Positions 1 to 64,000 of a stretch of 64,000 nt of DNA are shown here, piece after piece (the stretch's first letter is position 1; each line of letters starts with the position of its first letter). Location: positions 6,203,962-6,267,961 of the forward strand of contig OZ024933.1 in the NCBI GenBank assembly GCA_964017235.1, given 5' to 3'. Source of the DNA: Sabellastarte sp. h YS-2021. Taxonomy: Eukaryota; Annelida; Polychaeta; Sabellida; Sabellidae. A program made the translations under genes and the position numbers. Under the pieces are notes generated by a model that saw nothing but the letters and a program-made list of their open reading frames with translations, was not told where the DNA came from and ran no database searches.

Positions 1-344
1 TTTTGTGTCTAAGTAAACTTAGTAACAGACTGCATCAACAATTTATTGTCACTTCGCAAAATGACTGTATAATCGCAATTATGCAAGGTCTATCACTGTG
101 GCCATTTTAAATTTTAGGGAAAACTAACATCTGTTTTGAAAAAACTTTGAAAAAAATGATATATTACACATGAAAATTGATTAAGAAATAACGATTTAAT
201 GGCCATTTTTGATACAGCAGAATCGATATGGCGGCCATCTTGAATTTTACTACATAAAAAAATTTCTCAACAATGCCAAAGCGGCACCTATCAGATTATT
301 GATCTACTCCCCATTAAGAATTGATTTCAGCAAAAAAACGTTGT
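1..344. repeat. Direct duplicate, copy 1 (of 994-1338)
   Basis: This segment is repeated almost base for base at 994-1338, with only a few substitutions. The match breaks off in both copies just after the CAAAAAAACGTTGTT word, where copy 1 joins the 350-776 segment and copy 2 joins the 143-bp satellite. It holds an ATGGCGGCCAT-type motif and AT-rich sequence. No coding potential is seen. It looks like the edge of an interspersed repeat. Confidence 0.85.
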
Positions 345-349
345 TGATT

Positions 350-776
350 GGTGCTGATTGTTCATTGATTGTCATGGTAGTCCACCGCATGTAGATATGA
401 AATAAAGCTTTTAGTTGAGCTCGAGTCTCATTTCACCGACAACCAACCCCTGCACGTCCAGAGCTGTTACAGAGTGGTAATAGTGCGCGGCAACATTATA
501 AGCACCTGTTCCGCTTGTTTCAGTATCAATTAGAGCTGTAATCAACAGTGATTTCTGTAGATCAATGCTCGCTTGTTAGATGCGAGTTGAACTCGAGTTG
601 AACTCGAGTAAATGACACAAATATAAATAAAATAATCATGTCCAAATATTGTCATCAAGGGATCCGCCATTGACGTATTTAGTACCATTTTATTGCAAGG
701 AAATATTTTCTGTTGCCGGTTAAATTGTACAGGTATGTATGAGCACATTATGGAACATCCACGTAAATAAGGAAGC
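350..776. repeat. Segmental duplicate of 14233-14659
   Basis: About 425 bp are nearly identical to 14233-14659; I see one clear difference, in the GAACTCGAGTT palindrome. It includes the outer part of the hAT-like element found whole at 14414-14857: here its TAGAGCTG start is at 531, preceded by the same GTATCAAT flank. The element then breaks off near 776. Because both copies share the same insertion at the same site, this is a DNA-level duplication that postdates the hAT insertion. Confidence 0.85.
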
Positions 777-993
777 ACTGTGTTTTACTGATGACTCAGA
801 TAAAGAATAGAATATTTATTTTGATGTCTATGAAGCTCTATCAAATATATCAGTTCAGTATGTTGATGGTTTTCACTTTTTAATGTGAGATGATTTGAAT
901 GAAGACTTACTTTATTTGTAATATAAATATGATAATTTAAGTCTTCTAATATATGCTAATAAATATGTTTATATTAAATCTATGCATTCGCTA
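777..993. other. AT-rich spacer, nothing recognised
   Basis: An AT-rich stretch between two duplicated segments. It has no frame of note, no terminal repeats and no RNA gene that I can see. Confidence 0.6.
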
Positions 994-1338
994 TTTTGTG
1001 TCTAAGTAAACTTAGTAACAGACAGCATCAACAATTTATTGTCACTTCGCAAAATGACTGTATAATCGCAATTATGGAAGGTCTATCACTGTGGCCATTT
1101 TAAATTTTAGGGAAAACTAACATCTGTTTTGAAAATAGTTTGAAAAAAATGATATATTACACATGAAAATTGATTAAGAAATAACGATTTAATGGCCATT
1201 TTTGATACAGCAGAATCGATATGGCGGCCATTTTGAATTTTACTAAATAAAAAAATTTCTCAACAATGCCAAAGCGGCACCTATCAGATTATTGATCTAC
1301 TCCCCATTAAGAATTGATTTCAGCAAAAAAACGTTGTT
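994..1338. repeat. Direct duplicate, copy 2 (of 1-344)
   Basis: Second copy of the first 344 bases. It runs directly into the 143-bp satellite to its right, so it probably forms the natural left flank of that array. Copy 1 would then be a displaced fragment. Confidence 0.85.
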
Positions 1339-1379
1339 CATACTGATTTTCACGCTTCAGCTAATTTGGGGGGTTTGTC

Positions 1380-2060
1380 TACTGGACTATATCTGTAATA
1401 CTTTTAGAGGTGAAAGACATTTGCTCATTTTAGTAGCTATTATTCAGCTATCCAAAGAGCTACAATTCTGCAACTTTACTATGTGGTAGATCACGCAAAA
1501 GTAGGTGAATGACTTATTCAGAAGAAATTGGCTATCTGTAATACTTTTAGTGATAAAAGACATTTACTCATTTTAGTAGCTATGAGTGTGCTATGTAAAA
1601 AGCTATAGATCTGCAACTTCACTATGTGGTAGATCAGGTAAAAGTAGGTGAATGACTTATTTAGAAGAAATTGCCTACATGTAGTACTTTTAGAGATAAA
1701 AGACATTTGCTCATTTTAGTAGCTATTACTACGCTATCCAAAGAGCTACAGTTCTGCAACTTCACTATGTGGTAGATCACCCAAAAGTAGATGAATGACT
1801 TATTTAGAAGAAATTGTGTGTATGTAAGACTTTTACAGATAAAAGGCATTTACTCAAGTTAGTAGCTATGACTGAGCTATGCAAAGAGCTATGGATCTGA
1901 AACTTCACTATGTGGAAGATCAGCCAAAAGTAGGTGAATGACTTATTTAGAAGAAATTACCTATCTATAATACTTTTAGAGATAAAAGACATTTACTCAT
2001 TTTAGTAGCTATTACTCAGCTATCTACTCACTTAGCTATTGACCTAGATCTGCAAAAGCA
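1380..2060. repeat. Tandem repeat, ~143-bp unit, about 5 copies
   Basis: The word TTTTAGTAGCTAT recurs with starts near 1435, 1578, 1721, 1864 and 2007, an exact 143-bp step. Units share the words CTGCAACTTCACTATGTGG, AAAAGTAGRTGAATGACTTA and RGATAAAAGACATTTACTCA. The unit is a diverged cousin of the 133-bp family further right, which has ACTCATTTTGAGTAGGTGA. Short open frames here are by-products of the repeat. Confidence 0.9.
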
Positions 2061-2089
2061 ACAAAAATATAAAGGACACGGGAAAGTAA

Positions 2090-2700
2090 GCTTATCAAAA
2101 ACTAGATGAATAACAAATGAAAAGATTTGCCTAACTTTAATACTTGTGAAGATATTTGACATTTATTTCCATCATAATTTTGCTACAAATAAGAAAATAG
2201 CTATTGCTCACTTATGACATACAATGGAACCCCAAACGATATTTCACGTTATAGTTAAGGAAAAAGTAGCTGAACAAATTATTTTAGGAAAATACTGTAA
2301 CTGCAATAGTTTTTGAGTTACAATGGATTTACTCAACAGTCAGAATTTCAAAGTAGCTATTACTCAGCTATGCAATGTGCAACAGGTCTGAAACTTTACT
2401 ATGTGATAGCTTACCAAAAACTAGATGAATAACATACTGAAAAGATTTCCCTAACTTTAATACTTTTGAAGAAATTCGACATTTACTTATGTCATTATTT
2501 TGCTACAAATAAGAAAATAGCTATTACTCAGTTATGGCATGCAATGGGACCCCAAAATGTACCATCTTATAGCTAAGGACAAAGTAGCTGAACAACATAT
2601 TTGAAGAAAAACCTGTAAGTGCAATAGTTTTTGAGTTATGAGTCCTTTACTCAAAGTAGCTAAGATTGCTATTACTCACTTATCTTCAGGCCTAACTCCA
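2090..2700. repeat. Diverged tandem repeat, ~317-bp unit, 2 copies
   Basis: The words AAAACTAGATGAATAAC and AAAAGATTT.CCTAACTTTAATAC recur about 317 bp apart (near 2098 and 2415). Each unit looks like two fused, diverged versions of the satellite monomer. Confidence 0.65.
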
Positions 2701-2837
2701 TAAAACCAAAAAAATTTTCAAGGGTGTGAAAATTCATTGGGACAATTCATTTACAAAAAAATCTGTAGCTGTAGTAGTTTTGGAGAAATCTGCCGGACAC
2801 ACTAACACATGCATGCACACACACAGGCATCATTTAA

Positions 2838-2870
2838 TCTCCCTCCCGGGCTAAAGCCCAGCAGGAGATA
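2838..2870. repeat. GC-rich hairpin, possible element terminus
   Basis: CTCC..CCGGGCT-AAA-GCCCAG..GGAG forms a stem with a three-base loop. It follows a short CA-rich run and precedes an A-run. Similar isolated hairpins close other repeat blocks here (7309-7334, 12078-12099). It may mark the end of a Helitron-like element, but no diagnostic CTRR end is clear. Confidence 0.5.
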
Positions 2871-3485
2871 AAAAAAACTTTATTTTTATTGACATGACTT
2901 AATTATCCACATACAACACAAAGACATTGGTCAAGTTTATCAGCTCTTTGGTATTTAGTTATGACTACGTAATAAATACTAATGCTGTAATACTAAATTA
3001 TAATAAGAGATATAATTCTGGAAACAAAATCCAATGTGAGTTTAGTGTTCTCTAAGTAGTGGGTGGATGATTAGACCAATGTTCGATCAATCGTCGGTGT
3101 CATGGTAGAATTGCGTTTGGTCACTGACAACTTCTAGAAATCGATTAAATCTTACCCCTCTTTATGTGTCTCAATATCCACGGATTTTTTTATATTTTAA
3201 GCAGTTTTCTAAACTCTCCTTTAATAAATCAATAGATTTCTCTCGAATTTTGTGTTTGTTTATAACTACCGTCATATTTACTGGAAGTGGGTGCTTTTGG
3301 AAAATTCTAAATGTTGAAAACACCGTTATTCGTACCGGAATGAAATATAACTAGAGGATCGCTCGCAAAAAAAAAAGATAATGTTTTTGCATAGCAAAAA
3401 CAAAGCGTCCCGAAAAGGATATAAAGGTGAGTGCTAAAGTATTAAGAAAATGCTTCGTTTCTAGCCTTATACTGTTGTGGCAACC
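2871..3485. other. Non-satellite spacer, nothing recognised
   Basis: AT-rich sequence with no gene, terminal repeats or tandem structure that I can support. A 62-codon frame near 3166 has no recognisable features. Confidence 0.5.
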
Positions 3486-3489
3486 AAAG

Positions 3490-3775
3490 TCAGCGCAGTC
3501 TGCTCTATCTAGCATGGTTTTCAAGATATAAGCATTTTTGTGTTTTGCAAAAAATAAAAAAATAAAAAATGTCCGCTATATTTGGCGAGACAAAAATATT
3601 TTGAAAATTGGCATGGCTACTCTGCAGAGATACCCAGCAGGTCCAAAATTTTGTTGAGTTCACTCCATATAGCACGGCTTTCGAGATATAAGCATTTTTG
3701 TGTTTTGCAAAAACTTTGAAAATTCAAAATGGCCACCATTTGTGGGGAGACAAAATTTTTTGTCAAGACCACTGC
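3490..3775 (+). repeat. ~169-bp repeat family, 2 diverged units
   Basis: Two copies of a unit containing GCTCTATCTAGCAYGGTTTT, GATATAAGCATTTTTGTG, AAAATGGCC and GGCGAGACAAAA. The same unit recurs at 11090-11700. In the opposite orientation it resembles the 151-bp arrays of the 5.8-kb units (GAGATAGAGCGATTTCGAG, GGCGGCCATCTTGG). Confidence 0.75.
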
Positions 3776-3799
3776 CGTGGTGTGTATCTCCCGCCGAGC
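3764..3799 (+). repeat. GACCACTGCCG...CCCGCCGAG module
   Basis: A 36-bp module with the words GACCACTGCCG and TATCTCCCGCCGAG. The reverse complement lies at 43741-43776 and in every 5.8-kb unit, each time at the edge of a 151/169-bp repeat block. The constant position suggests a structural part of one repeat family. Confidence 0.65.
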
Positions 3800-3849
3800 A
3801 TTAAAGCAGAAGAAATAACTTTTCCGAGATATTCACAATTTTTCATTTT

Positions 3850-4495
3850 CGTGTGTGAAAGGTCTTCCAAAAGTAGGTGAATGAGTTATTTGAGAAAAAT
3901 TGGCTATCTGCAATACTATTAAGAGATAATTCACATTTACTCATTTTGAGTAGGTGAATAATTATCTATGGGTCTGAAACTTCACCAAGTGAAAGCTCTC
4001 CCAAAAGTAGGTGAATGAGTTATTTGAGAAAAATTGGCTATCTGCAATACTTTTAGAGATAATTCGCATTTACTCATTTTGAGTAGCCGAGTAATTAGCT
4101 ATGGGTCTGAAACTTCACCATGTGAAAGCTCTCCCACAAGTAGATGAATGAGTATCTGATAAAAATTGGGTATCCGCAATACTTTTACAGATAATTAGCA
4201 TTTACTCATTTTGAGTAGGTGAATAAATAGCTATGGGTCTGAAACTTCACAGAGTGAAAGCTCTCCCAAAAGTAGGTGAATGAGTTATTTGAGAAAAATT
4301 GGTTATCTGCAATACTTTTAGAGATAATTCACATTTACTCATTTTGAGTAGGTGAGTAATTAGCTATGGGTCTGAAACTTCACCAAGTGAAAGCTCTCCC
4401 AAAAGTAGGTGAATGAGTTATTTGATAAAAATTGGCTATCTGGAATACTTTTAGAGATAATTTGCATTTACTCATTTTGAGTAGGTGAATAACTA
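3850..4495. repeat. 133-bp satellite, array 1 (~5 monomers)
   Basis: Monomers with the words CTGAAACTTCACC, GTGAAAGCTCTCCC, AAAAGTAGGTGAATGAG and TTGGCTATCTGCAATAC are repeated at a step of about 133 bp. Monomer sub-variants differ mainly at CACCAAGTG / CACCATGTG / CACAGAGTG. Confidence 0.9.
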
Positions 4496-4815
4496 GAAAT
4501 AGGACGCATCTGTGGCCAGATGCTGGATGTATCCACCGACAAAGGCCAACTAACATAGTTTAGAAGATAAAAAGCATTTTTCGTTAATAAGCAAGCTGAA
4601 AGCACTTTTAAGTTTGGCTACACTTATTTGACCCTGTAGCAGGGGCCCAAGGTGAAGTCTGTCCACATCAAAAGATTCGCAGTCCATGATTTCCTATAAG
4701 TCGTTTTCACATTGCAAACCTCTAGGACCAATAATAAGCAGGAGGGGCCCAAGGTGAAATCTGACCACATGAAAAGATTTGCAGCCCATGACTTCCTCTA
4801 AGTTGTTTTCATATT
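4496..4815. other. Insert in satellite with internal ~110-bp duplication
   Basis: This non-satellite segment splits arrays 1 and 2. Inside it, GGGGCCCAAGGTGAARTCTG and the following words (CCACAT.AAAAGATT, CCATGA.TTCCT) occur twice, near 4634 and 4745. A hairpin GCATCTG..CAGATGC and the word GTATCCACCG sit at its left edge, like the hairpin at 49682-49709. It is probably an inserted or transduced fragment. No coding is seen. Confidence 0.55.
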
Positions 4816-5850
4816 AATGAGTTATTTGTGAAATACTGGCTATCTGCAATACTTGTAGAGATAATTCGCATTTACTCATTTTGAGTAGGTGAATAATTAG
4901 CTACGGGTCTGAAACTTCACCAAGTGAAAGCTCTCTCAAAAGTAGGTGAATGAGTTATTTGAGAAAAATTGGCTATCTACAATACTTTTAGAGATAATTC
5001 GAATTTACTCATTTTCAGTAGGCGAGTAATTACCTACGGGTCTGGAACTTCACCATGTGAAAGCTCTCCCAAAAGTAGATGAAGGAGTTATTTGATAAAA
5101 AATTGGATATCTGCAATACTTTTATAGATAATTAGCATTTACTCATTTTGGGTAGGTGAATAATTAGCTACAGGTCTGAAACTTCACCAAGTGAAAGGTC
5201 TCCCAAAAGTAGGTGAAGGAGTTATTTGACAAAAATTGGCTATCTGGAATACTTTTAGAGATAATTTGCATTAACTCATTTTCAGTAGGTGAGTAATTAG
5301 CTACGGGTCTGAAACTTCACCAAGTGAAAGCTCTCCCAAAAGTAGGTGAAGGAGTTATTTGACAAAAATTGGCTATCTGCAATACTTTTAGAGATAATTT
5401 GCATTTACTCATTTTGAGTAGGTGAGTAATTACCTACAGGTCTGAAACTTCACCAAGTGAAAGCTCTCCCAAAAGTAGGTGAAGGAGTTATTTGACAAAA
5501 ATTCGCTATCTGCAATACTTTTAGAGATAATTTGCATTTACTCATTTTGAGTAGGTGAGTAATTACCTACGGGTCTGAAACTTCACCAAGTGAAAGCTCT
5601 CCCAAAAGTAGGTGAAGGAGTTATTTGACAAAAATTGGCTATCTGCAATACTTTTAGAGATAATTCGCATTTACTCATTTTGAGTAGGTGAGTAATTACC
5701 TACAGGTCTGGAACTTCAGCATGTGAAAGCTCTCCCAAAAGTAGGTGAATGAGTTATTTAAGAAAAATTTGCTATCTGCAATACTTTTAGAGAAAATGCA
5801 GAATTACTCATTTTTAGTAGGTAAGTAATTTAGCCACAGGCCTAATTTAG
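4816..5850. repeat. 133-bp satellite, array 2 (~7-8 monomers)
   Basis: Same monomer family as array 1, with sub-variants GAAGGAGTTATTTGACAAAA and TTACCTACAGG. These group neighbouring monomers together, as expected from local amplification. Confidence 0.9.
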
Positions 5851-5989
5851 ACATAAAGCCTACCAATAGAGTACTGTGGTGCACCCTGTAATATACTTTG
5901 CAAACTTGAGAAGGCTAGCTATAATATTTTTTTTTGTTAGAGCGGTAATGGTGAAATCTCTCTACACACTACGGCTATCCAGTGGATAC

Positions 5990-7110
5990 AATGATTTACT
6001 CAACAGTGAGAACCTGAAAGTAGATATTGGTAAGCTATGCCATGACATAGAGGTCTGCAATTTCACTCTGTTATAGCTGACCAAAAATTATGTGAATAAC
6101 ATATTTAAACAAAATACTGTAAATGTAATAGTTTTCACGTTATAACTGATTTACTCAACAGTGATAACGTCAAAGTAGCTATTACTCAGCTATGCAATGA
6201 GCTACATGTCTGAATTTTTTCTATGTTATAGCTGACCCAAAATTAGGTGAACAACATATTTAAGCAAAATACTGTAAATGCAATAGTTTTCAAGTTACAA
6301 CTGATTTACTCAATAGTGACAACCTGAAAATAGCTATTGCTCAGCTATGCCATGAGCTATAAGTCTGTAATTTCACGACGTTATAGCTGACCCAAAAGTA
6401 GGCGAACAACATATTTTAACAAAATACTCCAAATGCACTATTTTTCAAGCTACAAGTCATTTACTCAACAGTCAGTACCTGAAAATAGCTATTGCTCAGT
6501 TGTGCCATGAGCTACAGGTCTGTAATTTCACTATGTTATAACTGACCCAAAAGTAGCTGAATAACATATTTACACAAATTTCTGTAAATGCAATACTTTT
6601 CCAATTACAACTGATTTACTCAACAGTGTGAACTTCAAAGTAGCTATTACTCAGCTATGCAATGAGCCACAGGTCTGGAACTTCACTATGTTATAGCTGA
6701 CTCCGAAATAGGTGAATAACATATTGAAACAAAATACTCTAAATGTAATACTTTTGAAGTTATAAGTAATTTACTCAACAGTGATAACCTAAAAGTAGCT
6801 ATTACTCAGCTATGCCATGAGCTACAGGTCTGAAATTTTACTATGTTATAGCTGACATAAAAGTAGCTGAATAACATATTTATACAAAATTCTGTAAATG
6901 CAATAGTTTTCAAGTTACAATTGATTTTACTCATGATGGAAGTTACTGAAAAGCCCAAAAGTAGCTATTACTCACTTAGCTATTGAGACAGACACCCAAG
7001 TTACTCACCATGTTGTAGCTATGAAAAAAGTATCTGAATAACATATTTTAACAAAATGCTCTAAATGCAACACTTTTCAAGTTATAAGTGATTTAGTGCA
7101 TGATTTCATG
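5990..7110. repeat. Tandem repeat, ~155-bp unit, about 7 copies
   Basis: The word GATTTACTCAACAGTG and its variants start near 5992, 6148, 6303, 6459, 6613 and 6768, a step of about 155 bp. Units share TAGCTATTACTCAGCTATG, AGCTACAGGTCTG and ACAAAATACTGTAAATG. The last unit (6960-7110) resembles, in reverse complement, the 42180-42310 region of the 5.8-kb unit. The block is embedded between 133-bp arrays. Confidence 0.85.
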
Positions 7111-7334
7111 ACTTTTAATGCATTTTAGACATTTTTGTCTACCACAGGCCTAATTTAGACATAAAGCCTACCAAAAAGATAGGGTGGCGAGTCCTCTACC
7201 ATATCAAGTCACCTGCCAAATATGAAAGAAATCCGGAAAGAAATGTGGACTGTAGGTCGCTAACAAGAAATCTCTGCGGACGCGGACGACGACGATGATG
7301 AATCCATAGTATCCCCGCTTCGCGTCGGGGATAC
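7111..7334. mobile_element. Tail of embedded repeat element, ending in a hairpin
   Basis: A non-tandem tail follows the 155-bp block. It has a CGGACGCGGACGACGACG stretch and ends in a stem-loop GTATCCCC..GGGGATAC at 7309-7334. Immediately after it the 133-bp satellite resumes mid-monomer (AATTAGCTATGGG). The insert may start near 5820-5870, where the array also breaks mid-monomer. The layout (tandem core, unique tail, terminal hairpin) recalls Helitron-like non-autonomous elements with satellite cores, but I cannot confirm the family. Confidence 0.5.
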
Positions 7335-10300
7335 AATTAGCTATGGGTCTGAAACTTCACCAAGTGAAAGCTCTGCCAAAAGTAGGTGAATGAGTTATTT
7401 GAGAAAAATTGGCTATCTGCAATACTTTTAGAGATAATTCGCATTTACTCATTTTGAGGTGAGTAATTTGCTATGGGTCTGAAACTTCACCAAGTGAAAG
7501 CTCTCCCAAAAGTAGGTGAATGAGTTATTTGAGAAAAATTGGCTATCTGCAATACTTTTACAGATAATTCGCATTTACTCATTTTGAGTAGACGAGTAAT
7601 TAGCTATGGGTCTGAAACTTCACCAAGTGAAAGCTCTCCCAAAAGTAGGTGAATGATTAATTTGAGAAAAATTGGCTATCTGCAATACTTTTAGAGATAA
7701 TTCGCATTTACTCATTTTGAGTAGGTGAGTAATTAGCTATGGGTCTGAAACTTCACCAAGTGAAAGCTCTCCCAAAAGTAGGTGAATGATTAATTTGAGA
7801 AAAATTGGCTATCTGCAATACTTTTAGAGATAATTCGCATTTACTCATTTTGAGTAGGTGAGTAATTAGCTATGGGTCTGAAACTTCACCAAGTGAAAGC
7901 TCTCCCAAAAGTAGGTGAATGAGTTATTTGAGAAAAATTGGCTATCTGCAATACTTTTACAGATAATTCGCATTTACTCATTTTGAGTAGGTGAGTAATT
8001 AGCTATGGGTCTGAAACTTCAAGTGAAAGCTCTCCCAAAAGTAGGTGAATGATTAACTTGAGAAAAACTGGTTATCTGCAATACTTTTAGAGATAATTCG
8101 CATTTACTCATTTTGAGTAGGTGAGTAATTAGCTATGGGTCTGAAACTTCACCAAGTGAAAGCTCTCCCAAAAGTAGGTGAATGAGTTATTTGAGAAAAA
8201 TTGGCTATCTGCAATACTTTTAGAGATAATTCGCATTTACTCATTTTGAGTAGGTGAGTAATTAGCTATGGGTCTGAAACTTCACCAAGTGAAAGCTCTC
8301 CCAAAAGTAGGTGAATGAGCTATTTGAGAAAAATTGGCTATCTGCAATACTTTTAGAGATAATTTGCATTTACTCATTTTCAGTAGGTGAGTAATTAGCT
8401 ATGGGTCTGAAACTTCACAGAGTGAAAGCTCTCCCAAAAGTAGGTGAATGAGTTATTTGAGAAAAATTGGCTATCTGCAATACTTTTAGAGATAATTCGC
8501 ATTTACTCATTTTGAGTAGGTGAGTAATTAGCTATGGGTCTGAAACTTCACCAAGTGAAAGCTCTCCCAAAAGTAGGTGAATGATTAATTTGAGAAAAAT
8601 TGGCTATCTGCAATACTTTTAGAGATAATTCGCATTTACTCATTTTGAGTAGGTGAGTAATTAGCTATGGGTCTGAAACTTCACCAAGTGAAAGCTCTCC
8701 CAAAAGTCGGTGAATGAGTTATTTGAGAAAAATTGGCTATCTGCAATACTTTTACAGATAATTCGCATTTACTCATTTTGAGTAGGTGAGTAATTAGCTA
8801 TGGGTCTGAAACTTCACCAAGTGAAAGCTCTCCCAAAAGTAGGTGAATGAGTTATTTGAGAAAAATTGGCTATCTGCAATACTTTTAGAGATAATTCGCA
8901 TTTACTCATTTTGAGTAGGTGAGTAATTAGCTATGGGTCTGAAACTTCACCATGTGAAAGCTCTCCCACAAGTAGATGAATGAGTTATTTGATAAAAATT
9001 GGGTATCCGCAATACTTTTACAGATAATTAGCATTTACTCATTTTGAGTAGGTAAATAATTAGCTATGGGTCTGAAACTTCACCATGTGAAAGCTCTCCC
9101 AAAAGTAGGTGAATGAGTTATTTGAGAAAAATTGGCTATCTGCAATACTTTTAGAGATAATTCGCATTTACTCATTTTGAGTAGGTGAGTAATTGGCTAT
9201 GGGTCTGAAACTTCACCATGTGAAAGCTCTTCCAAAAGTAGGTGAATGAGTTACTTGAGAAAAATTGGCCATCTGCAATACTTTTAGAGGTAATTCGCAT
9301 TTACTCATTTTGAGTAGACGAGTAATTAGCTATGGGTCTGAAACTTCACCAAGTGAAAGCTCTCCCAAAAGTAGGTGAATGATTAATTTGAGAAAAATTG
9401 GCTATCTGCAATACTTTTAGAGATAATTCGCATTTACTCATTTTGAGTAGGTGAGTAATTAGCTATGGGTCTGAAACTTCACCAAGTGAAAGCTCTCCCA
9501 AAAGTAGGTGAATGAGTTATTTGAGAAAAATTGGCTATGTGCAATACTTTTAGAGATAATTCGCATTTACTCATTTTCAGTAGGTGAGTAATTAGCTATG
9601 GGTCTGAAACTTCACCAAGTGAAAGCTCTGCCAAAAGTACGTGAATGAGTTATTTGAGAAAAATTGGCTATCTGCAATACTTTTAGAGATAATTCGCATT
9701 TACTCATTTTCAGTAGGTGAGTAATTAGCTATGGGTCTGAAACTTCACAGAGTGAAAGCTCTCCCAAAAGTAGGTGAATGAGTTATTTGAGAAAAATTGG
9801 CTATCTGCAATACTTTTAGAGATAATTCGCATTTACTCATTTTGAGTAGGTGAGTAATTAGCTATGGGTCTGAAACTTCACCAAGTGAAAGCTCTCCCAA
9901 AAGTAGGTGAATGATTAATTTGAGAAAAATTGGCTATCTGCAATACTTTTAGAGATAATTCGCATTTACTCATTTTGAGTAGGTGAGTAATTAGCTATGG
10001 GTCTGAAACTTCACAGAGTGAAAGCTCTCCCAAAAGTAGGTGAATGAGTTATTTGAGAAAAATTGGCTATCTGCAATACTTTTAGAGATAATTCGCATTT
10101 ACTCATTTTGAGTAGGTGAGTAATTAGCTATGGGTCTGAAACTTCACAGAGTGAAAGCTCTCCCAAAAGTAGGTGAATGAGTTATTTGAGAAAAATTGGC
10201 TATCTGCAATACTTTTAGAGATAATTCGCATTTACTCATTTTGAGTAGGTGAGTAATTAGCTATGGGTCTGAAACTTCACCAAGTGAAAGCTCTCCCAAA

Positions 10301-11090
10301 AGTAGGTGAATGATTAATTTGAGAAAAATTGGCTATCTGCAATACTTTTAGAGATAATTCGCATTTACTCATTTTGAGTAGGTGAGTAATTAGCTATGGG
10401 TCTAAAACTTCACCAAGTGAAAGCTCTCCCAAAAGTAGGTGAATGAGTTATTTGAGAAAAATTGGCTATCTGCAATACTTTTACAGATAATTCGCATTTA
10501 CTCATTTTGAGTAGGTGAGTAATTAGCTATGGGTCTGAAACTTCACCAAGTGAAAGCTCTCCCAAAAGTAGGTGAATGAGTTATTTGAGAAAAATTGGCT
10601 ATCTGCAATACTTTTAGAGATAATTCGCATTTACTCATTTTGAGTAGGTGAGTAATTAGCTATGGGTCTGAAACTTCACCATGTGAAAGCTCTCCCACAA
10701 GTAGATGAATGAGTTATTTGATAAAAATTGGGTATCCGCAATACTTTTACAGATAATTAGCATTTACTCATTTTGAGTAGGTAAATAATTAGCTATGGGT
10801 CTGAAACTTCACCATGTGAAAGCTCTCCCAAAAGTAGGTGAATGAGTTATTTGAGAAAAATTGGCTATCTGCAATACTTTTAGAGATAATTCGCATTTAC
10901 TCATTTTGAGTAGGTGAGTAATTGGCTATGGGTCTGAAACTTCACCATGTGAAAGCTCTTCCAAAAGTAGGTGAATGAGTTATTTGAGAAAAATTGGCCA
11001 TCTGCAATACTTTTAGAGGTAATTCGCATTTACTCTTTTTGAGTAGGTGAGCAATTAGCTATGGGTCTGAAACTTCAAGTGAAAGCTCTT
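7335..11090. repeat. 133-bp satellite, array 3 (~28 monomers, higher-order)
   Basis: Monomers are highly similar with a strict 133-bp step (CTATGGGTCT starts at 7604, 7737, 7870 and so on). Variant monomers recur together about 1.73 kb apart. The CACAAGTAGATGAATGAG variant with its two right neighbours occurs near 8947 and 10678 (1731 bp). The GAGTAGACGAGTAATT variant occurs at 7591 and 9317 (1726 bp). This indicates a higher-order unit of about 13 monomers. Confidence 0.92.
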
Positions 11091-11700
11091 TGGGATAGCT
11101 GCTCTGCAGAGATACCCTGAAGATAAAAAATTTCGTCGAAATCGCTCTATGTAGCACGGTTTTCGAAATATTAGCATTTTTGTGTTTTGCAATTTTTGCG
11201 CAAAAATTCAAAAATTCAAAATGGCCGCCATTTTTGGCAAGAGAAAATTTTTTTGAAAATTGGCATGGCTACTCTGCAGAGATACCCAGTGGGTCAAAAA
11301 TTTCATCGAAATCGCTCTATCCAGCACGGTTTTCGAGATATAAGCATTTTTGTGTTTTGCAATTTTGCGAAAAATTCGAAAATTCAAAATGGCCACCATT
11401 TTTGGCGAGAGAAAATTTTTTTCAAAATTGGGATAACTACTCTGCAGAGATACCCTGTGGGTCAAAAATTTTGTCGAAATCGCTCTATCTAGCACGGTTT
11501 TCGAGATATAAGCATTTTTGTGTTTTGCAATTTTTGCGAAAATTTCGAAAATTCAAAATGGCCGCCATTTTGGGCGAGACAAAATTTTTTTGAAAATTAG
11601 GAAAACTACTCCGCAGAGATACCCTGCGGGTCAAAAATTTCGTCGAAATCGCTCTATCTAGCACGGTTTTCGAGATATAAGCATTTTTGTGTTTTCCTTA
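11091..11700 (+). repeat. ~169-bp repeat family, ~3.6 units
   Basis: The word GCAGAGATACCC starts near 11106, 11276, 11444 and 11613, a step of about 169 bp. Each unit has ATCGCTCTAT, AGCACGGTTTTCGA, GCATTTTTGTGTTTTGCAA and AAAATGGCC.CCATTTT. Frames of about 100 codons through this block on both strands simply follow the repeat and are not genes. Confidence 0.88.
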
Positions 11701-12100
11701 TTTGGAAAATTCGTAATGATTAATTAATCATTAATTACTCGGCCATTTCTTGACCAATCAATGCCAAAATCTAATGATTTCCAGATTTTAATAGAATGAA
11801 TGTATTTGCCAAGTTTCAGGTGAATTGATAAAATTCCTTTCAAGTTATCATCCGGACAAGCTTCCCCATCGAAAAAAGACATTTTTGGTCATGTGACCTC
11901 TCTGATTGGTTGAAATGTCACTGCAGCATATTCAAAAAAATTCCCCAAGGCTATTGCCTAAACCTGCCAAATTTGAAAAGAATCCGCCTAACGGTTACAG
12001 AGTTATAAGGAAAACAAAATGCGGAGCCGGCGGAGCCGCAGGAGCCGGCGGAGCCGGAAGCTCTCCCATACACAAACAAGCGTCCCTTGCGGGACGCTTA
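11701..12100. mobile_element. Unique tail and terminal hairpin of the satellite-bearing repeat
   Basis: After the 169-bp block a non-repeated tail runs through CCTGCCAAATTTGAAAAGAA (compare CCTGCCAAATATGAAAGAAA at about 7210) and a GGAGCCGGCGGAGCC microrepeat. It ends in the stem AAGCGTCCC..GGGACGCTT at 12078-12099. The parallel with 7111-7334 supports one element design: tandem core, gene-free tail, closing hairpin. Confidence 0.5.
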
Positions 12101-12255
12101 ATTAATCCCGGAAAGTGTTCATGATATACTGGCCAACAGTGGAGTAAAAAAGTCGATTATGGGTCGATCATCGGAATAATCGACCATGAAAATTTAGGCG
12201 ATTCCACTCACTATCTCTAAGTACTGTCCACCAGTGTACTCAAACTTTTGTACTG
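12101..12255. other. Short spacer with AATCGAC palindrome
   Basis: GTCGATTATGG...ATAATCGACCAT near 12153-12188 can fold as a stem. Nothing else is recognised. Confidence 0.4.
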
Positions 12256-13569
12256 GGGTCGGTTTCACAAAGGGTCTTTGACTTAGCCAAGTTACTGACT
12301 AAGTTGGGGGCATGAATCTAAGACTTTGGTCTTAGCTAGGTCTGGGACTTCGCCTTCCTGTTATTAATATCGCTATTTGGATATTGACCTATGCATGTCC
12401 CTGGACTATCGCTTCTTGGACTTAAGTGCATTAGAGGATTTATATCAATTTTGCACTCTATAAATCCTATTATTATAATTCGTTGTAAAACCCTGCATAA
12501 CGCCACGCTAGAGGTGTTATTAATTCAGTCCACTGACTTTGCCTTAACTTTGTCATGGACTTAGCTAATTTTTGAAATCTGCTAAGTCTGAGACCACAGG
12601 CTTGCCATTCTGATGACAAAATTTAAGACCAAAGTCTGGGCTTTATGCAGCATTCTTACTGGCCATAAACACGACCTCACAGCCTGTAAATTTGTCAAGA
12701 ACGGTGTCACAGGTGGGATTTACGACTGGTGAGTTGGATGCCTCCAAAAACTTTCCAATTTGTGACCTTCACCTCTAATGACAACAAAGATGCAGAATAC
12801 ACTTGCTTTTGTTATAAAAAACATGTTAAATGAAGTGTTTCGGTACTCGGGATTTTGATAAATAACCTCAGAAAACGTATAACAAATGAAATATATATCT
12901 TTTGCATGGTGGATAACGAAACATTGTGATTTATTTCTCTTGGTGATTTGTGCTTGTTTAAATCTACACATAAACACACAGGCAGTGAATTGTTAAGAAT
13001 GGTCAAAACTTTCCACTGGTAGGTACCAACTCACAGGTGGTGTGCACGGGCTCACAACCTACTTCTGAACGCACCATTACTGCTCAGCTACCCAAGCTTG
13101 TCACCTGCGTTTTTTGACAATATTTAAACCTATTAGCAATTATCTTTCTTTGTAGAGTAATACATCAATGTTATGTCACGGTGCGGTTGCGAGAATTGAT
13201 ATTTTAGGGTTTATCGCTTGATCGTTTATATTATTGAACGGCTGTTGATTCGTACGGCGGAAGTAATTGCAAGTGTTTTGAAGTGAGAAAAAGGCGCGGT
13301 TTGCCCTTTGTTGGGTTTTGAAAGGCAAGGAGAGAGGACCTTTGTGTGTTTGTTGTTACACAGTGATTTGGGATGATTAGTATGGAGCTGTAGTTCAGGA
13401 AAGCTGTGTGCAGGTTTGTGATATGCTATGAGTGTTTGTATGTTAGGAATGATTGAATAATGTATGACGGTGATTATGTCATAAATAGTCCTTTTCATAT
13501 GTTGTGTCTTAGTACAAAGATACTTTGACCCTGATTGATTGTAATTTGAAGTTTGTGTTAATGTCTACA

Positions 13570-13786
13570 CTGCTCAGCCAGTGAAGTTCGTCACCCCAGT
13601 GAAGTTCGTCACCTGCTATAAAAGCATTCAAGGACTAGCAATATCCACATTTTAAAAAGTGGAATACTTGCCTTGGAGAGCAAGGTATAATTGTTTGCAG
13701 GAAGATCATAGTAAAGAAGTTTTAATCCCGTCATAAAATACGAGTGACGAACTTCGCTGGGGTGACGAAATTCACTGGCTGAGCAG
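13570..13786. mobile_element. 217-bp MITE with ~43-bp TIRs (CTGCTCAGCCAGTG)
   Basis: CTGCTCAGCCAGTGAAGTTC ... its near-exact reverse complement ending CACTGGCTGAGCAG, followed by TA at 13787. A short inner direct repeat (AGTGAAGTTCGTCAC) occurs twice in each arm. The first eight bases match the ends of the enclosing element, so both belong to one TIR family. The left TA is degenerate (TACA). Confidence 0.8.
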
Positions 13787-14232
13787 TAATGCTGCTGATA
13801 GGTAATCTTGTAGTTTAATTATTGGTTACTGATAAATCTTATTTATTATTCAGTAACGGTTCAAGCAATATGTAACTTGTGTACTTTGGTATGATTATTT
13901 GAAAGGTGAATTACTATTCAGGTCAGTCAGGTAAGGGGTTGTAGTTGTAGCTGTAATTTTAGTAGTTTTAGTTATGTTCATTTAGTTGTTTATTTACATT
14001 TTCGGTCATTGCATTTAATACGGATATTGACAATATTTATGTAGTATAAACGTGATATATGATTGGCTGTGAATGAACATGGCTGTGATGAACATGTAAA
14101 ATGGTATTTCTGTTATAAATTATTTAATTATGTGAGTTACATTTATGTGTATCCAGCAGTTCTGTCATTATAATGGTATTTATTATTGTTTGTATAGGTG
14201 TATATTCTGGTCAATGATGGACGACAACTGCT

Positions 14233-14659
14233 GGTGCTGATTGTTCATTGATTGTCATGGTAGTCCACCGCATGTAGATATGAAATAAAGCTTTTAGTTG
14301 AGCTCGAGTCTCATTTCACCGACAACCAACCCCTGCACGTCCAGAGCTGTTACAGAGTGGTAATAGTGCGCGGCAACATTATAAGCACCTGTTCCGCTTG
14401 TTTCAGTATCAATTAGAGCTGTAATCAACAGTGATTTCTGTAGATCAATGCTCGCTTGTTAGATGCGAGTTGAACTCGAGTTCAACTCGAGTAAATGACA
14501 CAAATATAAATAAAATAATCATGTCCAAATATTGTCATCAAGGGATCCGCCATTGACGTATTTAGTACCATTTTATTGCAAGGAAATATTTTCTGTTGCC
14601 GGTTAAATTGTACAGGTATGTATGAGCACATTATGGAACATCCACGTAAATAAGGAAAT
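14233..14659. repeat. Segmental duplicate of 350-776
   Basis: Partner of the copy near the window start. Here the sequence sits in its native setting, inside the 13080-15156 element, and includes the left half of the complete hAT-like element. This is therefore the likely donor arrangement. Confidence 0.85.
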
Positions 14660-14857
14660 AAAAAAAAACGGCCATTGCTCATTGAATTTTTTTGTCTTTA
14701 TGGTTAGATAAATTGTAAAAGTACTGGTTTTATAACAAGACTAGTATATCATAATTTATTCCTTAAAAACTCGAGTTTAAATTACGTAAATCGATGTTTT
14801 CCCAAATATCGCCCACCGAGTTACGACTCGAGTTTCGGTCAACTCGTTACAGCACTA
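14414..14857. mobile_element. hAT-like non-autonomous element, TSD GTATCAAT
   Basis: Ends TAGAGCTGTAA and TTACAGCACTA are imperfect inverted repeats. They are flanked by an exact 8-bp duplication GTATCAAT (14406-14413 and 14858-14865), the hallmark of hAT transposition. The interior carries several CTCGAGTT/AACTCGAG words in both orientations, a plausible subterminal transposase-binding repeat. It has no transposase frame. It is a sister of the element at 18528-19027. Confidence 0.88.
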
Positions 14858-14911
14858 GTATCAATATTGCTTGTCCTTTTCAGTTTTTAAGGCAGGTGAC
14901 GAACATGGGTA

Positions 14912-15128
14912 GTGGTGGTGGACCAATTCACGCCCGTGTACCTATTCACGCCCACCCCTGAATTTATCCAAAACAATCACAGTTAAACAATATATTACAA
15001 ATGTATATGATCAATTTGATGATTATCTATGATGTGGTAAACATCTTCTCTATAAAAAATTATAAATCTTCAAAAAAATTGGGGGTGGGCCTGAATTGGT
15101 ACCCGGGCGTGAATTGGTCCACCACCAC
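14912..15128. mobile_element. 217-bp TA-flanked MITE, GTGGTGGTGGACCAATTCAC ends
   Basis: Long imperfect TIRs of about 50 bp run from GTGGTGGTGGACCAATTCAC to GTGAATTGGTCCACCACCAC, bounded by TA at 14910-14911 and 15129-15130. Each arm contains the motif ATTCACGCCC twice. Removing it restores a continuous right arm of the enclosing CTGCTCAG element. Confidence 0.85.
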
Positions 15129-15158
15129 TAAGCGACGAATTTGGGTAGCTGAGCAGTA

Positions 15159-15496
15159 CTGCTACCCTGCATAAGTTGGCCGCAGGCATAAGTTGGCCGC
15201 GGCTCATATATAGGCTCCAGAAAGACAAATAGGTTATTGTACACCAATGAAAACTGTTGCATATAATAAGTTTAACAATAATACATGATTTCAGAGTGTA
15301 GTAGGGGGACAAGTGAAGATAGAGGCGCTGCTCGGCAAACCGACGGAAGATCTCCCCCTCGACCCATGTTTTAGTGGCGTTTCGAATGAATGCGCCTCTT
15401 TCTTCACTTGATCCTAGTAGGCCACTCATATTAAAGCCCTGTTAAGATCTGGTGAGCGCGGTCAACTTATGCCTGCGGCCAACTTATGAAGGGCAG
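15159..15496. mobile_element. 338-bp TA-flanked MITE, CATAAGTTGGCCGC arms
   Basis: Arms with CATAAGTTGGCCGCAGGCAT and its inverse ATGCCTGCGGCCAACTTATG form TIRs of about 40 bp. The right TA is at 15497-15498. The left TA (15157-15158) is shared with the right boundary of the 13080-15156 element, so two TA-targeting elements sit back to back on one TA. Confidence 0.8.
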
Positions 15497-15516
15497 TAGT
15501 CCCTTTGTGAAATCAG

Positions 15517-15665
15517 AGGTCCTTGGTGGCCTAGTGGTTAGCAAGTTTGGCATCTAATCATAGGCTGTCACCTCTATGGGTTCGAGTCCCACAAGTGGCA
15601 ATGCTGAGGAACTGTCCCAATATGACCCTGGCTGTTGAATGAGACGTTAAACCCCAACTTTGACT
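15517..15665 (+). mobile_element. tRNA-derived SINE
   Basis: It has pol III promoter boxes: an A-box-like TGGCCTAGTGG at 15527-15537 and a B box GGTTCGAGTCC at 15579-15589, 42 bp apart, as in tRNA-derived SINEs. The body ends with GAGACGTTAAACCCC. It is flanked by a 13-bp duplication TTTGTGAAATCRG (15504-15516 and 15666-15678, one mismatch), showing target-primed insertion. The tRNA head cannot fold as an intact tRNA, so it is not a tRNA gene. Confidence 0.85.
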
Positions 15666-15681
15666 TTTGTGAAATCGGCCC

Positions 15682-16117
15682 TTGGTGGCGATAATTGGCA
15701 CCCGACGATAACAAAGTGACCAGCTGGTGGTCACTGAGAAAAACGGTACTGTAATGGAAATAAATAGCCTTCAAGAGCTTTTCCATTGTAAGGGCTGTCA
15801 ACAACAAAATCGAACAAACCAAACCGCAAAATACACTTAAACAAAGCTTACCATGACATTTACTAGTCATAAATAAACTTTCATTATCGCCCATTCAAAA
15901 CGTTTGGAGAATCGGGGTTCAGCGAAGAGATGACACTGGGACCCGAGCGACATAGGGTGCGACCTAACGTGCCCATATTTGATATGGAAATATATAACTT
16001 TAAAAAATTATACATAAAGTCTATACATGTAAAGCCAAAATTACCAACAATTTACTGTTTCACTGCCTTGAAGTTACATTTCAAACATTCCAACATATGA
16101 ACACATAATCTAGCTAT
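15682..16117. other. Spacer with a GGCGATAATTGG arm
   Basis: GGCGATAATTGGCACCCGAC near 15687 matches, inverted, the left arm of the MITE at 16120. It may be one end of an older family member. Nothing else is recognised. Confidence 0.4.
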
Positions 16118-16119
16118 TA

Positions 16120-16331
16120 CCAATTATCGCCGGGTACCAATTATCGCCAGACAGGATTCAAATAGATATGACTTCACCAAAGTAGCATCCCAAGTCTAGC
16201 AATTCAGGTAAAACTATTTCCAAAGAAAATGGAACAAATACACAACAAAAAGCTGTGAAAATATATGTTTATTACTGAAATATGAACATTTTATTTTGTT
16301 GTGGCGATAACTGGTGGCTGGCGATAATTGG
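16120..16331. mobile_element. 212-bp TA-flanked MITE, CCAATTATCGCC ends
   Basis: CCAATTATCGCCGGGTACCA ... GGCTGGCGATAATTGG, with TA on both sides (16118-16119 and 16332-16333). Each arm holds the AATTATCGCC word or a near copy twice. Related single arms occur near 15687 and 20731, so the family has several copies locally. Confidence 0.8.
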
Positions 16332-16333
16332 TA

Positions 16334-17239
16334 GCAAGGCAGTACTATTGTATATTCACAACCACATTCAGCTCAGTGCATGGGACAGCCAAATGTGTAC
16401 CTTATTAAGTTATTGGGTAAGTGTTTGCAACCTGTAAAATTGATTGATTTTACTTGAGAACTCTTTCATTTCTGTACTACTGTTTCAATATCAACTGACA
16501 AGTAAATTTTCCTGTTTCAGTTCTATCATGTTAGTTCTATTATGACTGATAATCTCATACTTTTTTTCTAATCCGATTACAAAGATATCAGCATATTTTT
16601 ACAATAATGAGAAAATATCTTTTAAAAGTGAAAGATTATTCAGAATTTTGAAACCTTTTTTCATCTGTTTGACAACCAAATTCAAACAGTTTAGTCACAT
16701 GACATATCAGGGCAGCATATAACCATTGCTCAAATTTAGTTTCAGAATTGCATCTTTATTTGTTTTTACACTTGTGGGTCAATTCAGTTGACGTAAATCT
16801 TTCAAATAATGTGTAAAAACATTGAAGTTTCATTTATTGAGGCATATATGTTACAATATAGCCATTGTTACGTAATTATTTTAATATACTGATGATTTTG
16901 AAAAGGTTTGTGCATTTAGCAATGCATAAACAACCAAAACATAAGGAAATATATGACACTAAAATGGTGTATTCAGGTGCAAAATAAATATTATTGTACA
17001 TTTCAATTGAATAGTTTCATTTTCGAGGTGGGTTTATGAAGTTGACATAGGTCGGTACTCAGTCGCACAATCTGGGCGATATTCGATGTTAATTTGCAGT
17101 GGCAAGTGACAGCACCATAACTGTAACCTACGTAAACCTGAATAGTCAATTTTCAAAAATACACTTTGAATAACACTTGTGTTTCTATTGATATTATATA
17201 ATCTTGATATTACTCTTTTTATACAAATTATTTTACCAG
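16334..17239. other. AT-rich intergenic or intronic sequence
   Basis: No terminal repeats, tandem repeats or convincing exon seen. If the exon at 17240 is real this may be intron. Confidence 0.5.
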
Positions 17240-17367
17240 ATCCATTTCCTCCTGAGGAACAATTGCAGAAGAAAATAAACTGGCTTCCTGATGATGTACC
17301 CTATCTAAAATATGGTACAGAGTACCACAACTGCCACCATGGCCCAGACAAACACAAGGCAGCAAAG
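17240..17367 (+). CDS. Putative internal exon 1 of a host gene (CaRF-like?)
   Basis: An internal exon is suggested by an acceptor TTTTACCAG directly before 17240 and a donor AAG|GT at 17368. The exon (128 bp) encodes a peptide beginning PFPPEEQLQKKINWLP and ending GPDKHKAAK. It is acidic and Pro/Trp-rich at its start, with Cys and His (YHNCHHG) in the middle. It ends in phase 0, matching the phase-0 start of the next candidate exon at 18088, 720 bp downstream. I recognise the general pattern (Cys/His patch, basic KRP segment, then CPA) from calcium-responsive transcription factor-like proteins of invertebrates, but cannot confirm homology. No first or last exon was found in the window, so the gene extends beyond what I can support, or is a relic. 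Confidence 0.5.
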
Positions 17368-18087
17368 GTTTATATTTATCAAATTTTACATATATTTTAT
17401 CAAATTTGTAAAATATGAATTAAAAAATTAAAAATGTAAAATCAAAATCTGAAAAACATTTAGTGTTTTTTACAGACTTGAGTTACTTGACTACCAATGT
17501 GGGATATTACTCAGTAAAACATATTCTCAATTAAAAAAATGTTTAATGTATAAATGTCACACTGAATCAATGCTATTGAAAAGTGTCAAGAATTTTTATT
17601 TCTTGTAACTGTTGGGTAATACAAAATATTCCATATCATCACGCTAAATCTGACAATACATGAAGAATTAGAGTAAACTTTTGAATGATGTGATCTTCTG
17701 TTTGGCATTTAAGATGTCTATCATTTCTGCAACAAATCACAATTAAACCTATTGATAGCCAACATGATATGATATTATATTATATTTACAGAACTGTACA
17801 TGAATTAGAGAGACATATGTACACATTAATAGAACTGCAATAATCTGTGTAGGAGTTCAATAGTTTTCTTACTACCCGAAATCTTTGTTTATCGATGGTC
17901 GGCACTTTACAGTACAGAATCTTGACCAACTGTATGTACTGGTTTTTTCTGGTTACAAAACTACCCATCTTGATATGCCCTGTAGAGTGTTGAAAGTGAC
18001 CCAAAATAAATAAATCAAGACACAAAGTCGTCTGACATGGCAACTGTTCACGTGCACTGATGGCTTGTTTTTGGTAATCTATTGAAG
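17368..18087 (+). other. Putative intron with embedded repeat fragment
   Basis: The stretch between the two candidate exons starts with GT and ends with AG. It contains, inverted at 17931-18002, a diverged copy of the CTTTCAACACTGTACAGG...CCAGTACATACAGTT segment found in each 5.8-kb unit (43965-44044). Confidence 0.45.
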
Positions 18088-18222
18088 GAGAAAAAAAGAC
18101 CTTCAAAAGTAGATCACTCCTATGCAGAACATAAAACAAGAAGGCTGATCCAACCCTCCAAAAAGCTGAACTGTCCAGCTCAAGTAACAGCAAAGGAAGT
18201 AGTATATTTCCCTGAACAAAAG
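18088..18222 (+). CDS. Putative internal exon 2 of the same host gene
   Basis: 135 bp, exactly 45 codons, entered after ATTGAAG and left through a strong donor AAAAG|GTAAGC at 18223. It encodes a basic segment (EKKRPSKVDHSYAEHK), then SKKLNCPAQVTAKEVVYFP and an EQK end. The Lys/Arg-rich run followed by a CPA turn and an alternating hydrophobic strand resembles the KRP...CPA region of CaRF-type and related transposon-derived DNA-binding proteins. Phase agrees with the exon at 17240-17367. The antisense 190-codon frame across this exon is a shadow. The acceptor side has a weak pyrimidine tract, which lowers confidence. Confidence 0.5.
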
Positions 18223-18405
18223 GTAAGCAAGAAAAAACTCTCCCAGGAAAGACATCTTTCCCCAATTTCAAAAAAAGCCAGAATATTCTTGTTTCAAAGC
18301 ATTCATCTAAAAGATTATTGAAATGAACACTCTGTTTTACTAGCCATAAACTGAACATATTTTGCCATCAAACGTAAATATGCTGTATTTCTTGATGTTT
18401 TTTTT

Positions 18406-18527
18406 TTATCCCACAGCCCTTAAGGGCTGTCGGGGTATTGTTTTCACCCATGGTGTCCAGATGGGCGGGTGGGCGGCAGGACGAAGTTTGTCCAGCCTGT
18501 ATCTCAGAAACCGTAAGGTGTAGGAAG
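18406..18527. repeat. Left part of interspersed repeat, palindromic ACAGCCCTTAAGGGCTGT
   Basis: It opens with a T-run and the perfect palindrome ACAGCCCTTAAGGGCTGT (18413-18430). It then runs through GTTTGTCCAGCCTGTATCTC and GAAACCGTAAGGTGTAGGAAG. It is interrupted by the hAT-like element and continues at 19036. A diverged inverted copy is at 20540-20640. Confidence 0.7.
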
Positions 18528-19027
18528 TAGTGCTTCCGCGAGCCGTCAAAGTACCGACTGGAGTTTTATGCATCACCGACGAGTCAACTCGAGTTGAACT
18601 AGAGCCAATAACAATATTTCACAACAGCCAAACCTTAAATATACACACTAATATGATTCATTTTAAGATGAAATCTATTTTTAACCATATCCCAACAAAA
18701 TTTGTAATATTTTACCTGCAAAATAAGGATAAACATTTTCACCATGTTGAGAAATAAAACAGATGTTTTGATTCGTTGTTTTACCAGGTAAGATGTATGG
18801 AAAGATATCATTGGCTTTATGTCGTAAGAGATAAATATGAAGGAAAAAATTAAGTAAACAAGTCAAATTGTGCTTTTATTGCATCTTTGTACACTGGCAA
18901 GTGGTTTATTTATATACGTTTTGTAGTATTTCAAAAGTACTCGAGTTTGTAATAAGACAAACTCGCGTTCACGAGTTGAACAAAAACAATATAAAACTCG
19001 AGTTGGCGAGTTGTCACGAGAGCACTA
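18528..19027. mobile_element. hAT-like non-autonomous element, TSD GTAGGAAG
   Basis: Ends TAGTGCTTCCGCGA and TCACGAGAGCACTA are inverted repeats, with an exact 8-bp duplication GTAGGAAG at 18520-18527 and 19028-19035. The interior has CTCGAGTT words in both orientations near both ends (ACTCGAGTTGAACT at left, AAACTCGAGTTGGCGAGTTG at right), like the 444-bp element at 14414. It splits an older repeat cleanly. No transposase frame is present. Confidence 0.88.
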
Positions 19028-19035
19028 GTAGGAAG

Positions 19036-19140
19036 TTGATACTTGGTAGGGACATTGGTTAGGGGGTGTAGGTGTGCAACGTCATGGTCTGACCTTGATT
19101 TGACCTTGCCGTAGTGACCTTGACCTATATATAAATGCCA
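19036..19140. repeat. Right part of the interrupted interspersed repeat
   Basis: Continues the 18406-18527 repeat beyond the hAT-like insert, with words TTGATACTTGGTAGGGACA and CCTTGCCGTAGTGACCTT. In reverse complement it matches 20530-20620. Confidence 0.7.
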
Positions 19141-20525
19141 AACATGGTTACAAAGCTTCCAATAATAAGGGAGATATTCAAGGGAGACCATATTGCGGCA
19201 GCAGTGAGGAAACTGAAGAGAAAACAAATAAATGAGCGTAATTTCAGGGACACTTAATTAGATTAAAAACACATATTTACTGATTTCACATATTTACTGT
19301 AACATATATATTCCAGAACAGAGTATTTCACAATTAGAAGCAATACTGCAATTGTGCTGTGTTCTTACTTATAATGAGTGAAAAACCATGTGATGTCACC
19401 TGAAAATGGGGATACAATAAAGCAAATCAGGATTGATAGTAACACTTATTAAAGCAAGCTTTGATTAATTGAAAGTGTGATGCCAGCTCTGCTTGTGAAT
19501 TAAAGGCTGTCACAAGTGCTACACAATATAAGTTACATGAAGTAGCCCTCAAAAAATAGTTGTGACAAAAGTGAGGAAGTAACTATTTAGAAGAGCAATT
19601 GTCATATAGACATGTACCTCATCTATCATATGCCCTTTGTGATGGGAAGTTTGAGGCAAAGACACCAATAAGCACCATTTATGTTGTATGGTCTTTTCAT
19701 CACTGCAAATGGATGTCTTCAGTTGTTTGGACGCATGTTTCCTTTTCCATTCAGTGGGCTGCAAGATCTTTAAAAAAGTATGAAAATATATACCTCTTTT
19801 AAATACAGAGTGAACTGGGTAAAATAGCTGATTTGTAGTTCTATGTCCCAGATGCTGAAATACAATATGAAGCCAATAACAGATAGTAGATGGCCAGCTT
19901 GTTAAAAATGCAGGTATTATTGGGGTAGGTAAATTTACTGTCAGAAAAGTAGCAATGGAAAATTAATGTTTTGGAAGATACGAGGTGTAAAAGTATCAGG
20001 AAACACCTTTGATCACCGGGCTGATCATCCAGGTTTGATGCGACTTAGCTGTAAACAGAAAAAATTAGCATCAGAGATGCCCGTACCCCACAGCCTAGGG
20101 AAATATTTTCAACACCATGCATGAGATATAGAGGTAGTGTATCAATACAAAGTTTAGGATACTTTCAGAGCACTGTCAACTGTATAAAGGTCCAAATAAT
20201 GTTTAAATAGAGAAAATAACATCAAAGCAAACACAATGTATGTAAAGATGAAGTATTAAAACAAGACAATTCAATAACAGGATGACAGCATTAATCACTA
20301 TTTATCTACATCTGGCATGGCCGAATTATGGTTTGGATGTTTTGAATACTACCATGCATACAGAAGTGGGAATATATTCAATGAATGCTTATGTGTGGTG
20401 TTGGATCAAAGCCTGTGGCTCACTTGATGAAATTCGAACTGCTACAATGGCAAGTTACAAAAGTCAAATTCTTAATGAATTCTAATATGACTTTTACAGT
20501 GCTTAATATGCATCAAAAGACAGAC
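19141..20525. other. Unassigned spacer
   Basis: No gene supported. Short frames near 19599 and 20282 lack splice context and recognisable motifs. A gene could hide here in small exons. Confidence 0.4.
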
Positions 20526-20529
20526 TAAA

Positions 20530-20645
20530 GGTGCAACAAGATTTAAGGTCACTACGGCAAGGTAAAAGGTCAAATCCCCACCAAAGTGTCAACTTCCTAC
20601 ACGTTATGGTTTCCGAAATATAGCCCGGACAAGATTTTATATACT
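20530..20645. repeat. Inverted, diverged copy of the 18480-19130 repeat
   Basis: AAGGTCACTACGGCAAGGT, GTCAACTTCCTACACGTTAT and the following sequence are the reverse complement, with several mismatches, of the repeat at 18486-18527 plus 19036-19130. It has no hAT insert, so it shows the empty site. Confidence 0.7.
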
Positions 20646-20774
20646 TTAGCCGTGGGAAAAATTTTCCACATGCTTAAATTTGGCCTTATCAAGGTCACCT
20701 GATCAAAAAATATTTCTTTTGGGTACACCTGCCAGTTATCGCCACTGAGCAAAATCTGCGCTCATAAAATAGCA

Positions 20775-20966
20775 TTTTATTGCGTTAATACATCCTATCC
20801 AATGGACAATAGCTTATCCGGTCGGCGCAGACCGGCCCGCCAAATGTCAGAAAAAGGCGTCCTGTGTTTCCACAAGCAAGCCGGTCCGTAGCACTTGTGC
20901 ACTCGCCAGATGGCGTGTCGCACTTCCTTCTGTCTAGACAGCGTGACGTCATAGCATCTTTTTCGT
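20775..20966 (+). repeat. DIRS 1 left inverted terminal repeat
   Basis: Complementary to 31437-31615 over about 180 bp with few mismatches, including CCTATCCAATGGACAATAGC, a CRE-like TGACGTCA and CTGTCTAGACAG. The outermost 20 or so bases differ between the two ends, as usual in DIRS ITRs. Confidence 0.92.
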
Positions 20967-21129
20967 TTGGCGCGCACTTGTGTGGACGGATTTTTCCAGC
21001 AGCCAGATTTTTTGTGAAATATCATTGTTAACTGCAACTTTTCTTTGTTTGTGGATATTATATTGTTGCTAAGAGTGTATAGATCATTATGTCATCCCCG
21101 AGTCAAAGAGGGGCAGTTGTGGACACGCT

Positions 21130-21780
21130 ATGGCCATCTTCGATGGCCACGCTTACTGTGTACGTTGTCGCGACAAAGGAAAGGGAGAGGAACCCTGTGT
21201 GGCTAACAAAGAATCTACAGATTGTGCTATTTGCAACTCCCTAACCCCAGAACAACGTACCCAGCTTGCGACTCCTTCCTACAAGCTGAAGAAGGAGAAG
21301 CGGGAGGCTAAACGTTTGGACAGTAACCCTTCAGATGACGTTGCTTTAGTGGATCCTGACTCTGTGTCAGTGATTGGGGTTGTTGGAGATTCTAACGTTG
21401 CACAAACAGTTTCTGCCCCCCCGGAAAAGAAACCAAAGAAGGATTAAGCTCCTACCAAAGGCAAGAAATCTGTGGAATTTTCTGCTTCTTCTACTGACTC
21501 CAAGATATCTCAGTTGGATGAGAAATGGGCGGCGCATTTTAATAGACTCGAAGCTCTTTTGCTTTCAAAGTCCCTACAGCCTACATTCTCTTCAGAAGTT
21601 CGTGTGACCCCTTCACACTCTCCTCCGCCCGGTATAGCTAAGGATACAGAACCCTTCTTTCAACCTTCTGATCAACAAGGAACTATCTCACCAGTTAAGC
21701 GCACTGGCCCAGACACTAATGCTGCCTTGCAGCGGTCGGCCAGTAAGCTTCAAGTTAGCCAGGAATCTCAAAAACTGGTG
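21130..21780 (+). mobile_element. DIRS 1 Gag-like region, left part
   Basis: Encodes a Cys-rich start (CVRCRDKGKGEEPC...DCAICNSLTPEQRTQLATPS) followed by a Lys/Arg-rich stretch, as in the N-terminal, zinc-knuckle-like part of DIRS Gag proteins. It then becomes low-complexity Ser/Pro-rich sequence up to the gypsy insertion. This is part of the fossil element, not a host gene. Confidence 0.75.
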
Positions 21781-21785
21781 TCTTC

Positions 21786-22055
21786 TGTCATAAACTTGGA
21801 CTTGGAACACACACAATTGAAACACAGTTCTTACTAAAACACATCTATTCAATATAAAAGGCAAATGCACAATGAAGTTACATACAAAACAGTTCAGAGA
21901 CAGTGCATATGCTACATACGTTCCCAGGATAAGAGGATATACATTTGACCTATAGTTTATCTGGATGTCAGTGAGCTGTGAAGGTGTTGACTGATATGAT
22001 ACAGCAATGACAAGAGTTTAAGCAGTACAGAGCTGAGTTCTTTGTATATATAACA
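21786..22055 (-). repeat. Gypsy LTR (3' side in element orientation)
   Basis: Starts TGTTATATATAC in element orientation, directly beside the polypurine tract complement TTCCTCCCCTTTT at 22056. Its terminal part matches the repeat ending at 26285. Confidence 0.7.
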
Positions 22056-22167
22056 TTCCTCCCCTTTTAGTCTAAAACTCCTTTTTGAAAACTTTAACTT
22101 AACTTTAAAATTTACATGCAAGAAATAAAACTGAACTGAGTATCTGGGTAGACTACCAGAATACTCT

Positions 22168-24915
22168 TTATTTTGTCAGGGCATTATTCTGGCCCAAATA
22201 ATGAAAATCTCCCTGGAAAAATTCTGTTTGTCTCCTATTTCTTTTTGGATACAAACTATCATCTGATTTCTCTGTGTGTGTGTTTTTATCATTTTCTACT
22301 GGTGAATTTGACTCTGGTTGCACTTCTTGGTTTTCCTGTGTGTCCAAAACTTCTGGGAAAGGGTCTCTTTCTGTTTGCTCGTAAGGCACATGTCTTGATC
22401 TCACTTGGTCCACATGCTTCCGTACTATTTCCCCATCTTGTAGCTTGCAATGATATGACACTGGTCCAGTTGGTTCAACCACAGTGGCAGGTAACCATTT
22501 TGGTCCTGGACGGTAGTTTTCGACATAAACGTCATCATTTTCACTGAAGTACCTCTCTTGGGCATTTGTGTCTTGTCGTTCTTTTTCTTTTTCTTGCTTT
22601 GATGCAACAGTTTCTGCAGTGTTTGGCAGCAGACATTGGAGATGAGTATGTGGTCTCCTGTTCATCAACAGCTTGGCTGGCGTTTGACCAGTGTTGCTCT
22701 GAGGGGTGTTGCGGTATGTGAACAGGAACCGACTTAACTTTGTTTGAAGTAATCCCGTACTCATCTTCTTTAGGTTTCTCTTGAACGTTTGAACATACCT
22801 TTCAGCCAATTCATTTGTAGATGGATGGTATGGTGCAGATGTTACTGAACCAATGGCGTTTCTTTTGAAGAACTCTTTCATTTCGCAACTTGTGAAAACT
22901 GTGGCATTGTCAGTGACTATCCTACGTGGAAGTCCGTGTGTTGCAAATATTTTTCTCAATATCTCAATGGTTTTCTCAGAAGTTGCCTTCTCTACCATTT
23001 CTACTTCAACCCACTTTGTTGTTGCATCAACAAGGACAAGGAACATTTTACCCATAAAGGGTCCGGCATAGTCCAGATGTAGCCTAGTCCATGGTCTTGA
23101 TGGCCACTCCCAAGGATGCAACGGTGCTTGTCTGGGTTTTCTGTGATTTTCCTCACAAGTGTAACAATGTTTGACTGTGGTTTCTATTTCTTTATCTAAT
23201 CCTGGCCACCAGACGAACATTCTAGCCAGTGCTTTCATCCTGGATACTCCTGGATGCAACTGATGTAGTTCCTGCAGTACTAAGGAGAGTCCTTGAGTAG
23301 GAACTATCACTCTACTTCCCCACAGTAAACAGCCATCTTGCACACTGAGTTCCTCCTTCCTATTTAAGAATGGTTTGAGCGAATCCTCTTGTGTTGCTTC
23401 AGGCCAACCATATAACACATGCTTTAGTACCTTTGCCAGTATGACATCCCGTGAAGTCCATAACTTTATTTGCTTTGCAGTGACTGGTGTACCCTCCAGA
23501 TGCTCCACCAGATTTATAATCTCCCCTGGTACAGGTGGGTCTTGGATCTTGCTTGGAACTGGAAGTCGGCTCATGGCATCTGCGTTGGAGTTATTTGATC
23601 CAGGCCTGTACTTGATCTCAAACTCATAACCTGACAACAATAGTATCCATCTCTGAAAATGCGGTGAAGCCATAACTGGTGTTGGTTTTGGTCCAAACAA
23701 CCCCAGAAGTGATTTGTGATCTGTGAAAATTGAAAACCGTCTTCCAAACAGATACTGGTGAAACTTCTTCACTGCAAATACCACAGCTAGCCCTTCTTTG
23801 TCTAATTGCAAATAGTTCTTCTCTGCTGGGGCTAATGATCGAGACGCAAAACTTATTGGCTTTTCTGAACCATCAGGCATCCTATGTGACAAAACAGCTC
23901 CAAGGCCATATGGTGAGGCATCACATGAAAGCATGAGCTCCTTCTTGTCATCATAGTGTGTTAGCACTGTTGCAGATTGCAACATCTCTTTGGTTTTGTT
24001 GAAAGCCCTTTGTTGGTTCACTTTCCACACCCACTTGGCATCTTTCTTCAATAGCTGATGAAGTGGTGCTAGTATTGAAGACAGGTTTCTCAGGAACTTC
24101 CCATAGAAGTTCAATAATCCCAAGTAAGAGCGTAGTTCTGTGACATTCTTGGGTGCAGGTGCCTTCTCTATTGCCTCCACTTTATTTTTACATGTGTGTA
24201 GTCCATCTTTGTCCACAATGTGACCACAGAAAGTCACCTGGGTAGACAAGAAAACACACTTGGATTTCTTCAGCCGAATTCCAGCCTTAGACAGTCTCTG
24301 TAAGACTTCCTCCAATATGTGAAGATTTTCGGCTAAGCTTTCACCAGCAAACAAAATATCATCAATCCAGACCACCAGCTTGGGTATATCCGCAAGTAGC
24401 TGCTCCATCACCCTCTGAAAAATCCCTGGTGCCGATGATATAACATAGCAGAGTCTATTGTAACAAAATAGCCCTTTGTGAGTGTTTATGGTTGTATACT
24501 TCTTGGATGCCTCATCAAGGCATATCTGTTCATATGCATGACTGAGATCCAACTTCGTAAAGAACTTCCCACCAGACAGCTTTGCATACAGATCCTCGAG
24601 GCTGGGAATGGGGTAGTTGTCAAGTTGTGACACTTTATTCACCGTCACTTTGTAATCCTCGCATATGCAAACTGATCCATCTGGCTTCAACACTGGGACA
24701 ATTGGAGCTGCCCATTCAGAGAATTTAACAGGTTCCACTATGTTATCTGACTGCAGTCGTTCCAGCTCTGCTTCAATTTTATTCCGTAATGCATACGGCA
24801 CAGGTCTTGGCTTGAAATATCGTGGCTTGGCATCTGTGTGAACTTCTATCCTAGCTTTAACACCAGTTATTTTCCCCAAGCCTTCCTGAAACACTTCAGA
24901 ATATTTCTGAAGCAA
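22168..24915 (-). mobile_element. Gypsy pol: reverse transcriptase, RNase H, integrase
   Basis: A 915-codon frame. RT motifs include FFTKLDLSHAYEQI and the catalytic VVWIDDIL box. RNase H shows SCDASPYGLGAVL and TDHKSLL. The integrase has an HHCC zinc region ending HCYTCEENH and a catalytic core with LHLDYAGPF, TDNATVF and an ELAE glutamate region, followed by a C-terminal YRPGPKW stretch. The order RT-RH-INT is that of Ty3/gypsy. Pol of a fossil element, not a host gene. Confidence 0.93.
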
Positions 24916-24975
24916 CTTGTCCAGATCCTTTTGGACAAACTTTATTTCATGCCAGTTTATATGAATTTCATTCAG

Positions 24976-26120
24976 CTAATCCCGTCCCAAAAGACAAGGC
25001 TGTGTCCCCTTTACTACCAGTAGTGGCAGTTTCTTCTGATTTCCTTCGTAAGCCACAACAGCATTGAACATGCCCAACACAGGAATCTGTTCACCTGTGT
25101 ATGTTTTTAAAACTGCTTGAGTTGGTTGTAGCTGGGGTTTCGGCTCCCCTCTGCTGATCAACTTGTACACTGCCTCATTGATGACTGAAGCAGAAGCTCC
25201 TGTATCAATTTCCATTGATACTGGTTTTGTATTTATACAAAGTTCAACCACATATGGATTTATCCTGTTTGTGCAAATAAACAGTCGATATTCCTCCTCC
25301 TGGTTGTCATGTTGACCCTCACGCTGTGCTTCTGTGTGTTCAGTGTGATGTATTTCTTTCCGTGATTGTGCATTCTTGCTGCCTTTCCCCTTTTTCGGCT
25401 TTCTACATTTTGTCTTGATATGTCCTACCAGACCACAGTTGTAGCATTTGCTGCTCTTGAAGGGACATGCTGAAGGTTGGTGACTTCCCCCACATCTGTA
25501 ACATTCATCACAGGTGCCTTTTTGAGCTGACTTCCTCTGATTATTCCCTTGCCAGGGTTTGGGTTGAGAACCTTGCTGCCCAAGTTTATGTATTGTACTG
25601 CCCTGTAAATCTGCTGTATTCTTTGCTGCGGCTTCCAGTGCCTGGGCCAATTCAAAAGCTTTCTTAAACTGTAAAGTTTTTTCTTGAAGAAGTCTCTTCT
25701 GTATTACTGGATCAGCCACTCCACACACCAAGCGATCTCTGAGCATATCTTCAAGTTGGTCCCCAAATTTGCATTTTTCTGACAATTCCCGGAGTTCTGC
25801 TACAAACTCCGATACTGATTGTCCATGTGAACACACTTTAGAGTGAAACTTGTAGCGCTGGATGACCTCAGAAGGTTCTGGGTTCAGATGATTTTGAACT
25901 AATTTACTCAGTTCTTCAAATGTTTTTTATCAGGTTTTGTTGGAGACAACAAATTTCTGATTAAACCATAACACTTTGATCCACATACAGTTAAAAATAT
26001 TGATCTCTTTTTTTCAGCTTCAGTGATACTATTTGCTTCAAAATAATATCCAAGTCTCTCAATATATTGAGACCAGTTCTCTGATTCACTGTACTCCTCA
26101 ATTCTACCAAAAGTAGCCAA
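24976..26120 (-). mobile_element. Gypsy Gag and aspartic protease region
   Basis: The Gag start MATFGRIEEYSESENWSQYI is typical of Mag-like elements. Downstream are CYRCGGSHQPSACPF and the canonical CCHC knuckle CYNCGLVGHIKTKC, then a basic linker and a protease with the active-site motif EIDTGASASVIN. The region is decayed. Confidence 0.88.
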
Positions 26121-26216
26121 GGTAATTATTTTAACTTACAGATTTAAAATATCCAAAGAATTTCACAGCAATTATATAAAATTATTAATAAACCTATTTT
26201 CCTCGTCGCCAAAATA

Positions 26217-26285
26217 TATGTGTTGACTGGTATGATACAGCAATGACAAGAGTTTAAGCAGTACGAGTTCTTTGTATATATAACA
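26217..26285 (-). repeat. Gypsy LTR-type repeat (5' side in element orientation)
   Basis: Nearly identical over about 65 bp to 21990-22055 (ATGATACAGCAATGACAAGA, TTCTTTGTATATATAACA) and followed by the TCTTC duplication. Confidence 0.75.
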
Positions 26286-26290
26286 TCTTC

Positions 26291-28260
26291 AGAGCGCACT
26301 GGCCCAGACGTATATGCTTCACAGCATCAGTCGGCCGGTAAGCTTAAACCGGATCCTCCCCAGGCTAGATCATCTTCATCAAGGCGCACTGGTCCAGACG
26401 TTGGTTCTAAACCCCAGTCGACCGGCAAGCCTATGTCCGACAAACAATCTTCAGACTCTGATCTTCCTGTCACCGGACAGCCTTCAATCAGCAAGGCACC
26501 CACCGACCGACCTTCAAATCACCGACCTCTCACCGACCGACCAGGATCCTCTGCTGTCACTGGCCCGGATTCATCTTTTCTGCAAACTGGTCGGAGAGAC
26601 AGTTTTTCAAGTGTAGACTCTCAACCAGACAGTGAATTGTCAGATCAGCCCCCACTTACCCTGTTTGTAGACGAAGGCGAACTATCAGATGACCAAGAGT
26701 TTGGGGAACTGGAGCAACCGACGTCTGAGGAGCAAACGTACAGAGAGACCATGAGTGGCATCCGCTCATTTATGGGCTGGTCTCACGTTCCTGACATGGA
26801 AAGTTCTAACCCGTCAGATGATAACCCATTTGCAGGACCCAAGGCTCCAGTTCCTAACAAGGTGTCCGTGCACATGCCAATAGAAGAGTGGCTGTGCAAG
26901 AAACTGAACAAACTAAATATGACATTGATAGAAGGATACCCTTCCAGAACTGCTGAGGCCGGACACTTACCTATGGACAGTTTTCTTAAACCGGCTCGGT
27001 CACAGAACAAATGGTATGGGCTCTATCCCGGACAGGAAAAGGACACATCTTCAGTCACCAGCTGGCACACTGGCTCAATGAAACTTAATGGTAGTTTTGG
27101 CAGGATATCTAGGAAGGCGGGATTGACCTCTACCCCTCCGGCCTCACGTCGCATTTCACAAGATACGCTCCGGAAGTGGGAGAAGAGCGCAAGAGAAGCC
27201 TCTGTAATCTGCAATCAGTCCGCGAGTTTTAACCGCTGCCTCTTTAAGGTGCAGCAGGAGATGCAGGCACAATTAAAAACCATCCGTGGTGAGGCAAAGG
27301 GCAAAGCATCCAAGAAAGTTTCAGAAGCGTCCGATGAGCTACAGTTTCTTATGAACTTTAACAATAGCATCACCCAGGCAGCTGCTAAAGCCATGGAACA
27401 CTTGACAGACTTCGTGTTCGTTACTATGTAACCCTAGCCCGACGTGATTCCTATCTCAGCCACATCAAGAACGGGGTTAAGTCGGACACTCAGGTCAGCC
27501 CCACTTCAACTCGGAACATTGTTCCCAGATACAGTTATCAAAAGGGCAGAAGAGATCTCTCACCATGACAGCAAGAACCAATCTTCTGCTGCCTATGCCA
27601 GGGGCAAGAATCGTTTCCACCCCTATGAGAGGGTAGAAAAGAAGTTTGAAGGTCGGTCGGAAGGAAAACAAGATAGGCCAGCGTGGAAGAACAGAGTGCT
27701 AGTTTTACATCCCGACCTGCCAAGGGTCAGCAGTCTTACAAATGACAGTTACTTTGTAAATCAGTTACAGGCCAGACTGCTGACCCTAAACACCACGCAA
27801 GAACAGACTTTAGACAATTTAAGTGTAAACTTGCCTGTTGCCAATCGTGTCACTTCTGTTCCCGGGCATTCCCAAAAGAAAGAAGTAAGTCCCCGGAGAG
27901 CAGATTGTCAGTACAAAAGTCAAACATTAAAATTTGTGAAAGGTGTTTCGTGTGTCACTCAGTTGTTCTGTGTCCAACCTGTAACATGTGCCCAAAATGT
28001 TGTTTCAGATCTGCCTGTAGGTGCAAGACTTCAGAGTTTTTGGGAAACTTGGTTGTGCCTAGGCGCCGGACCGAAGGTGGTTCAAATCTTGAGAGAGGGC
28101 TACACCCTCCCCTTCCGGTTCCGGCCATACCTGACAAGGTCCCCATCAGTCGTAAGCTGTTATGTCAATCCTCTCAGGAACAGCAACCTGTTAGAGGCAT
28201 TACATCAGCTTATGGCCAAAACGCCGTAGAATTGGTCCACAATCAAACATCTCTAGGGTT
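26291..28260 (+). mobile_element. DIRS 1 Gag-like region, right part
   Basis: Begins with tandem RTGPD-containing Ser/Pro/Asp-rich repeats, then a globular Gag-like part with EEQTYRETMSGIRSFMGW and SAREASVICNQSASFNRCL. The same blocks occur in the second DIRS at 35087-36280, about two-thirds identical by eye. No host function is implied. Confidence 0.8.
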
Positions 28261-28312
28261 TTTCAACTGACAATTCTTAGTACCCAAACCCAACAACTGC
28301 TGGAGGCCAATT

Positions 28313-29800
28313 TTGGATCTGAGCAAACTGAACCTTTTCCTAAAGACGGAGAAATTCAAAATGGAGACACCGGAAACCATCAGGACATCTCTCCAGCAAG
28401 GGGAGTGGGTAACCTCAGTAGACTTCAAGGATGCCTACTTCCATATACCAATACAGGAACATTCCAGGAAATATCTCAGATTTCATGTCCAGGGTCGGAC
28501 ATACCAGTTCAAAGCTCTGCCTTTTGGTCTGTCCACAGCACCTATGGAGTTCACTGTGATAGCAAAGGAGGTGAAACTGATGGCCATTCACAAGGGTATA
28601 AGAATCCAGCAGTACCTAGACGACTGGTTGGTAAGAGCTACGTCCCCCCAAACTTGTCTCAAACACACCCAGATCCTAGTCAAAATGTGCCAGGATTTGG
28701 GCTGGTTGGTGAACTTGGAAAAGTCAGAACTGGAGCCCAAACAAGTCTTCGACTTCGTAGGCTACCGGTTCGACCTCAGGCCCGGTCGGGTCAGACCGAC
28801 ACCGGACCGTTGGCACAGTCTTCAAGAGAAGATACAAGAGCTGTTAGTACTTCCAACCTGCCCGGCCCGGCAGTTTATGTCCCTAATAGGTCTATTAACA
28901 GCCACAGAAAAGCAGGTTCACCTAGGCCGATTGCATATGAGACCCATACAGTGGCATCTCAAAAACAATTGGAGGGTGCCGGAATCTCTAGAGAAGATCA
29001 TTCCTCTACCAAAATCACTCCACCCACATTTACAATGGTGGCTAGAGGAAAGCAATGTGCTACAAAGTCAACCATTACACCCCATAAAACATGCTCTGCA
29101 AATCTTTACAGACGCATCAAAAGAAGGGTGGGGCACTCACTTAAACGAGCTCACTGCAAGAGGGTCTTGGTCGGTTCCGGAGAGCAAGTTACACATAAAC
29201 TACCTGGAACTCAAAGCAGTCTTTCTAGCATTAAAAGAGTTCCAGAACCACTGTGTCGGCCAGATGATTCTGATAGCGTCGGACAACACTACAGTGGTGG
29301 CTTACATAAACAAGGAAGGAGGCATGCGGTCGGGGCCCTTGTGTGCCCTACTTTGGAGGATCTTGACCTGGTGCTCCCAGAGGCAAGTAACTCTAAAGGC
29401 CCGACACATCCCAGGCCACCTCAATGTGATAGCGGACAAACTATCCAGGCTGGGTCAAACCATACAAACAGAATGGTCCCTCCTTCCCGAAACTTTTCAG
29501 AAGCTATGCAGCAAGTGGTACTGACCTCAGATAGACTTGTTTGCCACGAGGTTCAATCACAAGTTACCCCAGTTTGTGTCTCCAATTCCGGACCCCTTGG
29601 CGGTAGCAGTGGATGCACTCACCCTGCCATGGGAGGATCTGGATGCATACGCCTTCCCACCGACCGCCATACTGGGCAAAGTGGTGGAGAGACTACTGGA
29701 CTCCCCGTGCAAGAGACTCATTCTCATTGCCCCGGGATGGCCCAACATGCCCTGGTTTTGGGACTTGGTGACCATGTCAGGTCCCTCTCAGCCTACCCAA
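28313..29800 (+). mobile_element. DIRS 1 reverse transcriptase, RNase H and adjoining region
   Basis: The RT has VDFKDAYFHIPIQ, FKALPFGLSTAP and the catalytic YLDDWLV box, all of DIRS type. RNase H shows FTDASKEGWG, YLELKAVFLAL and ASDNTTVVAYINKEGG, then HIPGHLNVIADKLSR. The segment after it (IDLFATRFN, AYAFPP, WPNMPWFW) corresponds to a region that some DIRS descriptions assign to a Dam-like methyltransferase; I cannot confirm that here. The overlapping 470-codon frame is a shadow. Confidence 0.9.
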
Positions 29801-29839
29801 CCTGCCCAATCTGCTGACTCAGCCCTTAAATCAGATCCC

Positions 29840-30941
29840 TCACAGAAATCTGACCAATCTAAATCTCCATGCCTGGCTCCTAGAGCCACAAAGATTAAGG
29901 AACTGGGCTTCTCTGAGGCAGTGGCGGCAAGAATTGAGGCTCCTCAAAGAAGATCAACCAGATCAGTCTATGAGGCAAAGTGGACCATTTTTACAAAGTG
30001 GTGCAACACTAATCAGGTGGACTTCAGGTCACCACCTGTGAAGTCAGTGGCTGACTTCTTAATGCACCTCTTTGAGGACAGGAAGTTACAGCCCAGCACC
30101 ATTGATGGTTACAGGCCTGCCATTGCTGATAAACTAGGTAGCACAACAGTCAATATCAGCAAAGATGATAATCTCACTCGTCTCTTAGAAAGTTTCCACA
30201 GAGATAGACCCAAAGGGCGGAGGGGAATACCCTCTTGGAACCTTTCCCTGGTGCTGCACCAGCTGACAAAGGCTCCTTTCGAACCTCTTAGGGAGGCATC
30301 GCTGAAGCATCTGACCTTCAAAACTGTCTTCCTTTTGGCACTGGGCTCAGGCAAAAGAAGGAGTGAGATCCATGCATGGCAACACAAGAACATCAGACAC
30401 CAATTCGATTGGTCTAAGGTGTCCCTGTTTCCATCTCCCAGCTTTCTCTCTAAGAATCAGCTGGCCAAGGAGGGTCCAGAAAGTGTAGCCCCAGTGGTCA
30501 TACCAACTCTGGCTCCAACTCTGGATAGATCCCTCAAGTCTGACAGATCCCTTTGTCCAGTCAGGGCCCTGCGCTATTACCTGGACAGGACGTCAGATAT
30601 CAGGCAGCACAAGGAGTTAGTCTTTGTCTCCTTCAAGAAGGGTTTCGACAAGGACATATCCCCTGCCACTATCTCCTCATGGATCAAACAAACTGTGATC
30701 CTATGTTATGAGCGCTCTGATCATCAAGCTCACACCCTACCGAGTCAAAGCTCATGATGTTAGAGCTTTCGCCGCTTCTAAGGCCTTCCAGTCGGGAGTC
30801 TCCTTAGAACAAATTTTATCAGCATGCCATTGGAGATCACATAATCTCTTCACTCAGTTCTATCTGAAGGATGTGGCATGGGCTGATTCAGAGCTCTACC
30901 ACTTAGGTCCTGTAGTGGCTGCTCAGCAGATCCACCAATAA
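29840..30941 (+). mobile_element. DIRS 1 tyrosine recombinase region
   Basis: N-terminal core-binding part (SVYEAKWTIFTKWC, LQPSTIDGYRPAIADKLG), then catalytic features: Arg in GSGKRRSEIH, the HDVR box in KAHDVRAFAAS, and the Tyr in FTQFYLKDVAW. The recombinase integrates a circular DNA intermediate, in place of an integrase. The same region recurs in DIRS 2 and in every 5.8-kb unit. Part of a broken element. Confidence 0.9.
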
Positions 30942-31282
30942 TCCAGGGCCTAGAGGAGATTTGTAAATATGTAAATAGTGTACATACAGTTAAGTATATA
31001 AAAAAAAAATGGAACATGCTTCCTTCGGGAGGTGTCATTGCTATGGGACCAAACTCATCCCTCTCCTCCTCCACCTCAGAGCAGGTCTGTGAAAAAAGGG
31101 GGGAGGAGGAACAAGGTCGATTCTGACGGTTCAACCCTGGATAACCGGATGATGAGATTCGACCATACCCTAAGGGTCCCTGACTTCAAAGTCTGACCAG
31201 GCTTGGCAGGAATTTTTTAGTATGAGTTCAAATTTTTGAGTCCCTAGTAACTTACCCGCCAACCAAGCGGTAATTATTCAGC

Positions 31283-31375
31283 TATTGTCCATTGGATAGG
31301 ATGTATTAACGCAATAAAATTGCAAATTTAATAAGTAAATTAAATTTTTATAAGTTAATACCCTATCCAATGGAC
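31283..31375 (+). repeat. DIRS 1 internal complementary region (ICR)
   Basis: The left half (TATTGTCCATTGGATAGGAT to GCAATAAAA) is the complement of the left terminus. The right half (TTGCAAATTTAATAAGTAAA to CCTATCCAATGGA) is the complement of the right terminus. In DIRS elements this region is thought to template joining of the two ends into a circle. Confidence 0.9.
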
Positions 31376-31436
31376 ACACAAGACCCTCCCACCGACCCCG
31401 CTTTCAATTTACTAGGGGTCTAATAGGTTTAGACAA

Positions 31437-31650
31437 TGAAAAAGATGCTATGACGTCACGCTGTCTAGACAGAAGGAAGTACGACACGCCATCTGGCGAG
31501 TGCACAAGTGCTACGGACCGGCTTGCTGGTGGAAACACAGGACGTCTTTTTCTGACGTTTGGCGGGCCGGTCTGCGCCGACCGGATAAGCTATTGTCCAT
31601 TGGATAGGGTATTAACTTATAAAAATTTAATTTACTTATTAAATTTGCAA
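31437..31650 (+). repeat. DIRS 1 right inverted terminal repeat
   Basis: Inverted match to 20775-20966, extended by an AT-rich outer end (TATAAAAATTTAATTTACTT) that is complemented in the ICR. It ends at AAATTTGCAA. Confidence 0.9.
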
Positions 31651-31839
31651 AATTTTTTCTTTTTGCCTTATATCTCCTTTATTATTGCTTTTACAGCTTT
31701 CAAATGGATTCTATTTATGGAGAGTCTACATAACAAGTCATTTTACCTCTTATGGGTCAGACTGGGGTTATAAGATAGCAGAGTTTCTGTTTTTGCCTTA
31801 TTTCTTCTTTAAACTACGGATGGGTCGGTAGGCCCGGTA

Positions 31840-32457
31840 CAGGGGGGGACAGCGATTCGCCCATAAAAACAGCAAAATGAAGTTTTTTGAGAACAAATAT
31901 GCAGTGTAGTTTTATAAAAGTTATCAGAATGAAAAGAGGTTCCTCAAACTGTAAAATGATAGTAGCATCATAAAATATATTTTGTGATAAGTACTAATAC
32001 AACCATAGAACTTGTACCATGGCAATAAGATTAGAGCTGTTGGAAAGTGGACAGCATTTCGCCGATTATTTTATACTGTTCCTAAAAAAGTTACAAAGAC
32101 TGTTAAACAGTTTGCAAACAATAGTTAAAGCTAAAGATCAATTCTTTTAATTGTATTCTAGCACTTAATGAAGTTATAAATAATATTTATATTGACCCCA
32201 GACACAGTTTAGAGAACATACAGCTCTTTGCATCAGTCAAATACAGTTTGTTAGGCATATTTCTCACATATAAACTTTTTATTCATCCTTATAATCCTGC
32301 ATGCTGTCAGTTCTAAAATCTTAGAAAAGTATCAAGACATGTTGCACACTTTTCTATGCTATAAGGCTCCTTCAGTATCAACACAGATATTAGTTTTACA
32401 TGAGGTACAATGGAAACTGGCGAATCGCTGTACCCCGCGAATCGCTGTCCCCCCCTG
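31840..32457. mobile_element. 618-bp TA-flanked element, CAGGGGGGGACAGCGATTCGC ends
   Basis: The left CAGGGGGGGACAGCGATTCG and right CGAATCGCTGTCCCCCCCTG form perfect TIRs of at least 20 bp, with TA on both sides (31838-31839 and 32458-32459). The GCGAATCGCTGT word occurs twice in the right arm. The interior is AT-rich with no transposase. Confidence 0.88.
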
Positions 32458-32558
32458 TATCTTGGTATCGAGACCATTTTACTGAAATACCGTGATGAGA
32501 TTTTACAACCACCTCTTCCGTGTCAGCACATATAATAGAAAGAAGACTGAAAATATTA

Positions 32559-34543
32559 CCCAGCAGGCACACGCCTTGAAATGTCGTTGATTTAGAGTTG
32601 AAAACAGGTCCTGACGTTGAAATGCACATTACCAACTATTAAATCTAAGTTAGTTTTCTGACATGAAAAAGTAGTCATATTTTGTCCAGAAATCATGGTG
32701 ATTTTTTCAACACTATTTCAAAGCTGGATTTCTGACTGGCAAAAGTAGTGATACTTCATAAAAAATCACCACTAAATCAAGTTAGGTTTTTCGACATGAA
32801 ATCTTAGTCATGTTATTGAACAGAAAACAGGTTGAATATTGGGAAATGAATGACTGGTTGATTGAAAATTCATTTTCTAGAGGGTGATATAGTGATTAAG
32901 TCTAACTTTTTGAAAGAACTATTATTGCAATTGTTTTTGAATTTGTAAGTATTTGTAAAGCAAAGACTAATTTTTAAAGATTATAAAGATGATAAAGATT
33001 ATGTGTGCATGCACTTGTACATTTTTATCCATTCTCCTTATTAATTAATTGATGCATCCAAATATAATTTTTATAATTTATAATTATATTTTGATTAATA
33101 CAATTCCCAATAATTAAAAAAAAACATTTTGAAGTCAAACTTATCTTAAATATAAAAAAGATAAATTCAAACTTATTCATCAAAACTTAGTAATTAGAAT
33201 TTATTTCTCAAAATTCTCCAATACACAAATAACTAGTTTTCAGTTTGCAAGTTTACACTGAAAACTTCTCTATACAGAAAACCTAAGCTATAACATTTTA
33301 TCACACAACAGTGAGGTTGGGGGGTTCCTGGTTTTTCTTATCTGTACCCTGCTACACAGAACACTGGACCTGTGACTAAAGTAATTAGATAACACAGCAG
33401 GGGTGGAGGTGGGGGTTTACCATTGCTCAATTGAATGCATGGTGTTTACTTCTTTGAGTCTGTTTTTTGTGGTCAGCACTGACAACTAATTAAGGTGGGG
33501 AGTAATGGGTGGAGTTCTAATAATGTGGCTATTCTTGCGTTTTTTTCTCAGTTTATATGCCAAAGTTGTATGAGACACAAGCATCTGAACTGAGCATTGT
33601 GGCTTTGCTACATGATTATAGCTTCTTTATAATTACAATATAATTATAGCCAACTTAATAAAACATTTAACAGAAACTGATTGGATAAAATGCTAAAGAT
33701 ATAAATAATGTCACAACTGTTTCTTTTTTACAAAGAAAAAAATGTTTTAAAATTTTACACAAAGAATTTCAATTGAAGACATTGAATAATACTGGTCCTA
33801 TTAAAAACATAAAAATGGATATCTAGTTGGAAAATATGGATTTACGTATCTTGAGGAATTATAATTATATTTGATGCAAAATTATGTATCATTACAATGT
33901 CATCAGAAATAGAATATTGAATATACAATGATTCATGAATACATGCCATCTTGGAAAGAATTAATTACTTTGAGTTGTATCCGAAGTGTAAAATATGCAT
34001 ATGGATAGTTATTGTATAATATTATTAAGAAGCAAAAATTATGACACACAAGCTATAATGATTCAAATAAAGAAGACAATGTAAATAACCTGATTTTACC
34101 CATTCAACTCAACCCTATTTCATACATTGGATCCAACCAAAACCTGTTTGCAAAATCTACATGTATTTCAACCAGAATTCACACATAAATACAACCAGAT
34201 TTCAACAGTTGGTTTCAACATGATTTCACTAGTTGGATCCAACCAAAAACGGTTTGCAAAATCTACACGTATTTCAACCTGATTTCACCCATTGAATTCA
34301 ACCAGATTTCAACACTTGGTTCCAACATGATTTCACCGGTTGGATCCAACCAAAAACGGTTTGCAAAATCTACACGTATTTCAACCTGATTTCACCCATT
34401 GAATTCAACCAGATTTCAACAGTTGGTTTCAACATGATTTCACCAGTTGGATCCAACTAAAAACGGTTTGCAAAATCTACACGTATTTCAACCAGATTTC
34501 ACCGTTGGATTCAACCTGATTTCAAAGTTGCATGCCTGCTGGG
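32559..34543. mobile_element. 2-kb TIR element with 107-bp core, orientation 1
   Basis: Ends CCCAGCAGGCACACGCC and ...TGCCTGCTGGG. The right third is a tandem array with a 107-bp step: GCAAAATCTACA starts at about 34150, 34256, 34363 and 34470. Its units have TTGGATCCAACCA, TATTTCAACCTGATTTCACC and CATTGAATTCAACC. The same element lies inverted in each 5.8-kb unit (39952-42001). It has no transposase frame and no clear target duplication. Confidence 0.85.
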
Positions 34544-35086
34544 GAGAAACATGCCCCATATCTGAAGAAATTATAAGCTTTTATTCCGAATTATCATGTA
34601 TTTGCAGATTTATACCTACTACAGTAGTGATTGTGTTGAGCAGAACTGTCATTTTTATTGCGTTAATACATCCTATCCAATGGACAATTGCTTTACCGGT
34701 CAGCACGACCGGTCCCGCCAAACGCCAGAAAAAGACGTCCTGTATATAATACCGGCAGGACCGGTCAGTAGTGTGCATTCGCTAGGTGGCGCATCATACT
34801 TGCTTCCTGTCCAGACAGAGTGACGTCAGTTCATCTTTTTCGTTTGGCGCGTGTAGTGTGCAGACGTGTTTTGAAGTGATGAAGAAACGTGGCTTATTGT
34901 ACGAATTTAAAGCTTATTTTCATCTGAAAATATATTTATTGTGTTACATACATATCATAGCCTCTCCAGGACTTTTAATCTTCTACCGACCGACTATCAG
35001 ATCAGGCTGGTACTGAATCTCCAGTTTCTCAGCAAGTACCTAGCAGGTCGTCATCGGCTCCGGCTAGAAGACTCAGCACTTCCTCT

Positions 35087-36280
35087 ATGGATACCGACAC
35101 CGACCTTTCTGATCGCCCCCCTGTGGACATTTTTGTCGAAGAGGGAGAACTATCAGATCAGGAACTTGAAACTGCTGCTGCCGACCCCGACCAAACACTC
35201 TCCGAAGAGCAAACATACAGGGAAACTATGAGTGGTATTAGGTCTTTCATGGGGTGGACCCATATTCCTGAGGTGGATACGGCAGCGTCAACCGCGGATG
35301 ACAACCCCTTCACGGGTCCCAAAACCCAGCCTTCAGGGAAGATCTCAGTTTCAATGCCAACCGATGAGTGGCTCTGTAGTAAGATGGGTAAACTTAATCT
35401 GACACTTACGGAGGGTTACCCGTCGCGAAGTTCAGAGGCTGGAGGTCTTCTCAAGGACAAATTTGTGCGTCCACCTAGATCACAAGCTAAGTGGTATAGC
35501 TTTGCACCAAACCAGGAGAAGTCCGGACAAGATACTGGCAAGACTGTTTCCTCTTGGTCTACTGACGCTTCAAAGATAAACAGTATCTACAGTCGCATAG
35601 CCAAGGCAGCCGGCATTGCACCTACCCCACCAGCCTCACATCAAATCTCTCAGGATAACCTACGCAGGTGGGAGAAGTCTGCCCGCGAAGCTTCTATCAT
35701 TTGCAACCAGGCGGCAGGCTTCAATCGGTGTCTTTACAAGGTTCAAGACTCTATGCAATCTCAACTGAAGGTGATTAAAGCAGACTTTAGTAAAGGGAAG
35801 TCTTCCTCAAAAGTTTCACAGGCTGCTGATGAGTTACAGTTCCTGATGAACTTCAACTCTAGCATCACTCAGTCCATGGCCAAGACATTAGAACATCTAA
35901 CGGACTTTGTTTTTGTTACTGTTGCTAACACCACCCTGGCCAGACGAGATTCTTATCTATCTCACCTCAAGTTGGGAATTAAACCGGACACTTTTGCTGC
36001 CCTACGTACAGGACCCCTGCATATTCCTACACTGTTCCCAGACTCAGCACTTAAGCTGGCAGAACAGGATATCGCCAACTTCGAAAGCAAGAGACAACCC
36101 CAGTCTGGGAAGAAAGGTCGCTTTCACCCTTATGAGCATCAGGACAAGCGTTCAGACTTCAGAAAGCCAGACCGCCCTGCTTGGAAGAATATTGGGAACA
36201 GGGGACAGCATAAGAGGGGCAAGGCCAAAGCCTCCTATTACTCATCGCGACCAGCCAAGGGCCAGCAGTCCTATAAATGA
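35087..36280 (+). mobile_element. DIRS 2 Gag-like region
   Basis: A 397-codon frame with DRPPVDIFVEEGELSD, EEQTYRETMSGIRSFMGW, SAREASIICNQAAGFNRCL and a basic, Lys/Arg-rich C-terminus (FHPYEHQDKRSDFRK), plausibly nucleic-acid binding. Homologous to 26433-27900 of DIRS 1. Fossil element part. Confidence 0.82.
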
Positions 36281-36289
36281 CAATCATTG

Positions 36290-37260
36290 TGTAAAGAGTT
36301 TACACAGGACAAAATACAAGCACTCTTACTACTGCCGGCCTGTCCGGTCCGTCAATTTATGTCACTGATAGGTTTACTAACAGCCACAGAAAAACAAGTT
36401 CACCTCGGCCGATTACACATGAGACCCATGCAGTGGCATCTCAAAAACAACTGGAGGGTTCCAGAATCTTTAGAAAAGATCATCCCTCTACCCAGGTCCC
36501 TGCACCCTCATCTACAATGGTGGCTAGAAGAAAGCAATGTGCTACAAGGCCAACCACTACACCCAGTAAAACATGCTCTGCAGATTTTTACAGACGCATC
36601 AAAAGAAGGGTGGGGCGCTCACTTAGACGAGCACACGGCAAGGGGCTCTTGGTCGGTGCTGGAAAGCAAACTGCACATAAACTATCTAGAGTTAAAAGCA
36701 GTTTTTCTAGCTCTCAAAGAGTTCCAAGAACTATGTATAGGCAAGATAGTTCTAGTGGCATCCGACAACACTACAGAAGTGGCTTATATAAACAAAGAAG
36801 GAGGCATGAGGTCGGGCCCTCTATGTGCCTTACTGTGGAGGATCTTGACCTGGTGTTCCCAGAAACAAGTGACGCTAAAAGCCCGTCACATCCTGGGCCA
36901 TCTGAATGTGATAGCAGACAAGCTATCCAGGCTGGGTCAGACCATCAAGACAGAGTGGTCCCTCCTTCCGGAAGTGTTTTTAAGCATATGCAAGAAATGG
37001 CACCAGCCTCAAATAGATCTGTTTGCCACAAGATTCAACCACAAACTTCCTCAGTTTGTCTCCAGTCCCGGACCCCCTGGCTGTGGCAGTGGATGTGCTC
37101 ACTCTGCCATGGGAGGACCTGGATGCATATGCCTTCCCACTGACCGCCATCTTGGGCAAAGTGGTGGAGAAGCTACTGGACTCCCGGTACCAGAGAGTTA
37201 TTCTGATTGCTCCCGGGTGGCCCAACATGCCCTGGTTCTGGGACTTGGTGGCCATGTCCA
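36290..37260 (+). mobile_element. DIRS 2 RNase H and adjoining region
   Basis: FTDASKEGWGAHLDEH, NYLELKAVFLALKEF and ASDNTTEVAYINKEGG mark the RNase H. HIL/PGHLNVIADKLSR and IDLFATRFNHKLPQFV follow, as in DIRS 1. Overlapping frames on both strands are shadows. Confidence 0.82.
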
Positions 37261-37510
37261 GTCAAATTCCTCTCAGCCTGCCAAATCTGCCCAATCTCTT
37301 GACACAGCCGTTCAATCAGATCCCTCACAGGAATCTGACAAACCTGAATCTCCATGCATGGCTCCTAGAGCCACAGCAATCAAGGAACAGGGTTTCTCTA
37401 AGGCAGTGGCAGCAAGAATTGAGGCTCCTCAAAGAAAATTAACCAGATCAGTCTATGAGGCAAAGTGGACCATTTTTACAAAGTGGTGCATCACTAATCA
37501 GGTGGACTTC

Positions 37511-38230
37511 TGGGGCCGGTTTCATAAAAAGTCTCAGTTTGAGACCAGTTTTGGGCTGAGTCTGGGTCTCAAATCTGAGACTTTTGTCTCGGCTGAGTTT
37601 TTGGCTCAAATGGATTTCACAAAAGGTGGATCAGCTGAGACTGGTCTCAAGTCATAGTCTCAACTTTTAAATTTCATTTAAGACACTTCCTTGGTTTGTT
37701 TTTTATGCAAGTGCATTTATTTCATGGTCAATATCGATTTAAATTGCATTAACGCTGATAACACATGAAAAAAAATTGATATAATATTATTGGTAACAAG
37801 CCAATTGTTTGAGACTCAACTGAGACCGAGTCAAGCTTTGAGTCCCCTCTTGTAACTATTCACTTGACAATGATCAAAAAAGCATGTCAATTCAATTGAC
37901 TTTTCTTATTATGAATATTGAATATGTAGTTGTAATTAGTAAGCAAAATAAAAATATAATATTTCAAGATTCAACAAATTCATTTTCATTCAAATTATAT
38001 TGCTTTATACACAAGTATTTGGATGACAAATTTTGGACTCAAAATTTGAGACACCTCCTTGGTGGGCTCAAAATTGAGCCCATGACTGAGCCAAATCTCA
38101 AGTTGAGCCTGTTTGTGAAATGCTTTGAGTCTGAGTGCACAGACTCAGCAAAATATTTACAACATTTGAGCCCAAAGTCTCAGATTTGAGCCTGAGACCA
38201 GACTTAAGTCCTTTCATGAAACCGGCCCCA
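37511..38230. mobile_element. 720-bp MITE with TGGGGCCGGTTTCAT ends, inserted in DIRS 2
   Basis: Perfect TIRs TGGGGCCGGTTTCAT / ATGAAACCGGCCCCA. Comparison with DIRS 1 (GTGGACTTCAGGTCACC) gives the empty site, so the insertion is direct. No clear target duplication is visible. The interior is packed with GAGTCTCA / TGAGACC / CTCAAA words in both orientations. The end sequence resembles the element at 12256-15681. It has no transposase. Confidence 0.88.
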
Positions 38231-39159
38231 GGTCACCACCTATAAAGTCAGTGGCTGACTTCCTTCTCTACCTTTTTGAGGTCAAGAGACTACAGCCCAG
38301 CACCATTGATGGATACAGGTCTGCCATTGCTGATAAACTGGGTAACATCACAGTCAATATCAGCAAAGATGATAATCTCACCCGTCTCTTAGATAGTTTC
38401 CACAGAGACAGACCCAAAGGGCGGAGGGGTATACCCTCATGGAACCTTTCTCTGGTCCTACACCAACTGACAAAGGCTCCCTTTGAACCTCTTAGGGAGG
38501 CGTCAATGAAGCATCTGACCTTCAAGACTGTCTTCCTTTTGGCCCTGGGTTCTGGCAAAAGAAGGAGTGAGATACATGCATGGCAGCATAAGAAAATTAG
38601 ACACCAGTCGGACTGGTCTAAGGTGTCCCTGTTTCCATCTCCCAGCTTTCTTTCCAAGAACCAGCTGGCCAAAGAGGGTCCGGAGTGTGTAGCCCCAGTG
38701 GTCATACCAGCCCTGGCTCCTACTCTGGATAGATCCCTCAAGTCTGACAGAACTCTTTGTCCAGTTCGAGCCTTGCGCTACTATTTGGACAGGACTTTAG
38801 ACTTTAGGCAGGGCAAAGAATTAGTTTTTGTCTCCTTCAAGAAAGGTTTTGACAAAGACATCTCACCTGCCACTATCTCCTCATGGATCAAGCAGATGGT
38901 GATCCTATGCTATGAGCTCTCTGATCAACAGGCCCACACCTTACATCAAGTCAAAGCTCATGATGTGAGGGCCTTTGCTGCCTCTAAAGCCTTCCAGTCG
39001 GGAATTTCCTTAGAGCAGATCCTAGCAGCCTGCCACTGGAAATCTCATAATACCTTCACTCAATTCTATCTGAAGGATGTGGCTTGGGCCGATTCAGAGC
39101 TCTACCATCTTGGTCCGGTTGTGGCTGCTCAGCAGATCCACCAAGGGACTAGTACCTAG
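38231..39159 (+). mobile_element. DIRS 2 tyrosine recombinase region (right of the MITE)
   Basis: A 302-codon frame starting ADFLLYLFEVKRLQPSTIDG and containing GSGKRRSEIHA, KAHDVRAFAAS and FTQFYLKDVAW, the recombinase catalytic features. It is about 90 percent identical by eye to DIRS 1 and nearly identical to the copies in the tandem units. Fossil element part. Confidence 0.88.
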
Positions 39160-39502
39160 AGGAGACCTGTACATACGTAGATAATTGTACATATCTGTAT
39201 ATATTGCACATATAGTTTAAAAAAAAAATCTGGACGTGCTTCCTTCGGGAGGATTACTCTATGGGACTGAACTCATCCCTCTCTTCCCCTACCTCAGAGC
39301 AGGTCTGTTCAAAAAGGGGGGGGGGCAAGGTCGACTGACGGTTCAACACCTTGTAACCGGATGATGATATTCGACCATAGCCTTAAGGGTTATCGACCTC
39401 AGGTCTTCCCAGGCTTTAAAGGAAATTGTTCATTATTTTTAGTATGAGTTCAAGCCTAGTCCCTAGTAACTTACCCGCCAACCAAGCGGTAGTTATTCAG
39501 CA

Positions 39503-39594
39503 ATTGTCCATTGGATAGGATGTATTAACGCAATAAAATTGCAAATTTAATAGGTAAATTAAATTTTTATAAGTTAATACCCTATCCAATGGAC
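39503..39594 (+). repeat. DIRS 2 internal complementary region
   Basis: Same two-part design as in DIRS 1, nearly identical in sequence (TAATAGGTAAATTAAATTTT versus TAATAAGTAAATTAAATTTT). It recurs in every unit, near 45320, 53840 and 59645. Confidence 0.88.
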
Positions 39595-39659
39595 ACACAA
39601 GACCCTCCCACCGACCCCGCTATCAGTCTACTAGGGGTCTAATAGGTTTAGACAACGAA

Positions 39660-39869
39660 AAAGATGCTATGACGTCACGCTGTCTAGACAGGAAGGAAAT
39701 ACGACACGCCACCTGGCGAGTGCACAGTACTGGGCCGGCCTGGCCGGTGGAGACACAGGACATCTTTTTCTGACGTTTGGCGGGCCGGTCCGCGCTGACC
39801 GGATAAGCAATTGTCCATTGGATAGGGTATTAACTTATAAAAATTTAATTTACCTATTAAATTTGCAAA
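39660..39869 (+). repeat. DIRS 2 right inverted terminal repeat
   Basis: Inverted match to 34653-34850, including the CRE-like TGACGTCA and CTGTCTAGACAG. The outer AT-rich end closes at AAATTTGCAA, which fixes the right boundary of the element. Confidence 0.85.
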
Positions 39870-39951
39870 CTTCTGGTGGTTTGTTCGTCTGTTGGCTAGA
39901 GCCATTATAAGTGAGTTACCCCCCACCCTAAGTATGAAAATTTTACCACAA

Positions 39952-42001
39952 CCCAGCAGGCACACAACTTTTGAAATCTGGTTGAATGCAACGTAGAAAT
40001 CTGGTTGAAATACGTGTAGATTTTGCAAACCATTTTTAGCTGGATCCAACCGGTGAAATCATGTTGAAACCAACGTTGAAATCAGGTTGAATTCAGTGGG
40101 TGAAATCTGGTTGAAATACGTGTAGATTTTGCAAACCATTTTTGGTTGGATCCAACCAGTGAAATCAGGTTGAATTCAATCGGTGAAATCAGGTTGAATT
40201 CAGTGGGTGAAATCTGGTTGAAATACATGTAGATTTTGCAAACCATATTTGGTTGGATCCAACCAATGAAATCAGGTTGAATTCAATTGGTGAAATCAGG
40301 TTGAATTCAATGGGTGAAATCTGGTTGAAATACGTGTAGATTTTGCAAACTGTTTTTGGTTGAATCCAATGTATGAAATAGGGTTGAATTCAATGGGTGA
40401 AATCAGGTTGTTTACACTGTCTTCTTTATTTGAATCATTGTAGCTTGTGTGTCATAATTATAGCTTCTTAATAATATTATACAATAACTATCCATATGCA
40501 TATTTTACAATTTGGATACATCTTCAAAATAATTAATTCTTTCCAAGATGACATGTTTTCATGAATCATTGTATATTCAATATTCTATTTCTGATGACAT
40601 TGTAATAACACATAATTTTGCATCAGCTTTCAAATATAATTGCTCAAGATATGTAAATCCATATTTTCCAACTAAATATCCATTTTTATGTTATTAATAG
40701 GACAGGTATTATTCAGAGCCTTCAATTGAAATTCTTTCTGTGAAATTTTAAAATAAATTTTTTTCTTTGTAAATAACAAACAACTGTGACATTATTTAGA
40801 TCATCAGTATTTTATCCAATCAGTTTCTTTTAAATGTTTTATTAATTTGGCTATAATTATATGGTAATTATAAAGAAGCTATAATCATGTAGCAAAGCCA
40901 CAATGCTCAGTTCAGATACTTGTGTCTCATACAACTTTGTCATATATACTGAAAAAAAAACACAAGAAAAGCCACATTTGTAGAACTCAACCCATTACTC
41001 CCCACCTTAATTAGTTGTCAGTTCTGACCCACAAAAAAAACAGACCTAAGGAAGTAAACACCATGCATGCAATTGAGCAAGGGTAAACCCCCACCTCCAC
41101 CCCTGCTGTGTTATCTAATTACTTTTAGTCACAGGCCTTATGTTCCGTGTAGCAGGGTACAGATAAGAAAACCAGGAACCCCCCCAACCTCACTGTTGTG
41201 TGATAAGATGCTATAGCTTAGGTTCTCTGTATAGAGAAGTTTTCAGTGTAAACTTGCAAACTGAAAACTAGTTATTTGTGTATTGGAGAATTTGAGACAC
41301 AAATTCAAATTACTAAGTTTTGATGAATAAGTTTGAATTTATCTTTTTTTATTTAAGATAAGTTTGACTTAAAAATGTTTTTTTAATTATCAAGAATTGC
41401 ATTAATCAAAATATAATTATAAATTATAAAAATTACATTTGGGTGCATCAGTTTTGTTGTTGCTATAAATTAATAAGGAGAATGGATAAAAGCTACAAGT
41501 ACATGCAAGTACAAAAGCTACAAGTACATAATCATTATCATCTTCATAATCTTTAAAAATTAGTCTTTGCTTTAGAAATACCTACAAATTCAAAAACGAT
41601 TGCAATAATAGTTCTTTCAAAAAGTTAGACTTAATCACTATATCACCCTCTAGAAAAAGAATTTTCAACCAAAGATCACTAGTCATTCATTTCCCAATAT
41701 TCAACCTGTTTTCTGTTCAATAACATGACTAAGATTTCATGTCAAAAAACCTAACTTGATTTAGTGGTGATTTTTTGTGAAGTATCACTACTTTTTCCAG
41801 TCAGAAATCCAGCTTTGAAATAGTGTTGAAATTGTGTCAGTGTCAATTTTTCAACCAAAATTCACCATTTCTGGTCAAAATATCACTACTTTTTCATGTC
41901 AGAAAACTAACTTAGATATAGTAGTTGATAATGTGCATTTCAACGTCAGGACCTGTTTTCAACTTTAAATCAATGACATTTCAAGGCGTGTGCCTGCTGG
42001 G
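39952..42001. mobile_element. 2-kb TIR element, orientation 2 (unit 1)
   Basis: Inverted relative to the copy at 32559-34543: the 107-bp array (GGTTGAATTCA, GGTTGGATCCAACC, TGTAGATTTTGCAAACC) is now at the left. Ends are CCCAGCAGGCACACAAC and GTGTGCCTGCTGGG. Confidence 0.87.
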
Positions 42002-42099
42002 AATTTTCTCAGTAACTAATGCAGGGATTTCTCTGAGATCTTGCACATATGTACTAGGTCACAAGTAGATTCCCTTGTGTGAGTGTCAGACCTGGATCT

Positions 42100-42500
42100 T
42101 TCTTAATTATATTTTTATGAATTTTTAAAATAATTTTTAATGCATTAAAATTAATGAAATCATGCACTAAATCAATTATAACTTGAAAAGTCTTGCATTT
42201 AGAGCATTTTGTTAAAATATATTAATCAGCTACTTTTTCCATAGCTACAACATGGTGAGTAACTTGGATGTCTATTTCAATAGCTAAGTGAGTAATAGCT
42301 ACTTTGTCAATTTTTATTGATAACCATAATGAGTAAATGGCTTACATCTTCAAAAGTATTGCAGCTACACAATTCCTCTCAAATATGTTGTTCATCTACT
42401 TTTTTGTGAACTGTAACATATTTAAGTTTCACAACTGTTACTCAACGTACAAGTGAGTAATGGCTACTTTATTGCTACTTTTAGTGAAAATGTGAAAAAT
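42100..42500 (-). repeat. Diverged satellite monomers (AGCTACTTT...GAGTAA) in unit 1
   Basis: In reverse complement this region matches 6960-7130: TTAGTGCATGATTTCAT, TTTTCAAGTTATAA and GTTACTCACCATGTTGTAGC. It links the 5.8-kb unit to the satellite family of the left 12 kb. It recurs in each unit. Confidence 0.75.
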
Positions 42501-42503
42501 CAC

Positions 42504-43415
42504 AAATATCTCGCAAACCGTAAGAGATAGAGCGATTTCGAGCAAATTTTTGACCCACAGGGTGTCCTGTGGAAAGGGGGAAAATTTCAATTTTCGCCAC
42601 TTTTGGCGGCCATCTTGGCTTTTCGCGGAAAATGAAAAAGTGTCAATATCTCGAAAACCGTAAGAGATGGAGCAATTTCCAGCAAATTTTTGACGCACAG
42701 GGTAGTACAAGAGTCTCCTGTCCAATGGGGGAAAATTTCAATTTTCGCCACTTTTGGCGGCCATCTTGGATTTTCGCGGAAAATGAAAAAGAGTCAATAC
42801 CTCGAAAACTGTAAGAGATAGAGAGATTTCGAGCGAATTTTTGACCCCCAGGGTGGTACAAGAGTCTCCTGTTCGAAGGAGGGAAATTTCAATTTTCGCC
42901 ACTTTCGGCGGCCATCTTGAATTTTTGCGGAAAATGGAAAAGTGTCAATATCTCGAAAACCGTAATAGATAGAGCGATTTCGAGCGAATTTTTTAACCGC
43001 ATGGTGGTACAAGAGTGACCTGTGGAAAGGGGGAAAATTTCAATTTTCGTCACTTTTGGCGGCCATCTTGGCTTTTCGCGGAAAATGAAAAAGTGTCAAT
43101 ATCTCGAAAACCGTAAGAGATGGAGCAATTTCCAGCAAATTTTTGACGCACAGGGTAGTACAAGAGTCTCCTGTCCAATGGAGGAAAATTTCAATTTTCG
43201 CCACTTTTGGCGGCCATCTTGGATTTTCGCGGAAAATGAAAAAGAGTCAATACCTCGAAAGCCGTAAGAAATAGAGCGATTTCGAGCGAATTTTTGACCC
43301 ACAGGGTGCTACAAGAGTGTCCTGTGCAAAGGGGAAAAATTTCAATTTTTGCCACTTTCGGCGGCCATCTTGGATTTTTGCGGAAAATGGAAAAGTGTCA
43401 ATATCTCGAAAACCG
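42504..43415. repeat. 151-bp tandem repeat, six steps (unit 1)
   Basis: The word TCAATATCTCGAAAACCGTA (or a variant) starts near 42504, 42645, 42797, 42948, 43099, 43250 and 43400. Each unit has GATTTCGAGCGAATTTTTGA and GGCGGCCATCTTGG. In reverse complement it resembles the 169-bp family at 11090-11700. All 60-100 codon frames over it are by-products. Equivalent blocks are at 51040-51945 and 56840-57750 (six steps) and 48310-48768 and 62646-63102 (three steps). Confidence 0.9.
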
Positions 43416-43419
43416 TTAA

Positions 43420-43634
43420 GCCCTGTTTCCATGTACGCGGGTCGCGGTAGCGATAAAAATCGATCCTACATGAATACTCAGCAGTGTTTCCATTTCCGCG
43501 GGTCGCGGCTGCGGATAGCGGGATGCGGTATATGCGGGACGTTATTTTTAATTCGATCCCTGACCGATTTTTTCCGCGACCCGCTAGCGGCAGGCGGGAA
43601 TCGCGTCCCGCTACCGCGTACATGGAAATAGCGC
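43420..43634. mobile_element. 215-bp TTAA-flanked MITE (unit 1)
   Basis: GCCCTGTTTCCATGTACGCG ... CGCGTACATGGAAATAGCGC, with TTAA at 43416-43419 and 43635-43638. It is inserted in a 151-bp repeat (CCGTTAAGAGATAG). The TTAA target fits piggyBac- or Kolobok-like elements; a TTA-type PIF/Harbinger origin is an alternative. GC-rich inner repeats of CGGGTCGCGG. No transposase. Confidence 0.85.
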
Positions 43635-43740
43635 TTAAGAGATAGAGCGATTTCGAGCGAATTTTTGACCCCACAGTATGGTACAACAGTGTCCTATGCA
43701 AAGGGGAAAATTTTCAATTTAGTATTTCTTCCCCTGCGGT

Positions 43741-44154
43741 ACTCGGCGGGAGATACATACCGCGGCAGTGGTCTTGTTATCTTTTATTTTTTAAAAACAC
43801 TGTTTAATATGTATAATGTCTTTTCCTCTAGGTGACCTATAATGTCATTATTAGTCTTCATCTTTTCATTAGAAAATTGATTTTCAAGCCCAGGGCTTGT
43901 TGTTATTGATAGTGAAGACCTTGGGGCTGTATATTGTATATATTTTTTTATTTGGGGTTTTATGGCGCTTTCAACACTGTACAGGTCATATCACGATGGG
44001 TAATTGGGAGGGCAGAGGAAACCAGTACATACAGTTGTTCAAAGTTGTTCCAGCTTTCCCACTTGAGGTCGGGGCGTGAAGGAAACTGGAATCACTCACC
44101 CCAGTGGGGTGGACATATTATTTTTCCGCCGTCCAGATGCTTGGTTTGAATGGT
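43741..44154. repeat. Unit tail with CTCGGCGGGAG module and conserved CAGTACATACAGTT segment
   Basis: 43741-43776 is the reverse complement of the module at 3764-3799. At 43965-44044 lies a segment matching 17931-18002 inverted. Its frames read GRAEETSTYS and GRGNQYIQL, which I recall from lancelet repeat-derived predictions. The segment recurs at 49318-49397, 52495-52574, 58300-58379 and 63652-63731. Confidence 0.6.
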
Positions 44155-44966
44155 TCACAGTCAATATCAGCAAAGATGATAATCTCACCCGTCTCTTAGA
44201 TAGTTTCCACAGAGACAGACCCAAAGGGCGGAGGAGTATACCCTCATGGAACCTTTCTCTGGTCCTACACCAACTGACAAAGGCTCCCTTTGAACCTCTT
44301 AGGGAGGCGTCAATGAAGCATCTGACCTTCAAGACTGTCTTCCTTTTGGCCCTGGGTTCTGGCAAAAGAAGGAGTGAGATACATGCATGGCAGCATAAGA
44401 AAATTAGACACCAGTCGGACTGGTCTAAGGTGTCCCTGTTTCCATCTCCCAGCTTTCTTTCCAAGAACCAGCTGGCCAAAGAGGGTCCGGAGTGTGTAGC
44501 CCCAGTGGTCATACCAGCCCTGGCTCCTACTCTGGATAGATCCCTCAAGTCTGACAGAACTCTTTGTCCAGTTCGAGCCTTGCGCTACTATTTGGACAGG
44601 ACTTTAGACTTTAGGCAGGGCAAAGAATTAGTTTTTGTCTCCTTCAAGAAAGGTTTTGACAAAGACATCTCACTTGCCACTATCTCCTCATGGATCAAGC
44701 AGATGGTGATCCTATGCTATGAGCTCTCTGATCAACAGGCCCACACCTTACATCAAGTCAAAGCTCATGATGTGAGGGCCTTTGCTGCCTCTAAAGCCTT
44801 CCAGTCGGGAATTTCCTTAGAGCAGATCCTAGCAGCCTGCCACTGGAAATCTCATAATACCTTCACTCAATTCTATCTGAAGGATGTGGCTTGGGCCGAT
44901 TCAGAGCTCTACCATCTTGGTCCGGTTGTGGCTGCTCAGCAGATCCACCAAGGGACTAGTACCTAG
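44076..44966 (+). CDS. 296-codon chimeric frame: unit tail fused to DIRS recombinase fragment (unit 2)
   Basis: The first 27 codons (KETGITHPSGVDILFFRRPD and following) come from the tail of the 5.8-kb unit. From codon 28 (TVNISKDDN) the frame is DIRS recombinase with GSGKRRSEIHA, HDVR and FYLKDVAW. The fusion is created by the tandem junction at 44154/44155 and is in frame. It is a fossil-derived frame with no sign of its own promoter. Function is unlikely but untested. Confidence 0.55.
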   Translation: MKETGITHPSGVDILFFRRPDAWFEWFTVNISKDDNLTRLLDSFHRDRPKGRRSIPSWNLSLVLHQLTKAPFEPLREASMKHLTFKTVFLLALGSGKRRSEIHAWQHKKIRHQSDWSKVSLFPSPSFLSKNQLAKEGPECVAPVVIPALAPTLDRSLKSDRTLCPVRALRYYLDRTLDFRQGKELVFVSFKKGFDKDISLATISSWIKQMVILCYELSDQQAHTLHQVKAHDVRAFAASKAFQSGISLEQILAACHWKSHNTFTQFYLKDVAWADSELYHLGPVVAAQQIHQGTST

Positions 44967-45675
44967 AGGAGACCTGTACATACGTAGATAATTGTACATA
45001 TCTGTATATATTGCACATATAGTTTAAAAAAAAAATCTGGACGTGCTTCCTTCGGGAGGATTACTCTATGGGACTGAACTCATCCCTCTCTTCCCCTACC
45101 TCAGAGCAGGTCTGTTCAAAAAGGGGGGGGGGCAAGGTCGACTGACGGTTCAACACCTTGTAACCGGATGATGATATTCGACCATAGCCTTAAGGGTTAT
45201 CGACCTCAGGTCTTCCCAGGCTTTAAAGGAAATTGTTCATTATTTTTAGTATGAGTTCAAGCCTAGTCCCTAGTAACTTACCCGCCAACCAAGCGGTAGT
45301 TATTCAGCAATTGTCCATTGGATAGGATGTATTAACGCAATAAAATTGCAAATTTAATAGGTAAATTAAATTTTTATAAGTTAATACCCTATCCAATGGA
45401 CACACAAGACCCTCCCACCGACCCCGCTATCAGTCTACTAGGGGTCTAATAGGTTTAGACAACGAAAAAAATGCTATGACGTCACGCTGTCTAGACAGGA
45501 AGGAAGTACGACACGCCACCTGGCGAGTGCACAGTACTGGGCCGGCCTGGTCGGTGTAGACACAGGACATCTTTTTCTGACGTTTGGCGGGCCGGTCCGC
45601 GCTGACCGGATAAGCAATTGTCCATTGGATAGGGTATTAACTTATAAAAATTTAATTTACCTATTAAATTTGCAA
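44155..45675 (+). mobile_element. DIRS 3' fragment (unit 2)
   Basis: Recombinase 3' part, ICR and right ITR, ending AAATTTGCAA. A copy of 38348-39869 made by segmental duplication, not by a new insertion, because flanks are shared. Confidence 0.9.
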
Positions 45676-45758
45676 ACTTCTGGTGGTTTGTTCGTCTGTT
45701 GGCTAGAGCCATTATAAGTGAGTTACCCCCCACCCTAAGTATGAAAATTTTACCACAA

Positions 45759-47807
45759 CCCAGCAGGCACACAACTTTTGAAATCTGGTTGAATCCAACG
45801 TAGAAATCTGGTTGAAATACGTGTAGATTTTGCAAACCATTTTTAGCTGGATCCAACCGGTGAAATCATGTTGAAACCAACGTTGAAATCAGGTTGAATT
45901 CAGTGGGTGAAATCTGGTTGAAATACGTGTAGATTTTGCAAACCATTTTTGGTTGGATCCAACCAGTGAAATCAGGTTGAATTCAATCGGTGAAATCAGG
46001 TTGAATTCAGTGGGTGAAATCTGGTTGAAATACATGTAGATTTTGCAAACCATATTTGGTTGGATCCAACCAATGAAATCAGGTTGAATTCAATTGGTGA
46101 AATCAGGTTGAATTCAATGGGTGAAATCTGGTTGAAATACGTGTAGATTTTGCAAACTGTTTTTGGTTGAATCCAATGTATGAAATAGGGTTGAATTCAA
46201 TGGGTGAAATCAGGTTGTTTACACTGTCTTCTTTATTTGAATCATTGTAGCTTGTGTGTCATAATTATAGCTTCTTAATAATATTATACAATAACTATCC
46301 ATATGCATATTTTACAATTTGGATACATCTTCAAAATAATTAATTCTTTCCAAGATGACATGTTTTCATGAATCATTGTATATTCAATATTCTATTTCTG
46401 ATGACATTGTAATAACACATAATTTTGCATCAGCTTTCAAATATAATTGCTCAAGATATGTAAATCCATATTTTCCAACTAAATATCCATTTTTATGTTA
46501 TTAATAGGACAAGTATTATTCAGAGCCTTCAATTGAAATTCTTTCTGTGAAATTTTAAAATAAATTTTTTTCTTTGTAAATAACAAACAACTGTGACATT
46601 ATTTAGATCATCAGTATTTTATCCAATCAGTTTCTTTTAAATGTTTTATTAATTTGGCTATAATTATATGGTAATTATAAAGAAGCTATAATCATGTAGC
46701 AAAGCCACAATGCTCAGTTCAGATACTTGTGTCTCATACAACTTTGTCATATATACTGAAAAAAAACACAAGAAAAGCCACATTTGTAGAACTCAACCCA
46801 TTACTCCCCACCTTAATTAGTTGTCAGTTCTGACCCACAAAAAAAACAGACCTAAGGAAGTAAACACCATGCATGCAATTGAGCAAGGGTAAACCCCCAC
46901 CTCCACCCCTGCTGTGTTATCTAATTACTTTTAGTCACAGGCCTTATGTTCCGTGTAGCAGGGTACAGATAAGAAAACCAGGAACCCCCCCAACCTCACT
47001 GTTGTGTGATAAGATGCTATAGCTTAGGTTCTCTGTATAGAGAAGTTTTCAGTGTAAACTTGCAAACTGAAAACTAGTTATTTGTGTATTGGAGAATTTG
47101 AGACACAAATTCAAATTACTAAGTTTTGATGAATAAGTTTGAATTTATCTTTTTTTATTTAAGATAAGTTTGACTTAAAAATGTTTTTTTAATTATCAAG
47201 AATTGCATTAATCAAAATATAATTATAAATTATAAAAATTATATTTGGGTGCATCAGTTTTGTTGTTGCTATAAATTAATAAGGAGAATGGATAAAAGCT
47301 ACAAGTACATGCAAGTACAAAAGCTACAAGTACATAATCATTATCATCTTCATAATCTTTAAAAATTAGTCTTTGCTTTAGAAATACCTACAAATTCAAA
47401 AACGATTGCAATAATAGTTCTTTCAAAAAGTTAGACTTAATCACTATATCACCCTCTAGAAAAAGAATTTTCAACCAAAGATCACTAGTCATTCATTTCC
47501 CAATATTCAACCTGTTTTCTGTTCAATAACATGACTAAGATTTCATGTCAAAAAACCTAACTTGATTTAGTGGTGATTTTTTGTGAAGTATCACTACTTT
47601 TTCCAGTCAGAAATCCAGCTTTGAAATAGTGTTGAAATTGTGTCAGTGTCAATTTTTCAACCAAAATTCACCATTTCTGGTCAAAATATCACTACTTTTT
47701 CATGTCAGAAAACTAACTTAGATATAGTAGTTGATAATGTGCATTTCAACGTCAGGACCTGTTTTCAACTTTAAATCAATGACATTTCAAGGCGTGTGCC
47801 TGCTGGG
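45759..47807. mobile_element. 2-kb TIR element (unit 2)
   Basis: Same position and orientation as in unit 1, with near-identical sequence including the 107-bp array. Confidence 0.87.
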
Positions 47808-48772
47808 AATTTTCTCAGTAACTAATGCAGGGATTTCTCTGAGATCTTGCACATATGTACTAGGTCACAAGTAGATTCCCTTGTGTGAGTGTCAGACCTG
47901 GATCTTTCTTAATTATATTTTTATGAATTTTTAAAATAATTTTTAATGCATTAAAATTAATGAAATCATGCACTAAATCAATTATAACTTGAAAAGTCTT
48001 GCATTTAGAGCATTTTGTTAAAATATATTAATCAGCTACTTTTTCCATAGCTACAACATGGTGAGTAACTTGGATGTCTATTTCAATAGCTAAGTGAGTA
48101 ATAGCTACTTTGTCAATTTTTATTGATAACCATAATGAGTAAATGGCTTACATCTTCAAAAGTATTGCAGCTACACAATTCCTCTCAAATATGTTGTTCA
48201 TCTACTTTTTTGTGAACTGTAACATATTTAAGTTTCACAACTGTTACTCAACGTACAAGTGAGTAATGGCTACTTTATTGCTACTTTTAGTGAAAATGTG
48301 AAAAATCACAAATATCTCGCAAACCGTAAGAGATAGAGCGATTTCGAGCAAATTTTTGACCCACAGGGTGTCCTGTGGAAAGGGGGAAAATTTCAATTTT
48401 CGCCACTTTTGGCGGCCATCTTGGCTTTTCGCGGAAAATGAAAAAGTGTCAATATCTCGAAAACCGTAAGAGATGGAGCAATTTCCAGCAAATTTTTGAC
48501 GCACAGGGTAGTACAAGAGTCTCCTGTCCAATGGGGGAAAATTTCAATTTTCGCCACTTTTGGCGGCCATCTTGGATTTTCGCGGAAAATGAAAAAGAGT
48601 CAATACCTCGAAAGCCGTAAGAAATAGAGCGATTTCGAGCGAATTTTTGACCCACAGGGTGCTACAAGAGTGTCCTGTGCAAAGGGGAAAAATTTCAATT
48701 TTTGCCACTTTCGGCGGCCATCTTGGATTTTTGCGGAAAATGGAAAAGTGTCAATATCTCGAAAACCGTTAA

Positions 48773-48987
48773 GCCCTGTTTCCATGTACGCGGGTCGCGG
48801 TAGCGATAAAAATCGATCCTACATGAATACTCAGCAGTGTTTCCATTTCCGCGGGTCGCAGCTGCGGATAGCGGGATGCGGTATATGCGGGACGTTATTT
48901 TTAATTCGATCCCTGACTGATTTTTTCCGCGACCCGCTAGCGGCAGGCGGGAATCGCGTCCCGCTACCACGTACATGGAAATAGCGC
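48773..48987. mobile_element. 215-bp TTAA-flanked MITE (unit 2)
   Basis: Same insertion as 43420-43634, carried along by duplication. It shares GGTCGCAGCTGCG and CTACCACGTACATGG variants with the copy in unit 4. Confidence 0.85.
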
Positions 48988-49507
48988 TTAAGAGATAGAG
49001 CGATTTCGAGCGAATTTTTGACCCCACAGTATGGTACAACAGTGTCCTATGCAAAGGGGAAAATTTTCAATTTAGTATTTCTTCCCCTGCGGTACTCGGC
49101 GGGAGATACATACCGCGGCAGTGGTCTTGTTATCTTTTATTTTTTAAAAACACTGTTTAATATGTATAATGTCTTTTCCTCTAGGTGACCTATAATGTCA
49201 TTATTAGTCTTCATCTTTTCATTAGAAAATTGATTTTCAAGCCCAGGGCTTGTTGTTATTGATAGTGAAGACCTTGGGGCTGTATATTGTATATATTTTT
49301 TTATTTGGGGTTTTATGGCGCTTTCAACACTGTACAGGTCATATCACGATGGGTAATTGGGAGGGCAGAGGAAACCAGTACATACAGTTGTTCAAAGTTG
49401 TTCCAGCTTTCCCACTTGAGGTCGGGGCGTGAAGGAAACTGGAATCACTCACCCCAGTGGGGTGGACATATTATTTTTCCGCCGTCCAGATGCTTGGTTT
49501 GAATGGT

Positions 49508-49930
49508 TTCTGCTCATTTCAAGGAAAAGTATTTATCCTATCTTTACCAAATTTGGTATGGGTGTTTATTGGGTTAATAGCTTGCATGGGATTGCTTTTG
49601 GTGAAGATGGCTCTATAGCTAACTGAGTAATAGCTACTTAGCTACTTTTGTGGACTTCTTTTGTTTCCGGGCATTTTAATTGTATCCACCGGAAGCATCC
49701 AGTGGATACTTTGGTTTAGCATTCGCTACGCCGCCACCGCCGCGCATAGAGAGATTTTCGGTGTTAACGCTCTAAGAGGAAAACGACAGCAGCTAGGTTC
49801 ACCAAATTTGCAGGATATCTTTATTGGGGGGAAATCTCTGGGAAGAAAAATAGCCTCATTCTGAAAAACAAGATGGCCGCCACGGGCATTTCTTTGAAAA
49901 TAATCTACATTTATCTACTGGCTGTTTCTC
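49508..49930. repeat. Type-B extension, 423 bp
   Basis: Unique to type-B units. It holds a stem GTATCCAC..GTGGATAC at 49682-49709, GCTAACTGAGTAATAGCTAC satellite-like words and a CCGCCACCGCCGCGC stretch. It joins ATTAATCAAAATATAATTAT at 49931, an internal point of the 2-kb element, which marks a second duplication breakpoint. It probably represents the original right flank of the unit. It recurs at 63842. Confidence 0.75.
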
Positions 49931-52684
49931 ATTAATCAAAATATAATTATAAATTATAAAAATTATATTTGGGTGCATCAGTTTTGTTGTTGCTATAAAT
50001 TAATAAGGAGAATGGATAAAAGCTACCAGTACATGCAAGTACAAAAGCTACAAGTACATAATCATTATCATCTTCATAATCTTTAAAAATTAGTCTTTGC
50101 TTTAGAAATACCTACAAATTCAAAAACGATTGCAATAATAGTTCTTTCAAAAAGTTAGACTTAATCACTATATCACCCTCTAGAAAAAGAATTTTCAACC
50201 AAAGATCACTAGTCATTCATTTCCCAATATTCAACCTGTTTTCTGTTCAATAACATGACTAAGATTTCATGTCAAAAAACCTAACTTGATTTAGTGGTGA
50301 TTTTTTGTGAAGTATCACTACTTTTTCCAGTCAGAAATCCAGCTTTGAAATAGTGTTGAAATTGTGTCAGTGTCAATTTTTCAACCAAAATTCACCATTT
50401 CTGGTCAAAATATCACTACTTTTTCATGTCAGAAAACTAACTTAGATATAGTAGTTGATAATGTGCATTTCAACGTCAGGACCTGTTTTCAACTTTAAAT
50501 CAATGACATTTCAAGGCGTGTGCCTGCTGGGAATTTTCTCAGTAACTAATGCAGGGATTTCTCTGAGATCTTGCACATATGTACTAGGTCACAAGTAGAT
50601 TCCCTTGTGTGAGTGTCAGACCTGGATCTTTCTTAATTATATTTTTATGAATTTTTAAAATAATTTTTAATGCATTAAAATTAATGAAATCATGCACTAA
50701 ATCAATTATAACTTGAAAAGTCTTGCATTTAGAGCATTTTGTTAAAATATATTAATCAGCTACTTTTTCCATAGCTACAACATGGTGAGTAACTTGGATG
50801 TCTATTTCAATAGCTAAGTGAGTAATAGCTACTTTGTCAATTTTTATTGATAACCATAATGAGTAAATGGCTTACATCTTCAAAAGTATTGCAGCTACAC
50901 AATTCCTCTCAAATATGTTGTTCATCTACTTTTTTGTGAACTGTAACATATTTAAGTTTCACAACTGTTACTCAACGTACAAGTGAGTAATGGCTACTTT
51001 ATTGCTACTTTTAGTGAAAATGTGAAAAATCACAAATATCTCGCAAACCGTAAGAGATAGAGCGATTTCGAGCAAATTTTTGACCCACAGGGTGTCCTGT
51101 GGAAAGGGGGAAAATTTCAATTTTCGCCACTTTTGGCGGCCATCTTGGCTTTTCGCGGAAAATGAAAAAGTGTCAATATCTCGAAAACCGTAAGAGATGG
51201 AGCAATTTCCAGCAAATTTTTGACGCACAGGGTAGTACAAGAGTCTCCTGTCCAATGGGGGAAAATTTCAATTTTCGCCACTTTTGGCGGCCATCTTGGA
51301 TTTTCGCGGAAAATGAAAAAGAGTCAATACCTCGAAAACTGTAAGAGATAGAGAGATTTCGAGCGAATTTTTGACCCCCAGGGTGGTACAAGAGTCTCCT
51401 GTTCGAAGGAGGGAAATTTCAATTTTCGCCACTTTCGGCGGCCATCTTGAATTTTTGCGGAAAATGAAAAAGTGTCAATATCTCGAAAACCGTAATAGAT
51501 AGAGCGATTTCGAGCGAATTTTTTAACCGCATGGTGGTACAAGAGTGACCTGTGGAAAGGGGGAAAATTTCAATTTTCGTCACTTTTGGCGGCCATCTTG
51601 GCTTTTCGCGGAAAATGAAAAAGTGTCAATATCTCGAAAACCGTAAGAGATGGAGCAATTTCCAGCAAATTTTTGACGCACAGGGTAGTACAAGAGTCTC
51701 CTGTCCAATGGAGGAAAATTTCAATTTTCGCCACTTTTGGCGGCCATCTTGGATTTTTGCGGAAAATGAAAAAGAGTCAATACCTCGAAAGCCGTAAGAA
51801 ATAGAGCGATTTCGAGCGAATTTTTGACCCACAGGGTGCTACAAGAGTGTCCTGTGCAAAGGGGAAAAATTTCAATTTTTGCCACTTTCGGCGGCCATCT
51901 TGGATTTTTGCGGAAAATGGAAAAGTGTCAATATCTCGAAAACCGTTAAGCCCTGTTTCCATGTACGCGGGTCGCGGTAGCGATAAAAATCGATCCTACA
52001 TGAATACTCAGCAGTGTTTCCATTTCCGCGGGTCGCGGCTGCGGATAGCGGGATGCGGTATATGCGGGACGTTATTTTTAATTCGATCCCTGACCGATTT
52101 TTTCCGCGACCCGCTAGCGGCAGGCGGGAATCGCGTCCCGCTACCGCGTACATGGAAATAGCGCTTAAGAGATAGAGCGATTTCGAGCGAATTTTTGACC
52201 CCACAGTATGGTACAACAGTGTCCTATGCAAAGGGGAAAATTTTCAATTTAGTATTTCTTCCCCTGCGGTACTCGGCGGGAGATACATACCGCGGCAGTG
52301 GTCTTGTTATCTTTTATTTTTTAAAAACACTGTTTAATATGTATAATGTCTTTTCCTCTAGGTGACCTATAATGTCATTATTAGTCTTCATCTTTTCATT
52401 AGAAAATTGATTTTCAAGCCCAGGGCTTGTTGTTATTGATAGTGAAGACCTTGGGGCTGTATATTGTATATATTTTTTTATTTGGGGTTTTATGGCGCTT
52501 TCAACACTGTACAGGTCATATCACGATGGGTAATTGGGAGGGCAGAGGAAACCAGTACATACAGTTGTTCAAAGTTGTTCCAGCTTTCCCACTTGAGGTC
52601 GGGGCGTGAAGGAAACTGGAATCACTCACCCCAGTGGGGTGGACATATTATTTTTCCGCCGTCCAGATGCTTGGTTTGAATGGT
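49931..52684 (+). repeat. Partial tandem unit 2b (type A right part)
   Basis: Starts inside the 2-kb element (equivalent to 47207) and runs to the recombinase junction. It has six 151-bp steps and the MITE at 51950-52164. It is a 2.75-kb secondary duplication. Confidence 0.88.
51950..52164. mobile_element. 215-bp TTAA-flanked MITE (unit 2b)
   Basis: Same insertion as in unit 1, with unit-1-type variants (GGTCGCGGCTGCGG, CTACCGCGTACATGG). Confidence 0.85.
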
Positions 52685-53496
52685 TCACAGTCAATATCAG
52701 CAAAGATGATAATCTCACCCGTCTCTTAGATAGTTTCCACAGAGACAGACCCAAAGGGCGGAGGAGTATACCCTCATGGAACCTTTCTCTGGTCCTACAC
52801 CAACTGACAAAGGCTCCCTTTGAACCTCTTAGGGAGGCGTCAATGAAGCATCTGACCTTCAAGACTGTCTTCCTTTTGGCCCTGGGTTCTGGCAAAAGAA
52901 GGAGTGAGATACATGCATGGCAGCATAAGAAAATTAGACACCAGTCGGACTGGTCTAAGGTGTCCCTGTTTCCATCTCCCAGCTTTCTTTCCAAGAACCA
53001 GCTGGCCAAAGAGGGTCCGGAGTGTGTAGCCCCAGTGGTCATACCAGCCCTGGCTCCTACTCTGGATAGATCCCTCAAGTCTGACAGAACTCTTTGTCCA
53101 GTTCGAGCCTTGCGCTACTATTTGGACAGGACTTTAGACTTTAGGCAGGGCAAAGAATTAGTTTTTGTCTCCTTCAAGAAAGGTTTTGACAAAGACATCT
53201 CACCTGCCACTATCTCCTCATGGATCAAGCAGACGGTGATCCTATGCTATGAGCTCTCTGATCAACAGGCCCACACCTTACATCAAGTCAAAGCTCATGA
53301 TGTGAGGGCCTTTGCTGCCTCTAAAGCCTTCCAGTCGGGAATTTCCTTAGAGCAGATCCTAGCAGCCTGCCACTGGAAATCTCATAATACCTTCACTCAA
53401 TTCTATCTGAAGGATGTGGCTTGGGCCGATTCAGAGCTCTACCATCTTGGTCCGGTTGTGGCTGCTCAGCAGATCCACCAAGGGACTAGTACCTAG
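52606..53496 (+). CDS. 296-codon chimeric frame (unit 3)
   Basis: Same tail-recombinase fusion as at 44076-44966, across the junction at 52684/52685. It differs from the unit 2 frame by a few amino-acid substitutions and stays open. Fossil-derived; no promoter evidence. Confidence 0.55.
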   Translation: MKETGITHPSGVDILFFRRPDAWFEWFTVNISKDDNLTRLLDSFHRDRPKGRRSIPSWNLSLVLHQLTKAPFEPLREASMKHLTFKTVFLLALGSGKRRSEIHAWQHKKIRHQSDWSKVSLFPSPSFLSKNQLAKEGPECVAPVVIPALAPTLDRSLKSDRTLCPVRALRYYLDRTLDFRQGKELVFVSFKKGFDKDISPATISSWIKQTVILCYELSDQQAHTLHQVKAHDVRAFAASKAFQSGISLEQILAACHWKSHNTFTQFYLKDVAWADSELYHLGPVVAAQQIHQGTST

Positions 53497-54286
53497 AGGA
53501 GACCTGTACATACGTAGATAATTGTACATATCTGTATATATTGCACATATAGTTTAAAAAAAAAATCTGGACGTGCTTCCTTCGGGAGGATTACTCTATG
53601 GGACTGAACTCATCCCTCTCTTCCCCTACCTCAGAGCAGGTCTGTTCAAAAAGGGGGGGGCAAGGTCGACTGACGGTTCAACACCTTGTAACCGGATGAT
53701 GATATTCGACCATAGCCTTAAGGGTTATCGACCTCAGGTCTTCCCAGGCTTTAAAGGAAATTGTTCATTATTTTTAGTATGAGTTCAAGCCTAGTCCCTA
53801 GTAACTTACCCGCCAACCAAGCGGTAGTTATTCAGCAATTGTCCATTGGATAGGATGTATTAACGCAATAAAATTGCAAATTTAATAGGTAAATTAAATT
53901 TTTATAAGTTAATACCCTATCCAATGGACACACAAGACCCTCCCACCGACCCCGCTATCAGTCTACTAGGGGTCTAATAGGTTTAGACAACGAAAAAAAT
54001 GCTATGACGTCACGCTGTCTAGACAGGAAGGAAGTACGACACGCCACCTGGCGAGTGCACAGTACTGGGCCGGCCTGGTCGGTGGAGACACAGGACATCT
54101 TTTTCTGACGTTTGGCGGGCCGGTCCGCGCTGACCGGATAAGCAATTGTCCATTGGATAGGGTATTAACTTATAAAAATTTAATTTACCTATTAAATTTG
54201 CAAACTTCTGGTGGTTTGTTCGTCTGTTGGCTAGAGCCATTATAAGTGAGTTACCCCCCACCCTAAGTATGAAAATTTTACCACAA

Positions 54287-56336
54287 CCCAGCAGGCACAC
54301 AACTTTTGAAATCTGGTTGAATCCAACGTAGAAATCTGGTTGAAATACGTGTAGATTTTGCAAACCATTTTTAGCTGGATCCAACCGGTGAAATCATGTT
54401 GAAACCAACGTTGAAATCAGGTTGAATTCAGTGGGTGAAATCTGGTTGAAATACGTGTAGATTTTGCAAACCATTTTTGGTTGGATCCAACCAGTGAAAT
54501 CAGGTTGAGTTCAATCGGTGAAATCAGGTTGAATTCAGTGGGTGAAATCTGGTTGAAATACATGTAGATTTTGCAAACCATATTTGGTTGGATCCAACCA
54601 ATGAAATCAGGTTGAATTCAATTGGTGAAATCAGGTTGAATTCAATGGGTGAAATCTGGTTGAAATACGTGTAGATTTTGCAAACTGTTTTTGGTTGAAT
54701 CCAATGTATGAAATAGGGTTGAATTCAATGGGTGAAATCAGGTTGTTTACACTGTCTTCTTTATTTGAATCATTGTAGCTTGTGTGTCATAATTATAGCT
54801 TCTTAATAATATTATACAATAACTATCCATATGCATATTTTACAATTTGGATACATCTTCAAAATAATTAATTCTTTCCAAGATGACATGTTTTCATGAA
54901 TCATTGTATATTCAATATTCTATTTCTGATGACATTGTAATAACACATAATTTTGCATCAGCTTTCAAATATAATTGCTCAAGATATGTAAATCCATATT
55001 TTCCAACTAAATATCCATTTTTATGTTATTAATAGGACAGGTATTATTCAGAGCCTTCAATTGAAATTCTTTCTGTGAAATTTTAAAATAAATTTTTTTC
55101 TTTGTAAATAACAAACAACTGTGACATTATTTAGATCATCAGTATTTTATCCAATCAGTTTCTTTTAAATGTTTTATTAATTTGGCTATAATTATATGGT
55201 AATTATAAAGAAGCTATAATCATGTAGCAAAGCCACAATGCTCAGTTCAGATACTTGTGTCTCATACAACTTTGTCATATATACTGAAAAAAAAACACAA
55301 GAAAAGCCACATTTGTAGAACTCAACCCATTACTCCCCACCTTAATTAGTTGTCAGTTCTGACCCACAAAAAAAACAGACCTAAGGAAGTAAACACCATG
55401 CATGCAATTGAGCAAGGGTAAACCCCCACCTCCACCCCTGCTGTGTTATCTAATTACTTTTAGTCACAGGCCTTATGTTCCGTGTAGCAGGGTACAGATA
55501 AGAAAACCAGGAACCCCCCCAACCTCACTGTTGTGTGATAAGATGCTATAGCTTAGGTTCTCTGTATAGAGAAGTTTTCAGTGTAAACTTGCAAACTGAA
55601 AACTAGTTATTTGTGTATTGGAGAATTTGAGACACAAATTCAAATTACTAAGTTTTGATGAATAAGTTTGAATTTATCTTTTTTTATTTAAGATAAGTTT
55701 GACTTAAAAATGTTTTTTTAATTATCAAGAATTGCATTAATCAAAATATAATTATAAATTATAAAAATTACATTTGGGTGCATCAGTTTTGTTGTTGCTA
55801 TAAATTAATAAGGAGAATGGATAAAAGCTACAAGTACATGCAAGTACAAAAGCTACAAGTACATAATCATTATCATCTTCATAATCTTTAAAAATTAGTC
55901 TTTGCTTTAGAAATACCTACAAATTCAAAAACGATTGCAATAATAGTTCTTTCAAAAAGTTAGACTTAATCACTATATCACCCTCTAGAAAAAGAATTTT
56001 CAACCAAAGATCACTAGTCATTCATTTCCCAATATTCAACCTGTTTTCTGTTCAATAACATGACTAAGATTTCATGTCAAAAAACCTAACTTGATTTAGT
56101 GGTGATTTTTTGTGAAGTATCACTACTTTTTCCAGTCAGAAATCCAGCTTTGAAATAGTGTTGAAATTGTGTCAGTGTCAATTTTTCAACCAAAATTCAC
56201 CATTTCTGGTCAAAATATCACTACTTTTTCATGTCAGAAAACTAACTTAGATATAGTAGTTGATAATGTGCATTTCAACGTCAGGACCTGTTTTCAACTT
56301 TAAATCAATGACATTTCAAGGCGTGTGCCTGCTGGG
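54287..56336. mobile_element. 2-kb TIR element (unit 3)
   Basis: Same position and orientation as in unit 1, with the 107-bp array at its left. Carried by duplication. Confidence 0.87.
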
Positions 56337-57754
56337 AATTTTCTCAGTAACTAATGCAGGGATTTCTCTGAGATCTTGCACATATGTACTAGGTCACAAG
56401 TAGATTCCCTTGTGTGAGTGTCAGACCTGGATCTTTCTTAATTATATTTTTATGAATTTTTAAAATAATTTTTAATGCATTAAAATTAATGAAATCATGC
56501 ACTAAATCAATTATAACTTGAAAAGTCTTGCATTTAGAGCATTTTGTTAAAATATATTAATCAGCTACTTTTTCCATAGCTACAACATGGTGAGTAACTT
56601 GGATGTCTATTTCAATAGCTAAGTGAGTAATAGCTACTTTGTCAATTTTTATTGATAACCATAATGAGTAAATGGCTTACATCTTCAAAAGTATTGCAGC
56701 TACACAATTCCTCTCAAATATGTTGTTCATCTACTTTTTTGAGAACTGTAACATATTTAAGTTTCACAACTGTTACTCAACGTACAAGTGAGTAATGGCT
56801 ACTTTATTGCTACTTTTAGTGAAAATGTGAAAAATCACAAATATCTCGCAAACCGTAAGAGATAGAGCGATTTCGAGCAAATTTTTGACCCACAGGGTGT
56901 CCTGTGGAAAGGGGGAAAATTTCAATTTTCGCCACTTTTGGCGGCCATCTTGGCTTTTCGCGGAAAATGAAAAAGTGTCAATATCTCGAAAACCGTAAGA
57001 GATGGAGCAATTTCCAGCAAATTTTTGACGCACAGGGTAGTACAAGAGTCTCCTGTCCAATGGGGGAAAATTTCAATTTTCGCCACTTTTGGCGGCCATC
57101 TTGGATTTTCGCGGAAAATGAAAAAGAGTCAATACCTCGAAAACTGTAAGAGATAGAGAGATTTCGAGCGAATTTTTGACCCCCAGGGTGGTACAAGAGT
57201 CTCCTGTTCGAAGGAGGGAAATTTCAATTTTCGCCACTTTCGGCGGCCATCTTGAATTTTTGCGGAAAATGAAAAAGTGTCAATATCTCGAAAACCGTAA
57301 TAGATAGAGCGATTTCGAGCGAATTTTTTAACCGCATGGTGGTACAAGAGTGACCTGTGGAAAGGGGGAAAATTTCAATTTTCGTCACTTTTGGCGGCCA
57401 TCTTGGCTTTTCGCGGAAAATGAAAAAGTGTCAATATCTCGAAAACCGTAAGAGATGGAGCAATTTCCAGCAAATTTTTGACGCACAGGGTAGTACAAGA
57501 GTCTCCTGTCCAATGGAGGAAAATTTCAATTTTCGCCACTTTTGGCGGCCATCTTGGATTTTCGTGGAAAATGAAAAAGAGTCAATACCTCGAAAGCCGT
57601 AAGAAATAGAGCGATTTCGAGCGAATTTTTGACCCACAGGGTGCTACAAGAGTGTCCTGTGCAAAGGGGAAAAATTTCAATTTTTGCCACTTTCGGCGGC
57701 CATCTTGGATTTTTGCGGAAAATGGAAAAGTGTCAATATCTCGAAAACCGTTAA

Positions 57755-57969
57755 GCCCTGTTTCCATGTACGCGGGTCGCGGTAGCGATAAAAATCGATC
57801 CTACATGAATACTCAGCAGTGTTTCCATTTCCGCGGGTCGCGGCTGCGGATAGCGGGATGCGGTATATGCGGGACGTTATTTTTAATTCGATCCCTGACC
57901 GATTTTTTCCGCGACCCGCTAGCGGCAGGCGGGAATCGCGTCCCGCTACCGCGTACATGGAAATAGCGC
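57755..57969. mobile_element. 215-bp TTAA-flanked MITE (unit 3)
   Basis: Same insertion as in unit 1, with unit-1-type variants; TTAA at 57751-57754 and 57970-57973. Confidence 0.85.
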
Positions 57970-58410
57970 TTAAGAGATAGAGCGATTTCGAGCGAATTTT
58001 TGACCCCACAGTATGGTACAACAGTGTCCTATGCAAAGGGGAAAATTTTCAATTTAGTATTTCTTCCCCTGCGGTACTCGGCGGGAGATACATACCGCGG
58101 CAGTGGTCTTGTTATCTTTTATTTTTTAAAAACACTGTTTAATATGTATAATGTCTTTTCCTCTAGGTGACCTATAATGTCATTATTAGTCTTCATCTTT
58201 TCATTAGAAAATTGATTTTCAAGCCCAGGGCTTGTTGTTATTGATAGTGAAGACCTTGGGGCTGTATATTGTATATATTTTTTTATTTGGGGTTTTATGG
58301 CGCTTTCAACACTGTACAGGTCATATCACGATGGGTAATTGGGAGGGCAGAGGAAACCAGTACATACAGTTGTTCAAAGTTGTTCCAGCTTTCCCACTTG
58401 AGGTCGGGGC

Positions 58411-59301
58411 GTGAAGGAAACTGGAATCACTCACCCCAGTGGGGTGGACATATTATTTTTCCGCCGTCCAGATGCTTGGTTTGAATGGTTCACAGTCAAT
58501 ATCAGCAAAGATGATAATCTCACCCGTCTCTTAGATAGTTTCCACAGAGACAGACCCAAAGGGCGGAGGAGTATACCCTCATGGAACCTTTCTCTGGTCC
58601 TACACCAACTGACAAAGGCTCCCTTTGAACCTCTTAGGGAGGCGTCAATGAAGCATCTGACCTTCAAGACTGTCTTCCTTTTGGCCCTGGGTTCTGGCAA
58701 AAGAAGGAGTGAGATACATGCATGGCAGCATAAGAAAATTAGACACCAGTCGGACTGGTCTAAGGTGTCCCTGTTTCCATCTCCCAGCTTTCTTTCCAAG
58801 AACCAGCTGGCCAAAGAGGGTCCGGAGTGTGTAGCCCCAGTGGTCATACCAGCCCTGGCTCCTACTCTGGATAGATCCCTCAAGTCTGACAGAACTCTTT
58901 GTCCAGTTCGAGCCTTGCGCTACTATTTGGACAGGACTTTAGACTTTAGGCAGGGCAAAGAATTAGTTTTTGTCTCCTTCAAGAAAGGTTTTGACAAAGA
59001 CATCTCACCTGCCACTATCTCCTCATGGATCAAGCAGACGGTGATCCTATGCTATGAGCTCTCTGATCAACAGGCCCACACCTTACATCAAGTCAAAGCT
59101 CATGATGTGAGGGCCTTTGCTGCCTCTAAAGCCTTCCAGTCGGGAATTTCCTTAGAGCAGATCCTAGCAGCCTGCCACTGGAAATCTCATAATACCTTCA
59201 CTCAATTCTATCTGAAGGATGTGGCTTGGGCCGATTCAGAGCTCTACCATCTTGGTCCGGTTGTGGCTGCTCAGCAGATCCACCAAGGGACTAGTACCTA
59301 G
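58411..59301 (+). CDS. 296-codon chimeric frame (unit 4)
   Basis: Third occurrence of the tail-recombinase fusion, across the junction at 58489/58490. It is identical in amino acids to the unit 3 frame as far as I can see by eye. Fossil-derived; no promoter evidence. Confidence 0.55.
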   Translation: MKETGITHPSGVDILFFRRPDAWFEWFTVNISKDDNLTRLLDSFHRDRPKGRRSIPSWNLSLVLHQLTKAPFEPLREASMKHLTFKTVFLLALGSGKRRSEIHAWQHKKIRHQSDWSKVSLFPSPSFLSKNQLAKEGPECVAPVVIPALAPTLDRSLKSDRTLCPVRALRYYLDRTLDFRQGKELVFVSFKKGFDKDISPATISSWIKQTVILCYELSDQQAHTLHQVKAHDVRAFAASKAFQSGISLEQILAACHWKSHNTFTQFYLKDVAWADSELYHLGPVVAAQQIHQGTST

Positions 59302-60092
59302 AGGAGACCTGTACATACGTAGATAATTGTACATATCTGTATATATTGCACATATAGTTAAAAAAAAAAATCTGGACGTGCTTCCTTCGGGAGGATTACT
59401 CTATGGGACTGAACTCATCCCTCTCTTCCCCTACCTCAGAGCAGGTCTGTTCAAAAAGGGGGGGGGCAAGGTCGACTGACGGTTCAACACCTTGTAACCG
59501 GATGATGATATTCGACCATAGCCTTAAGGGTTATCGACCTCAGGTCTTCCCAGGCTTTAAAGGAAATTGTTCATTATTTTTAGTATGAGTTCAAGCCTAG
59601 TCCCTAGTAACTTACCCGCCAACCAAGCGGTAGTTATTCAGCAATTGTCCATTGGATAGGATGTATTAACGCAATAAAATTGCAAATTTAATAGGTAAAT
59701 TAAATTTTTATAAGTTAATACCCTATCCAATGGACACACAAGACCCTCCCACCGACCCCGCTATCAGTCTACTAGGGGTCTAATAGGTTTAGACAACGAA
59801 AAAAATGCTATGACGTCACGCTGTCTAGACAGGAAGGAAGTACGACACGCCACCTGGCGAGTGCACAGTACTGGGCCGGCCTGGTCGGTGTAGACACAGG
59901 ACATCTTTTTCTGACGTTTGGCGGGCCGGTCCGCGCTGACCGGATAAGCAATTGTCCATTGGATAGGGTATTAACTTATAAAAATTTAATTTACCTATTA
60001 AATTTGCAAACTTCTGGTGGTTTGTTCGTCTGTTGGCTAGAGCCATTATAAGTGAGTTACCCCCCACCCTAAGTATGAAAATTTTACCACAA

Positions 60093-62141
60093 CCCAGCAG
60101 GCACACAACTTTTGAAATCTGGTTGAATCCAACGTAGAAATCTGGTTGAAATACGTGTAGATTTTGCAAACCATTTTTAGCTGGATCCAACCGGTGAAAT
60201 CATGTTGAAACCAACGTTGAAATCAGGTTGAATTCAGTGGGTGAAATCTGGTTGAAATACGTGTAGATTTTGCAAACCATTTTTGGTTGGATCCAACCAG
60301 TGAAATCAGGTTGAATTCAATCGGTGAAATCAGGTTGAATTCAGTGGGTGAAATCTGGTTGAAATACATGTAGATTTTGCAAACCATATTTGGTTGGATC
60401 CAACCAATGAAATCAGGTTGAATTCAATTGGTGAAATCAGGTTGAATTCAATGGGTGAAATCTGGTTGAAATACGTGTAGATTTTGCAAACTGTTTTTGG
60501 TTGAATCCAATGTATGAAATAGGGTTGAATTCAATGGGTGAAATCAGGTTGTTTACACTGTCTTCTTTATTTGAATCATTGTAGCTTGTGTGTCATAATT
60601 ATAGCTTCTTAATAATATTATACAATAACTATCCATATGCATATTTTACAATTTGGATACATCTTCAAAATAATTAATTCTTTCCAAGATGACATGTTTT
60701 CATGAATCATTGTATATTCAATATTCTATTTCTGATGACATTGTAATAACACATAATTTTGCATCAGCTTTCAAATATAATTGCTCAAGATATGTAAATC
60801 CATATTTTCCAACTAAATATCCATTTTTATGTTATTAATAGGACAGGTATTATTCAGAGCCTTCAATTGAAATTCTTTCTGTGAAATTTTAAAATAAATT
60901 TTTTTCTTTGTAAATAACAAACAACTGTGACATTATTTAGATCATCAGTATTTTATCCAATCAGTTTCTTTTAAATGTTTTATTAATTTGGCTATAATTA
61001 TATGGTAATTATAAAGAAGCTATAATCATGTAGCAAAGCCACAATGCTCAGTTCAGATACTTGTGTCTCATACAACTTTGTCATATATACTGAAAAAAAA
61101 CACAAGAAAAGCCACATTTGTAGAACTCAACCCATTACTCCCCACCTTAATTAGTTGTCAGTTCTGACCCACAAAAAAAACAGACCTAAGGAAGTAAACA
61201 CCATGCATGCAATTGAGCAAGGGTAAACCCCCACCTCCACCCCTGCTGTGTTATCTAATTACTTTTAGTCACAGGCCTTATGTTCCGTGTAGCAGGGTAC
61301 AGATAAGAAAACCAGGAACCCCCCCAACCTCACTGTTGTGTGATAAGATGCTATAGCTTAGGTTCTCTGTATAGAGAAGTTTTCAGTGTAAACTTGCAAA
61401 CTGAAAACTAGTTATTTGTGTATTGGAGAATTTGAGACACAAATTCAAATTACTAAGTTTTGATGAATAAGTTTGAATTTATCTTTTTTTATTTAAGATA
61501 AGTTTGACTTAAAAATGTTTTTTTAATTATCAAGAATTGCATTAATCAAAATATAATTATAAATTATAAAAATTATATTTGGGTGCATCAGTTTTGTTGT
61601 TGCTATAAATTAATAAGGAGAATGGATAAAAGCTACAAGTACATGCAAGTACAAAAGCTACAAGTACATAATCATTATCATCTTCATAATCTTTAAAAAT
61701 TAGTCTTTGCTTTAGAAATACCTACAAATTCAAAAACGATTGCAATAATAGTTCTTTCAAAAAGTTAGACTTAATCACTATATCACCCTCTAGAAAAAGA
61801 ATTTTCAACCAAAGATCACTAGTCATTCATTTCCCAATATTCAACCTGTTTTCTGTTCAATAACATGACTAAGATTTCATGTCAAAAAACCTAACTTGAT
61901 TTAGTGGTGATTTTTTGTGAAGTATCACTACTTTTTCCAGTCAGAAATCCAGCTTTGAAATAGTGTTGAAATTGTGTCAGTGTCAATTTTTCAACCAAAA
62001 TTCACCATTTCTGGTCAAAATATCACTACTTTTTCATGTCAGAAAACTAACTTAGATATAGTAGTTGATAATGTGCATTTCAACGTCAGGACCTGTTTTC
62101 AACTTTAAATCAATGACATTTCAAGGCGTGTGCCTGCTGGG
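60093..62141. mobile_element. 2-kb TIR element (unit 4)
   Basis: Same position and orientation as in unit 2. Shares the AATTATATTTGGG variant with unit 2. Confidence 0.87.
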
Positions 62142-63106
62142 AATTTTCTCAGTAACTAATGCAGGGATTTCTCTGATATCTTGCACATATGTACTAGGTC
62201 ACAAGTAGATTCCCTTGTGTGAGTGTCAGACCTGGATCTTTCTTAATTATATTTTTATGAATTTTTAAAATAATTTTTAATGCATTAAAATTAATGAAAT
62301 CATGCACTAAATCAATTATAACTTGAAAAGTCTTGCATTTAGAGCATTTTGTTAAAATATATTAATCAGCTACTTTTTCCATAGCTACAACATGGTGAGT
62401 AACTTGGATGTCTATTTCAATAGCTAAGTGAGTAATAGCTACTTTGTCAATTTTTATTGATAACCATAATGAGTAAATGGCTTACATCTTCAAAAGTATT
62501 GCAGCTACACAATTCCTCTCAAATATGTTGTTCATCTACTTTTTTGTGAACTGTAACATATTTAAGTTTCACAACTGTTACTCAACGTACAAGTGAGTAA
62601 TGGCTACTTTATTGCTACTTTTAGTGAAAATGTGAAAAATCACAAATATCTCGCAAACCGTAAGAGATAGAGCGATTTCGAGCAAATTTTTGACCCACAG
62701 GGTGTCCTGTGGAAAGGGGGAAAATTTCAATTTTCGCCACTTTTGGCGGCCATCTTGGCTTTTCGCGGAAAATGAAAAAGTGTCAATATCTCGAAAACCG
62801 TAAGAGATGGAGCAATTTCCAGCAAATTTTTGACGCACAGGGTAGTACAAGAGTCTCCTGTCCAATGGGGGAAAATTTCAATTTTCGCCACTTTTGGCGG
62901 CCATCATGGATTTTCGCGGAAAATGAAAAAGAGTCAATACCTCGAAAGCCGTAAGAAATAGAGCGATTTCGAGCGAATTTTTGACCCCCAGGGTGCTACA
63001 AGAGTGTCCTGTGCAAAGGGAAAAAATTTCAATTTTTGCCACTTTCGGCGGCCATCTTGGATTTTTGCGGAAAATGGAAAAGTGTCAATATTTCGAAAAC
63101 CGTTAA

Positions 63107-63321
63107 GCCCTGTTTCCATGTACGCGGGTCGCGGTAGCGATAAAAATCGATCCTACATGAATACTCAGCAGTGTTTCCATTTCCGCGGGTCGCAGCTGCG
63201 GATAGCGGGATGCGGTATATGCGGGACGTTATTTTTAATTCGATCCCTGACCGATTTTTTCCGCGACCCGCTGGCGGCAGGCGGGAATCGCGTCCCGCTA
63301 CCACGTACATGGAAATAGCGC
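63107..63321. mobile_element. 215-bp TTAA-flanked MITE (unit 4)
   Basis: Same insertion as in unit 2 (GGTCGCAGCTGCG, CTACCACGTACATGG variants); TTAA at 63103-63106 and 63322-63325. Confidence 0.85.
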
Positions 63322-63841
63322 TTAAGAGATAGAGCGATTTCGAGCGAATTTTTGACCCCACAGTATGGTACAACAGTGTCCTATGCAAAGGGGAAAATTT
63401 TCAATTTAGTATTTCTTCCCCTGCGGTACTCGGCGGGAGATACATACCGCGGCAGTGGTCTTGTTATCTTTTATTTTTTAAAAACACTGTTTAATATGTA
63501 TAATGTCTTTTCCTCTAGGTGACCTATAATGTCATTATTAGTCTTCATCTTTTCATTAGAAAATTGATTTTCAAGCCCAGGGCTTGTTGTTATTGATAGT
63601 GAAGACCTTGGGGCTGTATATTGTATATATTTTTTTATTTGGGGTTTTATGGCGCTTTCAACACTGTACAGGTCATATCACGATGGGTAATTGGGAGGGC
63701 AGAGGAAACCAGTACATACAGTTGTTCAAAGTTGTTCCAGCTTTCCCACTTGAGGTCGGGGCGTGAAGGAAACTGGAATCACTCACCCCAGTGGGGTGGA
63801 CATATTATTTTTCCGCCGTCCAGATGCTTGGTTTGAATGGT

Positions 63842-64000
63842 TTCTGCTCATTTCAAGGAAAAGTATTTATCCTATCTTTACCAAATTTGGTATGGGTGTT
63901 TATTGGGTTAATAGCTTGCATGGGATTGCTTTTGGTGAAGATGGCTCTATAGCTAACTGAGTAATAGCTACTTAGCTACTTTTGTGGACTTCTTTTGTTT
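63842..64000. repeat. Type-B extension, cut by window end
   Basis: Identical by eye to 49508-49666. It shows that the 14.3-kb pattern continues beyond the window. Confidence 0.85.

Follow-up and report, generated by a model that had tools for sequence, protein, structure and literature searches.

The question raised by this locus of Sabellastarte is how 5.8-kb units of two forms came to recur together at a period of 14.3 kb. The window, that is, the whole 64,000-nucleotide stretch of DNA that was analyzed, was compared with itself by BLAST. The locus is best accounted for as a tandem array of recent origin, in which the repeated 5.8-kb segment consists of transposon debris and which appears to have been built stepwise.

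The unit starts given in the preliminary description (38348, 44155, 52685, and 58490, with steps of 5807, 8530, and 5805) were recovered base-exactly, and its spacings of 14337 bp between units 1 and 3 and 14335 bp between units 2 and 4 follow from these starts. Within the window, 38348-49666 matches 52685-64000 at 99.79% identity over 11319 columns, with 21 mismatches and 2 gap openings. Similarly, 38348-42963 matches 44155-48769 at 99.48%, and 41400-48769 matches 49930-57298 at 99.61% with an offset of 8530. The main alignments, at 99.4-99.8%, all lie on one strand and join adjoining head-to-tail copies, as in a tandem segmental duplication. Judged by their length and identity, chance is ruled out as the source of these matches. 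The order from left to right is U1-U2-F-P-U3-U4-F, with the following parts.

38348-44154, plus strand: U1, first 5807-bp unit, with the long 151-bp array (self-BLAST and alignment).
44155-49507, plus strand: U2, short-form unit, with 453 bp (3 x 151 bp) absent from its array.
49508-49929, plus strand: F, stretch that follows U2 on its right, outside the units.
49930-52684, plus strand: P, partial unit of 2755 bp, the unit's right end, with the long 151-bp array.
52685-58489, plus strand: U3, 5805-bp unit, with the long array.
58490-63841, plus strand: U4, short-form unit with U2's markers.
63842-64000, plus strand: opening part of the second F, ending at the window edge, identical to 49508-49666.

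P equals 41400-44154 at 99.855% identity, and its left edge falls within a 2-kb element with terminal inverted repeats (TIR). F is probably the original right flank of the array. Its sole long match elsewhere in the window is the identical 159 bp at 63842-64000; its remaining matches are 28-33 bp. The self-comparison that had been proposed returned the 14.3-kb repeat at 99.79%, but the constant period expected with it is visible as one step only, and the window stops 159 bp into the second F.

The unit contains, in order, part of a recombinase gene, the right end of a broken DIRS-like element (DIRS2), the 2-kb TIR element, the 151-bp array, a MITE-like element, and about 0.5 kb more. These components and the adjacent part of DIRS2 are located as follows.

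34651-38347, plus strand: DIRS2, broken DIRS-like element, left and middle parts, outside the array.
39499-39868, plus strand: DIRS2 right end, present in each of the four full units; the arms of its perfect 57-bp inverted repeat lie at 39539-39595 and 39812-39868.
39952-42013, plus strand: 2-kb TIR element inside the unit, with terminal inverted repeats and a 107-bp internal array.
42565-43416, plus strand: 151-bp array of U1, two 453-bp blocks that are 93% alike.
43416-43638, plus strand: MITE-like element of 223 bp; both ends have TTAA, and the inverted ends measure 25 bp.

DIRS2 carries inverted terminal repeats (34651-34844, inverted at 39844-39654, 83%) and an internal complementary region (34653-34692, inverted at 39499-39538, 100%), the features of a DIRS-like element. 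The open reading frame in its gag position (34979-36280) had no Pfam match. An RNase H remnant scored below cut-off (RVT_3, 21.0 bits against 21.6; RT_RNaseH, 21.9 bits against 24.8), and the tyrosine recombinase region just below it (Phage_integrase, 26.6 bits against 27.1, E 5.8e-6). DIRS2 is interrupted by a 718-bp insert at 37511-38228, which is missing at 30025 in DIRS1. The start of the unit lies inside the DIRS2 tyrosine recombinase gene. The DIRS termini had been described as riding along with the array; this is so for the right terminus, whereas the left terminus (34651) lies outside. The 2-kb TIR element was found within the unit as described. It has a diverged inverted copy at 32546-34543 (89% identity), and no open reading frame of at least 120 amino acids lies wholly within it. 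The MITE, likewise reported before, corresponds to the MITE-like element and is present in every copy, P included. The left end of this element is exact throughout, and its right end in three of the five copies (U1, P, and U3), U2 and U4 differing at the equivalent of 43616. A recombinase fragment was the sole Pfam match among the scanned unit open reading frames. The Rfam search at gathering scores gave 0 matches, and ARAGORN, run with the bacterial code, gave 0 genes. In a collection of viral contigs, a 34-base pattern of the 151-bp array had 0 matches, and the recombinase fragment had 3 pattern matches, of which tblastn showed 0 to be relatives; a 21-base satellite pattern had 0 matches in a collection of genome contigs. 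On the best account, the transposons are passengers of the array.

Two non-homologous junctions were found. In the first, the unit end is joined to 38348; in the second, F is joined to P.

44145-44162, plus strand: junction A, TTTGAATGGT joined to TCACAGTC, with further instances starting at 52675 and 58480.
49920-49937, plus strand: junction B, GGCTGTTTCT joined to CATTAATC, one instance in the window.

Junction A is present as three identical instances, at the unit borders 44155, 52685, and 58490. The native sequences joined there have one base in common, a T, and this single shared base suggests that junction A arose by end joining. The native right border was matched twice, at 49498 and 63832. 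For junction B, the final bases of F do not match the native bases to the left of 41400; F's native continuation would lie beyond the window, so that microhomology at this junction can be judged only in part. Position 38348 is within the recombinase gene and 41400 within the TIR element, and neither junction falls at a recognized transposon end. The idea that the DIRS recombinase or another transposon generated the copies can thus be practically dismissed, although several types of element and a piece of the recombinase gene do occur in the unit, because neither of these positions is the end of an element.

The preliminary description had placed a 5.8-kb duplication and an event involving a 2.75-kb piece before the 14.3-kb repetition, and this order fits the data. 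Its last step, a duplication of a 14.3-kb block, needs revision. The border of the 14.3-kb repeat, 52685, has the junction sequence of 44155 and 58490, so no third non-homologous break is required. A common junction at these three borders is expected of unequal homologous exchange, and an exchange of this kind between units is the best reading of 52685.

The five copies were aligned, which gave 28 variable rows when the 453-bp gap was counted as one. Two further single-copy differences lie inside the gap segment, at 42937 in U1 and 43228 in P. U2 and U4 have two gaps in common, that of 453 bp and one of a single base at 40952; they also agree in T at 39750 and in A at both 43507 and 43616. At 41436, U1 and U3 have C, and P, U2, and U4 have T. 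At three other sites U3 agrees with U2 and U4 and not with U1 (A at 38428 and 39663, T at 39744). DIRS1 (30146-31651, 86% identical) and the inverted TIR copy (89% identical) were used as outgroups, and by these the shared states at 38428, 39663, 39744, 39750, and 41436 are derived; 43507 and 43616 were left unpolarized. The pairing of units 1 with 3 and 2 with 4 holds toward the right of the unit; in the left 1.4 kb, however, U3 goes with U2 and U4 at three derived bases.

The markers on which that pairing had been based were recovered. AATTACATTTGGG occurs at 41431 and 55766 (U1 and U3), GGTGGAGACAC at 39746 and 54081, and GGTGTAGACAC at 45553 and 59887. AATTATATTTGGG was found at 47237 and 61571, but also at 49961 in P. 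The long and short forms of the 151-bp array were likewise seen: U1 and U3 have 5.6 copies, U2 and U4 have 2.6, a difference of 453 bp; however, P also has the long form, at 5.6 copies. At 43507 and 43616, P has the bases of U1 and U3 too, which together with its long array is what a piece of U1 would show. The similarity of the two 453-bp blocks is 93%, whereas the full units are only 0.17-0.32% apart; the blocks thus far predate the units, which makes the long array the ancestral form and the short one a common loss.

The full-unit distances are 0.17% for U1-U3, 0.22% for U1-U2, 0.21% for U2-U3, 0.21% for U2-U4, 0.26% for U3-U4, and 0.32% for U1-U4; with P included, all ten pairwise distances are 0.15-0.39%. 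Such values point either to recent copies or to conversion that has kept them similar. The full-unit distances are near-equal, so divergence alone gives no order of steps, and conversion between copies may have blurred that order. Site 38897 has T in U1 and U2, and C in U3 and U4, where it is a CpG (ACGG); a recurrent C-to-T change is possible there.

A history in four steps is moderately favored, in which a 5.8-kb tandem duplication was followed by an end-joined duplication that made P and then by an unequal homologous exchange in the 14.3-kb register. The junctions, offsets, and base patterns were observed, and the steps are inferred from them. First, as junction A suggests, end joining would have connected the segment end to 38348 in the DIRS2 recombinase gene and produced U1-U2 followed by F. 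Second, 453 bp of U2's 151-bp array would have been lost by recombination between the two old 453-bp blocks. Third, as junction B suggests, a second end-joined duplication would have linked F at 49929 to unit position 41400, giving U1-U2-F-P-U2'-F'. Fourth, U2' would have exchanged with U1 of another chromatid by unequal homologous recombination, 14,337 bp out of register. The product would be U1-U2-F-P-(U2'/U1)-U2-F and onward, in which the hybrid is U3 and the U2 copy is U4. In the third-step intermediate, U2' lies 14,337 bp after U1, so the observed period follows without a further assumption. A crossover between U2' and U1 would also make U3 a hybrid, U2-like on the left and U1-like on the right, which the base pattern suggests. 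The U2'-F' expected under this history falls outside the window.

Parsimony was applied to the five copies, with the homopolymer-G gap columns 39316 and 39317 excluded. Over all 28 sites, the best of the 105 single trees takes 30 steps, ((1,3),(2,4)) takes 32, and the best two-tree mosaic takes 29. Over 26 sites, where 42937 (U1) and 43228 (P) were also excluded, the counts are 28 for the best five of the 105 single trees, 30 for ((1,3),(2,4)), and 27 for the mosaic. In the best single trees, U1 stands apart from U2, U3, and U4 or beside P, and never beside U3. A plain ((1,3),(2,4)) history is disfavored, at a cost of two extra steps. The outgroup state at 42776 was set to the long form from the 453-bp-block argument instead of the outgroup sequence. 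The outgroup base at 40705 (A, as in U2 alone) was scored as unknown, the alignment there being doubtful; if that A were kept, U4 as a plain copy of U2 would need another change.

The best mosaic breakpoint lies at any point from 39744 to 41436. The gain of the mosaic is one step, which was equaled or exceeded in 2974 of 5000 shuffles of site order (P included, 105 trees), and in 2460 of 5000 when the CpG site 38897 was left out. A separate shuffle whose left tree excluded P gave p = 1.0. A breakpoint within U3 fits the data but is not proven and has no statistical support. On the right-hand side, U1 is placed with U3 by a single site, 41436, and 38897 costs two changes in the best mosaic also. 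Five of the sites that set U1 against the rest lie in the left 1641 bp, and the sixth is at 42937 (figure 0.008, for a split chosen post hoc). Similarly, 6 of the 10 U1-U3 differences lie in the left part (figure 0.036, for a split likewise chosen after the data were seen).

The same junctions and groupings, including U3 with U2 and U4 at the left, are accounted for by another route, which we consider unlikely. It starts from an array of three units. A stretch of 14.3 kb, beginning within the first unit and reaching to where F ends, would have been duplicated in one end-joining step at junction B, and a unit of the left block would later have been lost by recombination. This needs one exchange more than the four-step history, and no trace of the lost unit was seen in the window.

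We also regard as unlikely, and as less probable than the three-unit route, that the arrangement is an assembly artefact, in which haplotypes or array fragments of differing unit number were misjoined at 49929/49930 and the real locus is a plain 5.8-kb array. Junction B is seen just once in the window. A sequence difference of 0.2% is inside the range of ordinary heterozygosity, and the 0.2% difference between the blocks is compatible with it. False haplotype duplication is a known error; false duplications, mainly of divergent haplotypes, accounted for 4 to 16% of sequence in the older assemblies of one study (PMC9516828). Against this, the window contains no N, and the mismatch between the end of F and the bases left of 41400 leaves no overlap to join on, on that side. 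Each copy has private bases, and 15 transitions to 8 transversions were counted at 23 of the 24 substitution sites (38897 excluded), a pattern that resembles neither random read error nor a looped copy.

A single complex replication event with template switching, making all copies together, is very improbable. Template-switching junctions can have one shared base, as junction A has, and the pairwise distances are near-equal. However, the loss of 453 bp is common to U2 and U4, as are their bases at 39750, 43507, and 43616, and U1 and U3 lack these; in copies made together, such sharing would need later conversion.

The four-step history, an end-joined founding followed by a second end joining and an unequal exchange, can be compared with known systems. 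In the literature search, no paper was found that joins tandem duplication with unequal crossing over, DIRS, and tyrosine recombinase, and none was found on tandem segmental duplication with unequal exchange, breakpoints, transposable elements, and higher-order structure. The ordinary mechanism is already described, for example for CUP1; the locus is a new instance of it, complicated by a second founding junction. It offers a readable example of the way in which two end joinings, together with recombination, can give rise to a complex tandem array. Since the recombinase fragment is the only Pfam match in the scanned unit open reading frames, there is no indication of effects other than those on genome size and structure. 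We think it quite unlikely that a satellite array is being born here, with further 14.3-kb blocks beyond the window and a copy number that varies between individuals. If this were true, large, still readable units would display the two founding breaks as well as the first exchange in the 14.3-kb register.

In the higher-order repeats of satellite DNA, unit forms repeat jointly as a larger block, and the two unit forms here similarly recur together in a larger block. In contrast, only two large blocks are visible here, with units of 5.8 kb, and flank that is not part of the unit belongs to the block. DIRS-like retrotransposons are characterized by inverted terminal repeats and an internal complementary region (PMC9210276). 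DIRS2 resembles them in its inverted terminal repeats, internal complementary stretch, RNase H remnant, and tyrosine-recombinase-like region; however, it is broken and a passenger, and the array ends are not set by it. According to the CUP1 paper, the yeast arrays were founded from a single copy by unequal non-homologous recombination, and unequal crossover alters the repeat number in an existing array (PMC4232551). On that description, the Sabellastarte array would likewise have been founded non-homologously and changed in number by unequal crossover. The present unit differs from CUP1 in that it contains transposon debris and no selected gene was seen in it; in addition, junction B places flank and a partial unit within the array.

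One apparent insertion and one insert were located in the DIRS-like elements of the window, DIRS1 and the broken element DIRS2 respectively.

20775-31651: DIRS1, a second DIRS-like element
22168-25926, minus strand: Gypsy-like element, from Pfam domain matches
37511-38228: 718-bp insert within the DIRS2 recombinase gene

The Gypsy-like element appears to interrupt DIRS1; its reverse transcriptase, RNase H, and integrase exceed the Pfam cut-offs, and its aspartyl protease lies close to them. The insert in DIRS2, which is missing from DIRS1, carries inverted ends of the form TGGGGCCGGTTTCAT, and no clear target duplication was seen around it on inspection by eye.

Tandem arrays were found at the left of the window.

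1390-2024: 143-bp array
3855-5830: 133-bp array
5987-6933: 155-bp array
7335-11089: 133-bp satellite array, 28 copies
11090-11695: 169-bp array

The two 133-bp arrays match each other in the self-comparison of the window, and the three leftmost arrays look related to the 28-copy satellite. By eye, the 169-bp array and the 151-bp array carried by the 5.8-kb unit look akin in sequence, the two lying on opposite strands. At 42505-43416, this 151-bp array consists of two 453-bp blocks of three steps each. The blocks share 93% identity, and the pair is a small higher-order repeat that predates the 5.8-kb units.
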